Of a stretch of DNA of 64,000 nt, positions 1 to 64,000 are shown piece after piece (within the stretch, counting starts at the first letter, position 1; each line of letters starts with the position of its first letter). The DNA comes from Gemmatimonadota bacterium (GTDB lineage Bacteria; Gemmatimonadota; Gemmatimonadetes; Gemmatimonadales; GWC2-71-9). A program made the position numbers and the translations under genes. The stretch covers positions 1 through 64,000 of the forward strand of contig QHUK01000009.1 of the NCBI GenBank assembly GCA_003222085.1, written 5' to 3'. Under the pieces are notes generated by a model, which was not told the origin of the DNA, did not search any database, and was given only the letters and a program-made list of their open reading frames with translations.

Positions 1-1207
1 CGAACGCGGCGACGTGATCGACCCCGTCACGCTGCGCGACGAGCTCCTGCGACGCGGGGACCTGGATCGCGCGGGGGGAATGGAGTACCTCGGGGGTCTC
101 ATCGACGTCGTCCCCACGGCCGCCAATGTCGAGTATCACGCCAAGATCGTCAGAGACAAGGCCGTGCTGCGGCGGCTGATCGAGGCGGCCACCGCGATCA
201 TTCAGGACGCCTACGAGGGCCGCGCGACATCGATCGAAGTGCTCGACAACGCCGAGCACCGCGTGTTTCAGGTCGCCCAGTTCCGGCGCGCCGAGGAGTT
301 CATCCGGCTGAAAGAGCTGATCTGGCCGACCATGGAGCGCATCGAGCAGCTGCACACCAGCCAGGGCGCGCTCACCGGCGTGGGGACCGGCTTCACGGAC
401 CTGGACCGGCTCACCGCGGGCTTCCAGCGCGGCGATCTGGTGATCGTCGCGGCGCGGCCGTCCATGGGAAAAACGGCCCTCGCCCTCAACGTCGTGCAGC
501 ACGCCGCCATCGAGCACAATGTAGGAATCGCGGTCTTTTCCCTCGAGATGTCGAAGGAGCAGCTGGTGCAGCGCCTGCTCTGCTCTGAGGGCCTGGTGGA
601 CGCCCAGCGCCTGCGTCGCGGCCAGCTGCGCGACGAAGACTACCCGAAGCTCGCCCGCGCGGCGGGGCTCTTGGGCACGGCGCCGATCTGGATCGACGAC
701 TCGGCGATGCTCTCGCCCCTCGCCATGCGCTCCAAGGCGCGCCGCCTCAAGGCAGAGCACGACGTCGGTCTGGTGGTGGTCGACTACCTGCAGATGATGC
801 AGGGCCCCACCGACTCCGAGAGCCGCCAGCAGGAAATCTCGTTCATCTCCCGCTCGCTCAAGGCCCTGGCCAAGGAGCTGGACGTTCCGGTGGTGGCATT
901 GTCCCAGCTCTCCCGCGCCCCTGAGCAGCGCGGCGGTGAACACCGGCGTCCCCAGCTCTCCGACCTGCGGGAATCAGGAGCGATCGAGCAGGACGCCGAT
1001 GTCGTGTGTTTCATTTACCGCCAGGAGTTCTACGACGGCCCCACGGACCCCAAGACGAACGAAAGCATCGAGGGGCTGGCGGAGCTGATCGTGGGCAAGC
1101 AGCGCAACGGTCCCACGGGGACCGTCAAGCTGGTTTTCAAGAAGGAATACACCCGCTTTGACAACTACACGCCGCGCGAGTCGCCCCCCGAGGCCGCGCG
1201 TGGTTAA
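1..1207 (+). CDS. dnaB: Replicative DNA helicase DnaB, 5'-truncated by window edge
   Basis: ORF 14..1207: GGMEYLGGLIDVVPTAANVEYHAKIV, Walker A ARPSMGKTALALN, VVVDYLQMM, LSQLSRAPEQR; reading continues upstream of the window. Confidence 0.97.
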   Translation, partial: ERGDVIDPVTLRDELLRRGDLDRAGGMEYLGGLIDVVPTAANVEYHAKIVRDKAVLRRLIEAATAIIQDAYEGRATSIEVLDNAEHRVFQVAQFRRAEEFIRLKELIWPTMERIEQLHTSQGALTGVGTGFTDLDRLTAGFQRGDLVIVAARPSMGKTALALNVVQHAAIEHNVGIAVFSLEMSKEQLVQRLLCSEGLVDAQRLRRGQLRDEDYPKLARAAGLLGTAPIWIDDSAMLSPLAMRSKARRLKAEHDVGLVVVDYLQMMQGPTDSESRQQEISFISRSLKALAKELDVPVVALSQLSRAPEQRGGEHRRPQLSDLRESGAIEQDADVVCFIYRQEFYDGPTDPKTNESIEGLAELIVGKQRNGPTGTVKLVFKKEYTRFDNYTPRESPPEAARG

Positions 1208-2558
1208 GGGTGCCTCGGTGTTCCGCTGTACCGACTGCGGCGCGGAGCAACCCAAGTGGGGCGGACGCTGCGAGGCGTGCGGCGCGTGGAATACCCTCGT
1301 CGAAGAGGCGGTAGGACGGACGGGCGGACGGGCCGACAGAAAGCACGCCGTTCCGTCCGGCAGTCCGCCCGTCCGGCTGTCCGCCGTGGGAGCGGCAGGG
1401 TTCGAGCGGTGGCAGACCGGTCTCCGAGAATTCGACTTCGTCCTCGGCGGCGGCATCGTACCGGGATCGGTGGTGCTCGTGGGCGGCGAACCGGGCATCG
1501 GGAAGTCCACCCTGCTGCTGCAATGCGCGGCGCGGCTCGAGCAAGCGGGCGTGCCCACGCTGTACGTGTCCGGGGAAGAGTCGCCCGATCAGATCCGGCT
1601 GCGGGCCGAGCGGCTCACGGTCGCCGCCGGCGCGGTGCACGTGCTGGGCGAAACGCGGCTCGAGGCGATCACCTATCACGCGCGTGCGCTGGGGGCCCGC
1701 GTCGTGTTCGTCGACTCGATCCAGACCACCTACACCGACGAGCTCGAAGGCGCGCCCGGGAACGTGGGCCAGGTGCGGGAGTGCGCCGCCCGGCTCATGC
1801 GTTTCGCGAAGGAGGCGGGGCCCGCCGTGCTGCTGGTCGGGCACGTGACGAAGGGCGGCGGCATCGCGGGCCCCAAGACCCTCGAGCACATCGTGGACAC
1901 CGTGCTCTACTTCGAGGGCGAGAGCACCCTGGACCACCGGATCCTGCGCGCCGTGAAGAACCGCTTCGGCTCCGTCGACGAGATCGGCGTGTTCGAAATG
2001 ACGGGCGCGGGTCTCGAGCCCGTGGCGGACCCGGCGGCCGCATTCCTCGCCGGGCGCACCACGGGTGTCTCCGGCTCCGCCGTGACCGCGCTGATGGAAG
2101 GCACGCGCCCGCTTCTGGTGGAGATCCAGGCGCTGGCGGCGAAAAGCGGCTTCGGCACGCCACAGCGAGTGGCCACCGGCCTCGACCACCGCCGCTTGGC
2201 CGTGCTGCTCGCCGTCCTCGAGCGCCGCGGCGGCCTGCCGTTCGGCGAGCGGGACGTGTTCGTGAACGTGACGGGGGGGGTGCGGTTGATCGAGCCCTCG
2301 ACCGATCTTGCCGTCGTGGCCGCCCTGGTCTCCAGCGTGCACGACCGACCGCTCCCGGCAGACGCCGTCTTCCTGGGCGAGGTCGGCCTGGGCGGCGAGA
2401 TCCGCCCGGTGGGGGCGGTCGAGCGGCGTCTCGGCGAAGCGGCGCGCCAAGGATTCCGCCGCGTCTTCCTGTCCGCCCGCTCGCGCGTGAGCCTGCCCGG
2501 GCTCGAGCTGGTCGGCATGGACGGCATCGGTGAGCTCGCCCGGCGACTCGCGGCCTGA
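1200..2558 (+). CDS. radA: DNA repair protein RadA (Sms)
   Basis: N-terminal zinc finger FRCTDCGAEQPKWGGRCEACGAWNTL, Walker A GGEPGIGKSTLLLQ, KNRFGSVDEIGVFEM, Lon-like C-terminus; GTG at 1200 overlaps dnaB stop (ORF track opens at 1158). Confidence 0.96.
   Translation: MVKGASVFRCTDCGAEQPKWGGRCEACGAWNTLVEEAVGRTGGRADRKHAVPSGSPPVRLSAVGAAGFERWQTGLREFDFVLGGGIVPGSVVLVGGEPGIGKSTLLLQCAARLEQAGVPTLYVSGEESPDQIRLRAERLTVAAGAVHVLGETRLEAITYHARALGARVVFVDSIQTTYTDELEGAPGNVGQVRECAARLMRFAKEAGPAVLLVGHVTKGGGIAGPKTLEHIVDTVLYFEGESTLDHRILRAVKNRFGSVDEIGVFEMTGAGLEPVADPAAAFLAGRTTGVSGSAVTALMEGTRPLLVEIQALAAKSGFGTPQRVATGLDHRRLAVLLAVLERRGGLPFGERDVFVNVTGGVRLIEPSTDLAVVAALVSSVHDRPLPADAVFLGEVGLGGEIRPVGAVERRLGEAARQGFRRVFLSARSRVSLPGLELVGMDGIGELARRLAA
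1314..1384. repeat. Inverted tandem-repeat element (8-nt word, GGACGGGC-like) inserted in frame in radA
   Basis: Left arm ggacggacgggcggacgggccgac (1314-1337), right arm gtccggcagtccgcccgtccggctgtcc; perfect 13-nt complementary core cggacgggcggac (1317-1329) / gtccgcccgtccg (1363-1375). Confidence 0.8.
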
Positions 2559-3234
2559 CGCGGGCGTCGTGGTCGTGGCGGCCGGCGCCGGGGTGCGGGC
2601 CGGCCCCGGCGAACCGAAACAGTTTCGGCCGATTCTGGGCGTACCGATGCTGTTGCGGGCGCTGCGGCCGTTCACTTCCCATCCCGACGTCGGGCAGGTG
2701 ATCGTGGTCGTGCCCACCGGATTCGAAGTACGGCCCCCCGAATGGCTGGGCAAGCTGGTGGGCGACCGGCTGGCACTTGTCGCCGGCGGGGCTACACGGG
2801 CCCAATCGGTGCGGGCGGGCCTCGGGGCGCTGCCGCCGCACGCCGCCGTGGTGCTGGTCCACGACGCCGCCCGCCCGTTCGTGACCCGGGAAACGATCGA
2901 CGGCGTGATCGCCAAGGCGCGATCGGGGGTAGGCGCCGTCGCGGCGATTCCGGTTTCCGACACCGTCAAAGACGTCGAGCAGGATCGTATCACGAGAACC
3001 GTCGCGAGAGACCGTTTGTGGCGGGCGCAAACGCCGCAGGGGTTCCCGCGAGCGATGATCGAGCGCGCGTACGCGGAGGTCGCGAACGGCGATACTGCGC
3101 CGACCGACGACGCAGAGCTGTGCGAGCGCGCAGGCTTCCCCGTGGAGGTCGTCCCTGATTCGCCGTACAATCTCAAGGTCACGACCGCCGACGATTTCCG
3201 AGTGGCGGAAGCGCTGGCGCGTGAGCTGCGGTGA
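2530..3234 (+). CDS. ispD: 2-C-methyl-D-erythritol 4-phosphate cytidylyltransferase
   Basis: VVVVAAGAGVRAGPGEPKQFRPILGVPML, VLVHDAARPFVT, RAQTPQGF, TDDAELCER. Confidence 0.93.
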   Translation: MSSPGDSRPDAGVVVVAAGAGVRAGPGEPKQFRPILGVPMLLRALRPFTSHPDVGQVIVVVPTGFEVRPPEWLGKLVGDRLALVAGGATRAQSVRAGLGALPPHAAVVLVHDAARPFVTRETIDGVIAKARSGVGAVAAIPVSDTVKDVEQDRITRTVARDRLWRAQTPQGFPRAMIERAYAEVANGDTAPTDDAELCERAGFPVEVVPDSPYNLKVTTADDFRVAEALARELR

Positions 3235-3884
3235 CCGTCGTCCCCTTCCGGACCGACGAGGCCGTGACGGCCGCGCTCCCTCGGGTGGTCGCGCATCTCA
3301 GCGCGGGCGGGTTGATCGCCTATCCGACGGAGACGGTATATGGCCTGGGCTCGCGGGCGCGGGGCCCCGAGGTGCAAGCGGTGGCCCGTCTCAAGGGCCG
3401 GCGGCCCGGCAAGCCATTCCTTTTGCTGGTCGCCGACCGGGACATGGCGGAAGAGCAGGGTCTCGCGTTCAACGAATCGGCGAGCGCGCTCGCGCGGGCG
3501 TTCTGGCCGGGACCGCTCACCCTGGTACTCCCGGGGGGGAGCGGGCGGCTGCCGGACCCGCTGCGCGGACCGGAAGGCGGGATCGCCGTCCGCTGGACGT
3601 CCCATCGCGGGATGGCCAGGTTGGTGCGTGCGCTGGGAGAGCCGGTGACGTCCACATCGGCTAACTTGCCGGGGAGTCCACCGGCACCGGGCGCCGAAGC
3701 GATAGTGCGGGACTTCGCGCCGGCGGTCGAGGCGGGGACGTTGCTCGTGCTGGACGGCGGGGTCCTGGGAAACTCGCCGCCGTCGACCGTCGTTGACTGC
3801 ACGCGGCCCGCGCCCCGCCTGATCCGGGAAGGGGCGCTGACGCTCGGCGAGTTGCGACGCGCGGCGGGACGACTCGCTCCGTGA
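3231..3884 (+). CDS. tsaC: Threonylcarbamoyl-AMP synthase (TsaC/YrdC/Sua5 family)
   Basis: GGLIAYPTETVYGLG, KGRRPGKPFLLLV, WPGPLTLVL, STSANLPGSP. Confidence 0.94.
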   Translation: MTVVPFRTDEAVTAALPRVVAHLSAGGLIAYPTETVYGLGSRARGPEVQAVARLKGRRPGKPFLLLVADRDMAEEQGLAFNESASALARAFWPGPLTLVLPGGSGRLPDPLRGPEGGIAVRWTSHRGMARLVRALGEPVTSTSANLPGSPPAPGAEAIVRDFAPAVEAGTLLVLDGGVLGNSPPSTVVDCTRPAPRLIREGALTLGELRRAAGRLAP

Positions 3885-4375
3885 CCGAGGAACCGAACAC
3901 GAAACGCATCCTGCTCGTTTGCACCGGAAACATCTGCCGCAGCCCGCTCGCGGCGGCGTTGCTCGATCGAGCCCTGGTGGAGCGCGCGATCGAGGGAATC
4001 GCAGTCACCTCGGCCGGCACCGGGGCCTGGGATGGCGCGCCGGTCTCCGAGGGAGCCTACCTCGTGGGCCTCGAGCGCGGGCTCGATCTGTCGGGCCACC
4101 GGGCGCGGCTCCTGACGCGCGAGCTCGTCGATGACGCCGACCTCATCCTGACCATGGCGCGGCACCACCGGGCGCGCGTGGACGAGCTGGGCGGCGAGGG
4201 TCACGTGTTCGTGCTGGGAGAGTACGCCGGCCGCGAGGGCGACGAGGCCGAGGTGAGCGACCCCTTCGGCGGCGACCTCGATGTCTACCGCGACACCTGC
4301 GCCGAGCTCGAGGCGCTGCTCCAGAACGCGGTGGATCGCATCGCCAAAGAGTTCGCGAGTGGAAGTCAACGCTAG
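3881..4375 (+). CDS. Low-molecular-weight protein phosphatase (YwlE-like arginine/tyrosine phosphatase)
   Basis: P-loop LLVCTGNICRSPLAAALL, SAGTGAWDGAPVS, C-terminal DPFGGDLDVY. Confidence 0.9.
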   Translation: MTEEPNTKRILLVCTGNICRSPLAAALLDRALVERAIEGIAVTSAGTGAWDGAPVSEGAYLVGLERGLDLSGHRARLLTRELVDDADLILTMARHHRARVDELGGEGHVFVLGEYAGREGDEAEVSDPFGGDLDVYRDTCAELEALLQNAVDRIAKEFASGSQR

Positions 4376-5180
4376 CACGCGCCTGCTGGCGGTGATCGGC
4401 GACCCCGTCGCCCATTCGCTTTCCCCCTCCATGCACAACGCCGCGATCGGCGTCCTCGGCCTGGATGCCGTGTACGTCGCGTTGCGCACGCCCGCCCCCG
4501 CACTGGTCACCGTCCTGGCCGCGCTCGCCGCCGTCGGCGGAGCGGGGAACGTGACCGTGCCGCACAAGGAAGCGGCCGAACGATGCGTCGCGCGGAAAAC
4601 CGATGTATGCGCCCGCGTGGGAGCGTGCAATACGTTTTGGACGGAGCAAGGAGCGCTTGTGGGCGACAACACCGACGTCGCGGGAATCCTGGCGGCCCTG
4701 CGCCAGCTCGGCGCCGACGGCGCCGGCAGCTGGCTCCTGGTCGGCACAGGCGGCGCCGCGCGCGCGGTGGCGGTGGCGGCGGCCGCGGCCAAGGCGAACC
4801 TGCACGTGCTGTCGCGCGACGCCGGGCGGGCGCGCGACTTCGCCGATTGGGCCCGCCAGCAGGGGACGCACGCAGCCGCGGCGCGGGGCACACTCGAGCC
4901 CGACATCGCCATCAACGCAACCCCCGCCGGCTTGAAGGACACCGATCCGCTGCCGCTCGACCCGGACAGCGCGGCACGGCTGCACGCCGCGCTCGACCTC
5001 GTGTATGCCCCCGGCGGCACCCGGTGGGTGCGCACGCTGACCGCTGCGGGCGTGCGGGCGCAGGACGGTCGCGAGGTGCTGGTACACCAGGGCGCGGCGG
5101 CGTTCGCCCGCTTCTTCCCGGATCAGACGGCGCCGCTCGAGGTGATGCGCGCCACCGTGAACCGCGCCCTTGGTGCGTGA
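4359..5180 (+). CDS. aroE: Shikimate 5-dehydrogenase
   Basis: LLAVIGDPVAHSLSPSMHNAAI, NVTVPHKE, GDNTDVAGI, LVGTGGAARAVA, INATPAGL; GTG 4359 likely start. Confidence 0.95.
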   Translation: MEVNASTRLLAVIGDPVAHSLSPSMHNAAIGVLGLDAVYVALRTPAPALVTVLAALAAVGGAGNVTVPHKEAAERCVARKTDVCARVGACNTFWTEQGALVGDNTDVAGILAALRQLGADGAGSWLLVGTGGAARAVAVAAAAAKANLHVLSRDAGRARDFADWARQQGTHAAAARGTLEPDIAINATPAGLKDTDPLPLDPDSAARLHAALDLVYAPGGTRWVRTLTAAGVRAQDGREVLVHQGAAAFARFFPDQTAPLEVMRATVNRALGA

Positions 5181-5934
5181 GGCGGTCGAGCAGCTCCTCC
5201 TGCCGGCCGAGTGTCTGCTGTGCCGCGCACTCCTCTCGTTCCGGGATGCCGCCCGGCTGGTGTGCGACGTATGCCGTCATCGCTGGCGCCCCATCCGTCC
5301 GCCGTGGTGCGCCCGCTGCGGGCAGCCGGAGCCGTTGTTCGGGCGCTGCCGGGTGTGCGCCGATTGGCCCACGGCCTTCGGCGTGGCGCGCTCCGCCGTG
5401 TGGCTCGAAGCGGGTGCGCGCGACGCGGTCCACGCGCTGAAGTACGGCGGCCTGCCGCGGATCGCCACGGACCTGGCGGCGGCCATGGCCGGGCTCGACG
5501 TCCCCGGGCGGGAGTCGGGCTTGCTCGTCCCCGTGCCGCTCTCGCACGCCCGCTTCCGGGACCGCGGCTATAATCAGAGCGAGCGCCTGGCGCGCGCCCT
5601 GGGTCGCCGCTGGCAGCGCCCGGTAGTCGACCTCCTGGTGCGCACACGGGACACCGCAGCGCAAACGGCGTTGACACCCGAGGCGCGGCTGGCGAACGTG
5701 GCGGGGGCGTTTGCAATGCGGAATGCCAAATGCGGAATGCGGAATGAGGGCCAACCTGGCAATTCCGCATTCCGAATTCCGCATTCCGCATTAGAACGGC
5801 CGCTCATTCTGGTAGACGACGTCTTCACCACCGGCGCCACGCTGGCCGAGGCCGCGCGAGCACTGGACCGGGCCGGAGCCCACACGGTGTCCGCCGTGAC
5901 CTTCGGCCGGGCGGTCGTGCCGGACTTCACCTAG
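5170..5934 (+). CDS. comF: ComF family phosphoribosyltransferase with internal repeat-derived insertion
   Basis: CLLCRALL...CDVC zinc motif, PVPLSHARFRDRGYNQSERLARAL, LILVDDVFTTGATLAEAARAL. Confidence 0.93.
   Translation: MVREAVEQLLLPAECLLCRALLSFRDAARLVCDVCRHRWRPIRPPWCARCGQPEPLFGRCRVCADWPTAFGVARSAVWLEAGARDAVHALKYGGLPRIATDLAAAMAGLDVPGRESGLLVPVPLSHARFRDRGYNQSERLARALGRRWQRPVVDLLVRTRDTAAQTALTPEARLANVAGAFAMRNAKCGMRNEGQPGNSAFRIPHSALERPLILVDDVFTTGATLAEAARALDRAGAHTVSAVTFGRAVVPDFT
5715..5792. repeat. Inverted tandem-repeat element (7-nt word GGAATGC) inserted in frame in comF
   Basis: Left arm 5715-5746 and right arm 5761-5792 are 32-nt near-perfect reverse complements (28/32 by eye), 14-nt loop; both arms are tandem ggaatgc units. 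Confidence 0.92.
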
Positions 5935-5943
5935 GGGAGAGCC

Positions 5944-8122
<2,179 letters not shown>

Positions 8123-8126
<4 letters not shown>

Positions 8127-8872
8127 GACCGCTGCTGTTCGCCGCCAACTGGAAAATGCACCTCGGGCCGGATGAAGCCCGAGCCTACTTGAAAGCTTTC
8201 CGCGCCCACTACAACCGTCACACGGATCGCGAGGTGTGGTTCTTTCCGCCCGCGGTGTCGGTCGAGGCCGCCGCCCAGGCAGCGCGCGAACGCGGCGACC
8301 TGCTGGTGGGCATCCAGGACATCCATTGGGAGCCGAAGGGCGCTTTCACGGGTGCGGTCTCCGCCCCACTCGCCCTTCAGGCAGGAGCCCGCGCTTCGCT
8401 GATCGGGCACTCCGAGCGGCGCCACGTGTTCGGCGAGACCGACGACGACACGCGTCGTAAGGTGGGCGCGGCCCTGGCGGCCGGGTTGCTGCCGGTGTTG
8501 TGCGTCGGGGAGACGCTCGCCGAACGCGACGCGGGGCACACGCTGGCGGTGGTCGTCCGCCAGCTCGCGGCGGCGCTGAGCGGCTTGGACGGCGCCGCGC
8601 TGTCGCGGGTCGTGGTCGCGTATGAGCCCGTGTGGGCGATCGGCACCGGCCGCAACGCGACCCCGCAAGATGCCGGCGCGGTGCATCGCGAAATCCGCGC
8701 CTGGCTCGCGGGCCGCGCAGCTCCGGCGCCTCGGGTCCTCTACGGCGGCAGTGTGAGCGCGAAGAACGTCGCCGCGCTCCTCGCCGAGCGCGAGCTCGAC
8801 GGCGTGCTCGTGGGCGGCGCGTCGCTCGATCCCGAAGGCTGGGCGCAACTTGTGCAGACGGACGCCGCGTAG
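8123..8872 (+). CDS. tpiA: Triosephosphate isomerase
   Basis: LLFAANWKMHL, ASLIGHSERRHVFGET, VVAYEPVWAIGTGRNATP, LYGGSVSAKN, DGVLVGGASL. Confidence 0.98.
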
Positions 8873-8888
8873 GTATTATCCCCGCCGC

Positions 8889-9266
8889 ATGTACACCTTG
8901 CTGCTGATTCTTCTCACGCTCGACGCACTGATTCTCACGACGGCGGTCCTGCTGCAGGCGGGCCAGGGCGGGGGCCTCGCGTCGCTCGGCGGCGGCGCCG
9001 GTACGGAGCAGTTCATGGGTGGCCGCCAGGCCACGACCCTGCTCACCAAAGTCACCTGGTGGTGCGCCGGCATCTTCCTGTTCGTGTCGCTGATCCTCGC
9101 GGTCATGTCGGCGCACAGCGCGGCGCCCCGCTCGGTGCTCGAGGGAGGCGCTCCCGCGCCGGCCCCCGTGCAGCCCACGCCTCTCCCGCTCCCGGGAGCG
9201 CAAACGCCGCAGAACACGCCGCCCCCCCCCAAACCCTCGAACCCGAGTCCACCGCCCCATCGCTGA
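8889..9266 (+). CDS. secG: Preprotein translocase subunit SecG with Pro-rich tail
   Basis: LLLILLTLDALILTTAVLLQAGQGGGLASLGGGAGTEQFMGGRQATTLLTKVTWWCAGIF. Confidence 0.9.
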   Translation: MYTLLLILLTLDALILTTAVLLQAGQGGGLASLGGGAGTEQFMGGRQATTLLTKVTWWCAGIFLFVSLILAVMSAHSAAPRSVLEGGAPAPAPVQPTPLPLPGAQTPQNTPPPPKPSNPSPPPHR

Positions 9267-9282
9267 CCGTCACCCCGCCTAC

Positions 9283-10362
9283 GTGCTCCTCGAGGACGGC
9301 GCCTGGTTCCCCGGTACCGCGCCGACGCCGTTCGAGCCCACGTATGCCGAGGTTGTCTTCACCACCAATCTGTCCGGCTACCAGGAGGTCTTCACCGATC
9401 CGTCCTATCTCGGCCAGATCGTTGTGATGACGGCGCCGATGATCGGCAACTACGGAATCAATCCGGACGACGTCGAGTCCGACCGCCCGCGGGTCGCGGG
9501 CGTCGTGGTGCGCGAGCTCTCGGTGCAGCCGTCGAACTGGCGGTCCACGGGCGCCCTCGCGGATTGGCTCGCCGCCGCCCGCGTGCCACTCGTCGCCGAT
9601 GTGGACACGCGCCAGGTCACGCGCTATATCCGATCCAAGGGCGCGATGCGGGGTGCGGTCGCATTGGGCGAGCAGCCGAACGATGCCGTGCGCGCGGCGC
9701 TGGCCGCGAGCCCGTCGATGGATGGCCTCGATCTCGCCACCCAGGCGACTATCTCCGCGGAGTACACGGTAGGGCCAGCCGACGCGCATCGTCACATCGT
9801 GGCGTACGATTACGGGATGAAGCGCAACATCCTGCGCCTGTTTCTCAAGAACGGCTGCCGCGTCACCGTCGTCCCCGCGGCCACGCCGGCCGCGCGCATC
9901 CGGGAGCTCGCGCCTGATGGTCTATTTCTCTCGAATGGCCCCGGAGATCCGGCGGCGGTGTCCTACGCTATTGCCACGCTGCGCGATCTCGCCGACGGCT
10001 CACTCCCCATTTTCGGGATCTGCCTCGGCCACCAGCTGCTCGGTCTGGCGCTCGGGGGGGAGACTGCAAAGCTCCCCTATGGACATCGGGGAGGGAACCA
10101 CCCGGTACGGGATCTTGCAACCGGACAAGTACTTATCACCTCACAAAACCACGGCTTCGCGGTCCGGGGCGATACGGGCGGCGTCCCCGGTGCCAAGGCG
10201 CTTGAGGTCACGCACCTTAACCTCAACGACGGCACCGTCGAAGGGGTGAAGCACCGGGAATACCCGATTTTCGCCGTGCAGTACCATCCCGAGGCCTCAC
10301 CGGGACCGCACGACGCCCAGGGCCATTTCGAACAGTTCCTCCAAGCTCTTGACACACAATAG
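9283..10362 (+). CDS. carA: Carbamoyl-phosphate synthase small subunit
   Basis: LEDGAWFPGTAPT, VVFTTNLSGYQEVFTDPSYLGQIV, GNYGIN, FGICLGHQLLGLA, SQNHGFAV, FAVQYHPEASPGPHDA. Confidence 0.97.
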   Translation: MLLEDGAWFPGTAPTPFEPTYAEVVFTTNLSGYQEVFTDPSYLGQIVVMTAPMIGNYGINPDDVESDRPRVAGVVVRELSVQPSNWRSTGALADWLAAARVPLVADVDTRQVTRYIRSKGAMRGAVALGEQPNDAVRAALAASPSMDGLDLATQATISAEYTVGPADAHRHIVAYDYGMKRNILRLFLKNGCRVTVVPAATPAARIRELAPDGLFLSNGPGDPAAVSYAIATLRDLADGSLPIFGICLGHQLLGLALGGETAKLPYGHRGGNHPVRDLATGQVLITSQNHGFAVRGDTGGVPGAKALEVTHLNLNDGTVEGVKHREYPIFAVQYHPEASPGPHDAQGHFEQFLQALDTQ

Positions 10363-10377
10363 GTAAGCCCGTATGTT
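10349..10377 (+). promoter_or_regulatory. Sigma70-like promoter for HU gene
   Basis: TTGACA (10349-10354), 17-bp spacer, TATGTT (10372-10377), 44 nt upstream of HU ATG at 10421. Confidence 0.65.
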
Positions 10378-10420
10378 GGCCCCTCGTCTTGACTGCCCTT
10401 GGGCCCTTCAAGGGGGATGG

Positions 10421-10735
10421 ATGACGAAGGCCGACCTGGTCGAAAAGGTCACCGCACAAATCGCTCGCACCGCCGGTCCCCTCATTTCCAAAAAGGACTG
10501 CGCGCGCGTGGTTGACTCCTTTCTCGACGCGGTCAAAGCGGCGCTGGCCGAGCAGCATAACATTGAGATTCGCGGATTTGGCACGTTCAAGATCCGCCAG
10601 CGCAAGACCCGCATGGCGCGCAACCCGCGTACCGGCGACCCGGTGGAAGTCGCCGCGCGACCGGTGCCTGTCTTCAAGCCCAGCAAGGAGTTGCGCGCCA
10701 TGGTGGCGGAAGCGAGCGAACGCGTCACACCCTGA
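10421..10735 (+). CDS. HU/IHF family DNA-binding protein
   Basis: MTKADLVEKVTAQIA, IEIRGFGTFKIRQRKTRMARNPRTGDPVEVAARPVPVFKPSKELR. Confidence 0.97.
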   Translation: MTKADLVEKVTAQIARTAGPLISKKDCARVVDSFLDAVKAALAEQHNIEIRGFGTFKIRQRKTRMARNPRTGDPVEVAARPVPVFKPSKELRAMVAEASERVTP

Positions 10736-10761
10736 CGCGTCCCCGAGCCAAGGTCATCCTG

Positions 10762-10796
10762 GCGGCCCGGACTAAACGTCTGGGCCGCTTCGTTTT
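10762..10796 (+). terminator. Rho-independent-like terminator after HU gene
   Basis: gcggcccgga-ctaaacg-tctgggccgc stem followed by ttcgtttt. Confidence 0.7.
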
Positions 10797-10838
10797 GCGC
10801 GGGGTAGTAGTCACACCCTCACCCTCCCGGAGTCGTTC

Positions 10839-12626
10839 GTGCGCCGCTTGCTCGTGTTGCTCGTCGCCGTTCCGTTGTCCGCCCAAACCCCAGTCAAGTA
10901 CGAAGTTTCGATTCCGTCGCCTGCGGCGCGTCTGTTCCACGTGAGCGCCGATTTTCCGACGCGCGGCAAGGACACGTTGTACGTGTCGCTGCCCGCGTGG
11001 AGTCCCGGCAGTTACGAAATCCAGAACTACGCGCGCTACGTGCGCCACTTCGGCGCGAAGGGCGCCGCCGGTCAACCGCTGTTCTGGGATCGGTTCGACA
11101 AGGACACGTGGCGGGTCGTGACGGGCAAGGGCGATCGCGTGACCGCGGAGTTCGACTTTCTCGCCGACACCATCGATCTCTCGTCGGCGCGCATCGCGGG
11201 AGACTTCGGCCAGTTTCTCGGCACCAATCTCTTTCTTTACGAGGAAGGGCAGCTGGAGCGGCCGGCCGAGGTCCGATTCACCCTGCCCGCGGGCTGGCAG
11301 GTGACGACGGCGCTGCGGGGCGGCGGAAATGGGCCGTACAGCGCGCCGAGTTACCACGAGCTCGCCGACGCCGAGACCTTCGTGGGGAAGTACAGCCTCG
11401 ATTCGTTGCAGGTGGACGGCAAGTGGATCCGGATCGCCGTGTGGCCGGCCGACGCGTACACGAACGCGGTGCAGCGGAACATGCGGACCGCGGTCGAGAA
11501 GATCGCGAAGAGCGAGAACGCGCTGTTCGGCGGCCCCCCGTACGATCACTACACGGTGTTCTTCAACGTGATCCGCGAGCCGGTCAACTTTGGCGGCGGG
11601 TTGGAGCACAGCGCCTCTCAGTTCGACATCATACCCCAGGGCGCGTTTGCCGATGCGGCGGGTAACTTCGGCGACTTCATGGTGCCGCTGATGTCACACG
11701 AGTACTTCCACCTGTTCAACGTGAAGCGCATCCGGCCCGCGGAAATGTGGCCCTACGACTACCACGCCGAGCAATACACACCGTTGCTCTGGTGGTCGGA
11801 GGGTGTGACGGACTACTACGCCGATCTCACCAACATCCGTTCCGGTCTCTGGACACGGGAGCAGTTCCTCGACAATGCCGCGCAGGACATGCAACAAGTC
11901 GAGTCCGCCCCCGAGCCGTGGAGCGAAGAGGACGGCAGCGTGGCGACCTGGATCCACGAAGTCTTCGTGAACAGCTCGCAGCTCTATTACCCGAAGGGCG
12001 CGCTCACCGGGATGCTGCTCGACGTGGCGCTCCGCGACGCAACGGACAACCGCAAGAGCCTCGACGACGTCACGCGGGCGCTCTACACGCGTTTCTACCA
12101 GCGCCACAAGGGCTTCACGACCACCGACTTGCTCGGCTTGCTGCGCGAGGTCGGCATGCCGGACGTAGACGGCTTCTATCTTCGCTACATCAACGGGCGG
12201 GAAGCGCTCCCCTACGACAGCGTGTTTGCCAAGGCCGGTATCGCCGTCGTCCGGAAGACCCTGTCCAGCCCGTTCCTCGGCCTGAACGCCCAGCCCGGCG
12301 ACTCCGGCAAGCTCGTGGTGCAGGGCGTGGTGCCCGGGAGCGCCGCGGAGGCGGCGGGCCTCGAGCCCGGCGATGTGCTGCTCAAGGTCGGTGAGGTCGA
12401 GACCCGGCCCGACGAGGACTGGGGCGTGAAATTCCGCGAGCGGTACCGGGGCCAGGCGGGGGCGCCGCTCGCCATCGGCGTGACGCGCGGCGGTCGGGCG
12501 CTGAGTCTGAGCACGCAGGTGCGCGAGCGTACCGTGGTGTCGTTCACACTCACGCCCGCGTCGACCCCGAGCGCCAAACAGGCAAGGATCTGGCGCGGCC
12601 TAGCGACCGGTTCCACCGGCAACTGA
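10839..12626 (+). CDS. Secreted M61 family peptidase (glycyl-aminopeptidase-like) with C-terminal PDZ domain
   Basis: N-terminal signal-like segment, LMSHEYFHLFNVKRIRP, LLWWSEGVTDYYADL, PDZ-like VVPGSAAEAAGLEPGDVLLKV. Confidence 0.9.
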   Translation: MRRLLVLLVAVPLSAQTPVKYEVSIPSPAARLFHVSADFPTRGKDTLYVSLPAWSPGSYEIQNYARYVRHFGAKGAAGQPLFWDRFDKDTWRVVTGKGDRVTAEFDFLADTIDLSSARIAGDFGQFLGTNLFLYEEGQLERPAEVRFTLPAGWQVTTALRGGGNGPYSAPSYHELADAETFVGKYSLDSLQVDGKWIRIAVWPADAYTNAVQRNMRTAVEKIAKSENALFGGPPYDHYTVFFNVIREPVNFGGGLEHSASQFDIIPQGAFADAAGNFGDFMVPLMSHEYFHLFNVKRIRPAEMWPYDYHAEQYTPLLWWSEGVTDYYADLTNIRSGLWTREQFLDNAAQDMQQVESAPEPWSEEDGSVATWIHEVFVNSSQLYYPKGALTGMLLDVALRDATDNRKSLDDVTRALYTRFYQRHKGFTTTDLLGLLREVGMPDVDGFYLRYINGREALPYDSVFAKAGIAVVRKTLSSPFLGLNAQPGDSGKLVVQGVVPGSAAEAAGLEPGDVLLKVGEVETRPDEDWGVKFRERYRGQAGAPLAIGVTRGGRALSLSTQVRERTVVSFTLTPASTPSAKQARIWRGLATGSTGN

Positions 12627-12649
12627 AGGCGGCTATCTTGCCAACGGCC

Positions 12650-12913
12650 ATGGACACCGCGACGCCGGCCAGGGTGCGGGTGCTGTTTTTCGCCCGCTAC
12701 GCGGAGCTCGTCGGACGCTCCGAGGTCGCCGTGTCGCTGCCGCTCCCGGCCACGGTGGGGGATGTGGTGCGGCGCGTGCGCCAGGACTTTCCCGGCGCCC
12801 AGGCCCTGCCCGAGCGCCCTCTCGCGGCCGTGAACCTGAAGCAGGCCAAGCTCGAGGCGGGCGTGCAGGACGGAGATGAGGTAGCGCTGCTGCCGCCCAT
12901 TGCGGGCGGGTGA
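12650..12913 (+). CDS. moaD: Molybdopterin synthase small subunit MoaD
   Basis: RVLFFARYAELVGRSEVAVSLP...LAAVNLKQAKLEAGVQDGDEVALLPPIAGG with terminal GG. Confidence 0.93.
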   Translation: MDTATPARVRVLFFARYAELVGRSEVAVSLPLPATVGDVVRRVRQDFPGAQALPERPLAAVNLKQAKLEAGVQDGDEVALLPPIAGG

Positions 12914-12915
12914 TT

Positions 12916-12991
12916 CCCAGGCTGAAGCCTGGGCCCGACCCGACACTGTCCTTAAGGACAGTGCCGTGTCGGGCACACCCTTCAGGGTGTG
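12916..12991. repeat. Three consecutive palindromes between moaD and moaE
   Basis: cccaggc-tgaa-gcctggg; cccgacac..cactgtcctt/aaggacagtg..gtgtcggg; cacaccct-tc-agggtgtg. Confidence 0.85.
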
Positions 12992-13046
12992 AACAACGAG
13001 GGGATCTACGACGTACCTGACCCGGACTCCAATCTCTCTGGACGCC

Positions 13047-13452
13047 TTGGTTGCCGAGGTCGCCCAACCCGCGTGCGGCGGTACATGCCTGTTCCTGGGC
13101 ACCGTGCGCGATGGGCCCGACGAGCATGGGGTGACGGCGATCGAGTACTCGGCGTACGAAGCGATGGTGGACGCGGAGTTCGGACGGCTCCTGGCGGACG
13201 CGCGCGATCGTTGGCCCGAGGCGCGCATCGCCGTTCGACACCGGCTGGGCACGATCCCGGTCGGGGAGGCGAGCATCGCGATCGTCGCGGCGGCGCCGCA
13301 TCGAGCCCAGGCGTTCGAGGCCTGCCGCTACGTGATCGAAGGCGTGAAACAGCGGATCCCCGTGTGGAAGAAGGAGCTGCGGGTGGACGGGACCGAAGTG
13401 TGGGTCGACCCGTCCGGCCGTCCCACCGTCCGCCCGTCCGACCATCCGTCCC

Positions 13453-13460
<8 letters not shown>
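13047..13460 (+). CDS. moaE: Molybdopterin synthase catalytic subunit MoaE with repeat-encoded C-terminus
   Basis: CGGTCLFLGTVRD, IEYSAYEAMVDAEF, AVRHRLGTIPVGEASIAI, RAQAFEACRYVIEGVKQRIPVWKKE; start uncertain. Confidence 0.93.
13411..13452. repeat. Single-armed 8-nt tandem repeat (CGTCCGNC)n at moaE 3' end
   Basis: cgtccggc cgtcccac cgtccgcc cgtccgac catccgtc; shares 13-mer gtccgcccgtccg with the radA element. Confidence 0.75.
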
Positions 13461-15428
<1,968 letters not shown>

Positions 15429-15496
15429 TCAGTCATCCGTGATCCGTCATCCGTTGCTTCCACCGTCTCCACGGACGACGGATGACGGATGACTGA
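15429..15496. repeat. Inverted tandem-repeat element (7-nt word GTCATCC) at convergent mdh/sdhB junction
   Basis: Left arm 15429-15454, right arm 15471-15496: 24/26 complementary by eye, 16-nt loop; begins directly after mdh stop and contains sdhB stop. Confidence 0.92.
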
Positions 15497-16228
15497 CGAC
15501 GGCCTTTAAGTAATCCCGATTCAGTCGTGCAATGAAGTCGATCGAAATCTCCTTCGGGCACGCCGCCATGCATTCGCCGTGGTTGCTGCACGCCCCGAAC
15601 CCCTCCGCGTCCATCTGCGCCACCATGCCGACGACGCGGGCGGCGCGCTCCGGCTGGCCCTGCGGCAGGAGCCCCAGATGGGACACCTTCGCCGCCACGA
15701 ACAGCATCGCCGACGCGTTGGGGCACGCGGCCACGCAGGCGCCGCACCCGATGCAGGCGGCGGCGTCCATTGCCAGGTCGGCGTCGGCCTTCGGAACCAG
15801 GAGCGAGTTCGCTTCCGGCGCGCTCCCGGTGCGCGCGGTGATGAACCCACCGGCCTGGATGATGCGGTCGAAGGCGCCGCGGTCCACCACGAGATCCTTG
15901 ATCACCGGGAAAGCCCGCGCCCGCCACGGCTCGATCCATAGCTCGGCCCCGTCCGGGAACGAGCGCATGTGCAGCTGGCACGTCGTGGTGGCGCGCCGCG
16001 GCCCGTGCGGGCGGCCGTTGATGACCATGCCGCACGCCCCGCAAATCCCCTCGCGGCAGTCGTGGTCGAATGCGATCGGATCATCCTGGCGCGCCAGCAG
16101 CTGCTGGTTCAACACGTCCAGCATCTCGAGGAACGACATGTCGGGACTCACGTCCGTCATGTCGTAGCGGACGAAGACTCCCGCGAGCTCCGGCCCCGGC
16201 TGCCGCCAGACGTGCAGCGTCACGCGCA

Positions 16229-16229
<1 letters not shown>
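15447..16229 (-). CDS. sdhB: Succinate dehydrogenase/fumarate reductase iron-sulfur subunit
   Basis: [56 protein letters not shown]-terminal [15 protein letters not shown] encoded by the repeat element. Confidence 0.96.
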
Positions 16230-18142
<1,913 letters not shown>

Positions 18143-18144
18143 CG

Positions 18145-18840
18145 TCAGCGTAGCATGCCGGCGAGCACCGCCACCGGAATGGAGATGTACGCACCCGCGA
18201 TCAGCACCGCGATGGCCGCCGCGACGCCGCGGCGCCAGCCCCCGGTCGGCGGCCGGTTGAGCCCGAGGGTCTGCAGCGCGCTCCACGTGCCGTGGTAGAG
18301 GTGCAGCCCGAGCACGACCATCGCCGCGATGTAGGCGGCCGCCACGGGCCCCACCCGCAAGCTCGCCACGACGTTGTGATAGACATCGCCCGGCACGAAG
18401 CTCGGGTTCACGCGGCCGAACGTGAAATCGAGCAGGTGATAGATCACGTAGACGACGATGAGCACGCCGCCCCACCGCATCGTGCGAGCCGCGTATGTCG
18501 TCTCGACCGGCTCGAGCCGCCGATAGCTCACCGGACGGGCCCGCCAGCTGGCGCGCGTCGTCTCGATAGCCGCCCACATGTGGGCGAGCACCGCGACGAT
18601 CAGGACGACGCGGGCGATCCACAGGAGCCACCCGCGCCCGAAGAACGGGGCGCCGACCGTGCGCAGGCCCTCGGCGTAGGCGTCGAACGCGGCGGGCCCC
18701 TCGAAAATCTTCAGATTGCCGAGCAGGTGGGCGACCACGAACAAGAACAGGATCACGCCCGTGACGGCCATGACGGCCTTCTGGCCGACCAGGGATCGGG
18801 TAACGCCGGAGCGGGGTGCGACGGAAGGCTGGCTCGTCAT
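18145..18840 (-). CDS. sdhC: Succinate dehydrogenase cytochrome b subunit (type B, fused C/D)
   Basis: [74 protein letters not shown]. Confidence 0.93.
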
Positions 18841-18923
18841 GGAAACGGTGTGATGATACCCGCTTTCCCGCGGCTCAGGCAAGGCGACGGCCGTTCCGTG
18901 CTATCTTTCCGGCAGGAGGCAAC

Positions 18924-19325
18924 ATGCTCTTGACGCTTTGCAAGTCAAAGCTCCACCGCGCGACGGTCACCCGGGCGGAGCTGCACTACGAAGGCAGCAT
19001 CACCATCGACAGCGAGCTGCTCGCGGCCGCAGGTGTCCTGCCGTTCGAGCGGGTCCAGGTGGTGGACATCGCCAACGGGGCGCGATTTGAGACGTACGCC
19101 ATCGCAGGCAGCGGGGCATCGCGCTCGGTGTGCGTGAACGGCGCGGCCGCGCGGCTCGTCCACGTCGGCGATCCGATCATCGTCATCAGCTACGCCCAGA
19201 TGACGCCCGACGAGGCAGCCCGTCACCGTCCGACGATCGTGCTGCTCAACGCCGACAACTCGATCCGCGAGACGCTCGCCGGCGACCCGAGCACGCCCAT
19301 CGAAGTGCTCTCGGAGTCGGCGTGA
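18924..19325 (+). CDS. panD: Aspartate 1-decarboxylase
   Basis: MLLTLCKSKLHRATVTRAELHYEGSITIDSELL; GSI processing site; GAAARLVHVGDPIIVISYAQM. Confidence 0.97.
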   Translation: MLLTLCKSKLHRATVTRAELHYEGSITIDSELLAAAGVLPFERVQVVDIANGARFETYAIAGSGASRSVCVNGAAARLVHVGDPIIVISYAQMTPDEAARHRPTIVLLNADNSIRETLAGDPSTPIEVLSESA

Positions 19326-20647
19326 CCGAGCCCGCCACCGCCACCGAGCCCCGCGCGGTGCTCCGCAACCAGGCGCCGGTCCCCTCACGCCCGGCGACCG
19401 GCCGCCCCACCGTCGTCATCGTGGGCGCGGGATTCGGGGGCCTGCGCGCCGCGCGCGCGCTGCGCAAGACCCCCGTCGACGTCGTGCTCGTCGATCGCCA
19501 CAATTACCATCTGTTCCAGCCGCTCCTCTACCAGGTCGCGACCGCCGGCCTCGAGCCCGAGCAGATCGCCCGGCCGGTACGCGCCATCCTGCGCCGCCAG
19601 TCCAACACCGAGTTCCGGATGACGGAGGTGACGGGCCTCGACCCGAGCGGGAAGCGCATCGTCACCACCGACGGGCCGATCGCCTATGACTACCTCATCC
19701 TGGCCGTGGGCGGCGAGACGAACTTCTTCGGCCTGGAGAGCGTGCCGCGGCACGGGTTTGGTCTCAAGGACATCCCGGAAGCGATCCGCATCCGCAATCA
19801 CGTGCTGCACGCCTTCGAGCGCGCCATGCTCGAAGCCGATCCCGAGCGCCGCCGGGCCGAGCTCACGTTCGTCGTGGTGGGCGGCGGCCCGACGGGCGTC
19901 GAGATGGCGGGAGCGCTCTCGGAGCTGATCCGGCTCGTCCTGGTGAAGGACTACCCGCGCCTCAACATCAAGGACGTGCGCGTGCTGCTCCTCGAGGCCA
20001 CCGACCGGCTGCTCGCGGCCATGCCCCCCCGGCTGCGGGAGGCCGGCGCCGAGACGCTGTGGCGCAAGCACGTAGAGGTTCGATTCGGGGCGACGGTCGC
20101 GGACTACGACGGTGCCCGGGTCTCCCTCAAGAGTGGTGAGGTGATCCCGGCGAGCACGCTCATCTGGGCGGCAGGCGTGAAAGCCGTGTCCCTCACGGGT
20201 CGGCTCGGATTGCCGACGGCGCAGCAGGGCCGGGTGGCGGTGGACCCGACCCTCGAAGTGCCGGGTCATCCGGGTATCTACGTGATCGGCGACGCGGCCT
20301 ACCTCGAAGTGGCCGGAGCCCCGCTGCCCATGATGGCCCCGGTCGCGATCCAGATGGCCGAGACCGCGGCCGAAAACATCCGGCGCCGCATCGCAGGCGA
20401 GCCCGCCGTGCAGTTCCGCTACCGCGACCCGGGGTCGCTCGCCACGATCGGGCGGAACGCGGCCGTCGCCTACATCCGCGGGATCGGGTTCACGGGATTC
20501 CCGGCGTGGGTGGTGTGGCTGGTCGTCCACATCATCCAGCTCATCGGGTTCCGCAACAAGCTGTTCGTGCTGCTGAACTGGGCGTGGGATTATTTCTTTT
20601 ACGAGCGCGCCGCGCGGCTCATTACAGAACTAGGGACTCGGGACTAG
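19322..20647 (+). CDS. ndh: Type II NADH dehydrogenase (NAD(P)/FAD-dependent oxidoreductase)
   Basis: VVIVGAGFGGLRAARAL, VDRHNYHLFQPLLYQVATAGLEPEQIA, VVVGGGPTGVEMAGALSEL, GIYVIGDAAYLE. Confidence 0.95.
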   Translation: MTEPATATEPRAVLRNQAPVPSRPATGRPTVVIVGAGFGGLRAARALRKTPVDVVLVDRHNYHLFQPLLYQVATAGLEPEQIARPVRAILRRQSNTEFRMTEVTGLDPSGKRIVTTDGPIAYDYLILAVGGETNFFGLESVPRHGFGLKDIPEAIRIRNHVLHAFERAMLEADPERRRAELTFVVVGGGPTGVEMAGALSELIRLVLVKDYPRLNIKDVRVLLLEATDRLLAAMPPRLREAGAETLWRKHVEVRFGATVADYDGARVSLKSGEVIPASTLIWAAGVKAVSLTGRLGLPTAQQGRVAVDPTLEVPGHPGIYVIGDAAYLEVAGAPLPMMAPVAIQMAETAAENIRRRIAGEPAVQFRYRDPGSLATIGRNAAVAYIRGIGFTGFPAWVVWLVVHIIQLIGFRNKLFVLLNWAWDYFFYERAARLITELGTRD

Positions 20648-20700
20648 GGACTCGGGGCTCGGAGGCGGTTCCGAGTCCCCAGCCCCGAGCCCCGAGCCCC
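20633..20700. repeat. Inverted tandem-repeat element (7-nt word GGGRCTH) at convergent ndh/zinc-ribbon junction
   Basis: Left arm gggactc gggacta gggactc ggggctc gga; right arm is reverse complement of ggggctc ggggctc ggggctg gggactc gga, in register. Confidence 0.92.
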
Positions 20701-20922
20701 GGTCGCACGCACCCGCCGCACCACGCCGTCCCACCCGCACTCGAGACACCAGCGTCGTTGCAGCGCGGGCAGCAGGCGGTCCAAGAACCGGTTTCGGAGC
20801 GGCACCATCTCGATGCCACAGTGCGGACAGAGGGGACCCCGCGGCAGCAGCAGGTAGACCACCGCGGTGACGATCGCGACCCGCATCACCACGGTCACGA
20901 GCAGAACCAGCACGACCAGCAT
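20644..20922 (-). CDS. Small membrane protein with C-terminal zinc ribbon
   Basis: N-terminal TM MLVVLVLLVTVVMRVAIVTAVVYLLL, then CPHCG...CLECGW; last residues encoded by the repeat. Confidence 0.6.
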   Translation of the reverse strand: MLVVLVLLVTVVMRVAIVTAVVYLLLPRGPLCPHCGIEMVPLRNRFLDRLLPALQRRWCLECGWDGVVRRVRATGARGSGLGTRNRLRAPSP

Positions 20923-20961
20923 ACTCCCTCATGATACTGTCGGGCCGCCCGGCCGGCCACT

Positions 20962-22932
20962 TCAAGGCCCAGGCCCGCGCACGAACGCGACGATCCGCCG
21001 CTCCAGCTCCGCAAGCTCGACAGGTTTGACCAGAACCCGCTCTCGCGGCACCGGAGTGTTCCCCGGCTCGGCGAGCTGGGACACGTCGCCCGACAGGAAC
21101 AACACACGCGCCGCGAGCTCGGGCCGCTCCTCCTCGAGCTGCGCGTACAGCTCGACCCCGCCCATGCGGGGCATCCGCAGATCCGCGAGGATCACGTGCG
21201 CGGGTTGCGCTCGCAACCGGGCCAGCCCTTCCACACCGTCCGCCGCTTCGTCGACTGCGGCACCGCGGCGCGTCAGGTACCGCGCCATGGGCCGCCGCAC
21301 GGCCTCCTCGTCCTCCACGATCAGCACGCGGAGCCCCGCCAGCGAGCCGACGGCCGCCTGAGCGCCGGCAGCGTCGGGAGACGGAGCGGGAGCGGAGGCG
21401 GGGGCGGGGGCGGGGGCGGGGGCAGAAGAAGCGGAGTCCGGAGCTGAAACCGACGCGACTGGGAGCGACAGGACGAACCGCGCACCGAAACCGGCTGGCG
21501 AGGTCAGTGCGAGGTCGCCGCCGGCCTCCCGGGCGATCTGGCGCGAGACATAGAGCCCCAGCCCCGTGCCGTGGTGGCCCTTGGTGGTGGCGAACGGTCG
21601 GAACAGGCGCGGCGCGATCTCCGGCGCAACGCCTTTGCCGTTGTCCCCGACCGCCACCGACACCTGTGCGTCCTGAACCCAAGTGTCCACGGTGAGGTTG
21701 CGGGGGGGGGTGACCGCGCGGAGCGCGTCGATCGCATTGGCCAGGAGGTTGACCACGACCTGCTCGAGCCTGATGACGTCCCCCTGCACGGGTGGCAAGC
21801 TTGCGTCGAGCCGCCCCCCCACGGTGATCTCGTCCACTCCGAACCGATACGACACGAGATCGAGCGCCCCCCGCACCACGTCGTTGAGATTGACGTTGGT
21901 CACTTCGCGTTCGGTCGCGCGGACGAACCGCAACAGCCCGCGCAGGAGTTTGGTGGCGCGGCGCGCCTGGCGCAGGATCTGAGTCATCTCGCTGCGCTGC
22001 TCTCCCTCGAACGCGGGATCGGCGAGGCGGTTCTCGGCGTGGGCGGCGATCGCCATGAGGGGATTGTTCACCTCGTGCGCAACGCCGGCGAGCAACTCGC
22101 CCGCCGCGGCGAAGCGGCCCTGCTCTTCGGCCCGGTCGCTCAGCACACGGGTCATCGCATTGAAGTGCGCAGCCAGGCGGCCGAGCTCGTCGGACCCACG
22201 GACCGGGACCCCCACGGTGAGGTCGCCGTCGGCGACTTGCGCGAGGCCGGCCTCGAGCTCGCGCAGAGGGCGCCACACGCGTCGCCGTACGACGGAGACC
22301 AGGACGGTCAGTAACAACCCGCCCGTCACGAGCCATACGACGGTGTCGCGCTGGACGTCGTAGGCTGCGTCTCGGAGGGCGCGCTGCCGCGTCAGCAGAT
22401 CGCTCCGAGCGATCCCGGCGACCCCGGTCCGTTCATCGTCTGCCACCTGGTCAAGGTCGTCAATCACCCCGAGTCGCGCGGTGGTCGGCCGCCGTCCTGC
22501 TTGGAGGTCGGCGATGACGACCGCCAAGGCGGCCGCGACGCGTGAGATCGCCGCGTCCGTATGCGACAGGGCCGCGCGTAAATCCGGTGGGATCGGCGCA
22601 TCAGGTTGTACCGGCAGCGGCGCCTCGCCGATCTCCAGGAGCCGTTGCGCGGCCTTCACCGAGTCGGCCGGCAGGGTCGGGCTACGGACGATTCGGCGCA
22701 CGAGCGCCACGGCGTGATCAAGGGCACCATCCCGACGAGCCAGGATCTCGGCCGCCTCCGCCACGGCCTCGGTCACGGCACCGAGCGCCAGTGCCGGGCG
22801 GCTGATGCGGAAGTAGAGGTAAACCGGGAGGGCGCCGGCATACAGGCCGGCCACAAGGGCGACGGCGAGCAGCGTCACCCGCAGGCTGAGCGCCCTCCTC
22901 GCCGTTGGAGGAGCGAGTCGGCGGGGGGTCAT
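20962..22932 (-). CDS. Membrane hybrid histidine kinase (HAMP-HisKA-HATPase-REC)
   Basis: GVAHEVNNPLMAIAAHAENRL H-box, DNGKGVAPEIAPRLFRPFATTKGHHGTGLGL, C-terminal receiver VLIVEDEEAVRRPMARYL..ILADLRMPRMGG. Confidence 0.93.
   Translation of the reverse strand: MTPRRLAPPTARRALSLRVTLLAVALVAGLYAGALPVYLYFRISRPALALGAVTEAVAEAAEILARRDGALDHAVALVRRIVRSPTLPADSVKAAQRLLEIGEAPLPVQPDAPIPPDLRAALSHTDAAISRVAAALAVVIADLQAGRRPTTARLGVIDDLDQVADDERTGVAGIARSDLLTRQRALRDAAYDVQRDTVVWLVTGGLLLTVLVSVVRRRVWRPLRELEAGLAQVADGDLTVGVPVRGSDELGRLAAHFNAMTRVLSDRAEEQGRFAAAGELLAGVAHEVNNPLMAIAAHAENRLADPAFEGEQRSEMTQILRQARRATKLLRGLLRFVRATEREVTNVNLNDVVRGALDLVSYRFGVDEITVGGRLDASLPPVQGDVIRLEQVVVNLLANAIDALRAVTPPRNLTVDTWVQDAQVSVAVGDNGKGVAPEIAPRLFRPFATTKGHHGTGLGLYVSRQIAREAGGDLALTSPAGFGARFVLSLPVASVSAPDSASSAPAPAPAPASAPAPSPDAAGAQAAVGSLAGLRVLIVEDEEAVRRPMARYLTRRGAAVDEAADGVEGLARLRAQPAHVILADLRMPRMGGVELYAQLEEERPELAARVLFLSGDVSQLAEPGNTPVPRERVLVKPVELAELERRIVAFVRGPGP
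21390..21421. repeat. GGGGGC hexamer tract encoding Ala-Pro linker in histidine kinase
   Basis: ggcgggggcgggggcgggggcgggggc; encodes APAPAPAP linker between HATPase and REC. Confidence 0.8.
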
Positions 22933-23107
22933 GACAAGGGCAGCGTGAGGGTACCGGACATAGTTCACCCCCTCATCCGCGCGTGCACGCGAACGTCGCG
23001 ATGACAACCAGCCTAAGATACGCGGCCGCCCGGCGCTGACTAGCGGGGCCGCGCCGGACCCCTCACATTTGCTTCCGCGCCTCGATGACCGTAGGGAGGA
23101 AGGCCGC

Positions 23108-23536
23108 ATGGCGAGCGACCCCGGCGAGCGAATGAAGATCGTGATCGGCTACGCGGTGTGGGCTACGCTGTGCGCCGCCGCGGCCGGAGTCGCGCTCTCC
23201 CTCATCCACACGTGGTTTTTCAGCTACCACGCGACACGACCGGGATTCTGGCGGACGCTGCTCGAAGACGCCGCCGTGACGATCGGCATCGCCGCGGGGC
23301 AGGGCGCCGTCGCCCTGGTGACGGGCAGCGTGCTCACCCAGTTCGGACGCGGCCTGCACGCGACGGTGCTCCTCGGGCTGCTGGTCGGGCTGTTCGACTT
23401 CGTGATGAACTTCCTGCAGATGGCCGTGCCTCGGACCGAGCTCGGCTGGATTCCCGATCTGGTCATCCTGGCGGCGGCCACGATCGCCATCACGGCCTTC
23501 GGATCCCGTTCCGCCAGCGCGTCGCCTCCCCCGTGA
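23108..23536 (+). CDS. Hypothetical multi-pass membrane protein
   Basis: MASDPGERMKIVIGYAVWATLCAAAAGVALSLIHTWFF...; several hydrophobic segments. Confidence 0.65.
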   Translation: MASDPGERMKIVIGYAVWATLCAAAAGVALSLIHTWFFSYHATRPGFWRTLLEDAAVTIGIAAGQGAVALVTGSVLTQFGRGLHATVLLGLLVGLFDFVMNFLQMAVPRTELGWIPDLVILAAATIAITAFGSRSASASPPP

Positions 23537-25404
23537 GCGACGAGCAGCACGACGCGCTCCAACGACTCGAGCGGCGGGTCGAAGTGCTGGAGCAGGTGGT
23601 GCGGCGGCTGCTCGCGTCCGGGGCCGCTGCCGAGCGCATCGCCGCGGCACCCGCGCCCCCCCCTCTCCCCGCTCCGCCCCGGCGCGCTCAGCCGACCCCA
23701 GACCCAGCCCCCGAATCGCCGCTGTCCTCGTCACCACCACCCCCGGCCGCCGACTTCGAGCAATGGTTCGGCCAGCGCGGCCTGTTGGTGGTGGGCGTGC
23801 TCGCGCTGCTGACGGCGGCAGGCTTCTTCCTGAAGTACGCCTTCGATCGCGGCTGGATCGCTCCGGTGGTCCGCTCGCTGCTCGCGATCGTGGCCGGTAT
23901 CGCACTGGGCGCGTGGGGGGAAGCGCGCATCCGCGGCGGGTTGCGGCGCTACGGCGCGGCGATGATCGGCGCCGGCGGAGGCCTCGCGTACCTCGGTCTG
24001 TGGGCAGCCGCCGGGCCGTACGGGTTGCTCGAGCGTCGTATCGGCGTGCTCCTCCTCGCTGCGTGCACGATCGTCGTGACCCTGCTCGCGCTGCGTCACG
24101 AGATCGAGGGACTGGCGATCTGGGCGCTCGCCGGCGCGTACCTGGCTCCGATCCTGCTCCCCCCGCCGACGCCCAACCCCGAAGCCTTCCTGGGGTACCT
24201 CGAAGTGATCGGCCTCGGCACCGGCCTCCTCGCCTATACGATGAGCTGGCGCCGAGCGTTCGACCTGGCACTCGCCGGCTACTTCCTCCTGGCCCCGGCC
24301 GGAGCTGCCCGACTGCTATCCAGCGCGGTCGGCTGCTGGTTTCTCGCCGCCGGCGCGCTGCTGACCCTGCACGTCACGCGACGGCGCGCCTGGCCGGAGG
24401 CGCGGGTCGGGTTCCTGGTGCTCGCGTGGGTCCTGCTCGCTGTCGCGATCGCCGGCATGAGCGACGGCCCCGAGCCGCGGCTCTGGCTCGCCGTCGCCGC
24501 GGCATTCGCGATCGCAGCCCTGCTGTGGTGGCAGGAGCTCGACTTGAATCGGCTCAGAGCCCCCGACGAAGCCCTGCTGTTCGTCGTGAATCCCTTCGTG
24601 CTGCTCGGACTCGTGGCGATGGCGGATCCCAAGTTGCTCGACCGGGAGCCGGCCCTGTTACCCGGACTGCTGGCGGCTGTGTATCTCGGCGTCGGCTGGG
24701 CCCGACGCGCCACCCCGCACCTGGTCATGGGATTTGCGCTGGCCGCCTGGGCGGTCGCGGCACAGGGGAGCCCGCCCACGGTCGTCGTCGGCTGGACCGC
24801 GCTCGCTCTGGCGGGGCTCGCGGCCGAGCAACTGGGCGGCCGGCCGGGCGGGCGGCTCGCCGCGCTCGGGCTCGCCCTGCTCGCGTTCCCCTGTCTCTTC
24901 GGCGTGGCCCTCTGGTCCCGACCGTCGGACGCCACGACCTTCAGCGATGCCTGGGCGCTGGCCCTGTACGGCTACGTCGCGGGCACGGCACTGGCCGCGC
25001 GCCGCTGGAACGCGGGAGTGAAGCACCCGGGGACTGCGCGCTGGACCGCGCGCGGCGAAGAGCTGCTCTGGGTGCTGTGCGGAGCGGCGGTGTTTGCGGG
25101 CGGGTCGGTCGAGCTGCCGCGCTACTTCGGAGAGCGCGCTCCCCTCGCCGGGGACCTCGCCCTGAGTGTCTTCTGGCTGGTCTACGCGGCCGCCATTGTA
25201 CGAATCGGGTTCCAGCGCGACCGCAAAGACGTCCGCTCGGCCGGGCTTGCGGTCGCCGCAGGCGCGGGACTCAAGATCGTGCTCTACGACCTCTCGAACC
25301 TCGAGGCGTTGTACCGGATCGCGTCGTTTTTCGCCCTCGCCCTCATCGCGCTGGCGGTTGCTTACGCGTACAACAGAAGGGCGGCGTCAAGCAGAGACGT
25401 CTAA
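23533..25404 (+). CDS. DUF2339-like multi-pass membrane protein
   Basis: Coiled-coil start, Pro-rich segment, FEQWFGQRGLLVVGVLALLTAAGFFLKYAFDRGWI and many TM segments. Confidence 0.82.
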   Translation: MSDEQHDALQRLERRVEVLEQVVRRLLASGAAAERIAAAPAPPPLPAPPRRAQPTPDPAPESPLSSSPPPPAADFEQWFGQRGLLVVGVLALLTAAGFFLKYAFDRGWIAPVVRSLLAIVAGIALGAWGEARIRGGLRRYGAAMIGAGGGLAYLGLWAAAGPYGLLERRIGVLLLAACTIVVTLLALRHEIEGLAIWALAGAYLAPILLPPPTPNPEAFLGYLEVIGLGTGLLAYTMSWRRAFDLALAGYFLLAPAGAARLLSSAVGCWFLAAGALLTLHVTRRRAWPEARVGFLVLAWVLLAVAIAGMSDGPEPRLWLAVAAAFAIAALLWWQELDLNRLRAPDEALLFVVNPFVLLGLVAMADPKLLDREPALLPGLLAAVYLGVGWARRATPHLVMGFALAAWAVAAQGSPPTVVVGWTALALAGLAAEQLGGRPGGRLAALGLALLAFPCLFGVALWSRPSDATTFSDAWALALYGYVAGTALAARRWNAGVKHPGTARWTARGEELLWVLCGAAVFAGGSVELPRYFGERAPLAGDLALSVFWLVYAAAIVRIGFQRDRKDVRSAGLAVAAGAGLKIVLYDLSNLEALYRIASFFALALIALAVAYAYNRRAASSRDV

Positions 25405-25499
25405 CGCAGACGTCAAGCAGAGGCGTCGAACAGAACCGTGACTACGGTCCTGCTTGACGTTGTTGTGCGACGTTTCTGCGCGACGTCTTTACTCGACGT
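25384..25499. repeat. Inverted tandem-repeat element (13-nt word CGTCNAGCNGANN) at convergent DUF2339/dcd junction
   Basis: cgtc-type anchors repeat every 13 nt on the left arm and, reverse-complemented, on the right arm in the same register; apex accgt-gact-acggt (25435-25448). Confidence 0.9.
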
Positions 25500-25501
25500 C
25501 G

Positions 25502-26062
25502 TTACAGTTTCGGCAACGTGATCCCTTTTTGACCCTGATATTTGCCTTTCTTGTCTTTGTAGCTGACCTCGCACTCGTCTCCCTCGTCGGCCGTGAAGAA
25601 CAGCACCTGGGCAATCCCCTCGTTGGCGTAGATCTTCGCGGGGAGGGGCGTCGTGTTCGAGATCTCCAGCGTGACGAAGCCCTCCCACTCGGGCTCGAAC
25701 GGCGTCACGTTGGTGATGATGCCGCAGCGGGCGTACGTGCTCTTGCCGACGCAGATCGTCAGGACGTTACGGGGAATGCGGAAATATTCGACGGATCGGG
25801 CGAGGGCGAAGGAATTCGGCGGCACGATACACACGTCGCCCGTGAACTCGACGAACGATTTCGTATCGAAGCGCTTGGGATCCACCACCGCCGAGAGCGC
25901 GTTGGTGAAGATTTTGAACTCGGGTGCGACCCGCATGTCGTAGCCGTAGGACGAGACGCCGTAGGAGATCACACCCGCGCGCGACTGGTTTTCCGCGAAC
26001 GGCTCGATCATGCGGCGCTCGGTCGCCATGCGTCGGATCCAGCGATCGGACTTGATGGACAT
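25502..26062 (-). CDS. dcd: dCTP deaminase
   Basis: [81 protein letters not shown]. Confidence 0.97.
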
Positions 26063-26110
26063 GGGGCGGCAATATATCGGCGGCGTCGGCACTTACGCCA
26101 CTCGATTCGG

Positions 26111-26139
26111 TTGACAAGGCCGTCGCGTCCGAATACGTT
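26111..26139 (+). promoter_or_regulatory. Candidate promoter of nuo operon
   Basis: TTGACA (26111-26116), 17-bp spacer, TACGTT (26134-26139). Confidence 0.45.
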
Positions 26140-26173
26140 TCGACGGGTCAAGTGAATTTTTTCACGAACTCAC

Positions 26174-26551
26174 ATGAACCAGCCCTATCTCTCCTTCCTG
26201 CTGCTGCTCGGTTTCGTCGCGCTCAACGCAGCACTGTTGATCGGGCTGTCGCACCTCCTCGCTCCCCACAAGCCCACCCCCCTCAAGGACAGCCCGTACG
26301 AAAGCGGCATGCCGCCGCTCGGCAACGCGCGTGAGCGCTTTTCGGTGAAGTTCTACCTCGTCGCGATGCTGTTCATCATTTTCGACATCGAGACGGTGTT
26401 CCTGATTCCCTGGGGAACGATTTATTTCGGGGGCGGGGGGGTCGGAGGGCCGAGCACGGGGTTCCTCCTCGTCGAGATGCTGGTGTTCATGGTCATCCTG
26501 GCGGTCGGCTACGTGTACGTCTGGAAGCGCGGGGCGTTCGAGTGGAATTGA
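26174..26551 (+). CDS. nuoA: NADH-quinone oxidoreductase subunit A
   Basis: PYESGMPPLGNARERFSVKFYLVAMLFIIFDIETVFLIPW. Confidence 0.97.
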   Translation: MNQPYLSFLLLLGFVALNAALLIGLSHLLAPHKPTPLKDSPYESGMPPLGNARERFSVKFYLVAMLFIIFDIETVFLIPWGTIYFGGGGVGGPSTGFLLVEMLVFMVILAVGYVYVWKRGAFEWN

Positions 26552-26646
26552 GACGTCAAGCGAACGCGTCAAGTGAATGCGTAGCACAAGGACGTCGCCC
26601 GACGCAGTTGCGCGACGCCTCCGCGAGACGTTTCTGCTAGACGGGG
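26552..26646. repeat. Inverted tandem-repeat element (13-nt word, same family as 25384-25499) between nuoA and nuoB
   Basis: cgtc anchors at 26554, 26567, 26580, 26593; gacg anchors at 26601, 26614, 26627, 26640 (period 13); starts directly after nuoA stop. Confidence 0.9.
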
Positions 26647-26653
26647 TACCCTG

Positions 26654-27274
26654 ATGAAGCGCGTCAACGAGACCAAGGAAGTCGCCGGCCAGAGCCCCAA
26701 CTACCTGCTCGCCAAGTTCCAGGCCTTGGTCGATTGGGCCGTGAACGCGTCCCGCGCCAACTCGTTGTGGCCGATGCCGTTCGGCACGGCCTGCTGCGCC
26801 ATCGAGTTCATGGCCACCGCCGCCAGCCGTTACGACTTCGCCCGCTTCGGGATGGAGCGGCAGGCCTTCTCCCCGCGGCAGGCGGACGTGTTGATCTGCG
26901 CCGGCCGGCTGCCCTTCAAGCTCGCCCCGGTCATCCGGCGGATCTACGACCAGATGCCCCAGCCCAAATGGGTCATCTCGATGGGGGCGTGCGCGTCCAC
27001 CGGCGGCATTTTCGACAACTACGCGATGGTGCAGGGCATCGACACGATCGTCCCGGTGGACGTCTACGTCCCCGGCTGCCCGCCACGCCCGGAAGGGCTG
27101 TTGTACGGCGTGCTCCTGCTGCACAAGAAGATCAAAGGCGAGTCGCTGTTCGACCGCGTCCCGCGTCGCGAGGAGCAGCCGCTCGACGACCGCGGCCTGC
27201 GACTCCCCCCCGAGCAGATCGACGAGATCTCGGAGCCGTTCGGCAACTCCGTCCACCAGTTCCGCTCGTCGTGA
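26654..27274 (+). CDS. nuoB: NADH-quinone oxidoreductase subunit B
   Basis: [71 protein letters not shown]. Confidence 0.98.
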
Positions 27275-27888
27275 ACCCCACCGTCGACGCCCTGCGAGCG
27301 ACCTTCGGCAACGCGATCGGCCGCGGGCTCGAGTCGTGCGGCGACACCATCGTCTACGTCGCGCGCGAAGCCCTGCTCGACGCGATGACGTGGCTGCGCG
27401 ATACGCCGGAGCAGGGCTACGACTACCTCGTCGACGTCACGGCGGTCGAGTACCGTGACCGCGAGCGACTGCTCGAGGTGGTGTACCAGCTGCGATCGCT
27501 CGCCCGCCGCGCCGACCTGCGTATCAAAGTCGAGCTCGACCCGCACGGCGACCTGACCGTCGATTCCGTCGTGCCGCTGTGGCGGGGCGCCGATTGGCTG
27601 GAGCGGGAGACGTACGACATGTTCGGCGTCACCTTCCGCGGTCACCCCGATCTGCGGCGCATTCTCATGTGGGAGACCTACGCCGAAGGCTACCCGCTGC
27701 GGAAGGACTTTCCCCTGCGGGGCCGCTTCAGCCGCGCCGAGCAGGTCCGGCAGGCGCTGGGCGCCAACCCCGAGGCGCACTACTCGATGGAGGAGCTGTC
27801 GATCGCCGAGGCCTACGACGAGCTCCCGGCCGACATGAAGGAGCGGCTGCGCCACGGCGAGCGCGGTAAGCTCCCCGACACCGAATGA
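27271..27888 (+). CDS. nuoC: NADH-quinone oxidoreductase subunit C
   Basis: [41 protein letters not shown]. Confidence 0.96.
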
Positions 27889-29174
27889 GCAAGCGCACCG
27901 TCGAGCTCGACCTTGCGACCCCGGGCCTGGACGCCCGGGGCCAGCCGGTCCGGGTACCCCTCGGGGTCGGCGACGCCCCCGATGCGACGCCCCCGGAGCC
28001 CGATCTCACGGGCGAGCACATGTTGATCAACCTCGGGCCTCAGCACCCAGCGACTCACGGGGTGCTGCGGCTCGTGGTCGAGCTCGACGGCGAGACCGTG
28101 GTCCGGGTGATCCCCCATCTCGGCTATCTCCATTCCGGCTTCGAAAAGCTGGGGGAGTACCGCCATTACAACCAGATCATCCCGCTCACCGACCGCACCG
28201 ACTACCTCTCGCCCATGGCGAACAACGTCGGCTTCGCGCTCGCCGCCGAGAAGCTGATGGGCATTGAGATCACGCCGCGCTGCACGGTGCTGCGGGTGAT
28301 GGCGTGCGAGATGAGCCGGATCATCTCGCACATGGTCTGGCTCGGGACGACGTCGATCGACCTCGGCGCGTTCACGCCGTTTCTCTGGGCGTTTCAGGAG
28401 CGCGAGCGGATCTACAACCTCCAGGAGATGTGGACGGGCGCCCGCCTCACCACCAGCGTGACGCGCGTGGGCGGCATGATGGCCGACATCCCCGACGACT
28501 TCGTCGCCGGGCTGCGCGAATTCACCCAGACCTTTCCCCGGACGTTGAGCGAGATCGATCGCGTGCTGACGCGGAACGGCGTGTGGGTCGGCCGCACCCA
28601 GGGCGTGGGCGCGCTCACCGCAGCGGAGGCGATCAACCACTCGCTGTCGGGCCCGATGCTGCGCGCCTCGGGCGTCCCCTACGACGTGCGCCGGGACCAG
28701 CCGTACCTCGACTACGAGACGTACGACTTCGACGTCGTGGTGGGCGAGCACGGCGATGTGTACGACCGCTACCTCGTGCGCCTCGAGGAGTGCTCCCAGT
28801 CGAATCGCATCCTGCAGCAGGCGCTCGTGCGGCTCCCCGACGGCCCCGTCAACGTGGCCGACCCGCGGGTGATCCTCCCTCCCAAGTCGCGCGCCATGAA
28901 CGACATGGAGGCGATGATCTACCATTTCAAGCAGGTCATGGAGGGCGTGAAGGCACCGGTGGGCGAGGCCTACGTCGGGATCGAGAACCCCAAGGGCGAG
29001 CTCGGCAACTACCTGGTGTCGGACGGCAGCGCGAAGCCCGTGCGGTGGCGCATCCGGCCACCGTCCTTCATCAACCTCTCGGCGCTGTCCAAGATGGCGG
29101 AGGGGCACCTGCTGAGCGACCTGATCGCGATCAACGCGTCGGTCGACATCGTCATGGGCGAGGTGGATCGATGA
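27885..29174 (+). CDS. nuoD: NADH-quinone oxidoreductase subunit D
   Basis: LINLGPQHPATHGVLRLVVELDGE, HLGYLHSGFEKLGEYRHYNQIIPLTDR, C-terminal ASVDIVMGEVDR. Confidence 0.98.
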   Translation: MSKRTVELDLATPGLDARGQPVRVPLGVGDAPDATPPEPDLTGEHMLINLGPQHPATHGVLRLVVELDGETVVRVIPHLGYLHSGFEKLGEYRHYNQIIPLTDRTDYLSPMANNVGFALAAEKLMGIEITPRCTVLRVMACEMSRIISHMVWLGTTSIDLGAFTPFLWAFQERERIYNLQEMWTGARLTTSVTRVGGMMADIPDDFVAGLREFTQTFPRTLSEIDRVLTRNGVWVGRTQGVGALTAAEAINHSLSGPMLRASGVPYDVRRDQPYLDYETYDFDVVVGEHGDVYDRYLVRLEECSQSNRILQQALVRLPDGPVNVADPRVILPPKSRAMNDMEAMIYHFKQVMEGVKAPVGEAYVGIENPKGELGNYLVSDGSAKPVRWRIRPPSFINLSALSKMAEGHLLSDLIAINASVDIVMGEVDR

Positions 29175-29692
29175 GCGTCGGCGCGCATCCGACGCCGCAG
29201 CCGGGCACGGAAGAATACCAGCCGGTGTTCGTGGGCAAGGCGCTCGAGCAGCTGGGCGAGATCCTGACGCGCTATCCGACCAGGCAGGCGGCCCTCCTGC
29301 CCGCGCTGTGGCTCGTGCAGCAGGCCCGCGGCTGGATCTCCGACCGCAACATGGCCGAGGTCGCCGAGGTGCTGGGGTTGACGCCGGCGTACGTGAAGGG
29401 TGTCGTGACGTTCTACACCATGTATCACCAGCACCCGGTGGGGCGGCACTTCGTGCAGGTGTGCACGACGTCGCCGTGCAACATCTGCGGCGCCGAGGCG
29501 GTCGTGAAGGCGTTCCTCGACGCGACCGGCGCCAAGGAGCTCGGCGCCACCAGCCCCGACGGCAAGTGGACGGTGATCGAGGTGGAATGCCTGGGGGCCT
29601 GCGGGTTCGCGACGCCGGTGCTCATCAACGACGACTTCATCGAGTCCGTCACACCGGACAAGGTCTCGGACCTCGTGAGGAAGTACAAATGA
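29171..29692 (+). CDS. nuoE: NADH-quinone oxidoreductase subunit E
   Basis: VLGLTPAYVKGVVTFYTMYHQHPVGRHFVQVCTTSPCNICGAE, VECLGACGFATPVLINDDF. Confidence 0.96.
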   Translation: MSVGAHPTPQPGTEEYQPVFVGKALEQLGEILTRYPTRQAALLPALWLVQQARGWISDRNMAEVAEVLGLTPAYVKGVVTFYTMYHQHPVGRHFVQVCTTSPCNICGAEAVVKAFLDATGAKELGATSPDGKWTVIEVECLGACGFATPVLINDDFIESVTPDKVSDLVRKYK

Positions 29693-29767
29693 GAACCGAA
29701 CGCGGAAGTCGGAACGCGGAAGTCGGAACACGCTGTTCCGCGTTCCGCGTTCCACGTTCCACCTTCG
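29693..29767. repeat. Inverted tandem-repeat element (7-nt word CGGAACG) between nuoE and nuoF
   Basis: ccgaacg cggaagt cggaacg cggaagt cggaaca - cgc - tgttccg cgttccg cgttcca cgttcca; apex ggaaca-cgc-tgttcc; starts directly after nuoE stop. Confidence 0.92.
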
Positions 29768-29777
29768 GGATGGTCTG

Positions 29778-31058
29778 ATGGGCTATCCTCACAAGCCGCA
29801 TCCCAAAGAGACCCTGGTGCTGTCCAAGCATTTCGGCGAGGCCGACGCCCGCACCTACAAGGGCTGGGTGAAGCGCGGCGGCTACGAGATGCTCGCGCAC
29901 GCGCTCACGATGGAGCCCGCGAGGATCATCGACAGCGTGAAGGAATCGGGGCTGCGTGGGCGGGGGGGTGCCGGATTCCCGACGGGGCTCAAGTGGTCCT
30001 TCATGCCCAAGGAGAAGAAGAAGCCGCACTACCTGTGCGTGAACGCCGACGAATCCGAGCCCGGCACGTTCAAGGACCGCGAGATCATGCGCTGGACGCC
30101 CCATGCGCTGCTGGAAGGTGCCGCCATCGCGGCGCACGCGATCCAGGCCGAAGTGGTGTACCTCTACATCCGCGGCGAATTCACCGAGCCCTGGGCGATC
30201 ATGGAGAAGGCCCTCGCCGAGGCCACCGCCGCCGGCGTGTTTGGCGCCATCAAGCTCTACCTCCACCGCGGCGCGGGCGCCTACATTTGCGGTGAAGAGA
30301 CGGCCCTCATGAACTCGATCGAGGGCAAGCGCGGCAATCCCCGGATCAAGCCGCCGTTCCCCGCCGCCGCCGGCGTGTTCGGCATGCCGACCACGATCAA
30401 CAACGTGGAGACCCTCGCCGCCGTGCCGCTCATCCTCAAAAAGGGACCGGCCTGGTACAAGGGACTGTCGCTCGCCTCCCCAAAGAGCACCGGCACCAAG
30501 CTGTTCTCCGTGTGCGGACACGTGCAGAGACCCGGCAATTATGAAGTCACGATGGGCTTCCCGCTCAAGGACCTGCTGTACGAGCTGTGCGGCGGGGTGC
30601 CGCCCGGCCGGACGCTCAAGGCATGCATCCCCGGGGGCTCGTCGGTGCCGATCCTGAACCGCGAGGAGACCGAGAGCTGCCTCCTCGACTACGAAGGCGT
30701 GGTCGAAAAGGGCTCGATGCTCGGCTCAGGCGGCGTGATCGTGTTCGACGACTCGACCGATATGGTCTACCAGATCATGCGGCTCGCCCGCTTCTACGCG
30801 CACGAGTCGTGCGCGCAGTGCACCCAGTGTCGCGAAGGCACCGCGTGGACCACCAAGATCCTCGAGCGGATTCTCTCGGGGCAGGGCAAGACGGCCGACC
30901 TGGATCTGCTGCTCGATCTGGCGGAGAACATGACCGGCAAGACGATCTGCGTGCTGTCGGATTCGTGCGCCGCCCCGGTCGTGTCCGGGATCAAAAAGTT
31001 CAAGCAGGAATTCGAAGACTACATCGCGGGCCGTCGGAAGCCCCTCCTGGTAGCCTGA
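29778..31058 (+). CDS. nuoF: NADH-quinone oxidoreductase subunit F
   Basis: GLRGRGGAGFPTGLKWSFM, VNADESEPGTFKDR, GAGAYICGEETALMNSIEGKRG, ESCAQCTQCREGT. Confidence 0.98.
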   Translation: MGYPHKPHPKETLVLSKHFGEADARTYKGWVKRGGYEMLAHALTMEPARIIDSVKESGLRGRGGAGFPTGLKWSFMPKEKKKPHYLCVNADESEPGTFKDREIMRWTPHALLEGAAIAAHAIQAEVVYLYIRGEFTEPWAIMEKALAEATAAGVFGAIKLYLHRGAGAYICGEETALMNSIEGKRGNPRIKPPFPAAAGVFGMPTTINNVETLAAVPLILKKGPAWYKGLSLASPKSTGTKLFSVCGHVQRPGNYEVTMGFPLKDLLYELCGGVPPGRTLKACIPGGSSVPILNREETESCLLDYEGVVEKGSMLGSGGVIVFDDSTDMVYQIMRLARFYAHESCAQCTQCREGTAWTTKILERILSGQGKTADLDLLLDLAENMTGKTICVLSDSCAAPVVSGIKKFKQEFEDYIAGRRKPLLVA

Positions 31059-32623
31059 TGGGCGACGAGCTCCTCAACCTGACAATCGATGGCGTCCGCG
31101 TGAGCGTTCCCAAGGGGACGCTGGTGATCGAGGCCGCCAAGCAGGCCGGCGTTCTCGTGCCGCACTACTGCTATCACCCGGGGTTGCCGGTGGCAGGCTT
31201 GTGCCGCATGTGCCTCGTGGAGATCGAGAAGGCTCCGAAGCTGCAGATCGCCTGCGCCACCCAGGCGGCGGAGGGCATGGTCGTGCGCACCCAGTCGCCT
31301 CAGGCAAAGAGTGGCCGCATGGGCGTGCTCGAGCTGCTGCTGATCAATCATCCGCTCGACTGTCCGATCTGCGACCAGGCGGGAGAGTGCGAGCTGCAGG
31401 ACTTCACGTTCCAGGAAGGCCGCCCCGCCACGCGGTACAGCCCGCACTACGCGAAGCGTTTCAACCCCGTCGAGGACTTCGGCCCCGACGTGCTGTACGT
31501 CCCGAACCGTTGCATCCTGTGCACGCGGTGCGTCCGGTTCATGGAAGACGTGGCGAAGGAGCCCGTGCTCAACGTGTCCGAGCGGGGCGACCGCGCCTAC
31601 ATCGGGATCCACTCCGAAGGGCGCCTCGATCATCCGTGGGCAGGCAACGTCGTCGATCTGTGTCCCGTCGGCTCCCTCCTGTCCAAGGATTTCCTTCACA
31701 AGGCGCGCGCTTGGGAGCTCGACAAGACCGCCTCCATCTGCACCGGCTGCTCGCAGGGCTGCAACGTCACCCTCGACACCCGCGAGAACGTCATCGTCCG
31801 CGTGCGCCCCCGGTCGAATCTCGAGGTGAACCGGTTTTTCATCTGCGACCACGGGCGCATGAACTACCGCTGGATGAACCGCGGAGACCGCATCGAAGCG
31901 CCCCTGGTGCGGCGGGGCGGCGAGCTCCACGCCACCGACTGGGACGAGGCGTTGGACTTCGTGGCGAGCCGGATGCGCGGAGCGGGTGGCAGAGCGGTCG
32001 CCCTCGTTTCCCCCAGGGTCTCGACGGAGGCGCTGTTCTTCGCACGCGAGCTGTTCCGCGGACTCGAGTGGAGCGGTGCCTTCCAGGTCGTCATGGGTGA
32101 GGAAGCGCCGCTCGCAGGCGTCCCGAACCTCGCGCTCCGTGCGGAGCGGGCGCCCAACGCGAGCGGGGCCGAGCTGCTCGGGTACAGCCGGGAGTACGCG
32201 GCGGCCGTGGCCACGGCGGAGACCGCCGCCGTGGTGTTGGTGCTCGACGAGCCCGACATCGCCGTCCGCACCGCGGGGGCGCTCATCTATGTCGGAACGG
32301 TGCTCCCCGAACGCGCCCGCGACGCCCAGGCGGTCTTGCCGATCGCCAACGTCGCCGAGGAGGAGGGCACGTACGTGAACCGGGACGGCCGCGTGCAGCG
32401 CTACTTCCAGGCGAAATCCGCGCCGGGCATGGCGCGGCCCGCGTGGTGGGTGTTCTCCGAGCTGGTCACGGCGCTGAGCGGGGGACCAGGCGGACATGTC
32501 GGCACCGCCGCCGAGGCGTTCGACCGTCTGGCGGCGTCGGTGGAGGCGTTTCGCGGGCTCTCCTACGCACAGCTCGGGTTTGGGGGTGCACCGACGCCCG
32601 TCGCCACAGTGGTGCCGGCATGA
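31058..32623 (+). CDS. nuoG: NADH-quinone oxidoreductase subunit G, short form
   Basis: CYHPGLPVAGLCRMCLVEIE, HPLDCPICDQAGECELQD, CILCTRCVRFMEDVAKEPVL, CTGCSQGCNV; about 521 aa. Confidence 0.95.
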   Translation: MGDELLNLTIDGVRVSVPKGTLVIEAAKQAGVLVPHYCYHPGLPVAGLCRMCLVEIEKAPKLQIACATQAAEGMVVRTQSPQAKSGRMGVLELLLINHPLDCPICDQAGECELQDFTFQEGRPATRYSPHYAKRFNPVEDFGPDVLYVPNRCILCTRCVRFMEDVAKEPVLNVSERGDRAYIGIHSEGRLDHPWAGNVVDLCPVGSLLSKDFLHKARAWELDKTASICTGCSQGCNVTLDTRENVIVRVRPRSNLEVNRFFICDHGRMNYRWMNRGDRIEAPLVRRGGELHATDWDEALDFVASRMRGAGGRAVALVSPRVSTEALFFARELFRGLEWSGAFQVVMGEEAPLAGVPNLALRAERAPNASGAELLGYSREYAAAVATAETAAVVLVLDEPDIAVRTAGALIYVGTVLPERARDAQAVLPIANVAEEEGTYVNRDGRVQRYFQAKSAPGMARPAWWVFSELVTALSGGPGGHVGTAAEAFDRLAASVEAFRGLSYAQLGFGGAPTPVATVVPA

Positions 32624-33795
32624 CCTTCTTCCTGGTGAGCTCGATCGTCAAGATCGTCGTGGTGTTCACCGTGATCATGGTGGGGGTGGCGCTGCTCACC
32701 CTCGCGGAGCGCCGCATTTGCGCGTGGATACAGGACCGGCTCGGTCCGAACCGCGTCGGCCCGCAGGGACTGCTGCAACCCGCGGCGGATGGGCTCAAGA
32801 ATCTCGTCAAGGAAGAGACGCTTCCCGCCCGCGCCGACAAGGTCTTGTTCATGCTGGCGCCCGCGATGTCGTTCATCCCGGCGCTCCTGACGTTCGCCGT
32901 CATTCCCTTCGCCGCGCCCCTCCCCACACCCTGGGGCGACGTGGACATGATGGTGGCGAACCTTCCAGTCGGCTTTCTCTACATCCTCGCGTTCGGCTCG
33001 CTCGGCGTCTACGGCATCGTGCTGGCAGGGTGGTCGTCGAACAACAAGTACTCGCTCCTGGGTGGCCTGCGCGCGAGCGCCCAGATGATCTCCTACGAGA
33101 TCGCCCTCGGCATGAGCACCGTCGCGGTGCTGCTGCTCGCGGGAAACGTGACCCTGACCGATGTGATCGCCAAGCAGGCACAGTCGGTGTTCACGTGGAA
33201 CGTGTTCCCGCTATCGCTGGCGTTTTTCATCTTTATCGTCGCGGCGTTCGCGGAGACCAACCGCCTGCCGTTCGACCTGCCGGAGGCGGAGGGCGAGCTC
33301 ATCGCCGGCTACCATACCGAGTACAGCGCGATGAAGTTCTCCATGTTCTACATCGCCGAGTACTCCAACATGGTGACGGCGTCGGCCCTGATGACGACGC
33401 TGTTTTTCGGTGGCTGGGACATCCCCATCACGACCTGGGACAACACGCCTCCCTGGACGACCCTCAAGACGCTGGCGACGCTCGCGATGTTTTCGGCCAA
33501 GGTGATGTGTTTCCTGTTCCTGTTCATCTGGGTGCGCTGGACCTTGCCGCGCTTCCGCTACGATCAGTTGATGGCGCTCGGCTGGAAGGTCATGCTGCCG
33601 CTCGCGCTCGCCTACGTGACCGTGATCGCGACCGCGATCTGGTTCCTGCACGACCGGCTCGGCTGGACCTACGACAGCCGGTTCGCGCTCGCCTTGTTCG
33701 CATTGAACCTGGTGCTCGCGGTGCCCCTGTTCTTCGTGCTCGACCGCGGCCACCTCATCGCCGGCTCGGTGGCGGAGCAAGGAGAGCGGGCCTGA
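32620..33795 (+). CDS. nuoH: NADH-quinone oxidoreductase subunit H
   Basis: [66 protein letters not shown]. Confidence 0.98.
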
Positions 33796-34301
33796 TGGCG
33801 ATCGGGGTGAAGGTGATGAAGCGGCCGGGTGCGGAGATCTCCTATCTGCGCGCCACGCTCAAGGGCATGGCGCTCACCTTGAGCCACCTGTGGCGCCCCA
33901 AGGTGACGATGCAGTATCCGGAAGAAAAGAGCAGCAAGGACTGGACGCTTTCGCCGCGCTGGCGGGGCACGCACCGCATGCTCACCGACGAGCAGGGGCG
34001 TGCCAAGTGCGTCGCCTGCGGCCTGTGCCCCCAGATCTGCCCGGCGAACTGCATCAAGCTCGTGCCCGGGGAGGACGAGCAGGGCAACCGCTATCCGCTG
34101 ATCTACGAGATCGACGAGTTCCGCTGCGTGTTCTGCGGCTACTGCCAGGAGGTCTGTCCCGAGGAGGCGATCCACGTGGGCGTGCACTACGAGAACTCGG
34201 AGTACTCCCGCGACCGGTTCGTGTACGACCTCGAGCGGCTGTGCGCGCAAACGCACCCCGTCTCGACACTGTGGGATCCTTCCGACCCGAAGGGCGAGTA
34301 A
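33795..34301 (+). CDS. nuoI: NADH-quinone oxidoreductase subunit I
   Basis: [37 protein letters not shown]. Confidence 0.97.
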
Positions 34302-34304
34302 TCG

Positions 34305-34826
34305 GTGGACGGAACGCTGATCATCTTCTGGGGGTTTGCCGGACTGGCGGTCGTCAGCGCTCTGTCCTGCATCACCCGTCGCAGTCCCGTGGCGAGCGCG
34401 CTGTGGCTGGTCGTGACGCTGTTCTCGCTCGCGGCCCTGTTCGTCCTGCTCGACGCGCAGTTCATCGCCGTGCTCCAGGTGCTGGTGTACGCCGGCGCCA
34501 TCATGGTGCTGTTCCTGTTCGTGATCATGTTGCTCAATCTCGGCCCGGCCGGCCCGACCGACCTCAAGGGCCCGGCGGGCCTCGGCGTGGGGGTGCTGCT
34601 CGCGGGGGGGCTCTTCGTGCAGCTCCTGGGGCTCGCCCGGGCGGCGCCGTCACCGGGGCTGGTGCTCCCCCCGGGGGCGGTGGCGCGCGCCGCGGCGGAG
34701 CAGGGCATGGTCCCGGCCGTGGCACGACCGCTGTTCGCGGCCTATCTCGTGCCGTTCGAGATCACCAGCATCCTCCTGCTCACCGCAATCGTCGGCGCCG
34801 TCGTGCTCGCCAAACGGAAGCTTTGA
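34305..34826 (+). CDS. nuoJ: NADH-quinone oxidoreductase subunit J
   Basis: [34 protein letters not shown]. Confidence 0.95.
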
Positions 34827-35122
34827 TGCTCCTCGGACCGTCGCTGGCGGTGTCGGCCGTGCTGTTCGCCTTGGGCGTCGCCGGCGTGCTGCTCCGTCGC
34901 AACGCCATCGTCATCTTCATGTGCGTCGAGCTCATGCTCAACGCCGTGAACCTGACGTTCGTCGCGCTGGCACAGCAGCTCGGCGTCGCCGGTCAGATCT
35001 TCGTCTTCTTCGTGATGGCCGTCGCCGCGGCCGAGGCCGGCGTGGGGCTCGCGATCATGCTGGCCATCTATCGCCACCGGCACACAGTCAATTTGCAGAA
35101 CATCAACCTGCTCAAGGGCTGA
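34826..35122 (+). CDS. nuoK: NADH-quinone oxidoreductase subunit K
   Basis: [50 protein letters not shown]. Confidence 0.97.
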
Positions 35123-37101
35123 TGCCCGCGGTGCCGCTGTCCCTCCTCTGGCTCGTACCCGCGCTGCCGCTGGTGGGCTTCGTCGTGAACGGCACACTCG
35201 CGCTCGCCCGGCCGACCGCCAAGCGCGCCGTCTCCATCGTGGGCGTCGGAACGCTCGTGCTGGCATTCGCCGCGGCCGCCATCGCGGTGGCCGGGCTCGC
35301 GCGCCACCACGCGACGGCGCCGCTCGTGTTCCGCTACTGGGAGTGGATCCCCGCGGGCGACCTGCAGGTCGCCTTCGCGCTCCAGCTCGACCAGCTCGCG
35401 GCCGTAATGATCCTCGTCGTGACCGGGGTGGGCGCGTTGATCCACGTCTTCAGCGTCGGCTACATGCACGAAGACCCGGGGTATGCGCGCTACTTCGCCT
35501 ACTTGAATCTGTTCGTGTTCTTCATGCTGATTCTCGTCCTGGGCGCGAACTTCCCCGTGATGTTCGTCGGCTGGGAAGGGGTCGGGCTTTGTTCGTATCT
35601 GTTGATCGGCTTCTGGTTCAACGAGCAGATCAACGCCGACGCGGGCAAGAAGGCATTCATCGTGAACCGGATCGGGGACTTCGGGTTCCTGGTGGCGATG
35701 TTCCTCATCTTCACCCGCTTCGGATCGCTCGATTTCGAGACCGTCTTCGCTAAGGCACCCGCCGTCCTCATGCCCGGCGGGGCGGTCGCCACCACGATCA
35801 CCTTGTTCCTGTTCCTGGGCTGCACCGGCAAGTCGGCTCAGATCCCCCTTTACACCTGGCTCCCCGACGCGATGCAGGGGCCGACGCCCGTCTCCGCCCT
35901 GATCCACGCCGCCACCATGGTCACCGCGGGTGTGTATCTCGTGGCGCGCTGCGGCGTGCTGTTCGCGCTGTCGCCGCTCGGCAGCGCCGTGGTCGCGGGC
36001 GTCGGCGCGCTCACGGCGCTCTTCGCCGCCACGATCGCCCTCAAGCAGTGGGACATCAAGCGGGTGCTCGCGTATTCGACCGTGTCCCAACTCGGCTACA
36101 TGTTTGTCGGCGCCGGCACCGGCGCGTACGCGGCGGGAATATTCCACCTCGTGACCCACGCCTTCTTCAAGGCGCTGCTGTTCCTCGGGTCGGGGAGCGT
36201 GATCCACGCCATGCATCACGCCTACCACGCGACCCATACAGACGCGGACGCACAGGACATGCGGAACATGGGTGGGTTGCGACACTACCTGCCGTGGACC
36301 GGGGCCCTGATGTGGATCGCGACGCTCGCCATCGCGGGGATCCCACCGTTCGCCGGCTTCTTCTCGAAGGACGAGATCCTCGGGGCGGCGTTTGCGGAGG
36401 CGACCATTCGACCGCTGTGGTATGCCTTCTGGGCGATGGGCCTCGCGGCGGCCCTCCTCACCGCATTCTACATGACCCGGCTCATGCTCTATACGTTCCA
36501 CGGGCCGAACCGCACGGGCGAGCGCGAGCGGGCGCACCTGCACGAGGCGCCGCCCGTGATGACGGGGCCGCTGGCGCTGCTCGGCATCTTGACCGTGCTC
36601 GGCGGTGCGCTCAATGTCCCCGAGCTGTTGGGCGGCCACGCCTTCCTCGAGCGCTGGCTCGAGCCCGTGACCGGCGTCGCTCAGCGGCTCCAGCCGGCGG
36701 TCGAGGTCGCGCACGCGACGGAGTGGGCGCTCGTGGCGGGGGCGGTCCTGATCGCCGTGCTCGGGATCGTCGGTGCGTTCCGCCTGCTCAAGCCGGAGGC
36801 GCTCGTATCGGCGCGGCTCGCGCCGCCCGAGAGGGGCTTGGCCCGACTCCTCTGGAAGAAGTGGTACGTGGACGAGCTCTACGACGCGATCATCGTGCGA
36901 CCGGTGATGTGGGTCTCCCGTGAAGTGCTCTGGAAGATCGTCGACGCCCGCATCGTAGATGGCGTGCTCGTGAACGGGACCGCCGCCGCATCGCGCGCCG
37001 TGGGATGGCTGGGCAGCCGGCTGCAGACGGGCGAGGTGGGGGTGTACGTGGTCTTATTCGTCATCGGCGTCCTCGCCGTGGTCGGCGCGGCGGTGCGGTA
37101 G
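35122..37101 (+). CDS. nuoL: NADH-quinone oxidoreductase subunit L
   Basis: GWEGVGLCSYLLIGFWF, GCTGKSAQIPLYTWLPDAMQGPTPVSALIHAATMVTAGVYLVAR. Confidence 0.97.
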   Translation: MPAVPLSLLWLVPALPLVGFVVNGTLALARPTAKRAVSIVGVGTLVLAFAAAAIAVAGLARHHATAPLVFRYWEWIPAGDLQVAFALQLDQLAAVMILVVTGVGALIHVFSVGYMHEDPGYARYFAYLNLFVFFMLILVLGANFPVMFVGWEGVGLCSYLLIGFWFNEQINADAGKKAFIVNRIGDFGFLVAMFLIFTRFGSLDFETVFAKAPAVLMPGGAVATTITLFLFLGCTGKSAQIPLYTWLPDAMQGPTPVSALIHAATMVTAGVYLVARCGVLFALSPLGSAVVAGVGALTALFAATIALKQWDIKRVLAYSTVSQLGYMFVGAGTGAYAAGIFHLVTHAFFKALLFLGSGSVIHAMHHAYHATHTDADAQDMRNMGGLRHYLPWTGALMWIATLAIAGIPPFAGFFSKDEILGAAFAEATIRPLWYAFWAMGLAAALLTAFYMTRLMLYTFHGPNRTGERERAHLHEAPPVMTGPLALLGILTVLGGALNVPELLGGHAFLERWLEPVTGVAQRLQPAVEVAHATEWALVAGAVLIAVLGIVGAFRLLKPEALVSARLAPPERGLARLLWKKWYVDELYDAIIVRPVMWVSREVLWKIVDARIVDGVLVNGTAAASRAVGWLGSRLQTGEVGVYVVLFVIGVLAVVGAAVR

Positions 37102-37104
37102 CCG

Positions 37105-38613
37105 GTGTACCGCCAGTGGGTGCTCACCGCGCTGCTCGCCTGGCCGCTGGGGGCCGCGCTCGTCGTGATGTTGGCTCCGCCGCGCTGGGCCAAGCACATC
37201 GCGCTCGCCACGAGCCTCGTCGAATTCGCGATTTCGGTGCCGTTGTGGTGGACGTTCGCGCCGGCGGACGGCATGCAGTGCATCCTGGACGTGCCGTGGA
37301 TCCCGAGCTGGGGGATCCGCTACACGGTGGGCGTGGACGGAATCTCGCTGTTCATGGTCCTGCTCACCACGTTCCTGGTCCCTCTGTCGGTGCTCGGGAG
37401 CTACGCCTACATCACGACGCGGGAGCGCGGGTTTTACGCGCTCCTGCTCGTCCTGACGACGGGGATGATCGGGGTATTCGTAGCCCTCGATCTTTTCCTG
37501 TTCTACGTGATGTGGGAGGTGATGCTCATTCCGATGTACTTCATCATCGGAGTGTGGGGCGGGGAGCGCCGCATCTACGCGGCCATCAAGTTCTTCCTGT
37601 ACACCTTCTTCGGCTCGCTGCTCATGCTGGTGGCGATCCTCGCACTCGTGTACCTCGTGGGCCAGCGCACCGGTGTGTACTCGTTTGCGTACGCGCACCT
37701 GACGGCGCACATCGGCGGACTCGGGTCCGTCGCATTCGGGCTGTTCGGCGCGTTCTTCCTCGCGTTCGCGATCAAGGTGCCGATGTTCCCGTTCCACACC
37801 TGGCTCCCCGATGCCCATGTGGAGGCCCCCACGGCGGGGTCGGTGCTGCTGGCGGGAGTGCTCCTCAAGATGGGCACCTACGGCTTCCTGCGGTTCGCGC
37901 TGCCGCTCTTCCCGGCGGTCGCGGTGCATCCGGCGGTACAGCGGGTCATCGTGGCGCTCTCGCTGATCGGCATCCTGTACGGCGGCCTCGTGGCGATGGT
38001 CCAGCCCGACTTCAAGAAGCTGATCGCGTACTCGTCGGTTGCCCACCTCGGCTTCGTGATGCTCGGCATCTGGGCGCTCACGCTCCAGAGCGTCCAGGGC
38101 GCCCTCCTGGTGATGATCAACCACGGCATCTCGACCGGCGGGCTGTTCTTCCTGGCCGGTATGCTGTACGAGCGGCGGCATTCGCGCCTGATCGAGGCGT
38201 TCGGCGGGATCGCCAAGACCGTGCCGATGCTCGCGGCGGTGCTGACGATCGTCTCGCTGTCGTCCATCGGGCTTCCGGCCACGAACGGCTTCGTCGGGGA
38301 GTTCCTGGTGCTGCTCGGCACGTTTCGGACGTACCCCCTGCCGGCCACCATCGCCACGGCCGGCGTGGTCGTCGCCGCGATGTACCTGCTCCCGGCGCTG
38401 CAGCGCGTGATTTTCAATCCGCTCGACAAGAGCGTGAACGAGAAGCTTGCCGACCTTTCGCTCCGCGAGATCGCCGTGCTCGTGCCGTTGCTCGCCTGCA
38501 TCGTGTGGATCGGGGTGTACCCAAAGCCCATCCTCCAACGGATGGAACCGAGCGCCCGGCAGCTCGTTCAGTCGGTGCGGGCGAACGCGGCCTCGTTCAC
38601 GGCGGTCCGGTGA
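37105..38613 (+). CDS. nuoM: NADH-quinone oxidoreductase subunit M
   Basis: MWEVMLIPMYFIIGVWGG, AIKVPMFPFHTWLPDAHVEAPTAGSVLLAGVLLKMGTYG, YSSVAHLGFVMLG. Confidence 0.97.
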   Translation: MYRQWVLTALLAWPLGAALVVMLAPPRWAKHIALATSLVEFAISVPLWWTFAPADGMQCILDVPWIPSWGIRYTVGVDGISLFMVLLTTFLVPLSVLGSYAYITTRERGFYALLLVLTTGMIGVFVALDLFLFYVMWEVMLIPMYFIIGVWGGERRIYAAIKFFLYTFFGSLLMLVAILALVYLVGQRTGVYSFAYAHLTAHIGGLGSVAFGLFGAFFLAFAIKVPMFPFHTWLPDAHVEAPTAGSVLLAGVLLKMGTYGFLRFALPLFPAVAVHPAVQRVIVALSLIGILYGGLVAMVQPDFKKLIAYSSVAHLGFVMLGIWALTLQSVQGALLVMINHGISTGGLFFLAGMLYERRHSRLIEAFGGIAKTVPMLAAVLTIVSLSSIGLPATNGFVGEFLVLLGTFRTYPLPATIATAGVVVAAMYLLPALQRVIFNPLDKSVNEKLADLSLREIAVLVPLLACIVWIGVYPKPILQRMEPSARQLVQSVRANAASFTAVR

Positions 38614-40139
38614 GCCTCGATCTCGCGACCTCGCGCGACCTGCTGCGGGCATTGCTGCCCGAGCTGGTGCTCACCCTGGTGGGCATGGCGCTCCTGCTCG
38701 TCATCGCCTGGCGGCACCGCACGGCTGCCGACCTGCGGGTGGCGGGGTGGGTCACCCTGGCGGGCCTCGCGGCTGCGGGAGCGGCGGCGTGGTGGCTCTG
38801 GTGGCACACGGCGCACGCGCTCGGCGCCCCGGCCATGATCGCGGTCGACGACTTCCGCTTCGTCGCGGACGGGCTGCTCCTCGGCACCGCGGGGCTGACC
38901 GTGCTGGTCTCGTTCGACTACCTCGAGCGCGAGCGCCTGCTTGCCCCCGAGTACTACGCGCTGCTGCTGTTCGCCACGCTGGGTATGATGCTCATGGTCG
39001 GGGGCGAGGATCTGATGGTCGTGTTCCTCGGGCTCGAGCTGATGTCCGTGGCGGTGTACGCGCTCGCCGGCATCAACCGCCACAGCGCCGCCGCGGCGGA
39101 GGCGGCGCTCAAGTACTTCCTCCTGGGAGCCTTCGCATCCGCCTTTCTGCTCTACGGAATCGCCCTGGTGTACGGCGCGACCGCCACGACCAACCTGAGC
39201 CTGATCGGCGTTCAAATCCGGACGCTGGGACTGGACAACAGTCCGATGCTGCTGATCGGCCTCGGCCTGCTGCTCGTGGGGTTCGGGTTCAAGGTGGCGG
39301 CCGTTCCGTTCCACATGTGGGCGCCGGACGTGTACGATGGCTCGCCCACGCCGGTCACCGGCTACATGGCGACGGCCGTCAAGGCCGCGGCGTTCGCGGC
39401 GCTGCTCCGCGTCCTGGGCGAAGCATTCGGCGGCGTTCCCGCGTGGCATCACATCGTGTGGTGGCTCGCCGTGGCGACCATGGTGGTGGGGAACCTGGTC
39501 GCGCTGGCCCAGCGGACCCTGAAGCGCATGCTCGCGTACTCGTCGATCGCGCACGCGGGATACCTGCTCGTCGCCGTCGCCGCGGGGACGAGCGCCGGCT
39601 CCGCGGCCTTCGTGTTCTACCTGGTGGCCTACACGCTGACGACGCTCGCCGCCTTCGCGCTCCTCGCCGCCAAGGGGCGGGATGGCGAGCGCGACGTCTT
39701 GATCGACGACCTCGCGGGGCTCGCGAGCGGCCGACCGTGGCTCGCGTTCGCGCTCGCGATCTGCATGTTGTCCCTGCTCGGCTTTCCCGGGACGGCCGGA
39801 TTCATCGGCAAGTGGTACATCCTCGTCGCCGCCACCGGGGCGCGGCAGCTCCCGCTCGCCGCCATCCTCGTCCTTACGAGCGTGATCTCGGCAGGCTACT
39901 ATCTCTCCGTGATCATGGCGATGTACATGCAGCCCGAGCCGTTCGAGCGGGCCCACACCGCGATGCGCATCGGTCGGCTCGGTGGCGCGGTGGTGGCGGT
40001 GTCGGTTGCCGGCGTGCTCTTCCTCGGCATTCGCCCGAATCGCCTGCTCGACCTGGCAAAGACGAGCGGTGACGGCTTGCGTGCCGGGCCGGCGGTCACC
40101 ACCCCCGCGCCGCCGTCACCCCCGTCGGTCGGTCGCTGA
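38610..40139 (+). CDS. nuoN: NADH-quinone oxidoreductase subunit N
   Basis: GLELMSVAVYALAG, AVPFHMWAPDVYDGSPTPVTGYMATAVKAAAF, KRMLAYSSIAHAGYLL. Confidence 0.96.
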   Translation: MSLDLATSRDLLRALLPELVLTLVGMALLLVIAWRHRTAADLRVAGWVTLAGLAAAGAAAWWLWWHTAHALGAPAMIAVDDFRFVADGLLLGTAGLTVLVSFDYLERERLLAPEYYALLLFATLGMMLMVGGEDLMVVFLGLELMSVAVYALAGINRHSAAAAEAALKYFLLGAFASAFLLYGIALVYGATATTNLSLIGVQIRTLGLDNSPMLLIGLGLLLVGFGFKVAAVPFHMWAPDVYDGSPTPVTGYMATAVKAAAFAALLRVLGEAFGGVPAWHHIVWWLAVATMVVGNLVALAQRTLKRMLAYSSIAHAGYLLVAVAAGTSAGSAAFVFYLVAYTLTTLAAFALLAAKGRDGERDVLIDDLAGLASGRPWLAFALAICMLSLLGFPGTAGFIGKWYILVAATGARQLPLAAILVLTSVISAGYYLSVIMAMYMQPEPFERAHTAMRIGRLGGAVVAVSVAGVLFLGIRPNRLLDLAKTSGDGLRAGPAVTTPAPPSPPSVGR

Positions 40140-40144
40140 CCCAG

Positions 40145-41530
40145 GTGCCGCCCATGCAGCTCCCCGGCGCCATCTTTCGCGAGTACGACATCCGCGGTAC
40201 CGTGGGCGACCAGTTGACACCGGAGGTCGCCCGCGCCATCGGGCAGGCGGTCGCGACACTCGGCTGGGAGCGCCTCGGGCGCGCACCCCGGCTCGCCGTG
40301 GGACGGGACAACCGCCCCTCCGCGCACGCGCTCGCGCACGGCCTGCTCTCGGGAATCGAGGCCGTGGGCGGCCACGGCGTGGACGTCGGCGAGCTGCCGA
40401 CGCCGGCGCTGTACTTCGCAACCCACGTGCTCAACGTGGACGGCGGCGTCCAGGTAACCGGCTCGCACAATCCACCCGAGTTCAACGGCTTCAAGGTCGT
40501 CCTCGGTGGCGAGGCGGTGTCCGGGGCGGGCATCCAGCACCTCCGGCGTCTCATCGAAGAGGGACGTACCCCCGGTCGTCCCGGCGGCGGGCGCAGCGAG
40601 GACGGGTCCGTGCTGCCGCGCTACCGCGACGCGATTGTGCAGCGCAACGGCCCGCTCCCCCGCAAGGTGAAAGTCGTCGTGGATTGCGGCAATGGCGTCT
40701 CGAGCGTCGTCGCCGTGGACACGCTCCAGCGCCTCGGCGCCGACGTCGTTCCGCTGTTCTGCCAGTCCGACGGCACGTTCCCCAACCATCACCCCGATCC
40801 CTCGGCGCTGGAAAATCTGCGCGACCTGCAGGCAGTCGTGCGGCGCGAGGGGGGAGAGCTCGGTATCGCCTTCGACGGCGACGGCGACCGCATCGGCGCG
40901 GTGGACGAACAGGGACGCCCCGTGTTCGGCGATCAGCTGCTCGTGCTGCTCGGCCGCGACCTCGCGCGCCGCATCGGGCCTGGCCACGCCGTGATCTTCG
41001 ACGTGAAGTGCTCCGAGGTGCTGCCGCGCGAGCTGACGCGCGCGGGCCTCGTGCCCACCATGTGGAAGACCGGCCACTCCCTCATCAAACAAAAAATGAA
41101 GGAGAGTGGCGCGCCGCTCGCGGGCGAGATGAGCGGTCACATGTTCTTTGGCGGCGACTGGTACGGTTTCGACGACGCGTTGTTCGCGGCGGCCCGCTTG
41201 CTGCGCTACATCGCGGAGCAGGGGGGGCCGCTCTCGCGGCTCCTTGCCGACCTCCCCGTCACCGTGGCCACCCCTGAGCTGCGCGTCGACTGCCCCGACG
41301 ATCGGAAATTCGCGATCGTGCAGCGCGCCGCCCGGCACTTCACCGACAAGTACCCGGTGTCCACCCTCGACGGCGTGCGCATCACCTTTCCCCAAGGGTG
41401 GGGACTGCTGCGTGCCTCGAATACCCAGCCCGTTCTGGTGCTCCGCTTCGAAGCGGCCACCGCCGAGGCGCTCGCCTCCTACCGCACCGAAATCGAGAGC
41501 TGGCTCGCCGCGCAGAGCCCCGGCGCGTGA
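40145..41530 (+). CDS. Phosphomannomutase/phosphoglucomutase
   Basis: IFREYDIRGTVGDQLTPEVA, GVQVTGSHNPPEFNGFKVV, AFDGDGDRIGAVDEQG, GEMSGHMFF. Confidence 0.95.
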   Translation: MPPMQLPGAIFREYDIRGTVGDQLTPEVARAIGQAVATLGWERLGRAPRLAVGRDNRPSAHALAHGLLSGIEAVGGHGVDVGELPTPALYFATHVLNVDGGVQVTGSHNPPEFNGFKVVLGGEAVSGAGIQHLRRLIEEGRTPGRPGGGRSEDGSVLPRYRDAIVQRNGPLPRKVKVVVDCGNGVSSVVAVDTLQRLGADVVPLFCQSDGTFPNHHPDPSALENLRDLQAVVRREGGELGIAFDGDGDRIGAVDEQGRPVFGDQLLVLLGRDLARRIGPGHAVIFDVKCSEVLPRELTRAGLVPTMWKTGHSLIKQKMKESGAPLAGEMSGHMFFGGDWYGFDDALFAAARLLRYIAEQGGPLSRLLADLPVTVATPELRVDCPDDRKFAIVQRAARHFTDKYPVSTLDGVRITFPQGWGLLRASNTQPVLVLRFEAATAEALASYRTEIESWLAAQSPGA

Positions 41531-44022
41531 AGCCCGTCGTCCGCCGGCGAGCGCTGCTCGTCGCAGTCGGACTGCTGGTCGCGGTGCTCGTGGGTGGGCG
41601 CTGGCTCGCCTTGGAGACAGCCGAACGCGCCTGGGGGGCCAGCCTGCCCGGCGGCAGCGCGTATCTCACGGCCCGGGACTTCTCCCGGCTCGTGTCGGGG
41701 CTCCTGCTCATTGGGGCCGTCGCCTGGGGCACGGCGAATCTCTTGTTCGTGTACCGCTCCATCGGCTCTATGCAGCTGTCTCGCCGGCTCGGTGACCTGG
41801 AGATCGTCGAGGCGGTCCCGCAACCCCTGCTCCTCGCCGGCACGATCGCCTGCGGTTTGGTGTTCGGATTCCTCCTGACGCTCGGCACGGGGGACTGGTG
41901 GATGGCGGCGGCGCTGGCCTCCCGCCCGCCGATCTTCGGCGTTACGGACCCCGTGCTCCAGCGGGACCTGGGCTACTACTTGGGCCGGTTGCCCTGGAGC
42001 GAGCGGCTCCGGGAGCTCGCGCTGGTGGGGGTGTGCTCCGCCACCGTGGTCGTCGCCCTGCTGTACGTCGGGATCGGCTCGCTGCGGTTCCGTCGTTGGT
42101 TGCCGTACGCGAACGCGCACGCGCGGGCGCACTTGGGGGTGCTGCTCGCGTTGCTCGCGCTGACGCTCACGTGGGGCGCCGTCCTCGATCCCGCCGAAAC
42201 CGTCGCCGGACTGCACGGGGCAATCACGCGCCGCGCGCTCGACGCGCGTCTCGCCGCTGCGACGGTCGTCACGGCGCTCGGCGTCGCGGTCGCCGTCGTC
42301 AGCCTCGTGTGGGGCTTGCGGGAAAGGCCGCGGCTGCTCGTCACGGCCTGGGGCGCACTCCTCGTCGCGTCGCTATTGGGATTCGCCGTCATTCCCGGCT
42401 CGCTCTCGATCGCCGCCCCGCGTGAGCGGGCGGCCGCCGATTCCGACACGGCCCTCGCGGCCGAGCGGCGGCGGCTCGAAGGACTCGCGTTCGGCGTCCC
42501 GACGCTCGCGGAGCACGCGCCCCCGGGCTTCCCGAGCCCCGAGGCGGCGGCGGCGACTATGCCCATCTGGGACGCTCCGCGGGTCCTCGCGGCGGCCGGG
42601 TCGCGACGGGATCTGGTTCGCCCGCAGTCGACGCCCACGGCCGCGGGACTCTCGCCCCACGCGGCCGGCGAGGGGAGAGCGACGTGGCTCGTGGCCCTCC
42701 GGCCCGCGGTCGATAGCGCCGCGCTCCGACCGTCCCTGGGCGGCTGGGCCGCGATCCACCGCGGCCCGACGGCGCGGGTCGGGCGGCCGCTGGCGGTCGT
42801 CGAGGACGATACGGTCCTCGCGGTCGCGCCGCTCGCGACCCGCGACTCCACCGCCTGGTTCGGCCCGCGGTTCACGGACTTCGCGGTTGCGACCCCCGAC
42901 ACCTGGCCGGCGCTGCGGCCCTCGGGAATCGCCCTGAGGGGGTGGTGGCGCCGAACCGCACTCGCGTGGGCCCTCCAGAGCCCCGCGCTCGCGCGGCGCG
43001 AGACCGACGGCCTGGTGCTCCTGTGGCGACGGGACGTACTGGAGCGGGTCGCGCGGCTCGCCCCGTTCGCCTCATTCGACGACGCCGTTCCCGTGGTGGT
43101 CGACAGCGCCCTGTGGTGGGTGGCCTACGGGTACTTCGAGGCGGAGGCGTTCCCGCTCGCCCGGCCGGTGGCCGGCGGCGACCGCGATTCGGTGCGATAC
43201 CTGCGCGCCGGCCTCGTCGGCGCCGTGAACGCCGCCAGCGGTGACACCCGGCTCTACCTCGCCCCCGGGGCCGATGCGCTCGCCACCGCGTGGGCGCGGC
43301 TCCTCGCCCCCCTGATACGACCGCTCGACAGCGTCCCCCCGGCTCTGCGCGCCCAGCTCCCGTTCCCCGGACGAGCCTTCCGCGCCGCTGCGGCGCTCGT
43401 GGAGCGCTGGCGCGCCGATACGACGGCGTGGAGCGGGCGACCGCGGGAGCCGTTCGAGATCCTCGCGCCACCCGCGGACGGGGCGACGGAGGCGCCCCGC
43501 GTCTGGATGGCTCAAGGGTTCGAAGCGGGAAGCACGCTCGCCGCGCTCGTCGCGGCGACGATGACACCCGACGGGCCTCAGGTGTTGGTGTGGCGGCCCA
43601 ACCCGGCCGCGCGGCTGCCGCCGGCGCTCGTCGGCTCCCCCAGCACCACGGCGCCGGGCGTGCCCCGACTGTGGAACGTCGCCGGCGGCCTGTTCTTCGA
43701 GCAGGCGCTGTTCCGCCAGCCGGCCACTGGGGGTCCGCCCACCGGGATCGACACGGTATTCCTCTCGTGGCGAGAGCACCGTGGCCAGGGGAGGAGTGTG
43801 GCCGCGGCGCTGCGAAGCCTGCTCGCCTCGGGAGGCGACGCGCACGGGCCCGCCGACACGGCGCTCGCCGCGCGCTGGCGACGGGCGCAGCAGCTCGCGG
43901 CGCAGGCCGACGCAGCCCTCGCCGCCGGCGACCTGGAGCGATTCGGCCAGTTGTACGCGCAATTGAAGGAGCTGCTCGGCCTGGGGCGCCGCAAGCTTGC
44001 TCCCGCCCCCGAGCGCCGCTAG
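41527..44022 (+). CDS. Divergent UPF0182-like (COG1615-type) membrane protein
   Basis: Multiple N-terminal TMs, FGVTDPVLQRDLGYYLGRLPWSERL, C-terminal alpha-helical AAGDLERFGQLYAQLKELL. Confidence 0.6.
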   Translation: MKPVVRRRALLVAVGLLVAVLVGGRWLALETAERAWGASLPGGSAYLTARDFSRLVSGLLLIGAVAWGTANLLFVYRSIGSMQLSRRLGDLEIVEAVPQPLLLAGTIACGLVFGFLLTLGTGDWWMAAALASRPPIFGVTDPVLQRDLGYYLGRLPWSERLRELALVGVCSATVVVALLYVGIGSLRFRRWLPYANAHARAHLGVLLALLALTLTWGAVLDPAETVAGLHGAITRRALDARLAAATVVTALGVAVAVVSLVWGLRERPRLLVTAWGALLVASLLGFAVIPGSLSIAAPRERAAADSDTALAAERRRLEGLAFGVPTLAEHAPPGFPSPEAAAATMPIWDAPRVLAAAGSRRDLVRPQSTPTAAGLSPHAAGEGRATWLVALRPAVDSAALRPSLGGWAAIHRGPTARVGRPLAVVEDDTVLAVAPLATRDSTAWFGPRFTDFAVATPDTWPALRPSGIALRGWWRRTALAWALQSPALARRETDGLVLLWRRDVLERVARLAPFASFDDAVPVVVDSALWWVAYGYFEAEAFPLARPVAGGDRDSVRYLRAGLVGAVNAASGDTRLYLAPGADALATAWARLLAPLIRPLDSVPPALRAQLPFPGRAFRAAAALVERWRADTTAWSGRPREPFEILAPPADGATEAPRVWMAQGFEAGSTLAALVAATMTPDGPQVLVWRPNPAARLPPALVGSPSTTAPGVPRLWNVAGGLFFEQALFRQPATGGPPTGIDTVFLSWREHRGQGRSVAAALRSLLASGGDAHGPADTALAARWRRAQQLAAQADAALAAGDLERFGQLYAQLKELLGLGRRKLAPAPERR

Positions 44023-44033
44023 GTTGCGCCGCC

Positions 44034-44996
44034 GTGAACCCGGGCACCATCGTCGTCGCGCTCGGCGGCAACGCCGTGGCCCCGCCGGGCGAGCGGCCCA
44101 CCATCTCCAACCAGTTCCGCCACACGCGGGCCAGCCTCGCGCCGATCGTGGACCTGGCGCGAGCGGGGTGGCGCATCGCGCTGGTCCACGGCAACGGCCC
44201 GCAGGTGGGAGACGAGCTGGCCCGCAACGAAATCGCCGCCGACCAGGTCGAGCCGTTGCCGCTGGGCGTGCTCGTCGCCGCGACCGCCGGCTGGATGGGT
44301 TACATGATCCAGCAATCGCTGCAGAACGCGCTCGCGCGCGCCGGCGTCACACGCCAGGTCGTCACGCTCATCACGCAGACGCTGTGCGACCCCCACGACC
44401 CGAATCTGCGCAGTCCCACGAAGCCGATCGGCCACGCCCTCGACCCCGTGCGGGTGGCCCGCCTCCACGCGCGCGGCGTTCCGGTGACGGAAGAGCAACA
44501 GGGCCGGTGGCGCCGCCTCGCCCCGAGCCCGAGACCGACCGCGGTGGTCGAGCGGGAGATGATTCACCACCTCATCGCGGCCGGGCACATCGTGGTGGCG
44601 TGTGGCGGCGGCGGGCCGCCCGTGTACGACGACCCGACCCTCCTCCTCGAGGGGCTGGACGCGGTCGCCGACAAGGACCGTGTGGCGGCGATCCTGGGCC
44701 GGGAGATCGACGCCGACGTGCTGCTGATCCTCACCAACGTGGACGCGGTCTACCACGCCTACGGAACGCCGCAACAAACAGCGATCCGCCGCTTGAGCCT
44801 CGCCCAGGCGGATCACCTGCTCGCCGGGAAGGAGCTCGGCCTCGGCAGCATGCGTCCGAAAGTCGAAGCGGCGGCCGACTTCGTCCGCACCGGCGGTGCC
44901 GGGCGCGGGGAGGAGCAGCGCGCCATTATCGCCGAGCTGGCCCAGGGTCTCGCGGCGTTGCAGGGCGACGCCGGCACCACTCTCACGAGGGACTGA
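44034..44996 (+). CDS. arcC: Carbamate kinase
   Basis: VVALGGNAVAPPGE, LVHGNGPQVGDEL, PLGVLVAATAGWMGYMIQQSLQNAL, ACGGGGPPVYDDPTLLLEGLDAVADKDR, LGSMRPKVEAA. Confidence 0.96.
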   Translation: MNPGTIVVALGGNAVAPPGERPTISNQFRHTRASLAPIVDLARAGWRIALVHGNGPQVGDELARNEIAADQVEPLPLGVLVAATAGWMGYMIQQSLQNALARAGVTRQVVTLITQTLCDPHDPNLRSPTKPIGHALDPVRVARLHARGVPVTEEQQGRWRRLAPSPRPTAVVEREMIHHLIAAGHIVVACGGGGPPVYDDPTLLLEGLDAVADKDRVAAILGREIDADVLLILTNVDAVYHAYGTPQQTAIRRLSLAQADHLLAGKELGLGSMRPKVEAAADFVRTGGAGRGEEQRAIIAELAQGLAALQGDAGTTLTRD

Positions 44997-44998
44997 GT

Positions 44999-46138
44999 GT
45001 GAATCTCCACGAATACCAGGCCCGCGACATCCTGCGGCGGCACGGCATTCCGGTGCCGCCCGGCGAGGTCGCGGCGACGGCCGACGAGGCCCGCGCGATC
45101 GCGGCGCGGCTCGGGAGCGGGCCTGTGGTGGTGAAGGCGCAGGTGCACGCCGGCGGGCGCGGCAAGGCCGGCGGGGTCAAGCTCGCCGCGAACCCGACCG
45201 AGGCCGCCGCACACGCGGCCAAGATCCTGGGCATGACCATCAAGGGCCTCACGGTGCAGCGGGTGCTCGTGGCGCCCGCGGCCGACATTGCGTCCGAGAG
45301 CTACGTGGGCATCATCGTCGACCGGACGTCCCAGCGCCCGGTGCTGATGGTGAGCGCCGCCGGCGGCATCGACATCGAGGAGGTGGCCGCCCGAACCCCG
45401 GAGAAAATTCAGCGCCTGGCGGTGGACCCGCGCTACGGCCTGCTCGCACACCAGGCGCTGGGCCTCGCGTTGCAGCTGTACCGCGACATCGCGCAGGCCC
45501 GCGCCGCGGCGGACATCATGCAACAGCTGTATGCGGCGTTTTACGCCGTCGGCGCATCCCTCACGGAGATTAATCCGCTCGTCACCACACGCGACGGTGC
45601 CCTGGCCGCCCTCGACGCGAAGATCGTGATCGACGACAACGAGCTCGACCGCCGGCCCGACATCGCCGCGCTGCGCGACACGAGCGCCGAAGCGCCCTCG
45701 GAGGTCGCGGCACGTGAAGCCGGGCTCACCTTCATCAAGCTCGAGGGGACTGTGGGCTGCTGCGTCAACGGCGCCGGGCTCGCGATGGCGACGATGGACC
45801 TGGTGAAGTATTACGGCGGCGAGCCCGCCAACTTCCTCGACATCGGCGGCAGCTCGAACCCTCAAAAGGTCGTGAGCGCCCTGCGGATCATCACGGCGGA
45901 CCCGAGCGTCCGCGCTGTCTTGTTCAACATCTTCGGGGGCATCACCCGGGGGGACGACGTGGCCAACGGGATCGTCCAGGCCACAAAAGTATTGCCGCTC
46001 AAGGTACCGCTCGTCATTCGACTCACCGGCACCAATGAGGAGCAGGGGGTTCAGATCCTCAAACAGGCGGGCTTCTCCGCGCTCACCGACATGGACGAGG
46101 CGGTGAAGCAAGCCGTCGCCCAAGCCAAGGCCGCGTGA
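44999..46138 (+). CDS. sucC: Succinyl-CoA synthetase beta subunit
   Basis: [68 protein letters not shown]. Confidence 0.98.
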
Positions 46139-47004
46139 GCATCTTTGTCGATCAGCAGACCCGCCTGGTGGTACAGGGCATCACCGGCCGCGACGGATCG
46201 TTCCACACGCGGCAGATGATCGGCTACGGCACCAAGGTGGTGGCGGGTGTCACGCCGGGCAAAGCCGGGCAGGTGTTCGACGGCGTGGTCCCGGTGTTCA
46301 ATACCGTCGCCGACGCGGTGCGCGAGACTCAGGCGAACACCTCCGTGATCTACGTCCCGGCCGCCGTCGCCGCCTCGGCGATCTTCGAGGCCGCGGACGC
46401 CGGCATTCCGCTGATCGTGGGCATCACGGAGGGAATCCCCGTGCTGGACATGACGCGCGTGCTGCCGTATCTGCACGAGCGGGGCGCGCGCCTGATCGGC
46501 CCCAACTGCCCTGGCCTCATTTCCCCGGGCAGGAGCAAGGTCGGGATCATCCCCGGCAACATCTGCCGGCCGGGCCGGGTGGGCGTTGTGTCGCGCAGCG
46601 GAACGCTCACCTACGAGATCGTGCATCAGCTGTCCACGCAGGGGTTGGGTCAGTCCACCTGCGTGGGGATCGGCGGGGACCCGCTCATCGGCACGAGCTT
46701 CATTCACTGCCTCTCGGCCTTTGAGGCGGACGCGGAGACCGACGCGGTCGTCATGATCGGGGAGATCGGGGGCACCGACGAGCAGCAGGCCGCCGACTTC
46801 GTGCAGCAGACGATGACGAAGCCTGTGATCGGCTTCATTGCCGGCCAAACCGCGCCGCCGGGGCGCCGCATGGGACACGCCGGCGCGATCATCTCGGGAT
46901 CGAGCGGGACGGCCGCCGAGAAAATGGCGGCGTTCGCGCGGGCGGGCATCGCCGTCATGAAGCGCCCGGCGGATGTAGTGCCGCTCCTGAAGGAGCGGCT
47001 GTGA
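46135..47004 (+). CDS. sucD: Succinyl-CoA synthetase alpha subunit
   Basis: [74 protein letters not shown]. Confidence 0.98.
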
Positions 47005-47909
47005 AGCTCCGTGACGTGCTCAAGCCCGAGCACATCCTCGTGCCCCTCCGCGCCGCCACTGTCAAAGAGGCGACCGAGCGCCTGGCCGAGCGCCTCATCG
47101 CCGCAGGGGCGGTGGCCGATCCCCAGCGCCTCAACGCCGTGATCCGGCATACGTGGCCCGAGGACATGGTGAGCGTTGGGGAGCACGCGTTTCTGCCCCA
47201 CTTCCGTTCGGAGGCCGTGCGCGGCCTCGTCACGGCGGTCGGCATTTCCCCCACGCCGATCCACTGGGAGAAGGATCCGCACCGCACGGCGCGGGTCGTG
47301 ATCTTCATTGTGGCGCCGATGCGTGACGCGGCCCTCTACCTCCAGGTCGTGGGCGCGTTCGCCCGCACGCTGTCGCATCCCGATACCGTGCTCGGGCTGC
47401 TCGCGGCGCGCACGCCGGAGCAGGTCGTCACGCTCGCTGCGCTCGACGCGGTGGAGTTGCCGAGCCAGCTCACGGTGCGCGACGTCATGACCGCCCAGGC
47501 GATCACCGTCGGCCCGGAGCGCACACTGGGTGACGTCGCCCGCCTCATGGTGGAGCACGACATCCGCGCACTGCCGGTGGTGGACGACGGCGGCTCGCTC
47601 ATCGGGATGATCACCCACCGCGAGCTGCTGCGCTTTCTGATCCCTCACTTCGTGCAGCGGACCAAGAGCGGGGAGTTTCACGTACCCACGCGCTCCCAGC
47701 TGCAGCGCGGCTCGGCCGACCCGCAGCTCATCCCGGCGAAGGAGGCCATGGCTCGGTCGGTCCTCTGCCTGGCGGAGGACCAGACGCTCGCGGACGTCGC
47801 CAATTTGATGAGTTCCAAGGATGTCGACCGCTTCCCGGTGGTCCGGGAGGGGGTCGTCGTCGGATTCCTGACGCGCGCCGACGTGGTTCGCCGCCTCATC
47901 GCCCCTTAG
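47001..47909 (+). CDS. PTS EIIA type-2-like domain fused to CBS domain pair
   Basis: N-terminal EIIA-like with [17 protein letters not shown], then [40 protein letters not shown] and second [33 protein letters not shown]. Confidence 0.87.
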
Positions 47910-47981
47910 CCCCTTAGCCCCTTAGCCCCTTAGCCCCTTAGCCCCTTAGCCCCTTAAGCCCCCTAGCCCCTTAGCCCCTAG
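47902..47981. repeat. Single-armed tandem repeat (CCCCTTAG)10 upstream of ndk
   Basis: Six perfect 8-nt units (47902-47949) then CCCCTTAAG, CCCCCTAG, CCCCTTAG, CCCCTAG; stop codon of preceding gene lies in unit 1. Confidence 0.97.
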
Positions 47982-47990
47982 CCCCTCCAC

Positions 47991-48419
47991 ATGCTCACAC
48001 TCGCCATCATCAAGCCCGACGCGGTCAAGCGAGGCCTCGCGGGAAAGATCCTTGCCCACCTCGAGGCCGCGGGATTCGTCGTTCGCGCCGCCCGCCTCGT
48101 GAAGCTCAGCACGGCGCAGGCCGAGGCCTTTTACGAAGTGCATCGGGAACGCCCCTTCTACCGCTCGCTCGTGACCTTCATGACATCGGGACCCGGGCTG
48201 TCCCTCGCGCTCGAGCGGGACGACGCCGTCGCGCATCTGCGGGACGTGATCGGCGCGACCGATCCGGCCGAGGCGAAGCCCGGCACCGTGCGCAAGCTGT
48301 ACGCGGAGTCCAAGGAGCGGAACGCGATCCACGCCTCTGACTCGCCCGAAACCGCTGCCCGCGAGGTGGCGTTTTTCTTTCCCGAGGGGGAATTACGGGA
48401 CCTCCGGGGCAGTCGGTAG
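47991..48419 (+). CDS. ndk: Nucleoside-diphosphate kinase
   Basis: LTLAIIKPDAVKRGLAGKIL, IGATDPAEAKPGTVRKLYAESKERNAIHASDSPETAAREVAFFF. Confidence 0.98.
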   Translation: MLTLAIIKPDAVKRGLAGKILAHLEAAGFVVRAARLVKLSTAQAEAFYEVHRERPFYRSLVTFMTSGPGLSLALERDDAVAHLRDVIGATDPAEAKPGTVRKLYAESKERNAIHASDSPETAAREVAFFFPEGELRDLRGSR

Positions 48420-48427
48420 CAGTTCGC

Positions 48428-48456
48428 TTGACGCAAGTCCCACAAGGGTTTAGCTT
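48428..48456 (+). promoter_or_regulatory. Candidate sigma70-like promoter before yceD-rpmF-plsX-fab cluster
   Basis: TTGACG (48428-48433), 17-bp spacer, TAGCTT (48451-48456). Confidence 0.4.
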
Positions 48457-48465
48457 CGGTTGCTC

Positions 48466-48975
48466 ATGTTACAAGTCGACCTGCGGGAGCTCGCCCGTGG
48501 TCCGGTCGAAACGCAGGGCCAGTTCACAGGGAGCGATCCCCTGTTCGAGGGCCTGGACGTCGTGCTGGCCGAACCGGTACGCGTGGCAGGCCGTTTGCAT
48601 GCCGCCGGGGAAGGGCGATTCTACTGGCGCGCCTCGCTCAACACCCGCATGGCGGGGCAGTGCCGGCGCTGTCTCGCCCCCGTACCCGTGCCGGTCGCGG
48701 CGACGATCGACGCGCTGTTCTCCGCCGACCCCGATGCCCTGGAGGACCCGAGCTCGTATCCTCTAGCGCCTGATGCAACCGAGATCGATCTCCGCCCCGC
48801 GGTGCGGGAAGAACTGCTGCTCGCCGTGCCCCGGTGGGTGGTCTGCCGGGACGACTGCCGCGGGCTGTGCCCGCGCTGTGGGAACGACCTGAACGCGGGC
48901 CCGTGTGGCTGCCCACCTGCCGTGGACCAGCGCTGGAAGGGGCTGGCCGGCCTCCAGGACAAGCTCCGCGACTGA
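48466..48975 (+). CDS. YceD/DUF177 family protein
   Basis: AGQCRRCLAPVPVPV, CRDDCRGLCPRCGNDLNAGPCGC; located directly upstream of rpmF. Confidence 0.9.
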   Translation: MLQVDLRELARGPVETQGQFTGSDPLFEGLDVVLAEPVRVAGRLHAAGEGRFYWRASLNTRMAGQCRRCLAPVPVPVAATIDALFSADPDALEDPSSYPLAPDATEIDLRPAVREELLLAVPRWVVCRDDCRGLCPRCGNDLNAGPCGCPPAVDQRWKGLAGLQDKLRD

Positions 48976-48988
48976 AAAGGACGATCTT

Positions 48989-49171
48989 ATGGCCGTACCG
49001 AAACGAAGGACTTCCAAGCGGAAGAAGCGGGCGCGCCGCACGCACTACAAGGCGGCCCCGATCGCGCTCCAGCCTTGCCCGCGCTGCGGCGATCTGAAGC
49101 GCCCGCATCGGGTCTGCCCCACCTGCGGCTACTACCGGGACGAGCAGCGGGTGCCGGTCGAGGACGCCTGA
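48989..49171 (+). CDS. rpmF: 50S ribosomal protein L32
   Basis: MAVPKRRTSKRKKRARRTHYKAAPIALQPCPRCGDLKRPHRVCPTCGYY. Confidence 0.98.
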   Translation: MAVPKRRTSKRKKRARRTHYKAAPIALQPCPRCGDLKRPHRVCPTCGYYRDEQRVPVEDA

Positions 49172-49173
49172 CG

Positions 49174-50199
49174 GTGATCCGCATCGCGCTGGACGCGATG
49201 GGTGGCGACAACGCGCCGCGCGTGGAGGTGGAGGGGGCGGTGCAGGCCCTGCGAGAACTGCCGCCGGCCTTCCGGATCCAGCTCGTCGGACGGACCGCCG
49301 ACATCGAGGCGGCGCTGAAGGCCCAGGGAGCCGCGAGCGGGGGCAGGGACGTCGATCGCAGCCGGCTCGAGATCGTCGAGGCGCCGGAAGTCGTGGGCAT
49401 GGGCGAGAAGCCGCTGGCCGCCGTGAAGGGCAAGCCGCGGTCCTCCGTCGCCGTCGGGCTCGGACTGCAGAAGAAGGGAGAATCGGACGCCTTCATATCG
49501 GCGGGCAACACCGGCGCGGTGATGGCCGCCGCCACGCTGCTGCTGCGACTGCACGAGGGGGTGCAGCGAGCGGCGATCGGGGCACTGTTCCCGACCGCCG
49601 TGCATCCGGTGCTGGTACTCGACGGCGGCGCCACCGTGGACTGCGACGCCCGCGAGCTCGTGGGGTTCGCGCATCTCGGCTCGGTGTATGTGCGCGACGT
49701 GCTGGACCGGACGCAGCCGGGCGTCGGTCTGCTCAACGTCGGCGAGGAGGACGAGAAGGGCAACGCGGTGGTCAAGGAAGCGCACCAGCTCCTCACGCAG
49801 ACACCGGGCATCACGTACGTCGGGAACGTGGAAGGGCGCGACATCCTGGCAGGCCAGTGCAAGAAGGGGCGAATCGACGTCGTCGTGTGCGACGGCTTCG
49901 TCGGCAACGTCGTCCTCAAGTTCTACGAGTCCGCCGGCCGGATGTTCATGGGCATGATGAAGCAGGCGTTCCCCGACGTCCTGGGCCGGCCGGAAGCGAA
50001 GCAGCTCTTCAAGTTCCTCGACTATTCCGAGTACGGCGGCGCACCGCTCCTGGGCGTCAAGGGCGTGGTCATCATCTGTCACGGTGCCTCGCCCGCGCGC
50101 GCGATCGTGAGCGCGGTGCGAGTCGCGGCGCAAATGGTGGAAAGCCATCTCGACCAGGACATCGGCGCCGAGTTTGCGGGCGGGAGCGCGGCCCGGTGA
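49174..50199 (+). CDS. plsX: Phosphate acyltransferase PlsX
   Basis: IRIALDAMGGDNAPRVEVEGAV, SAGNTGAVMAAATLLL, VCDGFVGNVVLKFYES. Confidence 0.97.
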   Translation: MIRIALDAMGGDNAPRVEVEGAVQALRELPPAFRIQLVGRTADIEAALKAQGAASGGRDVDRSRLEIVEAPEVVGMGEKPLAAVKGKPRSSVAVGLGLQKKGESDAFISAGNTGAVMAAATLLLRLHEGVQRAAIGALFPTAVHPVLVLDGGATVDCDARELVGFAHLGSVYVRDVLDRTQPGVGLLNVGEEDEKGNAVVKEAHQLLTQTPGITYVGNVEGRDILAGQCKKGRIDVVVCDGFVGNVVLKFYESAGRMFMGMMKQAFPDVLGRPEAKQLFKFLDYSEYGGAPLLGVKGVVIICHGASPARAIVSAVRVAAQMVESHLDQDIGAEFAGGSAAR

Positions 50200-51182
50200 A
50201 GCGTCCGATTGCGCAGCTCCAGGGAACGGGTCGCTACACGCCCAAGCGTGTGATGACGAACGACGAGTTCTCGAAGATCCTCGACACGTCGGACCAGTGG
50301 ATCCGCGAGCGCACCGGGATCCGGGAGCGGCGCGTCGCGGGGCCCGATGAATCCAACGCCTGCATGGCCAAGGCCGCCGCGGAGCAGGTGCTCCAGGAGA
50401 CGGGCCTCACCCCCCTCGATGTCGACGCCTTGGTGGTGGCCACCTGCTCGCCCGACCGTCTCCTCCCCTCGCAGGCCTGCGATCTCCAGGCTCTGCTGGG
50501 CGCCAAGCGCGCCGTCGCATTCGACGTCCAGGCCGCGTGCACCGGCTTCTTGTACGCCCTCAACGTCGCCGAAGGGCTCGTCGCGACGGAGCAGGCGGAG
50601 CAGGTGCTCGTCGTCGCCTCCGAGAAACTCACCTCCATCATGGATTGGAGCGACCGGGCGACGGCCGTGCTCTTCGGCGACGGGGCCGGCGCGACCCTGG
50701 TACGCAAAAGCACCGGCGGGCGCGGCATCCTGTCGAGCTACATGAAATCCGACGGCACGCTCGCGGAGCTCCTGCACCGGCCCGGGGGGGGCGCCGCGCA
50801 CCCGCCCGATGCCGCCCTGCTCACGGACCATTCCTACTATATCCAGATGGCGGGGCGGGAGGTGTTCAAGGCCGCCGTCCTCTCGATGGCGGACGCGTGT
50901 GACAAGGCACTCGAGCGCGCCGGTCTCACCGGTGCCGACATCGACCTCCTGATTCCCCACCAGGCGAACATTCGGATCATCGAGGCGACGGCCAAGCACG
51001 CCGGGCTCTCGATGGACAAGGTGTACGTGAACGTCGACCGTTACGGCAACACGTCGGCGGCGTCGGTCGCGATCGCGCTCGACGAGGCGGTCCGCTGTGG
51101 GCGACTCAAACCGGGCATGAAGGTGATGTTCTGCGCATTCGGCGCGGGGTTCACCTGGGCGAGCCTGGTGGTGCAGTGGTAG
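50196..51182 (+). CDS. fabH: 3-oxoacyl-ACP synthase III
   Basis: GTGRYTPKRVMTNDEFSKILDTSDQWIRERTGIRERR, AFDVQAACTGFLYAL, PHQANIRII, YGNTSAASVAIAL. Confidence 0.98.
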   Translation: MKRPIAQLQGTGRYTPKRVMTNDEFSKILDTSDQWIRERTGIRERRVAGPDESNACMAKAAAEQVLQETGLTPLDVDALVVATCSPDRLLPSQACDLQALLGAKRAVAFDVQAACTGFLYALNVAEGLVATEQAEQVLVVASEKLTSIMDWSDRATAVLFGDGAGATLVRKSTGGRGILSSYMKSDGTLAELLHRPGGGAAHPPDAALLTDHSYYIQMAGREVFKAAVLSMADACDKALERAGLTGADIDLLIPHQANIRIIEATAKHAGLSMDKVYVNVDRYGNTSAASVAIALDEAVRCGRLKPGMKVMFCAFGAGFTWASLVVQW

Positions 51183-52126
51183 CGGCGAAGAACACAATTT
51201 GGCTCTGCCCCGGGCAGGGCGCACAAAAAGTCGGGATGGCCCAAGACCTCGCCGCTCGGTTCCCCGAGGCGCGGCAAACGCTCCAGGCGATCGACGAGAC
51301 GCTCCGCTTCCCGCTGAGTCGGCTGATGTTCGAAGGGCCCGAGGATGACCTCACGGCGACCGAGAACGCCCAGCCGGCGATCCTCGCGCACAGCGCAGCC
51401 GTGTTCGCCGTCGTGGGACCGAAGATCGACGGCGCCGCGGTGGCGGCGGCGGGACACTCCCTCGGCGAATACTCGGCGTACATCGCGGCGGGCGCGCTCG
51501 CGCCGACCGACGGGGCGGCGTTGGTCCGGAGACGCGGCGAGCTGATGCAGCAAGCCGGCACGGAGCGCCCGGGCACCATGGCGGCGGTGCTCGGCCTCGC
51601 GACGGCCGAGGTCGAGGCGGCGTGCCGCGCCGCCTCGAGCGGAGGCGCCGTGGTCGTGGCCGCGAACCTGAACGCGCCCGACCAGACCGTGATCTCGGGC
51701 GATCCGGACGCCGTGGCGACAGCGGGGGCGGCGTGCAAGGCGCGCGGCGCCAAACGCGTGGTGCCGCTCAACGTGAGCGGCGCGTTCCATTCGTCCCTCA
51801 TGGCTCCGGCGGCAAACAACCTGCGGGTGGCCCTCGAGCATGCGCCGTTCCGCGATCCGGCGTTCCCGGTGATCGCCAATGCGACGGCCGAGCCCGTGCG
51901 GGACGCGACGCGGGCCCGCCGCCTGCTCGCCGACCAGCTCACCGCTCCTGTCCGATGGGTCACGTGCATGCAGCGCGCCGCCGAGCTCGCCGGACCGGAC
52001 GCTCGGTTCATCGAAGTCGGGCCGGGGAACGTGCTGGCCGCGTTGTTACGGCGCATCGTGCCCGGTGCGAACGTCACCTCGGTGGGAACCGCCGACGAGG
52101 TGGCGCGCTTCCTGGAGGCAGCTTAA
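51176..52126 (+). CDS. fabD: Malonyl-CoA:ACP transacylase
   Basis: WLCPGQGAQKVGMAQDL, AAGHSLGEYSAYIAAGAL, VSGAFHSSLMAPA. Confidence 0.97.
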   Translation: MVAAKNTIWLCPGQGAQKVGMAQDLAARFPEARQTLQAIDETLRFPLSRLMFEGPEDDLTATENAQPAILAHSAAVFAVVGPKIDGAAVAAAGHSLGEYSAYIAAGALAPTDGAALVRRRGELMQQAGTERPGTMAAVLGLATAEVEAACRAASSGGAVVVAANLNAPDQTVISGDPDAVATAGAACKARGAKRVVPLNVSGAFHSSLMAPAANNLRVALEHAPFRDPAFPVIANATAEPVRDATRARRLLADQLTAPVRWVTCMQRAAELAGPDARFIEVGPGNVLAALLRRIVPGANVTSVGTADEVARFLEAA

Positions 52127-52140
52127 GAGAATTGGTGGAG

Positions 52141-52881
52141 ATGAAGATCGACTTGTCGGGCAAGGTCGCGGTCGTCACGGGAGGAAGCCGGGGCATCGGG
52201 CACGCCATCGCGCAGGCCCTCGCCGTAGCGGGCGCGCGGGTGGCGATCCTGGGGCGCGACGGCCCCAAAGCCCAGGCCGCCGCGCATGCGTTGGCCAACG
52301 GCGCGGCGCGCGGCTATGGCTGTGATGTCGGCGACGCCGCGCAGGTGGAGACGACCATTGCCGCCGTCGAGGGGGACTTCGGGCGGATCGACGTGGTCGT
52401 GAACAACGCCGGGACGACGCGCGACAACCTGCTGTTCCGCATCGGCGAGGACGATTGGGACACCGTGATCGACACGAATCTCAAGGGCGCGTTCCTCGTG
52501 ACCAAGCACGCGGCCCGAGGGATGATCAAGCGGCGCTGGGGGCGGATCGTCAACATCTCCAGTGTCGTGGGCATCTACGGCAACAAGGGGCAGTCGAACT
52601 ACACCGCGTCCAAGGCCGGTCTCATCGGCTTCACCAAGTCCGTCTCCAAAGAGCTGGCCTCACGCAACGTGCTGGTGAACGCGGTGGCTCCGGGCTTCAT
52701 CGATACGGAGCTCACCCGCGCCATCACCGGCGACGCACGGGAGGCCCTGATCGGGGCGATCCCGCTGGGCCGGCTCGGGCAGGGGTCGGATGTCGCCGCG
52801 GCGGTGCTCTTTCTCGTGTCCGACTTCGCGAGCTACATTACGGGTCAGGTGCTGGTCGTCGACGGCGGGATGGTGCTGTGA
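52141..52881 (+). CDS. fabG: 3-oxoacyl-ACP reductase
   Basis: [72 protein letters not shown]. Confidence 0.97.
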
Positions 52882-52912
52882 TCGTTTCCCCACACCTCCA
52901 TTGAGGGGGCCC

Positions 52913-53164
52913 ATGGCAATGGACATGAAGCAGCTCGAGGAGAAGGTCAAGGACATCATCGTCGAGGAGCTGGGGGTCGAGCGCGACAAGCTCACCTCCG
53001 ATGCGAGCTTCATGGAGGACCTGGGCGCGGACAGCCTCGACACGGTGGAGCTGGTAATGGCCTTCGAGAAGGAATTCGACATCGACATCCCGGACGAGGA
53101 AGCCGAGAAGCTACGGACGGTGGGACAGGCGCTGCAGTACCTGCACGAGAAAATGGGGAAATAG
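52913..53164 (+). CDS. acpP: Acyl carrier protein
   Basis: [50 protein letters not shown]. Confidence 0.98.
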
Positions 53165-53168
53165 GCGC

Positions 53169-54413
53169 ATGACGCGGCGGGTCGCGATCACGGGCCTCGG
53201 GTTCGTCACGCCCCTGGGCACGGACGTGCACAGCACCTGGGAGGGCCTGGTCGCGGGCCGCTCGGGTGCCGGGCGGATCACGCGGTTCGACCCGGCGCAG
53301 AGTCCCGTGAAGTTCGCCTGCGAGGTGAAGGGCTTCGAGCCGGCGCGGTTCCTCGACAAGAAGGAGATCCGCCGCTACGACCTGTTCGCGCAGTTCGCGC
53401 TCGGCGCGGCGGAGCAGGCGGTCACGGACGCGTGCCTCGCGAGCAACTGGGACAAGGTCGACCTGAAGCGCGTCGGCGCCATCGTGGGGACGGGGACCGG
53501 CGGGCTCCAGACTTTCGAGGAGAACGCCCGCGCCCTGTTCGAGAAGGGGCCGAGCCGCGTGTCCCCGTTCTTCGTCCCGATGTACATGCCGAACGTCGCC
53601 GCGGCGCTGATCTCGATGCGCTACGGGGCCAAGGGGCCGAACTATTGCACGGTGTCGGCGTGCGCGTCGTCGGCCCACAGCGTGGGGGACGCGCTCGAGC
53701 TGATCCGCCACGGTCGGGCGGACATCATGATCGCGGGCGGTGCGGAGGCCGCCATCACGCCGCTCGCCGTCGCCAGCTTCGCCAACATGAAAGCGCTGTC
53801 CGAGCGCAACGACAGCCCGGAGACCGCCAGCCGCCCGTTCGACAAGGACCGCGACGGGTTCGTGATGGGCGACGGCGCGGGGGTGCTGATCCTCGAGGAG
53901 TGGGAGCACGCGCGGCGCCGCGGCGCGAAGATCTACGCCGAGGTCGCGGGCTTCGGCCAGAGCGCGGACGCGCACCACATCACCGCCCCGGCGCCCGACG
54001 GCTCCGGCGCCCAGGAAGCCATGCGGCTCGCCATGCGCGACGGGGGAATCCAGCCCGACCAAGTCGGCTACATCAACGCTCACGGGACGTCGACGCCGCA
54101 CGGCGACGCGGCGGAGACCGCCGCCGTGAAGGCCGTGTTCGGCGACCGGGCCCGGAAGCTCGTCTTCGGATCCACCAAGTCGATGACCGGTCATCTGCTC
54201 GGGGCGGCCGGCGCCTTCGAGGCGGGCGTCTGCGCCCTCGTCGTCCAAACGGGCCTCATTCCCCCGACCATCAACCAGTTCACCCCCGATCCGGCCTGTG
54301 ACCTCGACTCGGCCCCGAACAAGGCCGTGAAGCGGCACGTGGACGTCGCGCTCTCGAACTCCTTCGGGTTCGGCGGGCACAACGTGACGCTCGCCATCCG
54401 GCGGGCGGCGTGA
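53169..54413 (+). CDS. fabF: 3-oxoacyl-ACP synthase II
   Basis: VAITGLGFVTPLG, VSACASSAHSVGDALELI, GYINAHGTSTPHGD, KSMTGHLLGAAGAFEA, SFGFGGHNVTL. Confidence 0.98.
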   Translation: MTRRVAITGLGFVTPLGTDVHSTWEGLVAGRSGAGRITRFDPAQSPVKFACEVKGFEPARFLDKKEIRRYDLFAQFALGAAEQAVTDACLASNWDKVDLKRVGAIVGTGTGGLQTFEENARALFEKGPSRVSPFFVPMYMPNVAAALISMRYGAKGPNYCTVSACASSAHSVGDALELIRHGRADIMIAGGAEAAITPLAVASFANMKALSERNDSPETASRPFDKDRDGFVMGDGAGVLILEEWEHARRRGAKIYAEVAGFGQSADAHHITAPAPDGSGAQEAMRLAMRDGGIQPDQVGYINAHGTSTPHGDAAETAAVKAVFGDRARKLVFGSTKSMTGHLLGAAGAFEAGVCALVVQTGLIPPTINQFTPDPACDLDSAPNKAVKRHVDVALSNSFGFGGHNVTLAIRRAA

Positions 54414-54415
54414 TG

Positions 54416-54526
54416 CGAACGCGGAACGGGGAACCCGGAACGCGGAACCGAGGTGCGTGCTCAGCGCTCACGGGCCCGCACCGAAGTGTGCATGGCTGGT
54501 CCGCGTTCCGGCTTCCGCGTTCCGCC
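54416..54526. repeat. Inverted tandem-repeat element (7-nt word GCGGAAC) between fabF and mqnE
   Basis: Left arm gcggaac ggggaac ccggaac gcggaac (54422-54449), right arm 54499-54526 complementary in register (25/28 by eye). Confidence 0.88.
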
Positions 54527-54537
54527 TTTTTGCCCCC

Positions 54538-55794
54538 ATGACCGCCCGGGATCCAGCACTCGATAGGATCGCCGAGAAGGTCGAGCGGGCGGAGCGTCTG
54601 ACCCGCGACGACGCACTCGCCCTGTTTCACTCCACCGACCTGCTCACGATCGGACGCCTCGCCGACCAGGCGAACCGCCGGCGCAACGGCGATCGGGTAT
54701 TCTTCGCCGCGAATCAGCACATCAACCCCACGAACGTGTGCGTCCTCCGCAACACGTGCGTGTTCTGCTCGTTCGCGCGGATGCCGCAGGAGGAAGGGGC
54801 CTACACGCGCAGCCTCGACGAGGTCTTCGCCGAGGCCGACGCGGCACGCGACAACCCGACGCGCGAGTTCCACATCGTGGGGGGCCTGCATCCCAAGCTC
54901 CGGCTCGCGTACTACGTCGACATGTTCCGCGGCCTCAAAGCGCGCCACCCGGACGTGCACATCAAGGCGCTCACCGCGGTCGAGATCGCGCACCTCGCGC
55001 GCATCGAGAAGCTGTCGGTCAGGGACGTCCTCATCGCGCTGAAAGGCGCTGGCGTCACGAGCCTCCCGGGCGGCGGAGCCGAGGTGTTCAGCCCCGCCGC
55101 GCGCGCCACCATCGCCGACAAGAAGCTCACCGGCGAGGAATGGCTGGCGGTGCATCGCGAGGCCCATCGGCTCGGCCTGCCGTCGAACTGCACCATGCTG
55201 TACGGACACGTGGAGACCATGGCGGACCGCGTAGACCACCTGCTCGCGCTGCGCGCCCTCCAGGACGAAACCGGCGGTTTCCTCACCTACATCCCGCTCG
55301 CCTACCATCCCGACCACAACGAGCTGGGCGAGGCGCTCGGCCGGACCGGCACCGCAACGTCGGGCTTCGATGATCTGAAGAACATCGCCGTGGGTCGGCT
55401 GGTGCTCGACAACATCCCACATGTGAAGACCCACTGGCCCATGGTGACGCCGTTCATCTCGCAGGTGGCGCTCACGTTCGGGTGCGACGACCTCGAGGGC
55501 ACGGTCGTGTTCGAGCGCGTGTACCACGAAGCGGGCGCCGGGACGCCGATGTGGCTGTCGTACGATCAGATCGTCGGGCTGATCCGCGGAGCAGGGAGGC
55601 AGCCGGTGGAGCGCGACGCCCTGTACCAGACCGTGCGCACGTTCGAGGACTGGGAACCCCGGGCTGTCGCCCGGGGTCAGTGGGCACCACAGGGTCCCGA
55701 AGGGCCGACATTCCAGATCTCCCATCGTCCCCGGGCCAGCGCCCGGGGTCAGCGCACGCTGCCCGTGCTGCATGGCGTCGACACTGCAGAGTGA
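54538..55794 (+). CDS. mqnE: Aminofutalosine synthase MqnE (radical SAM)
   Basis: QHINPTNVCVLRNTCVFCSFARMPQEEGAYTRSLDEV, REFHIVGGLHPKL, PGGGAEVFSP; next to mqnA and mqnC. Confidence 0.93.
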   Translation: MTARDPALDRIAEKVERAERLTRDDALALFHSTDLLTIGRLADQANRRRNGDRVFFAANQHINPTNVCVLRNTCVFCSFARMPQEEGAYTRSLDEVFAEADAARDNPTREFHIVGGLHPKLRLAYYVDMFRGLKARHPDVHIKALTAVEIAHLARIEKLSVRDVLIALKGAGVTSLPGGGAEVFSPAARATIADKKLTGEEWLAVHREAHRLGLPSNCTMLYGHVETMADRVDHLLALRALQDETGGFLTYIPLAYHPDHNELGEALGRTGTATSGFDDLKNIAVGRLVLDNIPHVKTHWPMVTPFISQVALTFGCDDLEGTVVFERVYHEAGAGTPMWLSYDQIVGLIRGAGRQPVERDALYQTVRTFEDWEPRAVARGQWAPQGPEGPTFQISHRPRASARGQRTLPVLHGVDTAE

Positions 55795-55827
55795 GGGCTC
55801 CAACTGACCCCGGGCGCGAGCCCGGGG
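55656..55827. repeat. Three REP-like palindromes CCCCGGGC-N4-GCCCGGGG with TCAG tail
   Basis: Copies 55656-55680 and 55729-55752 (followed by TCAG) and 55804-55827 (preceded by CTGA, so inverted); first two lie in the mqnE 3' end in frame. Confidence 0.92.
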
Positions 55828-55838
55828 GGGCGCGGAGG

Positions 55839-56669
55839 GTGAGCGTCGTGAGACTCGGCCGTATCGGCTACATCAACTGCTATCCGGTGTACGGAGCCAT
55901 CGACCGCGGGGTCACCCCCCTCGCGGCGGAGCTCGTGACCGGGACGCCGTCGGAGCTGAACGATCTGCTGGCGGCGGGCGAGCTGGACCTCTCCGTGGTC
56001 AGCGCGGTGGAATACGCCCGCCATGCGCGCGACTACATCCTGCTCCCCGACCTCGCGATTTCCTGCGACGGCCCCGTGCGGAGTGTGGCGCTGTTCAGTC
56101 GGCGGCCGGTCGGGCAGCTGGATGATCGGACCGTGCTGCTCACGGCCTCGTCGCGGACGGCGGTCGACCTGCTGGAGCTCTTGTGTCGCGACGTCTGGAA
56201 CGTGCGGCCGCGCATGGCCCAGGCTCGGGCGGAGGCGGCCGATCTCGACGGGCTGGCGCATCTGCCGCACGAGGCCGTGCTGGTGATCGGCGACGCCGCG
56301 TTGCTCCTGGCCGCGCGGCACGCCTACCCCCACCGCTACGACCTGGGGGAAGAGTGGAAGCGCTGGACCGGCCTGCCGTTCGTCTTCGCCATATGGGCCG
56401 CGCGCCGAGCGGCGGACCAGCGCGCCGCGCGCGCCGTCCACCACACCCTGCTCGCCGCCCGCGACTGGGGGCTCGCCCACCTGGACCTGCTCGCCGTGGC
56501 GGCCGCCCGCGCCACCGGCGTCGGCATCACCGACTGCCGCAGCTACCTCGCAGGCCTGGACTATGCGTTGACCGACAGGCACCTCGCCGGCCTCACCGAC
56601 TTCTTTCGCCGGCTGGCGGCGCGGGGCCTGGTCCCCGACGGATCGCTCCAGTTCCTCCAGGTGGCGTGA
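55839..56669 (+). CDS. mqnA: Chorismate dehydratase MqnA
   Basis: RLGRIGYINCYPVYGAI, VTGTPSELNDLLAAGELDLSVVSAVEYAR, LLPDLAISCDGPVRSVALFS. Confidence 0.94.
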   Translation: MSVVRLGRIGYINCYPVYGAIDRGVTPLAAELVTGTPSELNDLLAAGELDLSVVSAVEYARHARDYILLPDLAISCDGPVRSVALFSRRPVGQLDDRTVLLTASSRTAVDLLELLCRDVWNVRPRMAQARAEAADLDGLAHLPHEAVLVIGDAALLLAARHAYPHRYDLGEEWKRWTGLPFVFAIWAARRAADQRAARAVHHTLLAARDWGLAHLDLLAVAAARATGVGITDCRSYLAGLDYALTDRHLAGLTDFFRRLAARGLVPDGSLQFLQVA

Positions 56670-57715
56670 CCGTGGTCGACCGCGCGAGCCGTGAGTTTCG
56701 GTCGTATGTCGAGCTGTACGAGCGGGCGTCACTGCTCGAGCTCGGCAGCCTCGCCGACCAGGCGCGGTGGCGGCTGCATCCGAAGAACGAGGTCACCTAC
56801 ATCATCGATCGGAACATCAACTACACCAATGTCTGCGTCGCGGACTGCAAGTTCTGCGCGTTCTACCGGCGGCCGAAGCACGCCGAGGGGTACGTCCTCT
56901 CGTTCGAGGAGATCGGTCGCAAGATCGACGAGCTGAAGGCGCTCGGCGGCGTGCAGATCCTCATCCAGGGGGGCCACAATCCCTACATCCCCTTCGCGTG
57001 GTACCTGGACCTGATGCGCTACATCAAGCGCCACCATCCGATTCATATCCACGGGTTTTCGCCCTCGGAAGTCGATTTTTTCGCCGGCCGATTCGGGATG
57101 TCGATCGAGGAGGTCATCCGCGAGCTCATGGGTGCCGGCCTCGACTCCATCCCGGGCGGAGGCGGGGAGATCCTCGTCCAGGAGATCCGCGACCGCGTCG
57201 CGAAAAAGAAGGCGGGCGCGGACCGCTGGCTGGAGGTGATGGAGGTCGCCCATCGGCTCGGGCTCAAGACGTCGGTCACGATGATGTACGGTCTCGGCGA
57301 GACACCGGCCGACCGGATCGAGCACCTGTTCCGCGTGCGCGAGGTCCAGGGGAAGAGCGCAGGCTTCACGGCCTTCATCTGCTGGCCGCTCCAGCCCGAG
57401 CACACCGAGCTCGCCCACGTCGAGAAGACCGACGCGGTGACCTACCTCCGCACCCAGGCGATCGCGCGCATCGTGCTCGACAACGTGCCCAACATCCAGG
57501 CGTCGTGGGTGACGATGGGGCCGAAGATCGGGCAGGTGGCGCTCCGGTTTGGCGCCAACGATTTCGGCTCGCTCATGATGGAGGAGAACGTCGTCTCCGC
57601 CGCGGGCACCACGTGGCGAATGAGCCTCCCCGAAATGCGGCGGCTCATCGCCGACGCCGGCTACGTGCCGCGCCAGCGGCGCCAGGACTACACCGTGATC
57701 GACGAGGCGGCCTGA
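56666..57715 (+). CDS. mqnC: Dehypoxanthine futalosine cyclase MqnC (radical SAM)
   Basis: DRNINYTNVCVADCKFCAFYRRPKHAEGYVLS, GGVQILIQGGHNPYIPFAWYLDL, HGFSPSEVDFFA. Confidence 0.96.
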   Translation: MTVVDRASREFRSYVELYERASLLELGSLADQARWRLHPKNEVTYIIDRNINYTNVCVADCKFCAFYRRPKHAEGYVLSFEEIGRKIDELKALGGVQILIQGGHNPYIPFAWYLDLMRYIKRHHPIHIHGFSPSEVDFFAGRFGMSIEEVIRELMGAGLDSIPGGGGEILVQEIRDRVAKKKAGADRWLEVMEVAHRLGLKTSVTMMYGLGETPADRIEHLFRVREVQGKSAGFTAFICWPLQPEHTELAHVEKTDAVTYLRTQAIARIVLDNVPNIQASWVTMGPKIGQVALRFGANDFGSLMMEENVVSAAGTTWRMSLPEMRRLIADAGYVPRQRRQDYTVIDEAA

Positions 57716-57717
57716 GC

Positions 57718-58113
57718 GTGGCCGATGTGCTGATCATCGTCGGCTCCGAAAGCGACAAGCCGCGTATCGAGCCCGCCTTCGAGGTCCTGAGCAAGGCGGG
57801 CGTTTCGTACGAGTTCCACGTCTCCTCCGCCCATCGGCAGCCGGAGCAAACGGGGGACCTGGTCAAAACGGCTAGAAAAAAGGGCTTCAGGGTGGTGATC
57901 GCCGGGGCGGGGCTCTCGGCAGCGCTCCCGGGATTTGCCGCCTCGGTGACCGATCTCCCGGTGATCGGGGTGCCGTTCGCGGTCGGGCCGCTGAACGGGC
58001 TCGACGCCCTGCTCGCCACCGCGCAGGTGCCGGGCGGCGTGCCGGTGGCCTGCGTCGGGATCGATAACGCCAAGAACGCCGCTCTCCTCGCGATCCGCAT
58101 TCTCGGAGCCTGA
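57718..58113 (+). CDS. purE: 5-(carboxyamino)imidazole ribonucleotide mutase
   Basis: VLIIVGSESDKPRIEPAFEVLSKAGVSYEFHVSSAHRQPEQT, PVIGVPF. Confidence 0.94.
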   Translation: MADVLIIVGSESDKPRIEPAFEVLSKAGVSYEFHVSSAHRQPEQTGDLVKTARKKGFRVVIAGAGLSAALPGFAASVTDLPVIGVPFAVGPLNGLDALLATAQVPGGVPVACVGIDNAKNAALLAIRILGA

Positions 58114-58114
58114 G

Positions 58115-58600
58115 ATGCGGGTCGGGATCGGGTACGACTCGCACCGGTTCGCCGACGGGGAAGGCAAGAAGCTCATCCTCGGTGGCGTGGAGATTCCCTA
58201 CCCGCGCGGGCTGGTGGGACACTCGGACGCCGATGCGGTGGCGCATGCCCTTACCGACGCCATTCTCGGCGCGGCCGGGCTGGGCGACATCGGACAGATG
58301 TTCCCCCCGACGGACCCCCGCTGGCGCGACGCCGATTCCCTCGATCTACTCAAGCGGGCGTACCTGCGCGTGGTCGAGGCGGGGCTCAGCCTCGTGAGCG
58401 CCGACATCACGGTCATCGTCGAGCAGCCCCGGCTCGCGCGCTACCTGGACGACATGCGTGAGCGCCTCGCCGGCGCGCTCGTGAGCGGGTACTCCGCCGT
58501 CTCGGTCAAAGCGAAGACGAACGAGGGAATGGGGTGGATCGGCAAGGGCGAGGGGATCGCGGTGCTCGCCGTGGCGCTGCTCGAGCAGGCCCGCCCCTGA
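58115..58600 (+). CDS. ispF: 2-C-methyl-D-erythritol 2,4-cyclodiphosphate synthase
   Basis: RVGIGYDSHRFADGEGKKLILGGVEIPYPRGLVGHSDADAVAHALTDAILGAAGLGDIGQMFPPTDPRW. Confidence 0.98.
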   Translation: MRVGIGYDSHRFADGEGKKLILGGVEIPYPRGLVGHSDADAVAHALTDAILGAAGLGDIGQMFPPTDPRWRDADSLDLLKRAYLRVVEAGLSLVSADITVIVEQPRLARYLDDMRERLAGALVSGYSAVSVKAKTNEGMGWIGKGEGIAVLAVALLEQARP

Positions 58601-59199
58601 GCGATCTTCTCGCGTTCCTCGAGCGGCTCCCGCCCGGACTGCTGTACGCCCTGATCACCGCGCTCGCGGCGCTCGAAAACGTCATTCCGCCGCTGCCTGC
58701 CGACACCGCCGTGGCGCTGGGGGCGTTCCTCGCGGGGCGCGGCAGGCTCAACTTCTGGACGGTCTTCGGCCTCACATGGGCGGCGAACTTCGCCGCGGCG
58801 TCCACCGTGTACTGGATGGCCCGCCGGTATGGACGGGACTTCTTCCGGGGACCCACCGGCCGGCGGTTGCTCCCGCCGCCGGTGCTCGCGCATATCGAGG
58901 CGCAATACCAGCGACACGGGACCTACGGGATCTTCGTCTCCCGCTTGCTCCCCGTGTGGCGCGCCGTGGTGCCGCCGTTCGCCGGCATCGCCGGGCTGTC
59001 CGCCCCGCGCGCCCTCGTCCCCCTGGGCCTGGCTTCGGCGCTCTGGTACGGCCTGCTGACGCTGTTCGTGGCCACGGTGGGAACGAATCTCGACGCCGTT
59101 GTCGGCGTGCTCACCCACGTCAACAGGGTGCTTGGCGCGGCCGCCCTCAGCGTCCTCATATTTCTGGCCGTGTGGGCGGTGCGTCGGCTGAAGCGCTGA
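58597..59199 (+). CDS. DedA/SNARE-associated (VTT) family membrane protein
   Basis: ENVIPPLPADTAVALGAFLAGRGRLNFW, YGIFVSRLLPVWRAVVPPFAGIAGLS; start codon uncertain (no ATG/GTG near 58597). Confidence 0.88.
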   Translation: MSDLLAFLERLPPGLLYALITALAALENVIPPLPADTAVALGAFLAGRGRLNFWTVFGLTWAANFAAASTVYWMARRYGRDFFRGPTGRRLLPPPVLAHIEAQYQRHGTYGIFVSRLLPVWRAVVPPFAGIAGLSAPRALVPLGLASALWYGLLTLFVATVGTNLDAVVGVLTHVNRVLGAAALSVLIFLAVWAVRRLKR

Positions 59200-59227
59200 G
59201 GGACATCCGCCGGGAGGAGTAGCCACT

Positions 59228-59704
59228 ATGAGCGACCCGTCGAGCGACACCTCCGGTGTCGGCTTCCCCCCACCCCTGCTCTACGCCGGCGGGTTCGTCG
59301 CCGGGGTCGGCGCACACCGGCTCTTGCCGGTACGCGTGTGGCCGGAGCCGCCGGCGATCACGAGCCTCCTCGGCTGGGGCCTCCTCGTCGCGGGAGTGCT
59401 CCTGGTCGCCAGCGCCGCGTACCTGTTCCGCCGGGCGGGTACGACACCGAACCCCACCAAGCCGACCTCGGCGTTGGTGATATGGGGACCATACCGCTTT
59501 ACGCGCAACCCGATGTACGTGGGGATGGCCGCCCTTTACGTCGGCGGCACGCTGCTGCTGAACGACCCGTGGCCGCTCGCGTTCCTTCCCATCGTCATCA
59601 CGCTGGTCCAGTGGCGTGTGATCGCCCGGGAAGAAGCGTACCTCGAGCGCCGGTTCGGGGACGAATACCGGACGTACAAGGCTCGCGTGCGTCGGTGGAT
59701 CTGA
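59228..59704 (+). CDS. Isoprenylcysteine carboxyl methyltransferase/PEMT-like membrane methyltransferase
   Basis: LVIWGPYRFTRNPMYVGMAALYVGGTLLLNDPW, REEAYLERRFGDEYRTYKARVRRWI. Confidence 0.88.
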   Translation: MSDPSSDTSGVGFPPPLLYAGGFVAGVGAHRLLPVRVWPEPPAITSLLGWGLLVAGVLLVASAAYLFRRAGTTPNPTKPTSALVIWGPYRFTRNPMYVGMAALYVGGTLLLNDPWPLAFLPIVITLVQWRVIAREEAYLERRFGDEYRTYKARVRRWI

Positions 59705-60600
59705 CGACCGAGGCGGCGTTCCGTATCGAGCAGTTCCGCGACTTCCTGGCCCTGGAAGCGGGCGACAGCGCCCACACGGTCGCGAACTACCTCCGCGACG
59801 TCCGACGGCTCGCCGACTACGCCGCGACGAACGGGGCGCGCCGCCCGGAGGACGTGACGAGCGCGCTGCTGCGCGAGTTCGTCTACACGCTCAAGGACCT
59901 CGGCCTCGCCCCGGCGACCATCCGCCGCCAGATCTCCGCCGTCCGCTCGTACTACCGCTATCTGGTCGGCGAAGGGCACGCGACGCGCGATCCGACCGAG
60001 CGCCTGGAGTCGCCGCGGCAGTGGCGCCGCCTGCCGACGGTACTGTCGGTCACCGAGATCGAGCGCCTGCTCGCGGCCCCCAACGCGGACCAGCCGCTCG
60101 CCATTCGCGACGGAGCGCTGCTCGAATTCGCGTACGCGACCGGCGCGCGGGTGTCGGAGCTCGTGGGGCTCAAGCTCCAGGACGTCCTGTACGAGGATGG
60201 GCTCGCCCGCATCTTCGGCAAGGGCTCGAAGGAGCGCATCGTGCCCGTGGGCCGGCGTGCGTTGGGCGCCGTGGCGCTGTACGTCCGCGAGATCCGCCCC
60301 GGCCTCGACAAGGGGAGGGGACGTGGCCTGGTGTTCCTCAACGCCCGCGGCACACCCCTGTCCCGGGTGGGCGCGTGGTCGATCATCAAGCGCGCAGCCC
60401 GGCTCGCCGGACTGACGAAGCGGGTGACGCCGCACACCCTGCGGCACACGTACGCGACACACCTGCTCGAGGGCGGTGCGGACCTGCGCGCCGTCCAGGA
60501 AATGCTCGGTCACGCGGACCTCGCGACCACGCAGCTGTACACGCACGTCGACCGCGATTACCTGCGGACCGTGCACAGGACGTATCATCCGCGAGGCTAA
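59695..60600 (+). CDS. XerC/XerD-type tyrosine recombinase
   Basis: YATGARVSELVGLKLQDV, GKGSKERIVPVGRRA, TPHTLRHTYATHLLEGGADLRAVQEMLGHADLATTQLYTHVDRDYL. Confidence 0.94.
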   Translation: MDLTTEAAFRIEQFRDFLALEAGDSAHTVANYLRDVRRLADYAATNGARRPEDVTSALLREFVYTLKDLGLAPATIRRQISAVRSYYRYLVGEGHATRDPTERLESPRQWRRLPTVLSVTEIERLLAAPNADQPLAIRDGALLEFAYATGARVSELVGLKLQDVLYEDGLARIFGKGSKERIVPVGRRALGAVALYVREIRPGLDKGRGRGLVFLNARGTPLSRVGAWSIIKRAARLAGLTKRVTPHTLRHTYATHLLEGGADLRAVQEMLGHADLATTQLYTHVDRDYLRTVHRTYHPRG

Positions 60601-61475
60601 TGCCCGAGCTGCCGGACATCGCGCTGTACCTCCATGCCCTCACCGCGCGCGTCGTGGGCGCGCGGCTCGAGCGCCTGCGGATCGCCAGCCCGTTCCTGCT
60701 CCGGACGGCCGATCCACCCGTGGCGGATCTGTCGGGGCGCACGGTCCACGACGTCCGTCGCCTGGGTAAACGGATCGTCCTGGCGCTCGAGGAAGAGCTG
60801 TTCATCGTGCTGCACCTGAGGATCGCCGGCCGGCTCCACTGGAAGCCCCTGGGCGTGCCCATCCCTCGCCGCGCGGGGCTCGCCGCATTCGACTTTCCGC
60901 ACGGCACCTTGCTGCTCACCGAAGCGGGCACGAAGCATCGGGCGTCACTCCACGTCCTCCGGGGCGGGCGCGCGCTCGCCGCACACGACCCTGGTGGACT
61001 GGACGTGCTCGGCGCGACGCTCGAGCAGTTCCGCGCGGCGTTGACCCGGGAATCGCACACACTCAAGCGGGCGCTGACGGACCCAAGATTGCTCGACGGC
61101 ATCGGCAATGCCTACTCCGATGAGATCCTCCACGCGGCGCGCCTGTCGCCGCTCCGGCTCACGGCCCAGCTCACGCTCGAGGAAAGTGAGCGGCTGTTCC
61201 GCGCCGCGCGGGAAACCTTGGCCGCGTGGACGGAGCGACTGCGCGTCGAAACGGGTGATGCGTTCCCGGAGAAGGTGACGGCCTTCCGCGATGGGATGGC
61301 CGTCCATGGTCGCTTCCGCAAGCCGTGCCCCGTCTGCGGATCGCCGGTGCAACGCATCCGCTACGCCGAACACGAGGTGAACTACTGTGCCACCTGCCAG
61401 ACGGGCGGCCGGCTGCTCGCCGACCGGTCGCTCTCTCGGCTCCTCAAACAGGACTGGCCGCGCTCGCTCGATTAG
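60600..61475 (+). CDS. Fpg/Nei family DNA glycosylase
   Basis: MPELPDI, LGKRIVLALEE, LLDGIGNAYSDEILHAARLSP, zinc finger CPVCGSPVQRIRYAEHEVNYCATCQTGG. Confidence 0.93.
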   Translation: MPELPDIALYLHALTARVVGARLERLRIASPFLLRTADPPVADLSGRTVHDVRRLGKRIVLALEEELFIVLHLRIAGRLHWKPLGVPIPRRAGLAAFDFPHGTLLLTEAGTKHRASLHVLRGGRALAAHDPGGLDVLGATLEQFRAALTRESHTLKRALTDPRLLDGIGNAYSDEILHAARLSPLRLTAQLTLEESERLFRAARETLAAWTERLRVETGDAFPEKVTAFRDGMAVHGRFRKPCPVCGSPVQRIRYAEHEVNYCATCQTGGRLLADRSLSRLLKQDWPRSLD

Positions 61476-61483
61476 ATTCCAGC

Positions 61484-62074
61484 ATGCTCTTCGTCCTCGA
61501 CAACTACGACTCCTTCACCTACAACCTCGTCCAGCTGTTCGGCGAGCTCGGGGCGGAGCCCGTGGTCTACCGCAACGATGCGCTGACCGTGGAGCAGGTC
61601 CTCGCGCTCAAGCCTACCGCCGCGGTGCTGTCGCCGGGGCCAGGCACGCCGGGGAAAGCCGGCATACTGGTGCCGCTCGTGAAGGCGCTGGCCGACAGCG
61701 TGCCCGTCCTTGGGGTCTGCCTCGGCCACCAAGCGATCGGCGAGGCGTTCGGCGCTCGCGTGGTGCGGGCGGACCGCCTCATGCACGGCAAGACCTGCGA
61801 GGTAATCCATGAAGAGGACGAGCTGTTCGAGGGCATCCCCAGCCCCCTGACGGGCATGCGGTACCACTCCCTGGTGGTCGAGCCCGCTTCGCTTCCCAAG
61901 GACCTCGTCATCACCGCGTGGAGCGCGGACCGGCCGAAAGATGCGGAGATCATGGCCATGAAACACCGCCGGCACCCGATCTACGGCGTGCAGTTCCATC
62001 CGGAGTCGATCGGGACGGACCACGGGAAGCAGTTGCTCGAAAACTTCCTGCGCATTGCGCACGCCACGGTGTGA
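61484..62074 (+). CDS. Anthranilate/aminodeoxychorismate synthase glutamine amidotransferase subunit
   Basis: LDNYDSFTYNLVQLFGELGAEPVVYRND, LSPGPGTPGKAG, VLGVCLGHQAIGEAFG, GVQFHPESIGTDHGKQLLENFL. Confidence 0.96.
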   Translation: MLFVLDNYDSFTYNLVQLFGELGAEPVVYRNDALTVEQVLALKPTAAVLSPGPGTPGKAGILVPLVKALADSVPVLGVCLGHQAIGEAFGARVVRADRLMHGKTCEVIHEEDELFEGIPSPLTGMRYHSLVVEPASLPKDLVITAWSADRPKDAEIMAMKHRRHPIYGVQFHPESIGTDHGKQLLENFLRIAHATV

Positions 62075-62114
62075 TGGCTTAACCCGCGGCTGCTCACTCG
62101 ATTAGGCGAAGGGC

Positions 62115-62143
62115 TAGACGCCACGGCACGGATTTTGTATGTT
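62115..62143 (+). promoter_or_regulatory. Candidate promoter before kdsB-pyrG
   Basis: TAGACG (62115-62120), 17-bp spacer, TATGTT (62138-62143); same -10 as the HU candidate. Confidence 0.4.
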
Positions 62144-62148
62144 CCCCC

Positions 62149-64000
<1,852 letters not shown>

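Follow-up and report, generated by a model that had tools for sequence, protein, structure and literature searches.

Inverted arrays of short tandem words at gene ends in a Gemmatimonadota genome occupy sites shared with related species and change their word between species

Among described repeats, the closest to those reported here are the heptamer arrays of Xanthomonas, two species of which carry 186 and 183 (GGGANTN)n arrays of the GGGAATC type, with positions 1-4 and 6 of the unit conserved (Rehm et al. 2015, PMC4692102). About 90% of these arrays are intergenic and near the 5' neighbouring ORF, 70 and 75 convergent inverted pairs are present in the two species, and most arrays have the same neighbouring genes in the two species but vary in sequence; no function was found (PMC4692102). 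The counterpart heptamer in Nostoc and Anabaena is GGGGA(C/T)T (PMC4692102). TAACTGA arrays of marine Beggiatoaceae, by comparison, are situated mostly directly upstream of start codons and are direct repeats of a single fixed word, with one inverted case among 169 sets (PMC4679880). In many bacteria, no other long simple repeats are reported to be as common as heptamers, and polymerase geometry or size has been put forward to explain this (PMC4679880, PMC4692102).

The elements of the Gemmatimonadota genome studied here (G000) are foldbacks, in which a tandem array of a short word is followed by its reverse-complement array. Like the Xanthomonas arrays they contain degenerate heptamers with a conserved core, form convergent inverted pairs, and occupy sites shared between species while varying in sequence. 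However, Xanthomonas and Nostoc have one word per genome, described as G-quadruplex simple sequence repeats, whereas here there are about a dozen families, with one word in 20 of 56 foldbacks; in further contrast to Xanthomonas, the periods are 7, 8, 10 and 13, there are words without G-tracts and in-frame cases, other phyla are involved, paired arms are the rule for the main family, and words switch species-wide. The Xanthomonas GGGAATC system shares this architecture but uses a single word, and with its 70-75 convergent pairs it is the closest known precedent, in place of the cyanobacterial STRR repeats named by the original prediction. What our elements share with STRR repeats and with Beggiatoaceae TAACTGA is that they are intergenic heptamer arrays occurring sporadically across phyla. 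Like MITEs, they have inverted ends, no genes and empty sites in relatives, but their arms are tandem arrays, their words switch at conserved sites and they show no constant target duplication. REP, BIME and REPIN elements are tied to Y1 (RAYT) transposases and are not known to contain heptamer arrays. Our elements resemble these (e.g. PMC3116915) in being short, dispersed, palindromic and extragenic, and differ in that a Y1 transposase was not found in G000. Neither multi-word foldback families nor species-wide word switching was described in the literature covered, mostly papers available without subscription, and a literature search by sequence strings gave nothing relevant.

The window, the whole stretch of DNA that was analysed, comprises 64,000 nucleotides (bases 1-64000 of contig C12) of G000, a 3.54-Mb genome in 70 contigs from an uncultured bacterium, and the named relatives of the G000 NuoF belong to Gemmatimonadota metagenome-assembled genomes. 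Searches also extended to other genomes, nine from the genus of G000 and fifteen from its family. In the window, Tandem Repeats Finder reports paired arrays at 1317/1353, 5715/5762, 15428/15471, 20629/20671, 25385/25456-25481, 26554, 29698/29735 and 54417/54500; the arrays at 13410 and 47901 are single. Together with locus-by-locus inspection of sequence and fold, this confirmed every locus of the original prediction, namely eight foldbacks and single arms at moaE and ndk. A strict detector, which demands two arrays of equal period, no more than 150 nt apart, whose reverse complements align, finds six foldbacks in the window and none in 20 block-wise dinucleotide shuffles. Applied to 849 kb, or about 24% of the genome, it finds 56 (40 of period 7, eight of period 8, seven of period 10 and one of period 12) and none in two shuffles, counts that are slightly redundant because the G000 bin contains two versions of the first 18 kb. 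Reversing the second arm without complementing it left one match in the 849 kb, and complementing it without reversing left eight, the latter indicating that short G+C-rich words match loosely. The arms of the 13-nt loci at 25385 and 26554 are more degenerate and fall below the strict cut; these loci are seen by Tandem Repeats Finder, by direct reading and in relatives, and G001 has an array of period 13. The elements have a median folding z-score of -6.1. Genome-wide, G000 probably contains a couple of hundred such hairpins, between and sometimes inside genes, with arms that repeat a 7-10 letter word.

The second version of the first 18 kb is on contig C55, which, read from 18064 to 1, is collinear with window positions 1-18073 at 87-90% identity. 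The comF gene has GGAATGC in one version and GGAACGC/GGAAGTC in the other, and the element at 15428 is missing from the C55 version. The pair could reflect a strain mixture, a contaminant or a real duplication, and one version may derive from a co-occurring relative.

Two of the foldbacks (coordinates here are given without strand), originally placed at the radA and comF loci, are real but lie inside the reading frames. The 8-nt word CGGACGGG forms a 69-nt element (1317-1385) that is in frame in the radA ORF (1200-2558), in the linker that joins the zinc finger to the ATPase domain. The 7-nt word AATGCGG (GGAATGC) forms a 78-nt element (5715-5792) that is in frame in comF (5170-5934) just before the LVDDV motif and reads as protein AMRNAKCGMRNEGQPGNSAFRIPHSAL; the comF orthologue of G001 has GGATTGC at the same place, and G000 has several other intragenic foldbacks. 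A single arm of the 8/16-nt word CCGTCCGN (13410-13448) coincides with the C-terminal end of moaE. Between the convergent genes mdh (14478-15428) and sdhB (15447-16229, minus strand) there is a GTCATCC foldback (15428-15502), at whose site sister species have other words or are empty, G009 having the right arm only. The GGGACTC/GGGGCTC foldback at the 3' end of ndh (20629-20701; ndh, 19322-20647) provides the TAG stop of that gene and is absent from G004 and G006. A foldback of the 13-nt word CGTCNAGCNGANN (25385-25505), shorter or absent in sisters, separates the convergent DUF2339 gene (23785-25404) and dcd (25502-26062, minus strand), and a degenerate foldback of the same word (26554-26636), absent from G009, G002 and G003, is found between nuoA and nuoB. 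GGAACGC foldbacks lie between nuoE and nuoF (29698-29766) and between fabF and mqnE (54417-54528). Lastly, a single tandem array of GCCCCTTA (47901-47986; about 10.8 copies), without an inverted partner, is positioned just upstream of ndk (47991).

About a dozen recurrent word families dominate the G000 foldbacks. GGANNGC, in its GGAACGC, GGAATGC and GGATTGC forms, makes up about half, and the other families include CGGACGGG, GGAGGNNGGN, GTCATCC, CACGACGC, GGGGCTC, CGGGAAA and AAGCCGC. The commonest single word occurs in 20 of the 56 foldbacks, and three GGAACGC units with no more than three mismatches are found at 259 places in the genome versus three for the reversed control. The expectation that words differ between loci thus holds in that there are several words, but not in the sense of one word per locus; the recurrent multi-word architecture, as originally proposed, is not explained by a single MITE or REP family. 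GTCATCC, CACGACGC, AAGCCGC, GGATTGC, GGAACGC and the Bacteroidetes word AAATGTGA have no GGG tract, and some minor families (GGGGCTC, CGGGAAA) have one.

The families have a fixed polarity. Among pairs within 150 nt, the word comes first in 50 and the reverse complement first in none (24:0 for GGANNGC alone); the word of each family was defined from the first arm, so that one element per family is uninformative and the remainder informative. Variable bases also fall at fixed phases, as had been predicted. In 148 GGAACGC units, phases 1-7 vary by 0.7, 4.7, 0, 0.7, 30, 22 and 11%, so that phases 1-4 remain at 0-5% and phases 5-7 reach 11-30%. In GGAGGNNGGN, phases 6, 7 and 10 vary by 48%, 44% and 26%, respectively, and the other phases by 0-11%, and comparable limits apply to GTCATCC, to CGGACGGG and to AAATGTGA of a Bacteroidetes locus. 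Variation is phase-limited in eight word sets, which suggests a core that is read rather than free mutation.

We also note several related arrangements. Same-word inverted arms stand 225-430 nt apart in nested or expanded elements at C62:57332-57839, C14:19974-20299 and C62:102156-102457 of G000, and one of these wide-spaced pairs encloses another array family. Contig C38 also carries another kind of dispersed element, about 120 nt long (L176:4879-5000), which has 80-90% identical copies in most sister genomes and is more conserved than the heptamer foldbacks. Viral contigs contain three exact matches to GGAACGC arrays, none as this foldback, and the IMG/VR contig L266 carries at 3056-3113 a GTTGAGA foldback of the same architecture.

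Where genes were called with a hexamer model, an arm starts within about 10 nt of the stop codon at 34 of 41 gene-stop edges, and convergent gaps often consist of the element alone, which fills them almost exactly. TGA is the stop codon at 27 of the 41 edges compared with 479 of 776 genome-wide; edge usage is so close to that of the genome that TGA is not a target.

Occupancy of these sites is conserved beyond chance expectation between species and between genera. G000 and G001 share four of seven sites (Fisher p = 1.4e-4), and G000 and G024, which belongs to another genus, share two of three (p = 0.005). The nuoE/F site has a foldback in seven of ten species with four words, GGAACGC (G000, G007), GGATTGC (G001, G008), GGAATGC (G006) and AATGTCC (G002, G004), and is empty in G003, G005 and G009, where stop and start codons abut or overlap. 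The spelling at this site is the commonest of its genome in five of five cases, an outcome that random draws from the genome pools could also produce (probability about 0.12, product of counts). At C38:15264, a foldback directly follows one shared stop codon in all sister species with sequence across the site, spelled GGAACGC, GGATTGC or GGAGTGC/GGAATGC, with two versions in the G008 bin. G001 and G009 are sisters on the NuoF tree and their DNA is 92% identical over 99 kb; the spelling differs at all five shared GGANNGC sites compared. Genome-wide counts of ATTGC/AATGC/AACGC are 46/29/143 in G000, 211/61/16 in G001, 11/159/8 in G006 and 14/13/208 in G009. GGANNGC therefore exists in species dialects (AACGC, AATGC, ATTGC and AGTGC forms), with G005 and G008 mixing spellings, which makes a strict single reader of one word unlikely. 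At conserved sites the word is replaced in both arms, and the retention by relatives of the hairpin site with another word suggests that something rewrites whole hairpins together. At the orthologues of C38:19346 (L245, L247, L249, L251, L253, L256), single purine-rich heptamer arrays with differing words (ACGGGAA, GGGGAGA, GGGAGCA) occur between stop and start codons, where they possibly serve as ribosome-binding regions.

The account we favour, tentatively and with slightly less than even confidence, is that a few families of small non-coding foldbacks are mostly inherited in place at gene ends and that their arms evolve in concert. Slippage inside single arms, together with copying from one inverted arm to the other out of register, would renew the units, and a new spelling could spread through the whole element by the same two routes. 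Spellings may pass between elements too, by copying or under a shared selective pressure. The arrival of a new copy might leave a short target duplication, ATGA-like or, in one instance, 18 bp long, and the hairpin might promote loss through excision between such short repeats. From the invariant core phases we suggest that the word may be read by a putative factor, probably a DNA- or RNA-binding protein. Within-element concerted evolution is supported by the spelling shared between arms, which is greater within than between elements in G000 (0.57 versus 0.38) and in G001 (0.80 versus 0.37); against it, G009 has no excess within-element homogeneity (0.74 versus 0.73). At C38:17496 a spacer of about 42 nt (GTTGCC...GGGTTTCTTTTCC), bare in four species, is older than its arms, which are GTCATCC in G000 and in one G008 contig and CACGACGC in G001 and G005. 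Shared arm spelling, single arms and arms around an older spacer all fit local homogenisation; as for how words switch, we infer the mechanism. The original prediction also had the two arms in the same register, which is true of the phase of the word but not of the unit variants. The order of variants is not matched between arms (z = 0.93, with a realigned score below the unit-shuffled mean), and there is hence no sign that the stem is kept by in-register copying or by selection for pairing; recent copying between arms must be out of register, or else the copying is old. The arms show no in-register covariation, and in-register foldback copying is unsupported.

The main rival, which we consider possible but unlikely, is that these are MITE- or REPIN-like mobile elements whose arms are terminal arrays of binding sites, with a putative transposase for each word family. 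Dispersed copies in many genomes, the fixed polarity and the binding-site-like conservation of phases are all as expected of such elements, and the interiors of longer elements (about 120 nt) align between loci and species, matching G009 and G007 at 75-80%. There are also empty sites and short duplications, on which the favoured account draws as well. At fabF/mqnE, which has GGATTGC in G001, the element lies between two ATGA copies where G009 is empty and has an ATGA stop/start overlap, and at another site a G009 element is flanked by 18-bp repeats; there, G001 has a single copy of the repeat, and G007 has two diverged copies separated by an apparent arm remnant. Pooled flanks, however, give no clear or constant target duplication signal in a permutation test (229, 68 and 17 of 300 permutations reach the observed value at 12, 16 and 25 nt, respectively). 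Elements may have been gained, with duplications of varying length, or lost, by excision between short repeats, and at any one site either direction is plausible. Presence and absence differ between species, and no jump was observed. We find no gene between distant arms among the pairs listed, and thus no autonomous copy, and loops are not recent near-identical copies (best pair 19 versus a shuffle maximum of 16, a slight excess). A Y1 (REP/RAYT) transposase does not appear to be the driver, as PF01797 was not found in G000 (93% complete), G007 (94%), G006 or G003, all incomplete assemblies. Mobility also sits poorly with occupancy that is kept between genera while words switch, and with arms that bracket an ancestral spacer.

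It is less probable still that the elements are functional RNA hairpins, acting as intercistronic terminators or mRNA stabilisers with base pairing under selection, as the original prediction had allowed for RNA or DNA structure. The stable folds would suit such a role, as would their placement inside operons, in the gaps of convergent gene pairs and immediately downstream of stop codons. Selection on structure nevertheless gains no support, since G.T and A.C mispairs are about equally frequent in the transcribed sense (14 versus 17), leaving no RNA strand bias, and paired variants are lacking. A U-tract follows the hairpin in one of 48 cases, which argues against Rho-independent termination, and the window has no Rfam match at gathering score. 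Moreover, some elements are in frame in ComF and RadA, and sites are empty in close relatives.

A purely local origin, in which every locus acquires its array afresh by slippage and its inverted arm by foldback template switching, appears improbable. Single-arm arrays, the lone right arm of G009 at the 15428 site, arms that flank an older spacer and the prevalence of heptamers among long simple repeats (PMC4679880, PMC4692102) are compatible with it. It fails, however, because variants are out of register between arms, a dozen words recur genome-wide and are common to several species, polarity is fixed at 50:0 and core phases are invariant. Of the slippage and template switching originally proposed, then, local homogenisation is retained and de novo origin is not.

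The architecture is not confined to Gemmatimonadota. Among 71 nuo loci (1.21 Mb) from outside the phylum, 13 foldbacks fall in five loci's worth of sequence from four phylum-level groups. The carriers are a Nitrospira, two gammaproteobacteria and a Bacteroidetes metagenome-assembled genome in which five or more words occur. In several relatives at family level, 20-kb samples contained no foldbacks. The densest case encountered is Bacteroidetes SZAS-41 (L090, 1820-17534), with eight foldbacks and at least five words in 21 kb. It is conceivable, though we think it rather doubtful, that a trans-acting system widespread in bacteria reads, and perhaps writes, the word at fixed sites in a species dialect, much as telomere repeats track the template they are copied from and arrays of binding sites track their protein. 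An assembly or binning artefact is very improbable: although G000 is a metagenome-assembled genome and C55:1-18064 repeats C12:1-18073 as two related versions in one bin, the same architecture recurs at orthologous sites in further assemblies from the genus, in a second genus and in genomes unrelated to it.

Fixed phases and fixed polarity, combined with coordinated switching at inherited sites, are hard to obtain from slippage alone. These features turn the question of bacterial heptamers into a testable one, through comparison of sister species in which a given site is empty, keeps the old word or has the new one. A factor that reads the word, if there is one, would have hundreds of intergenic targets in each genome, across several phyla.
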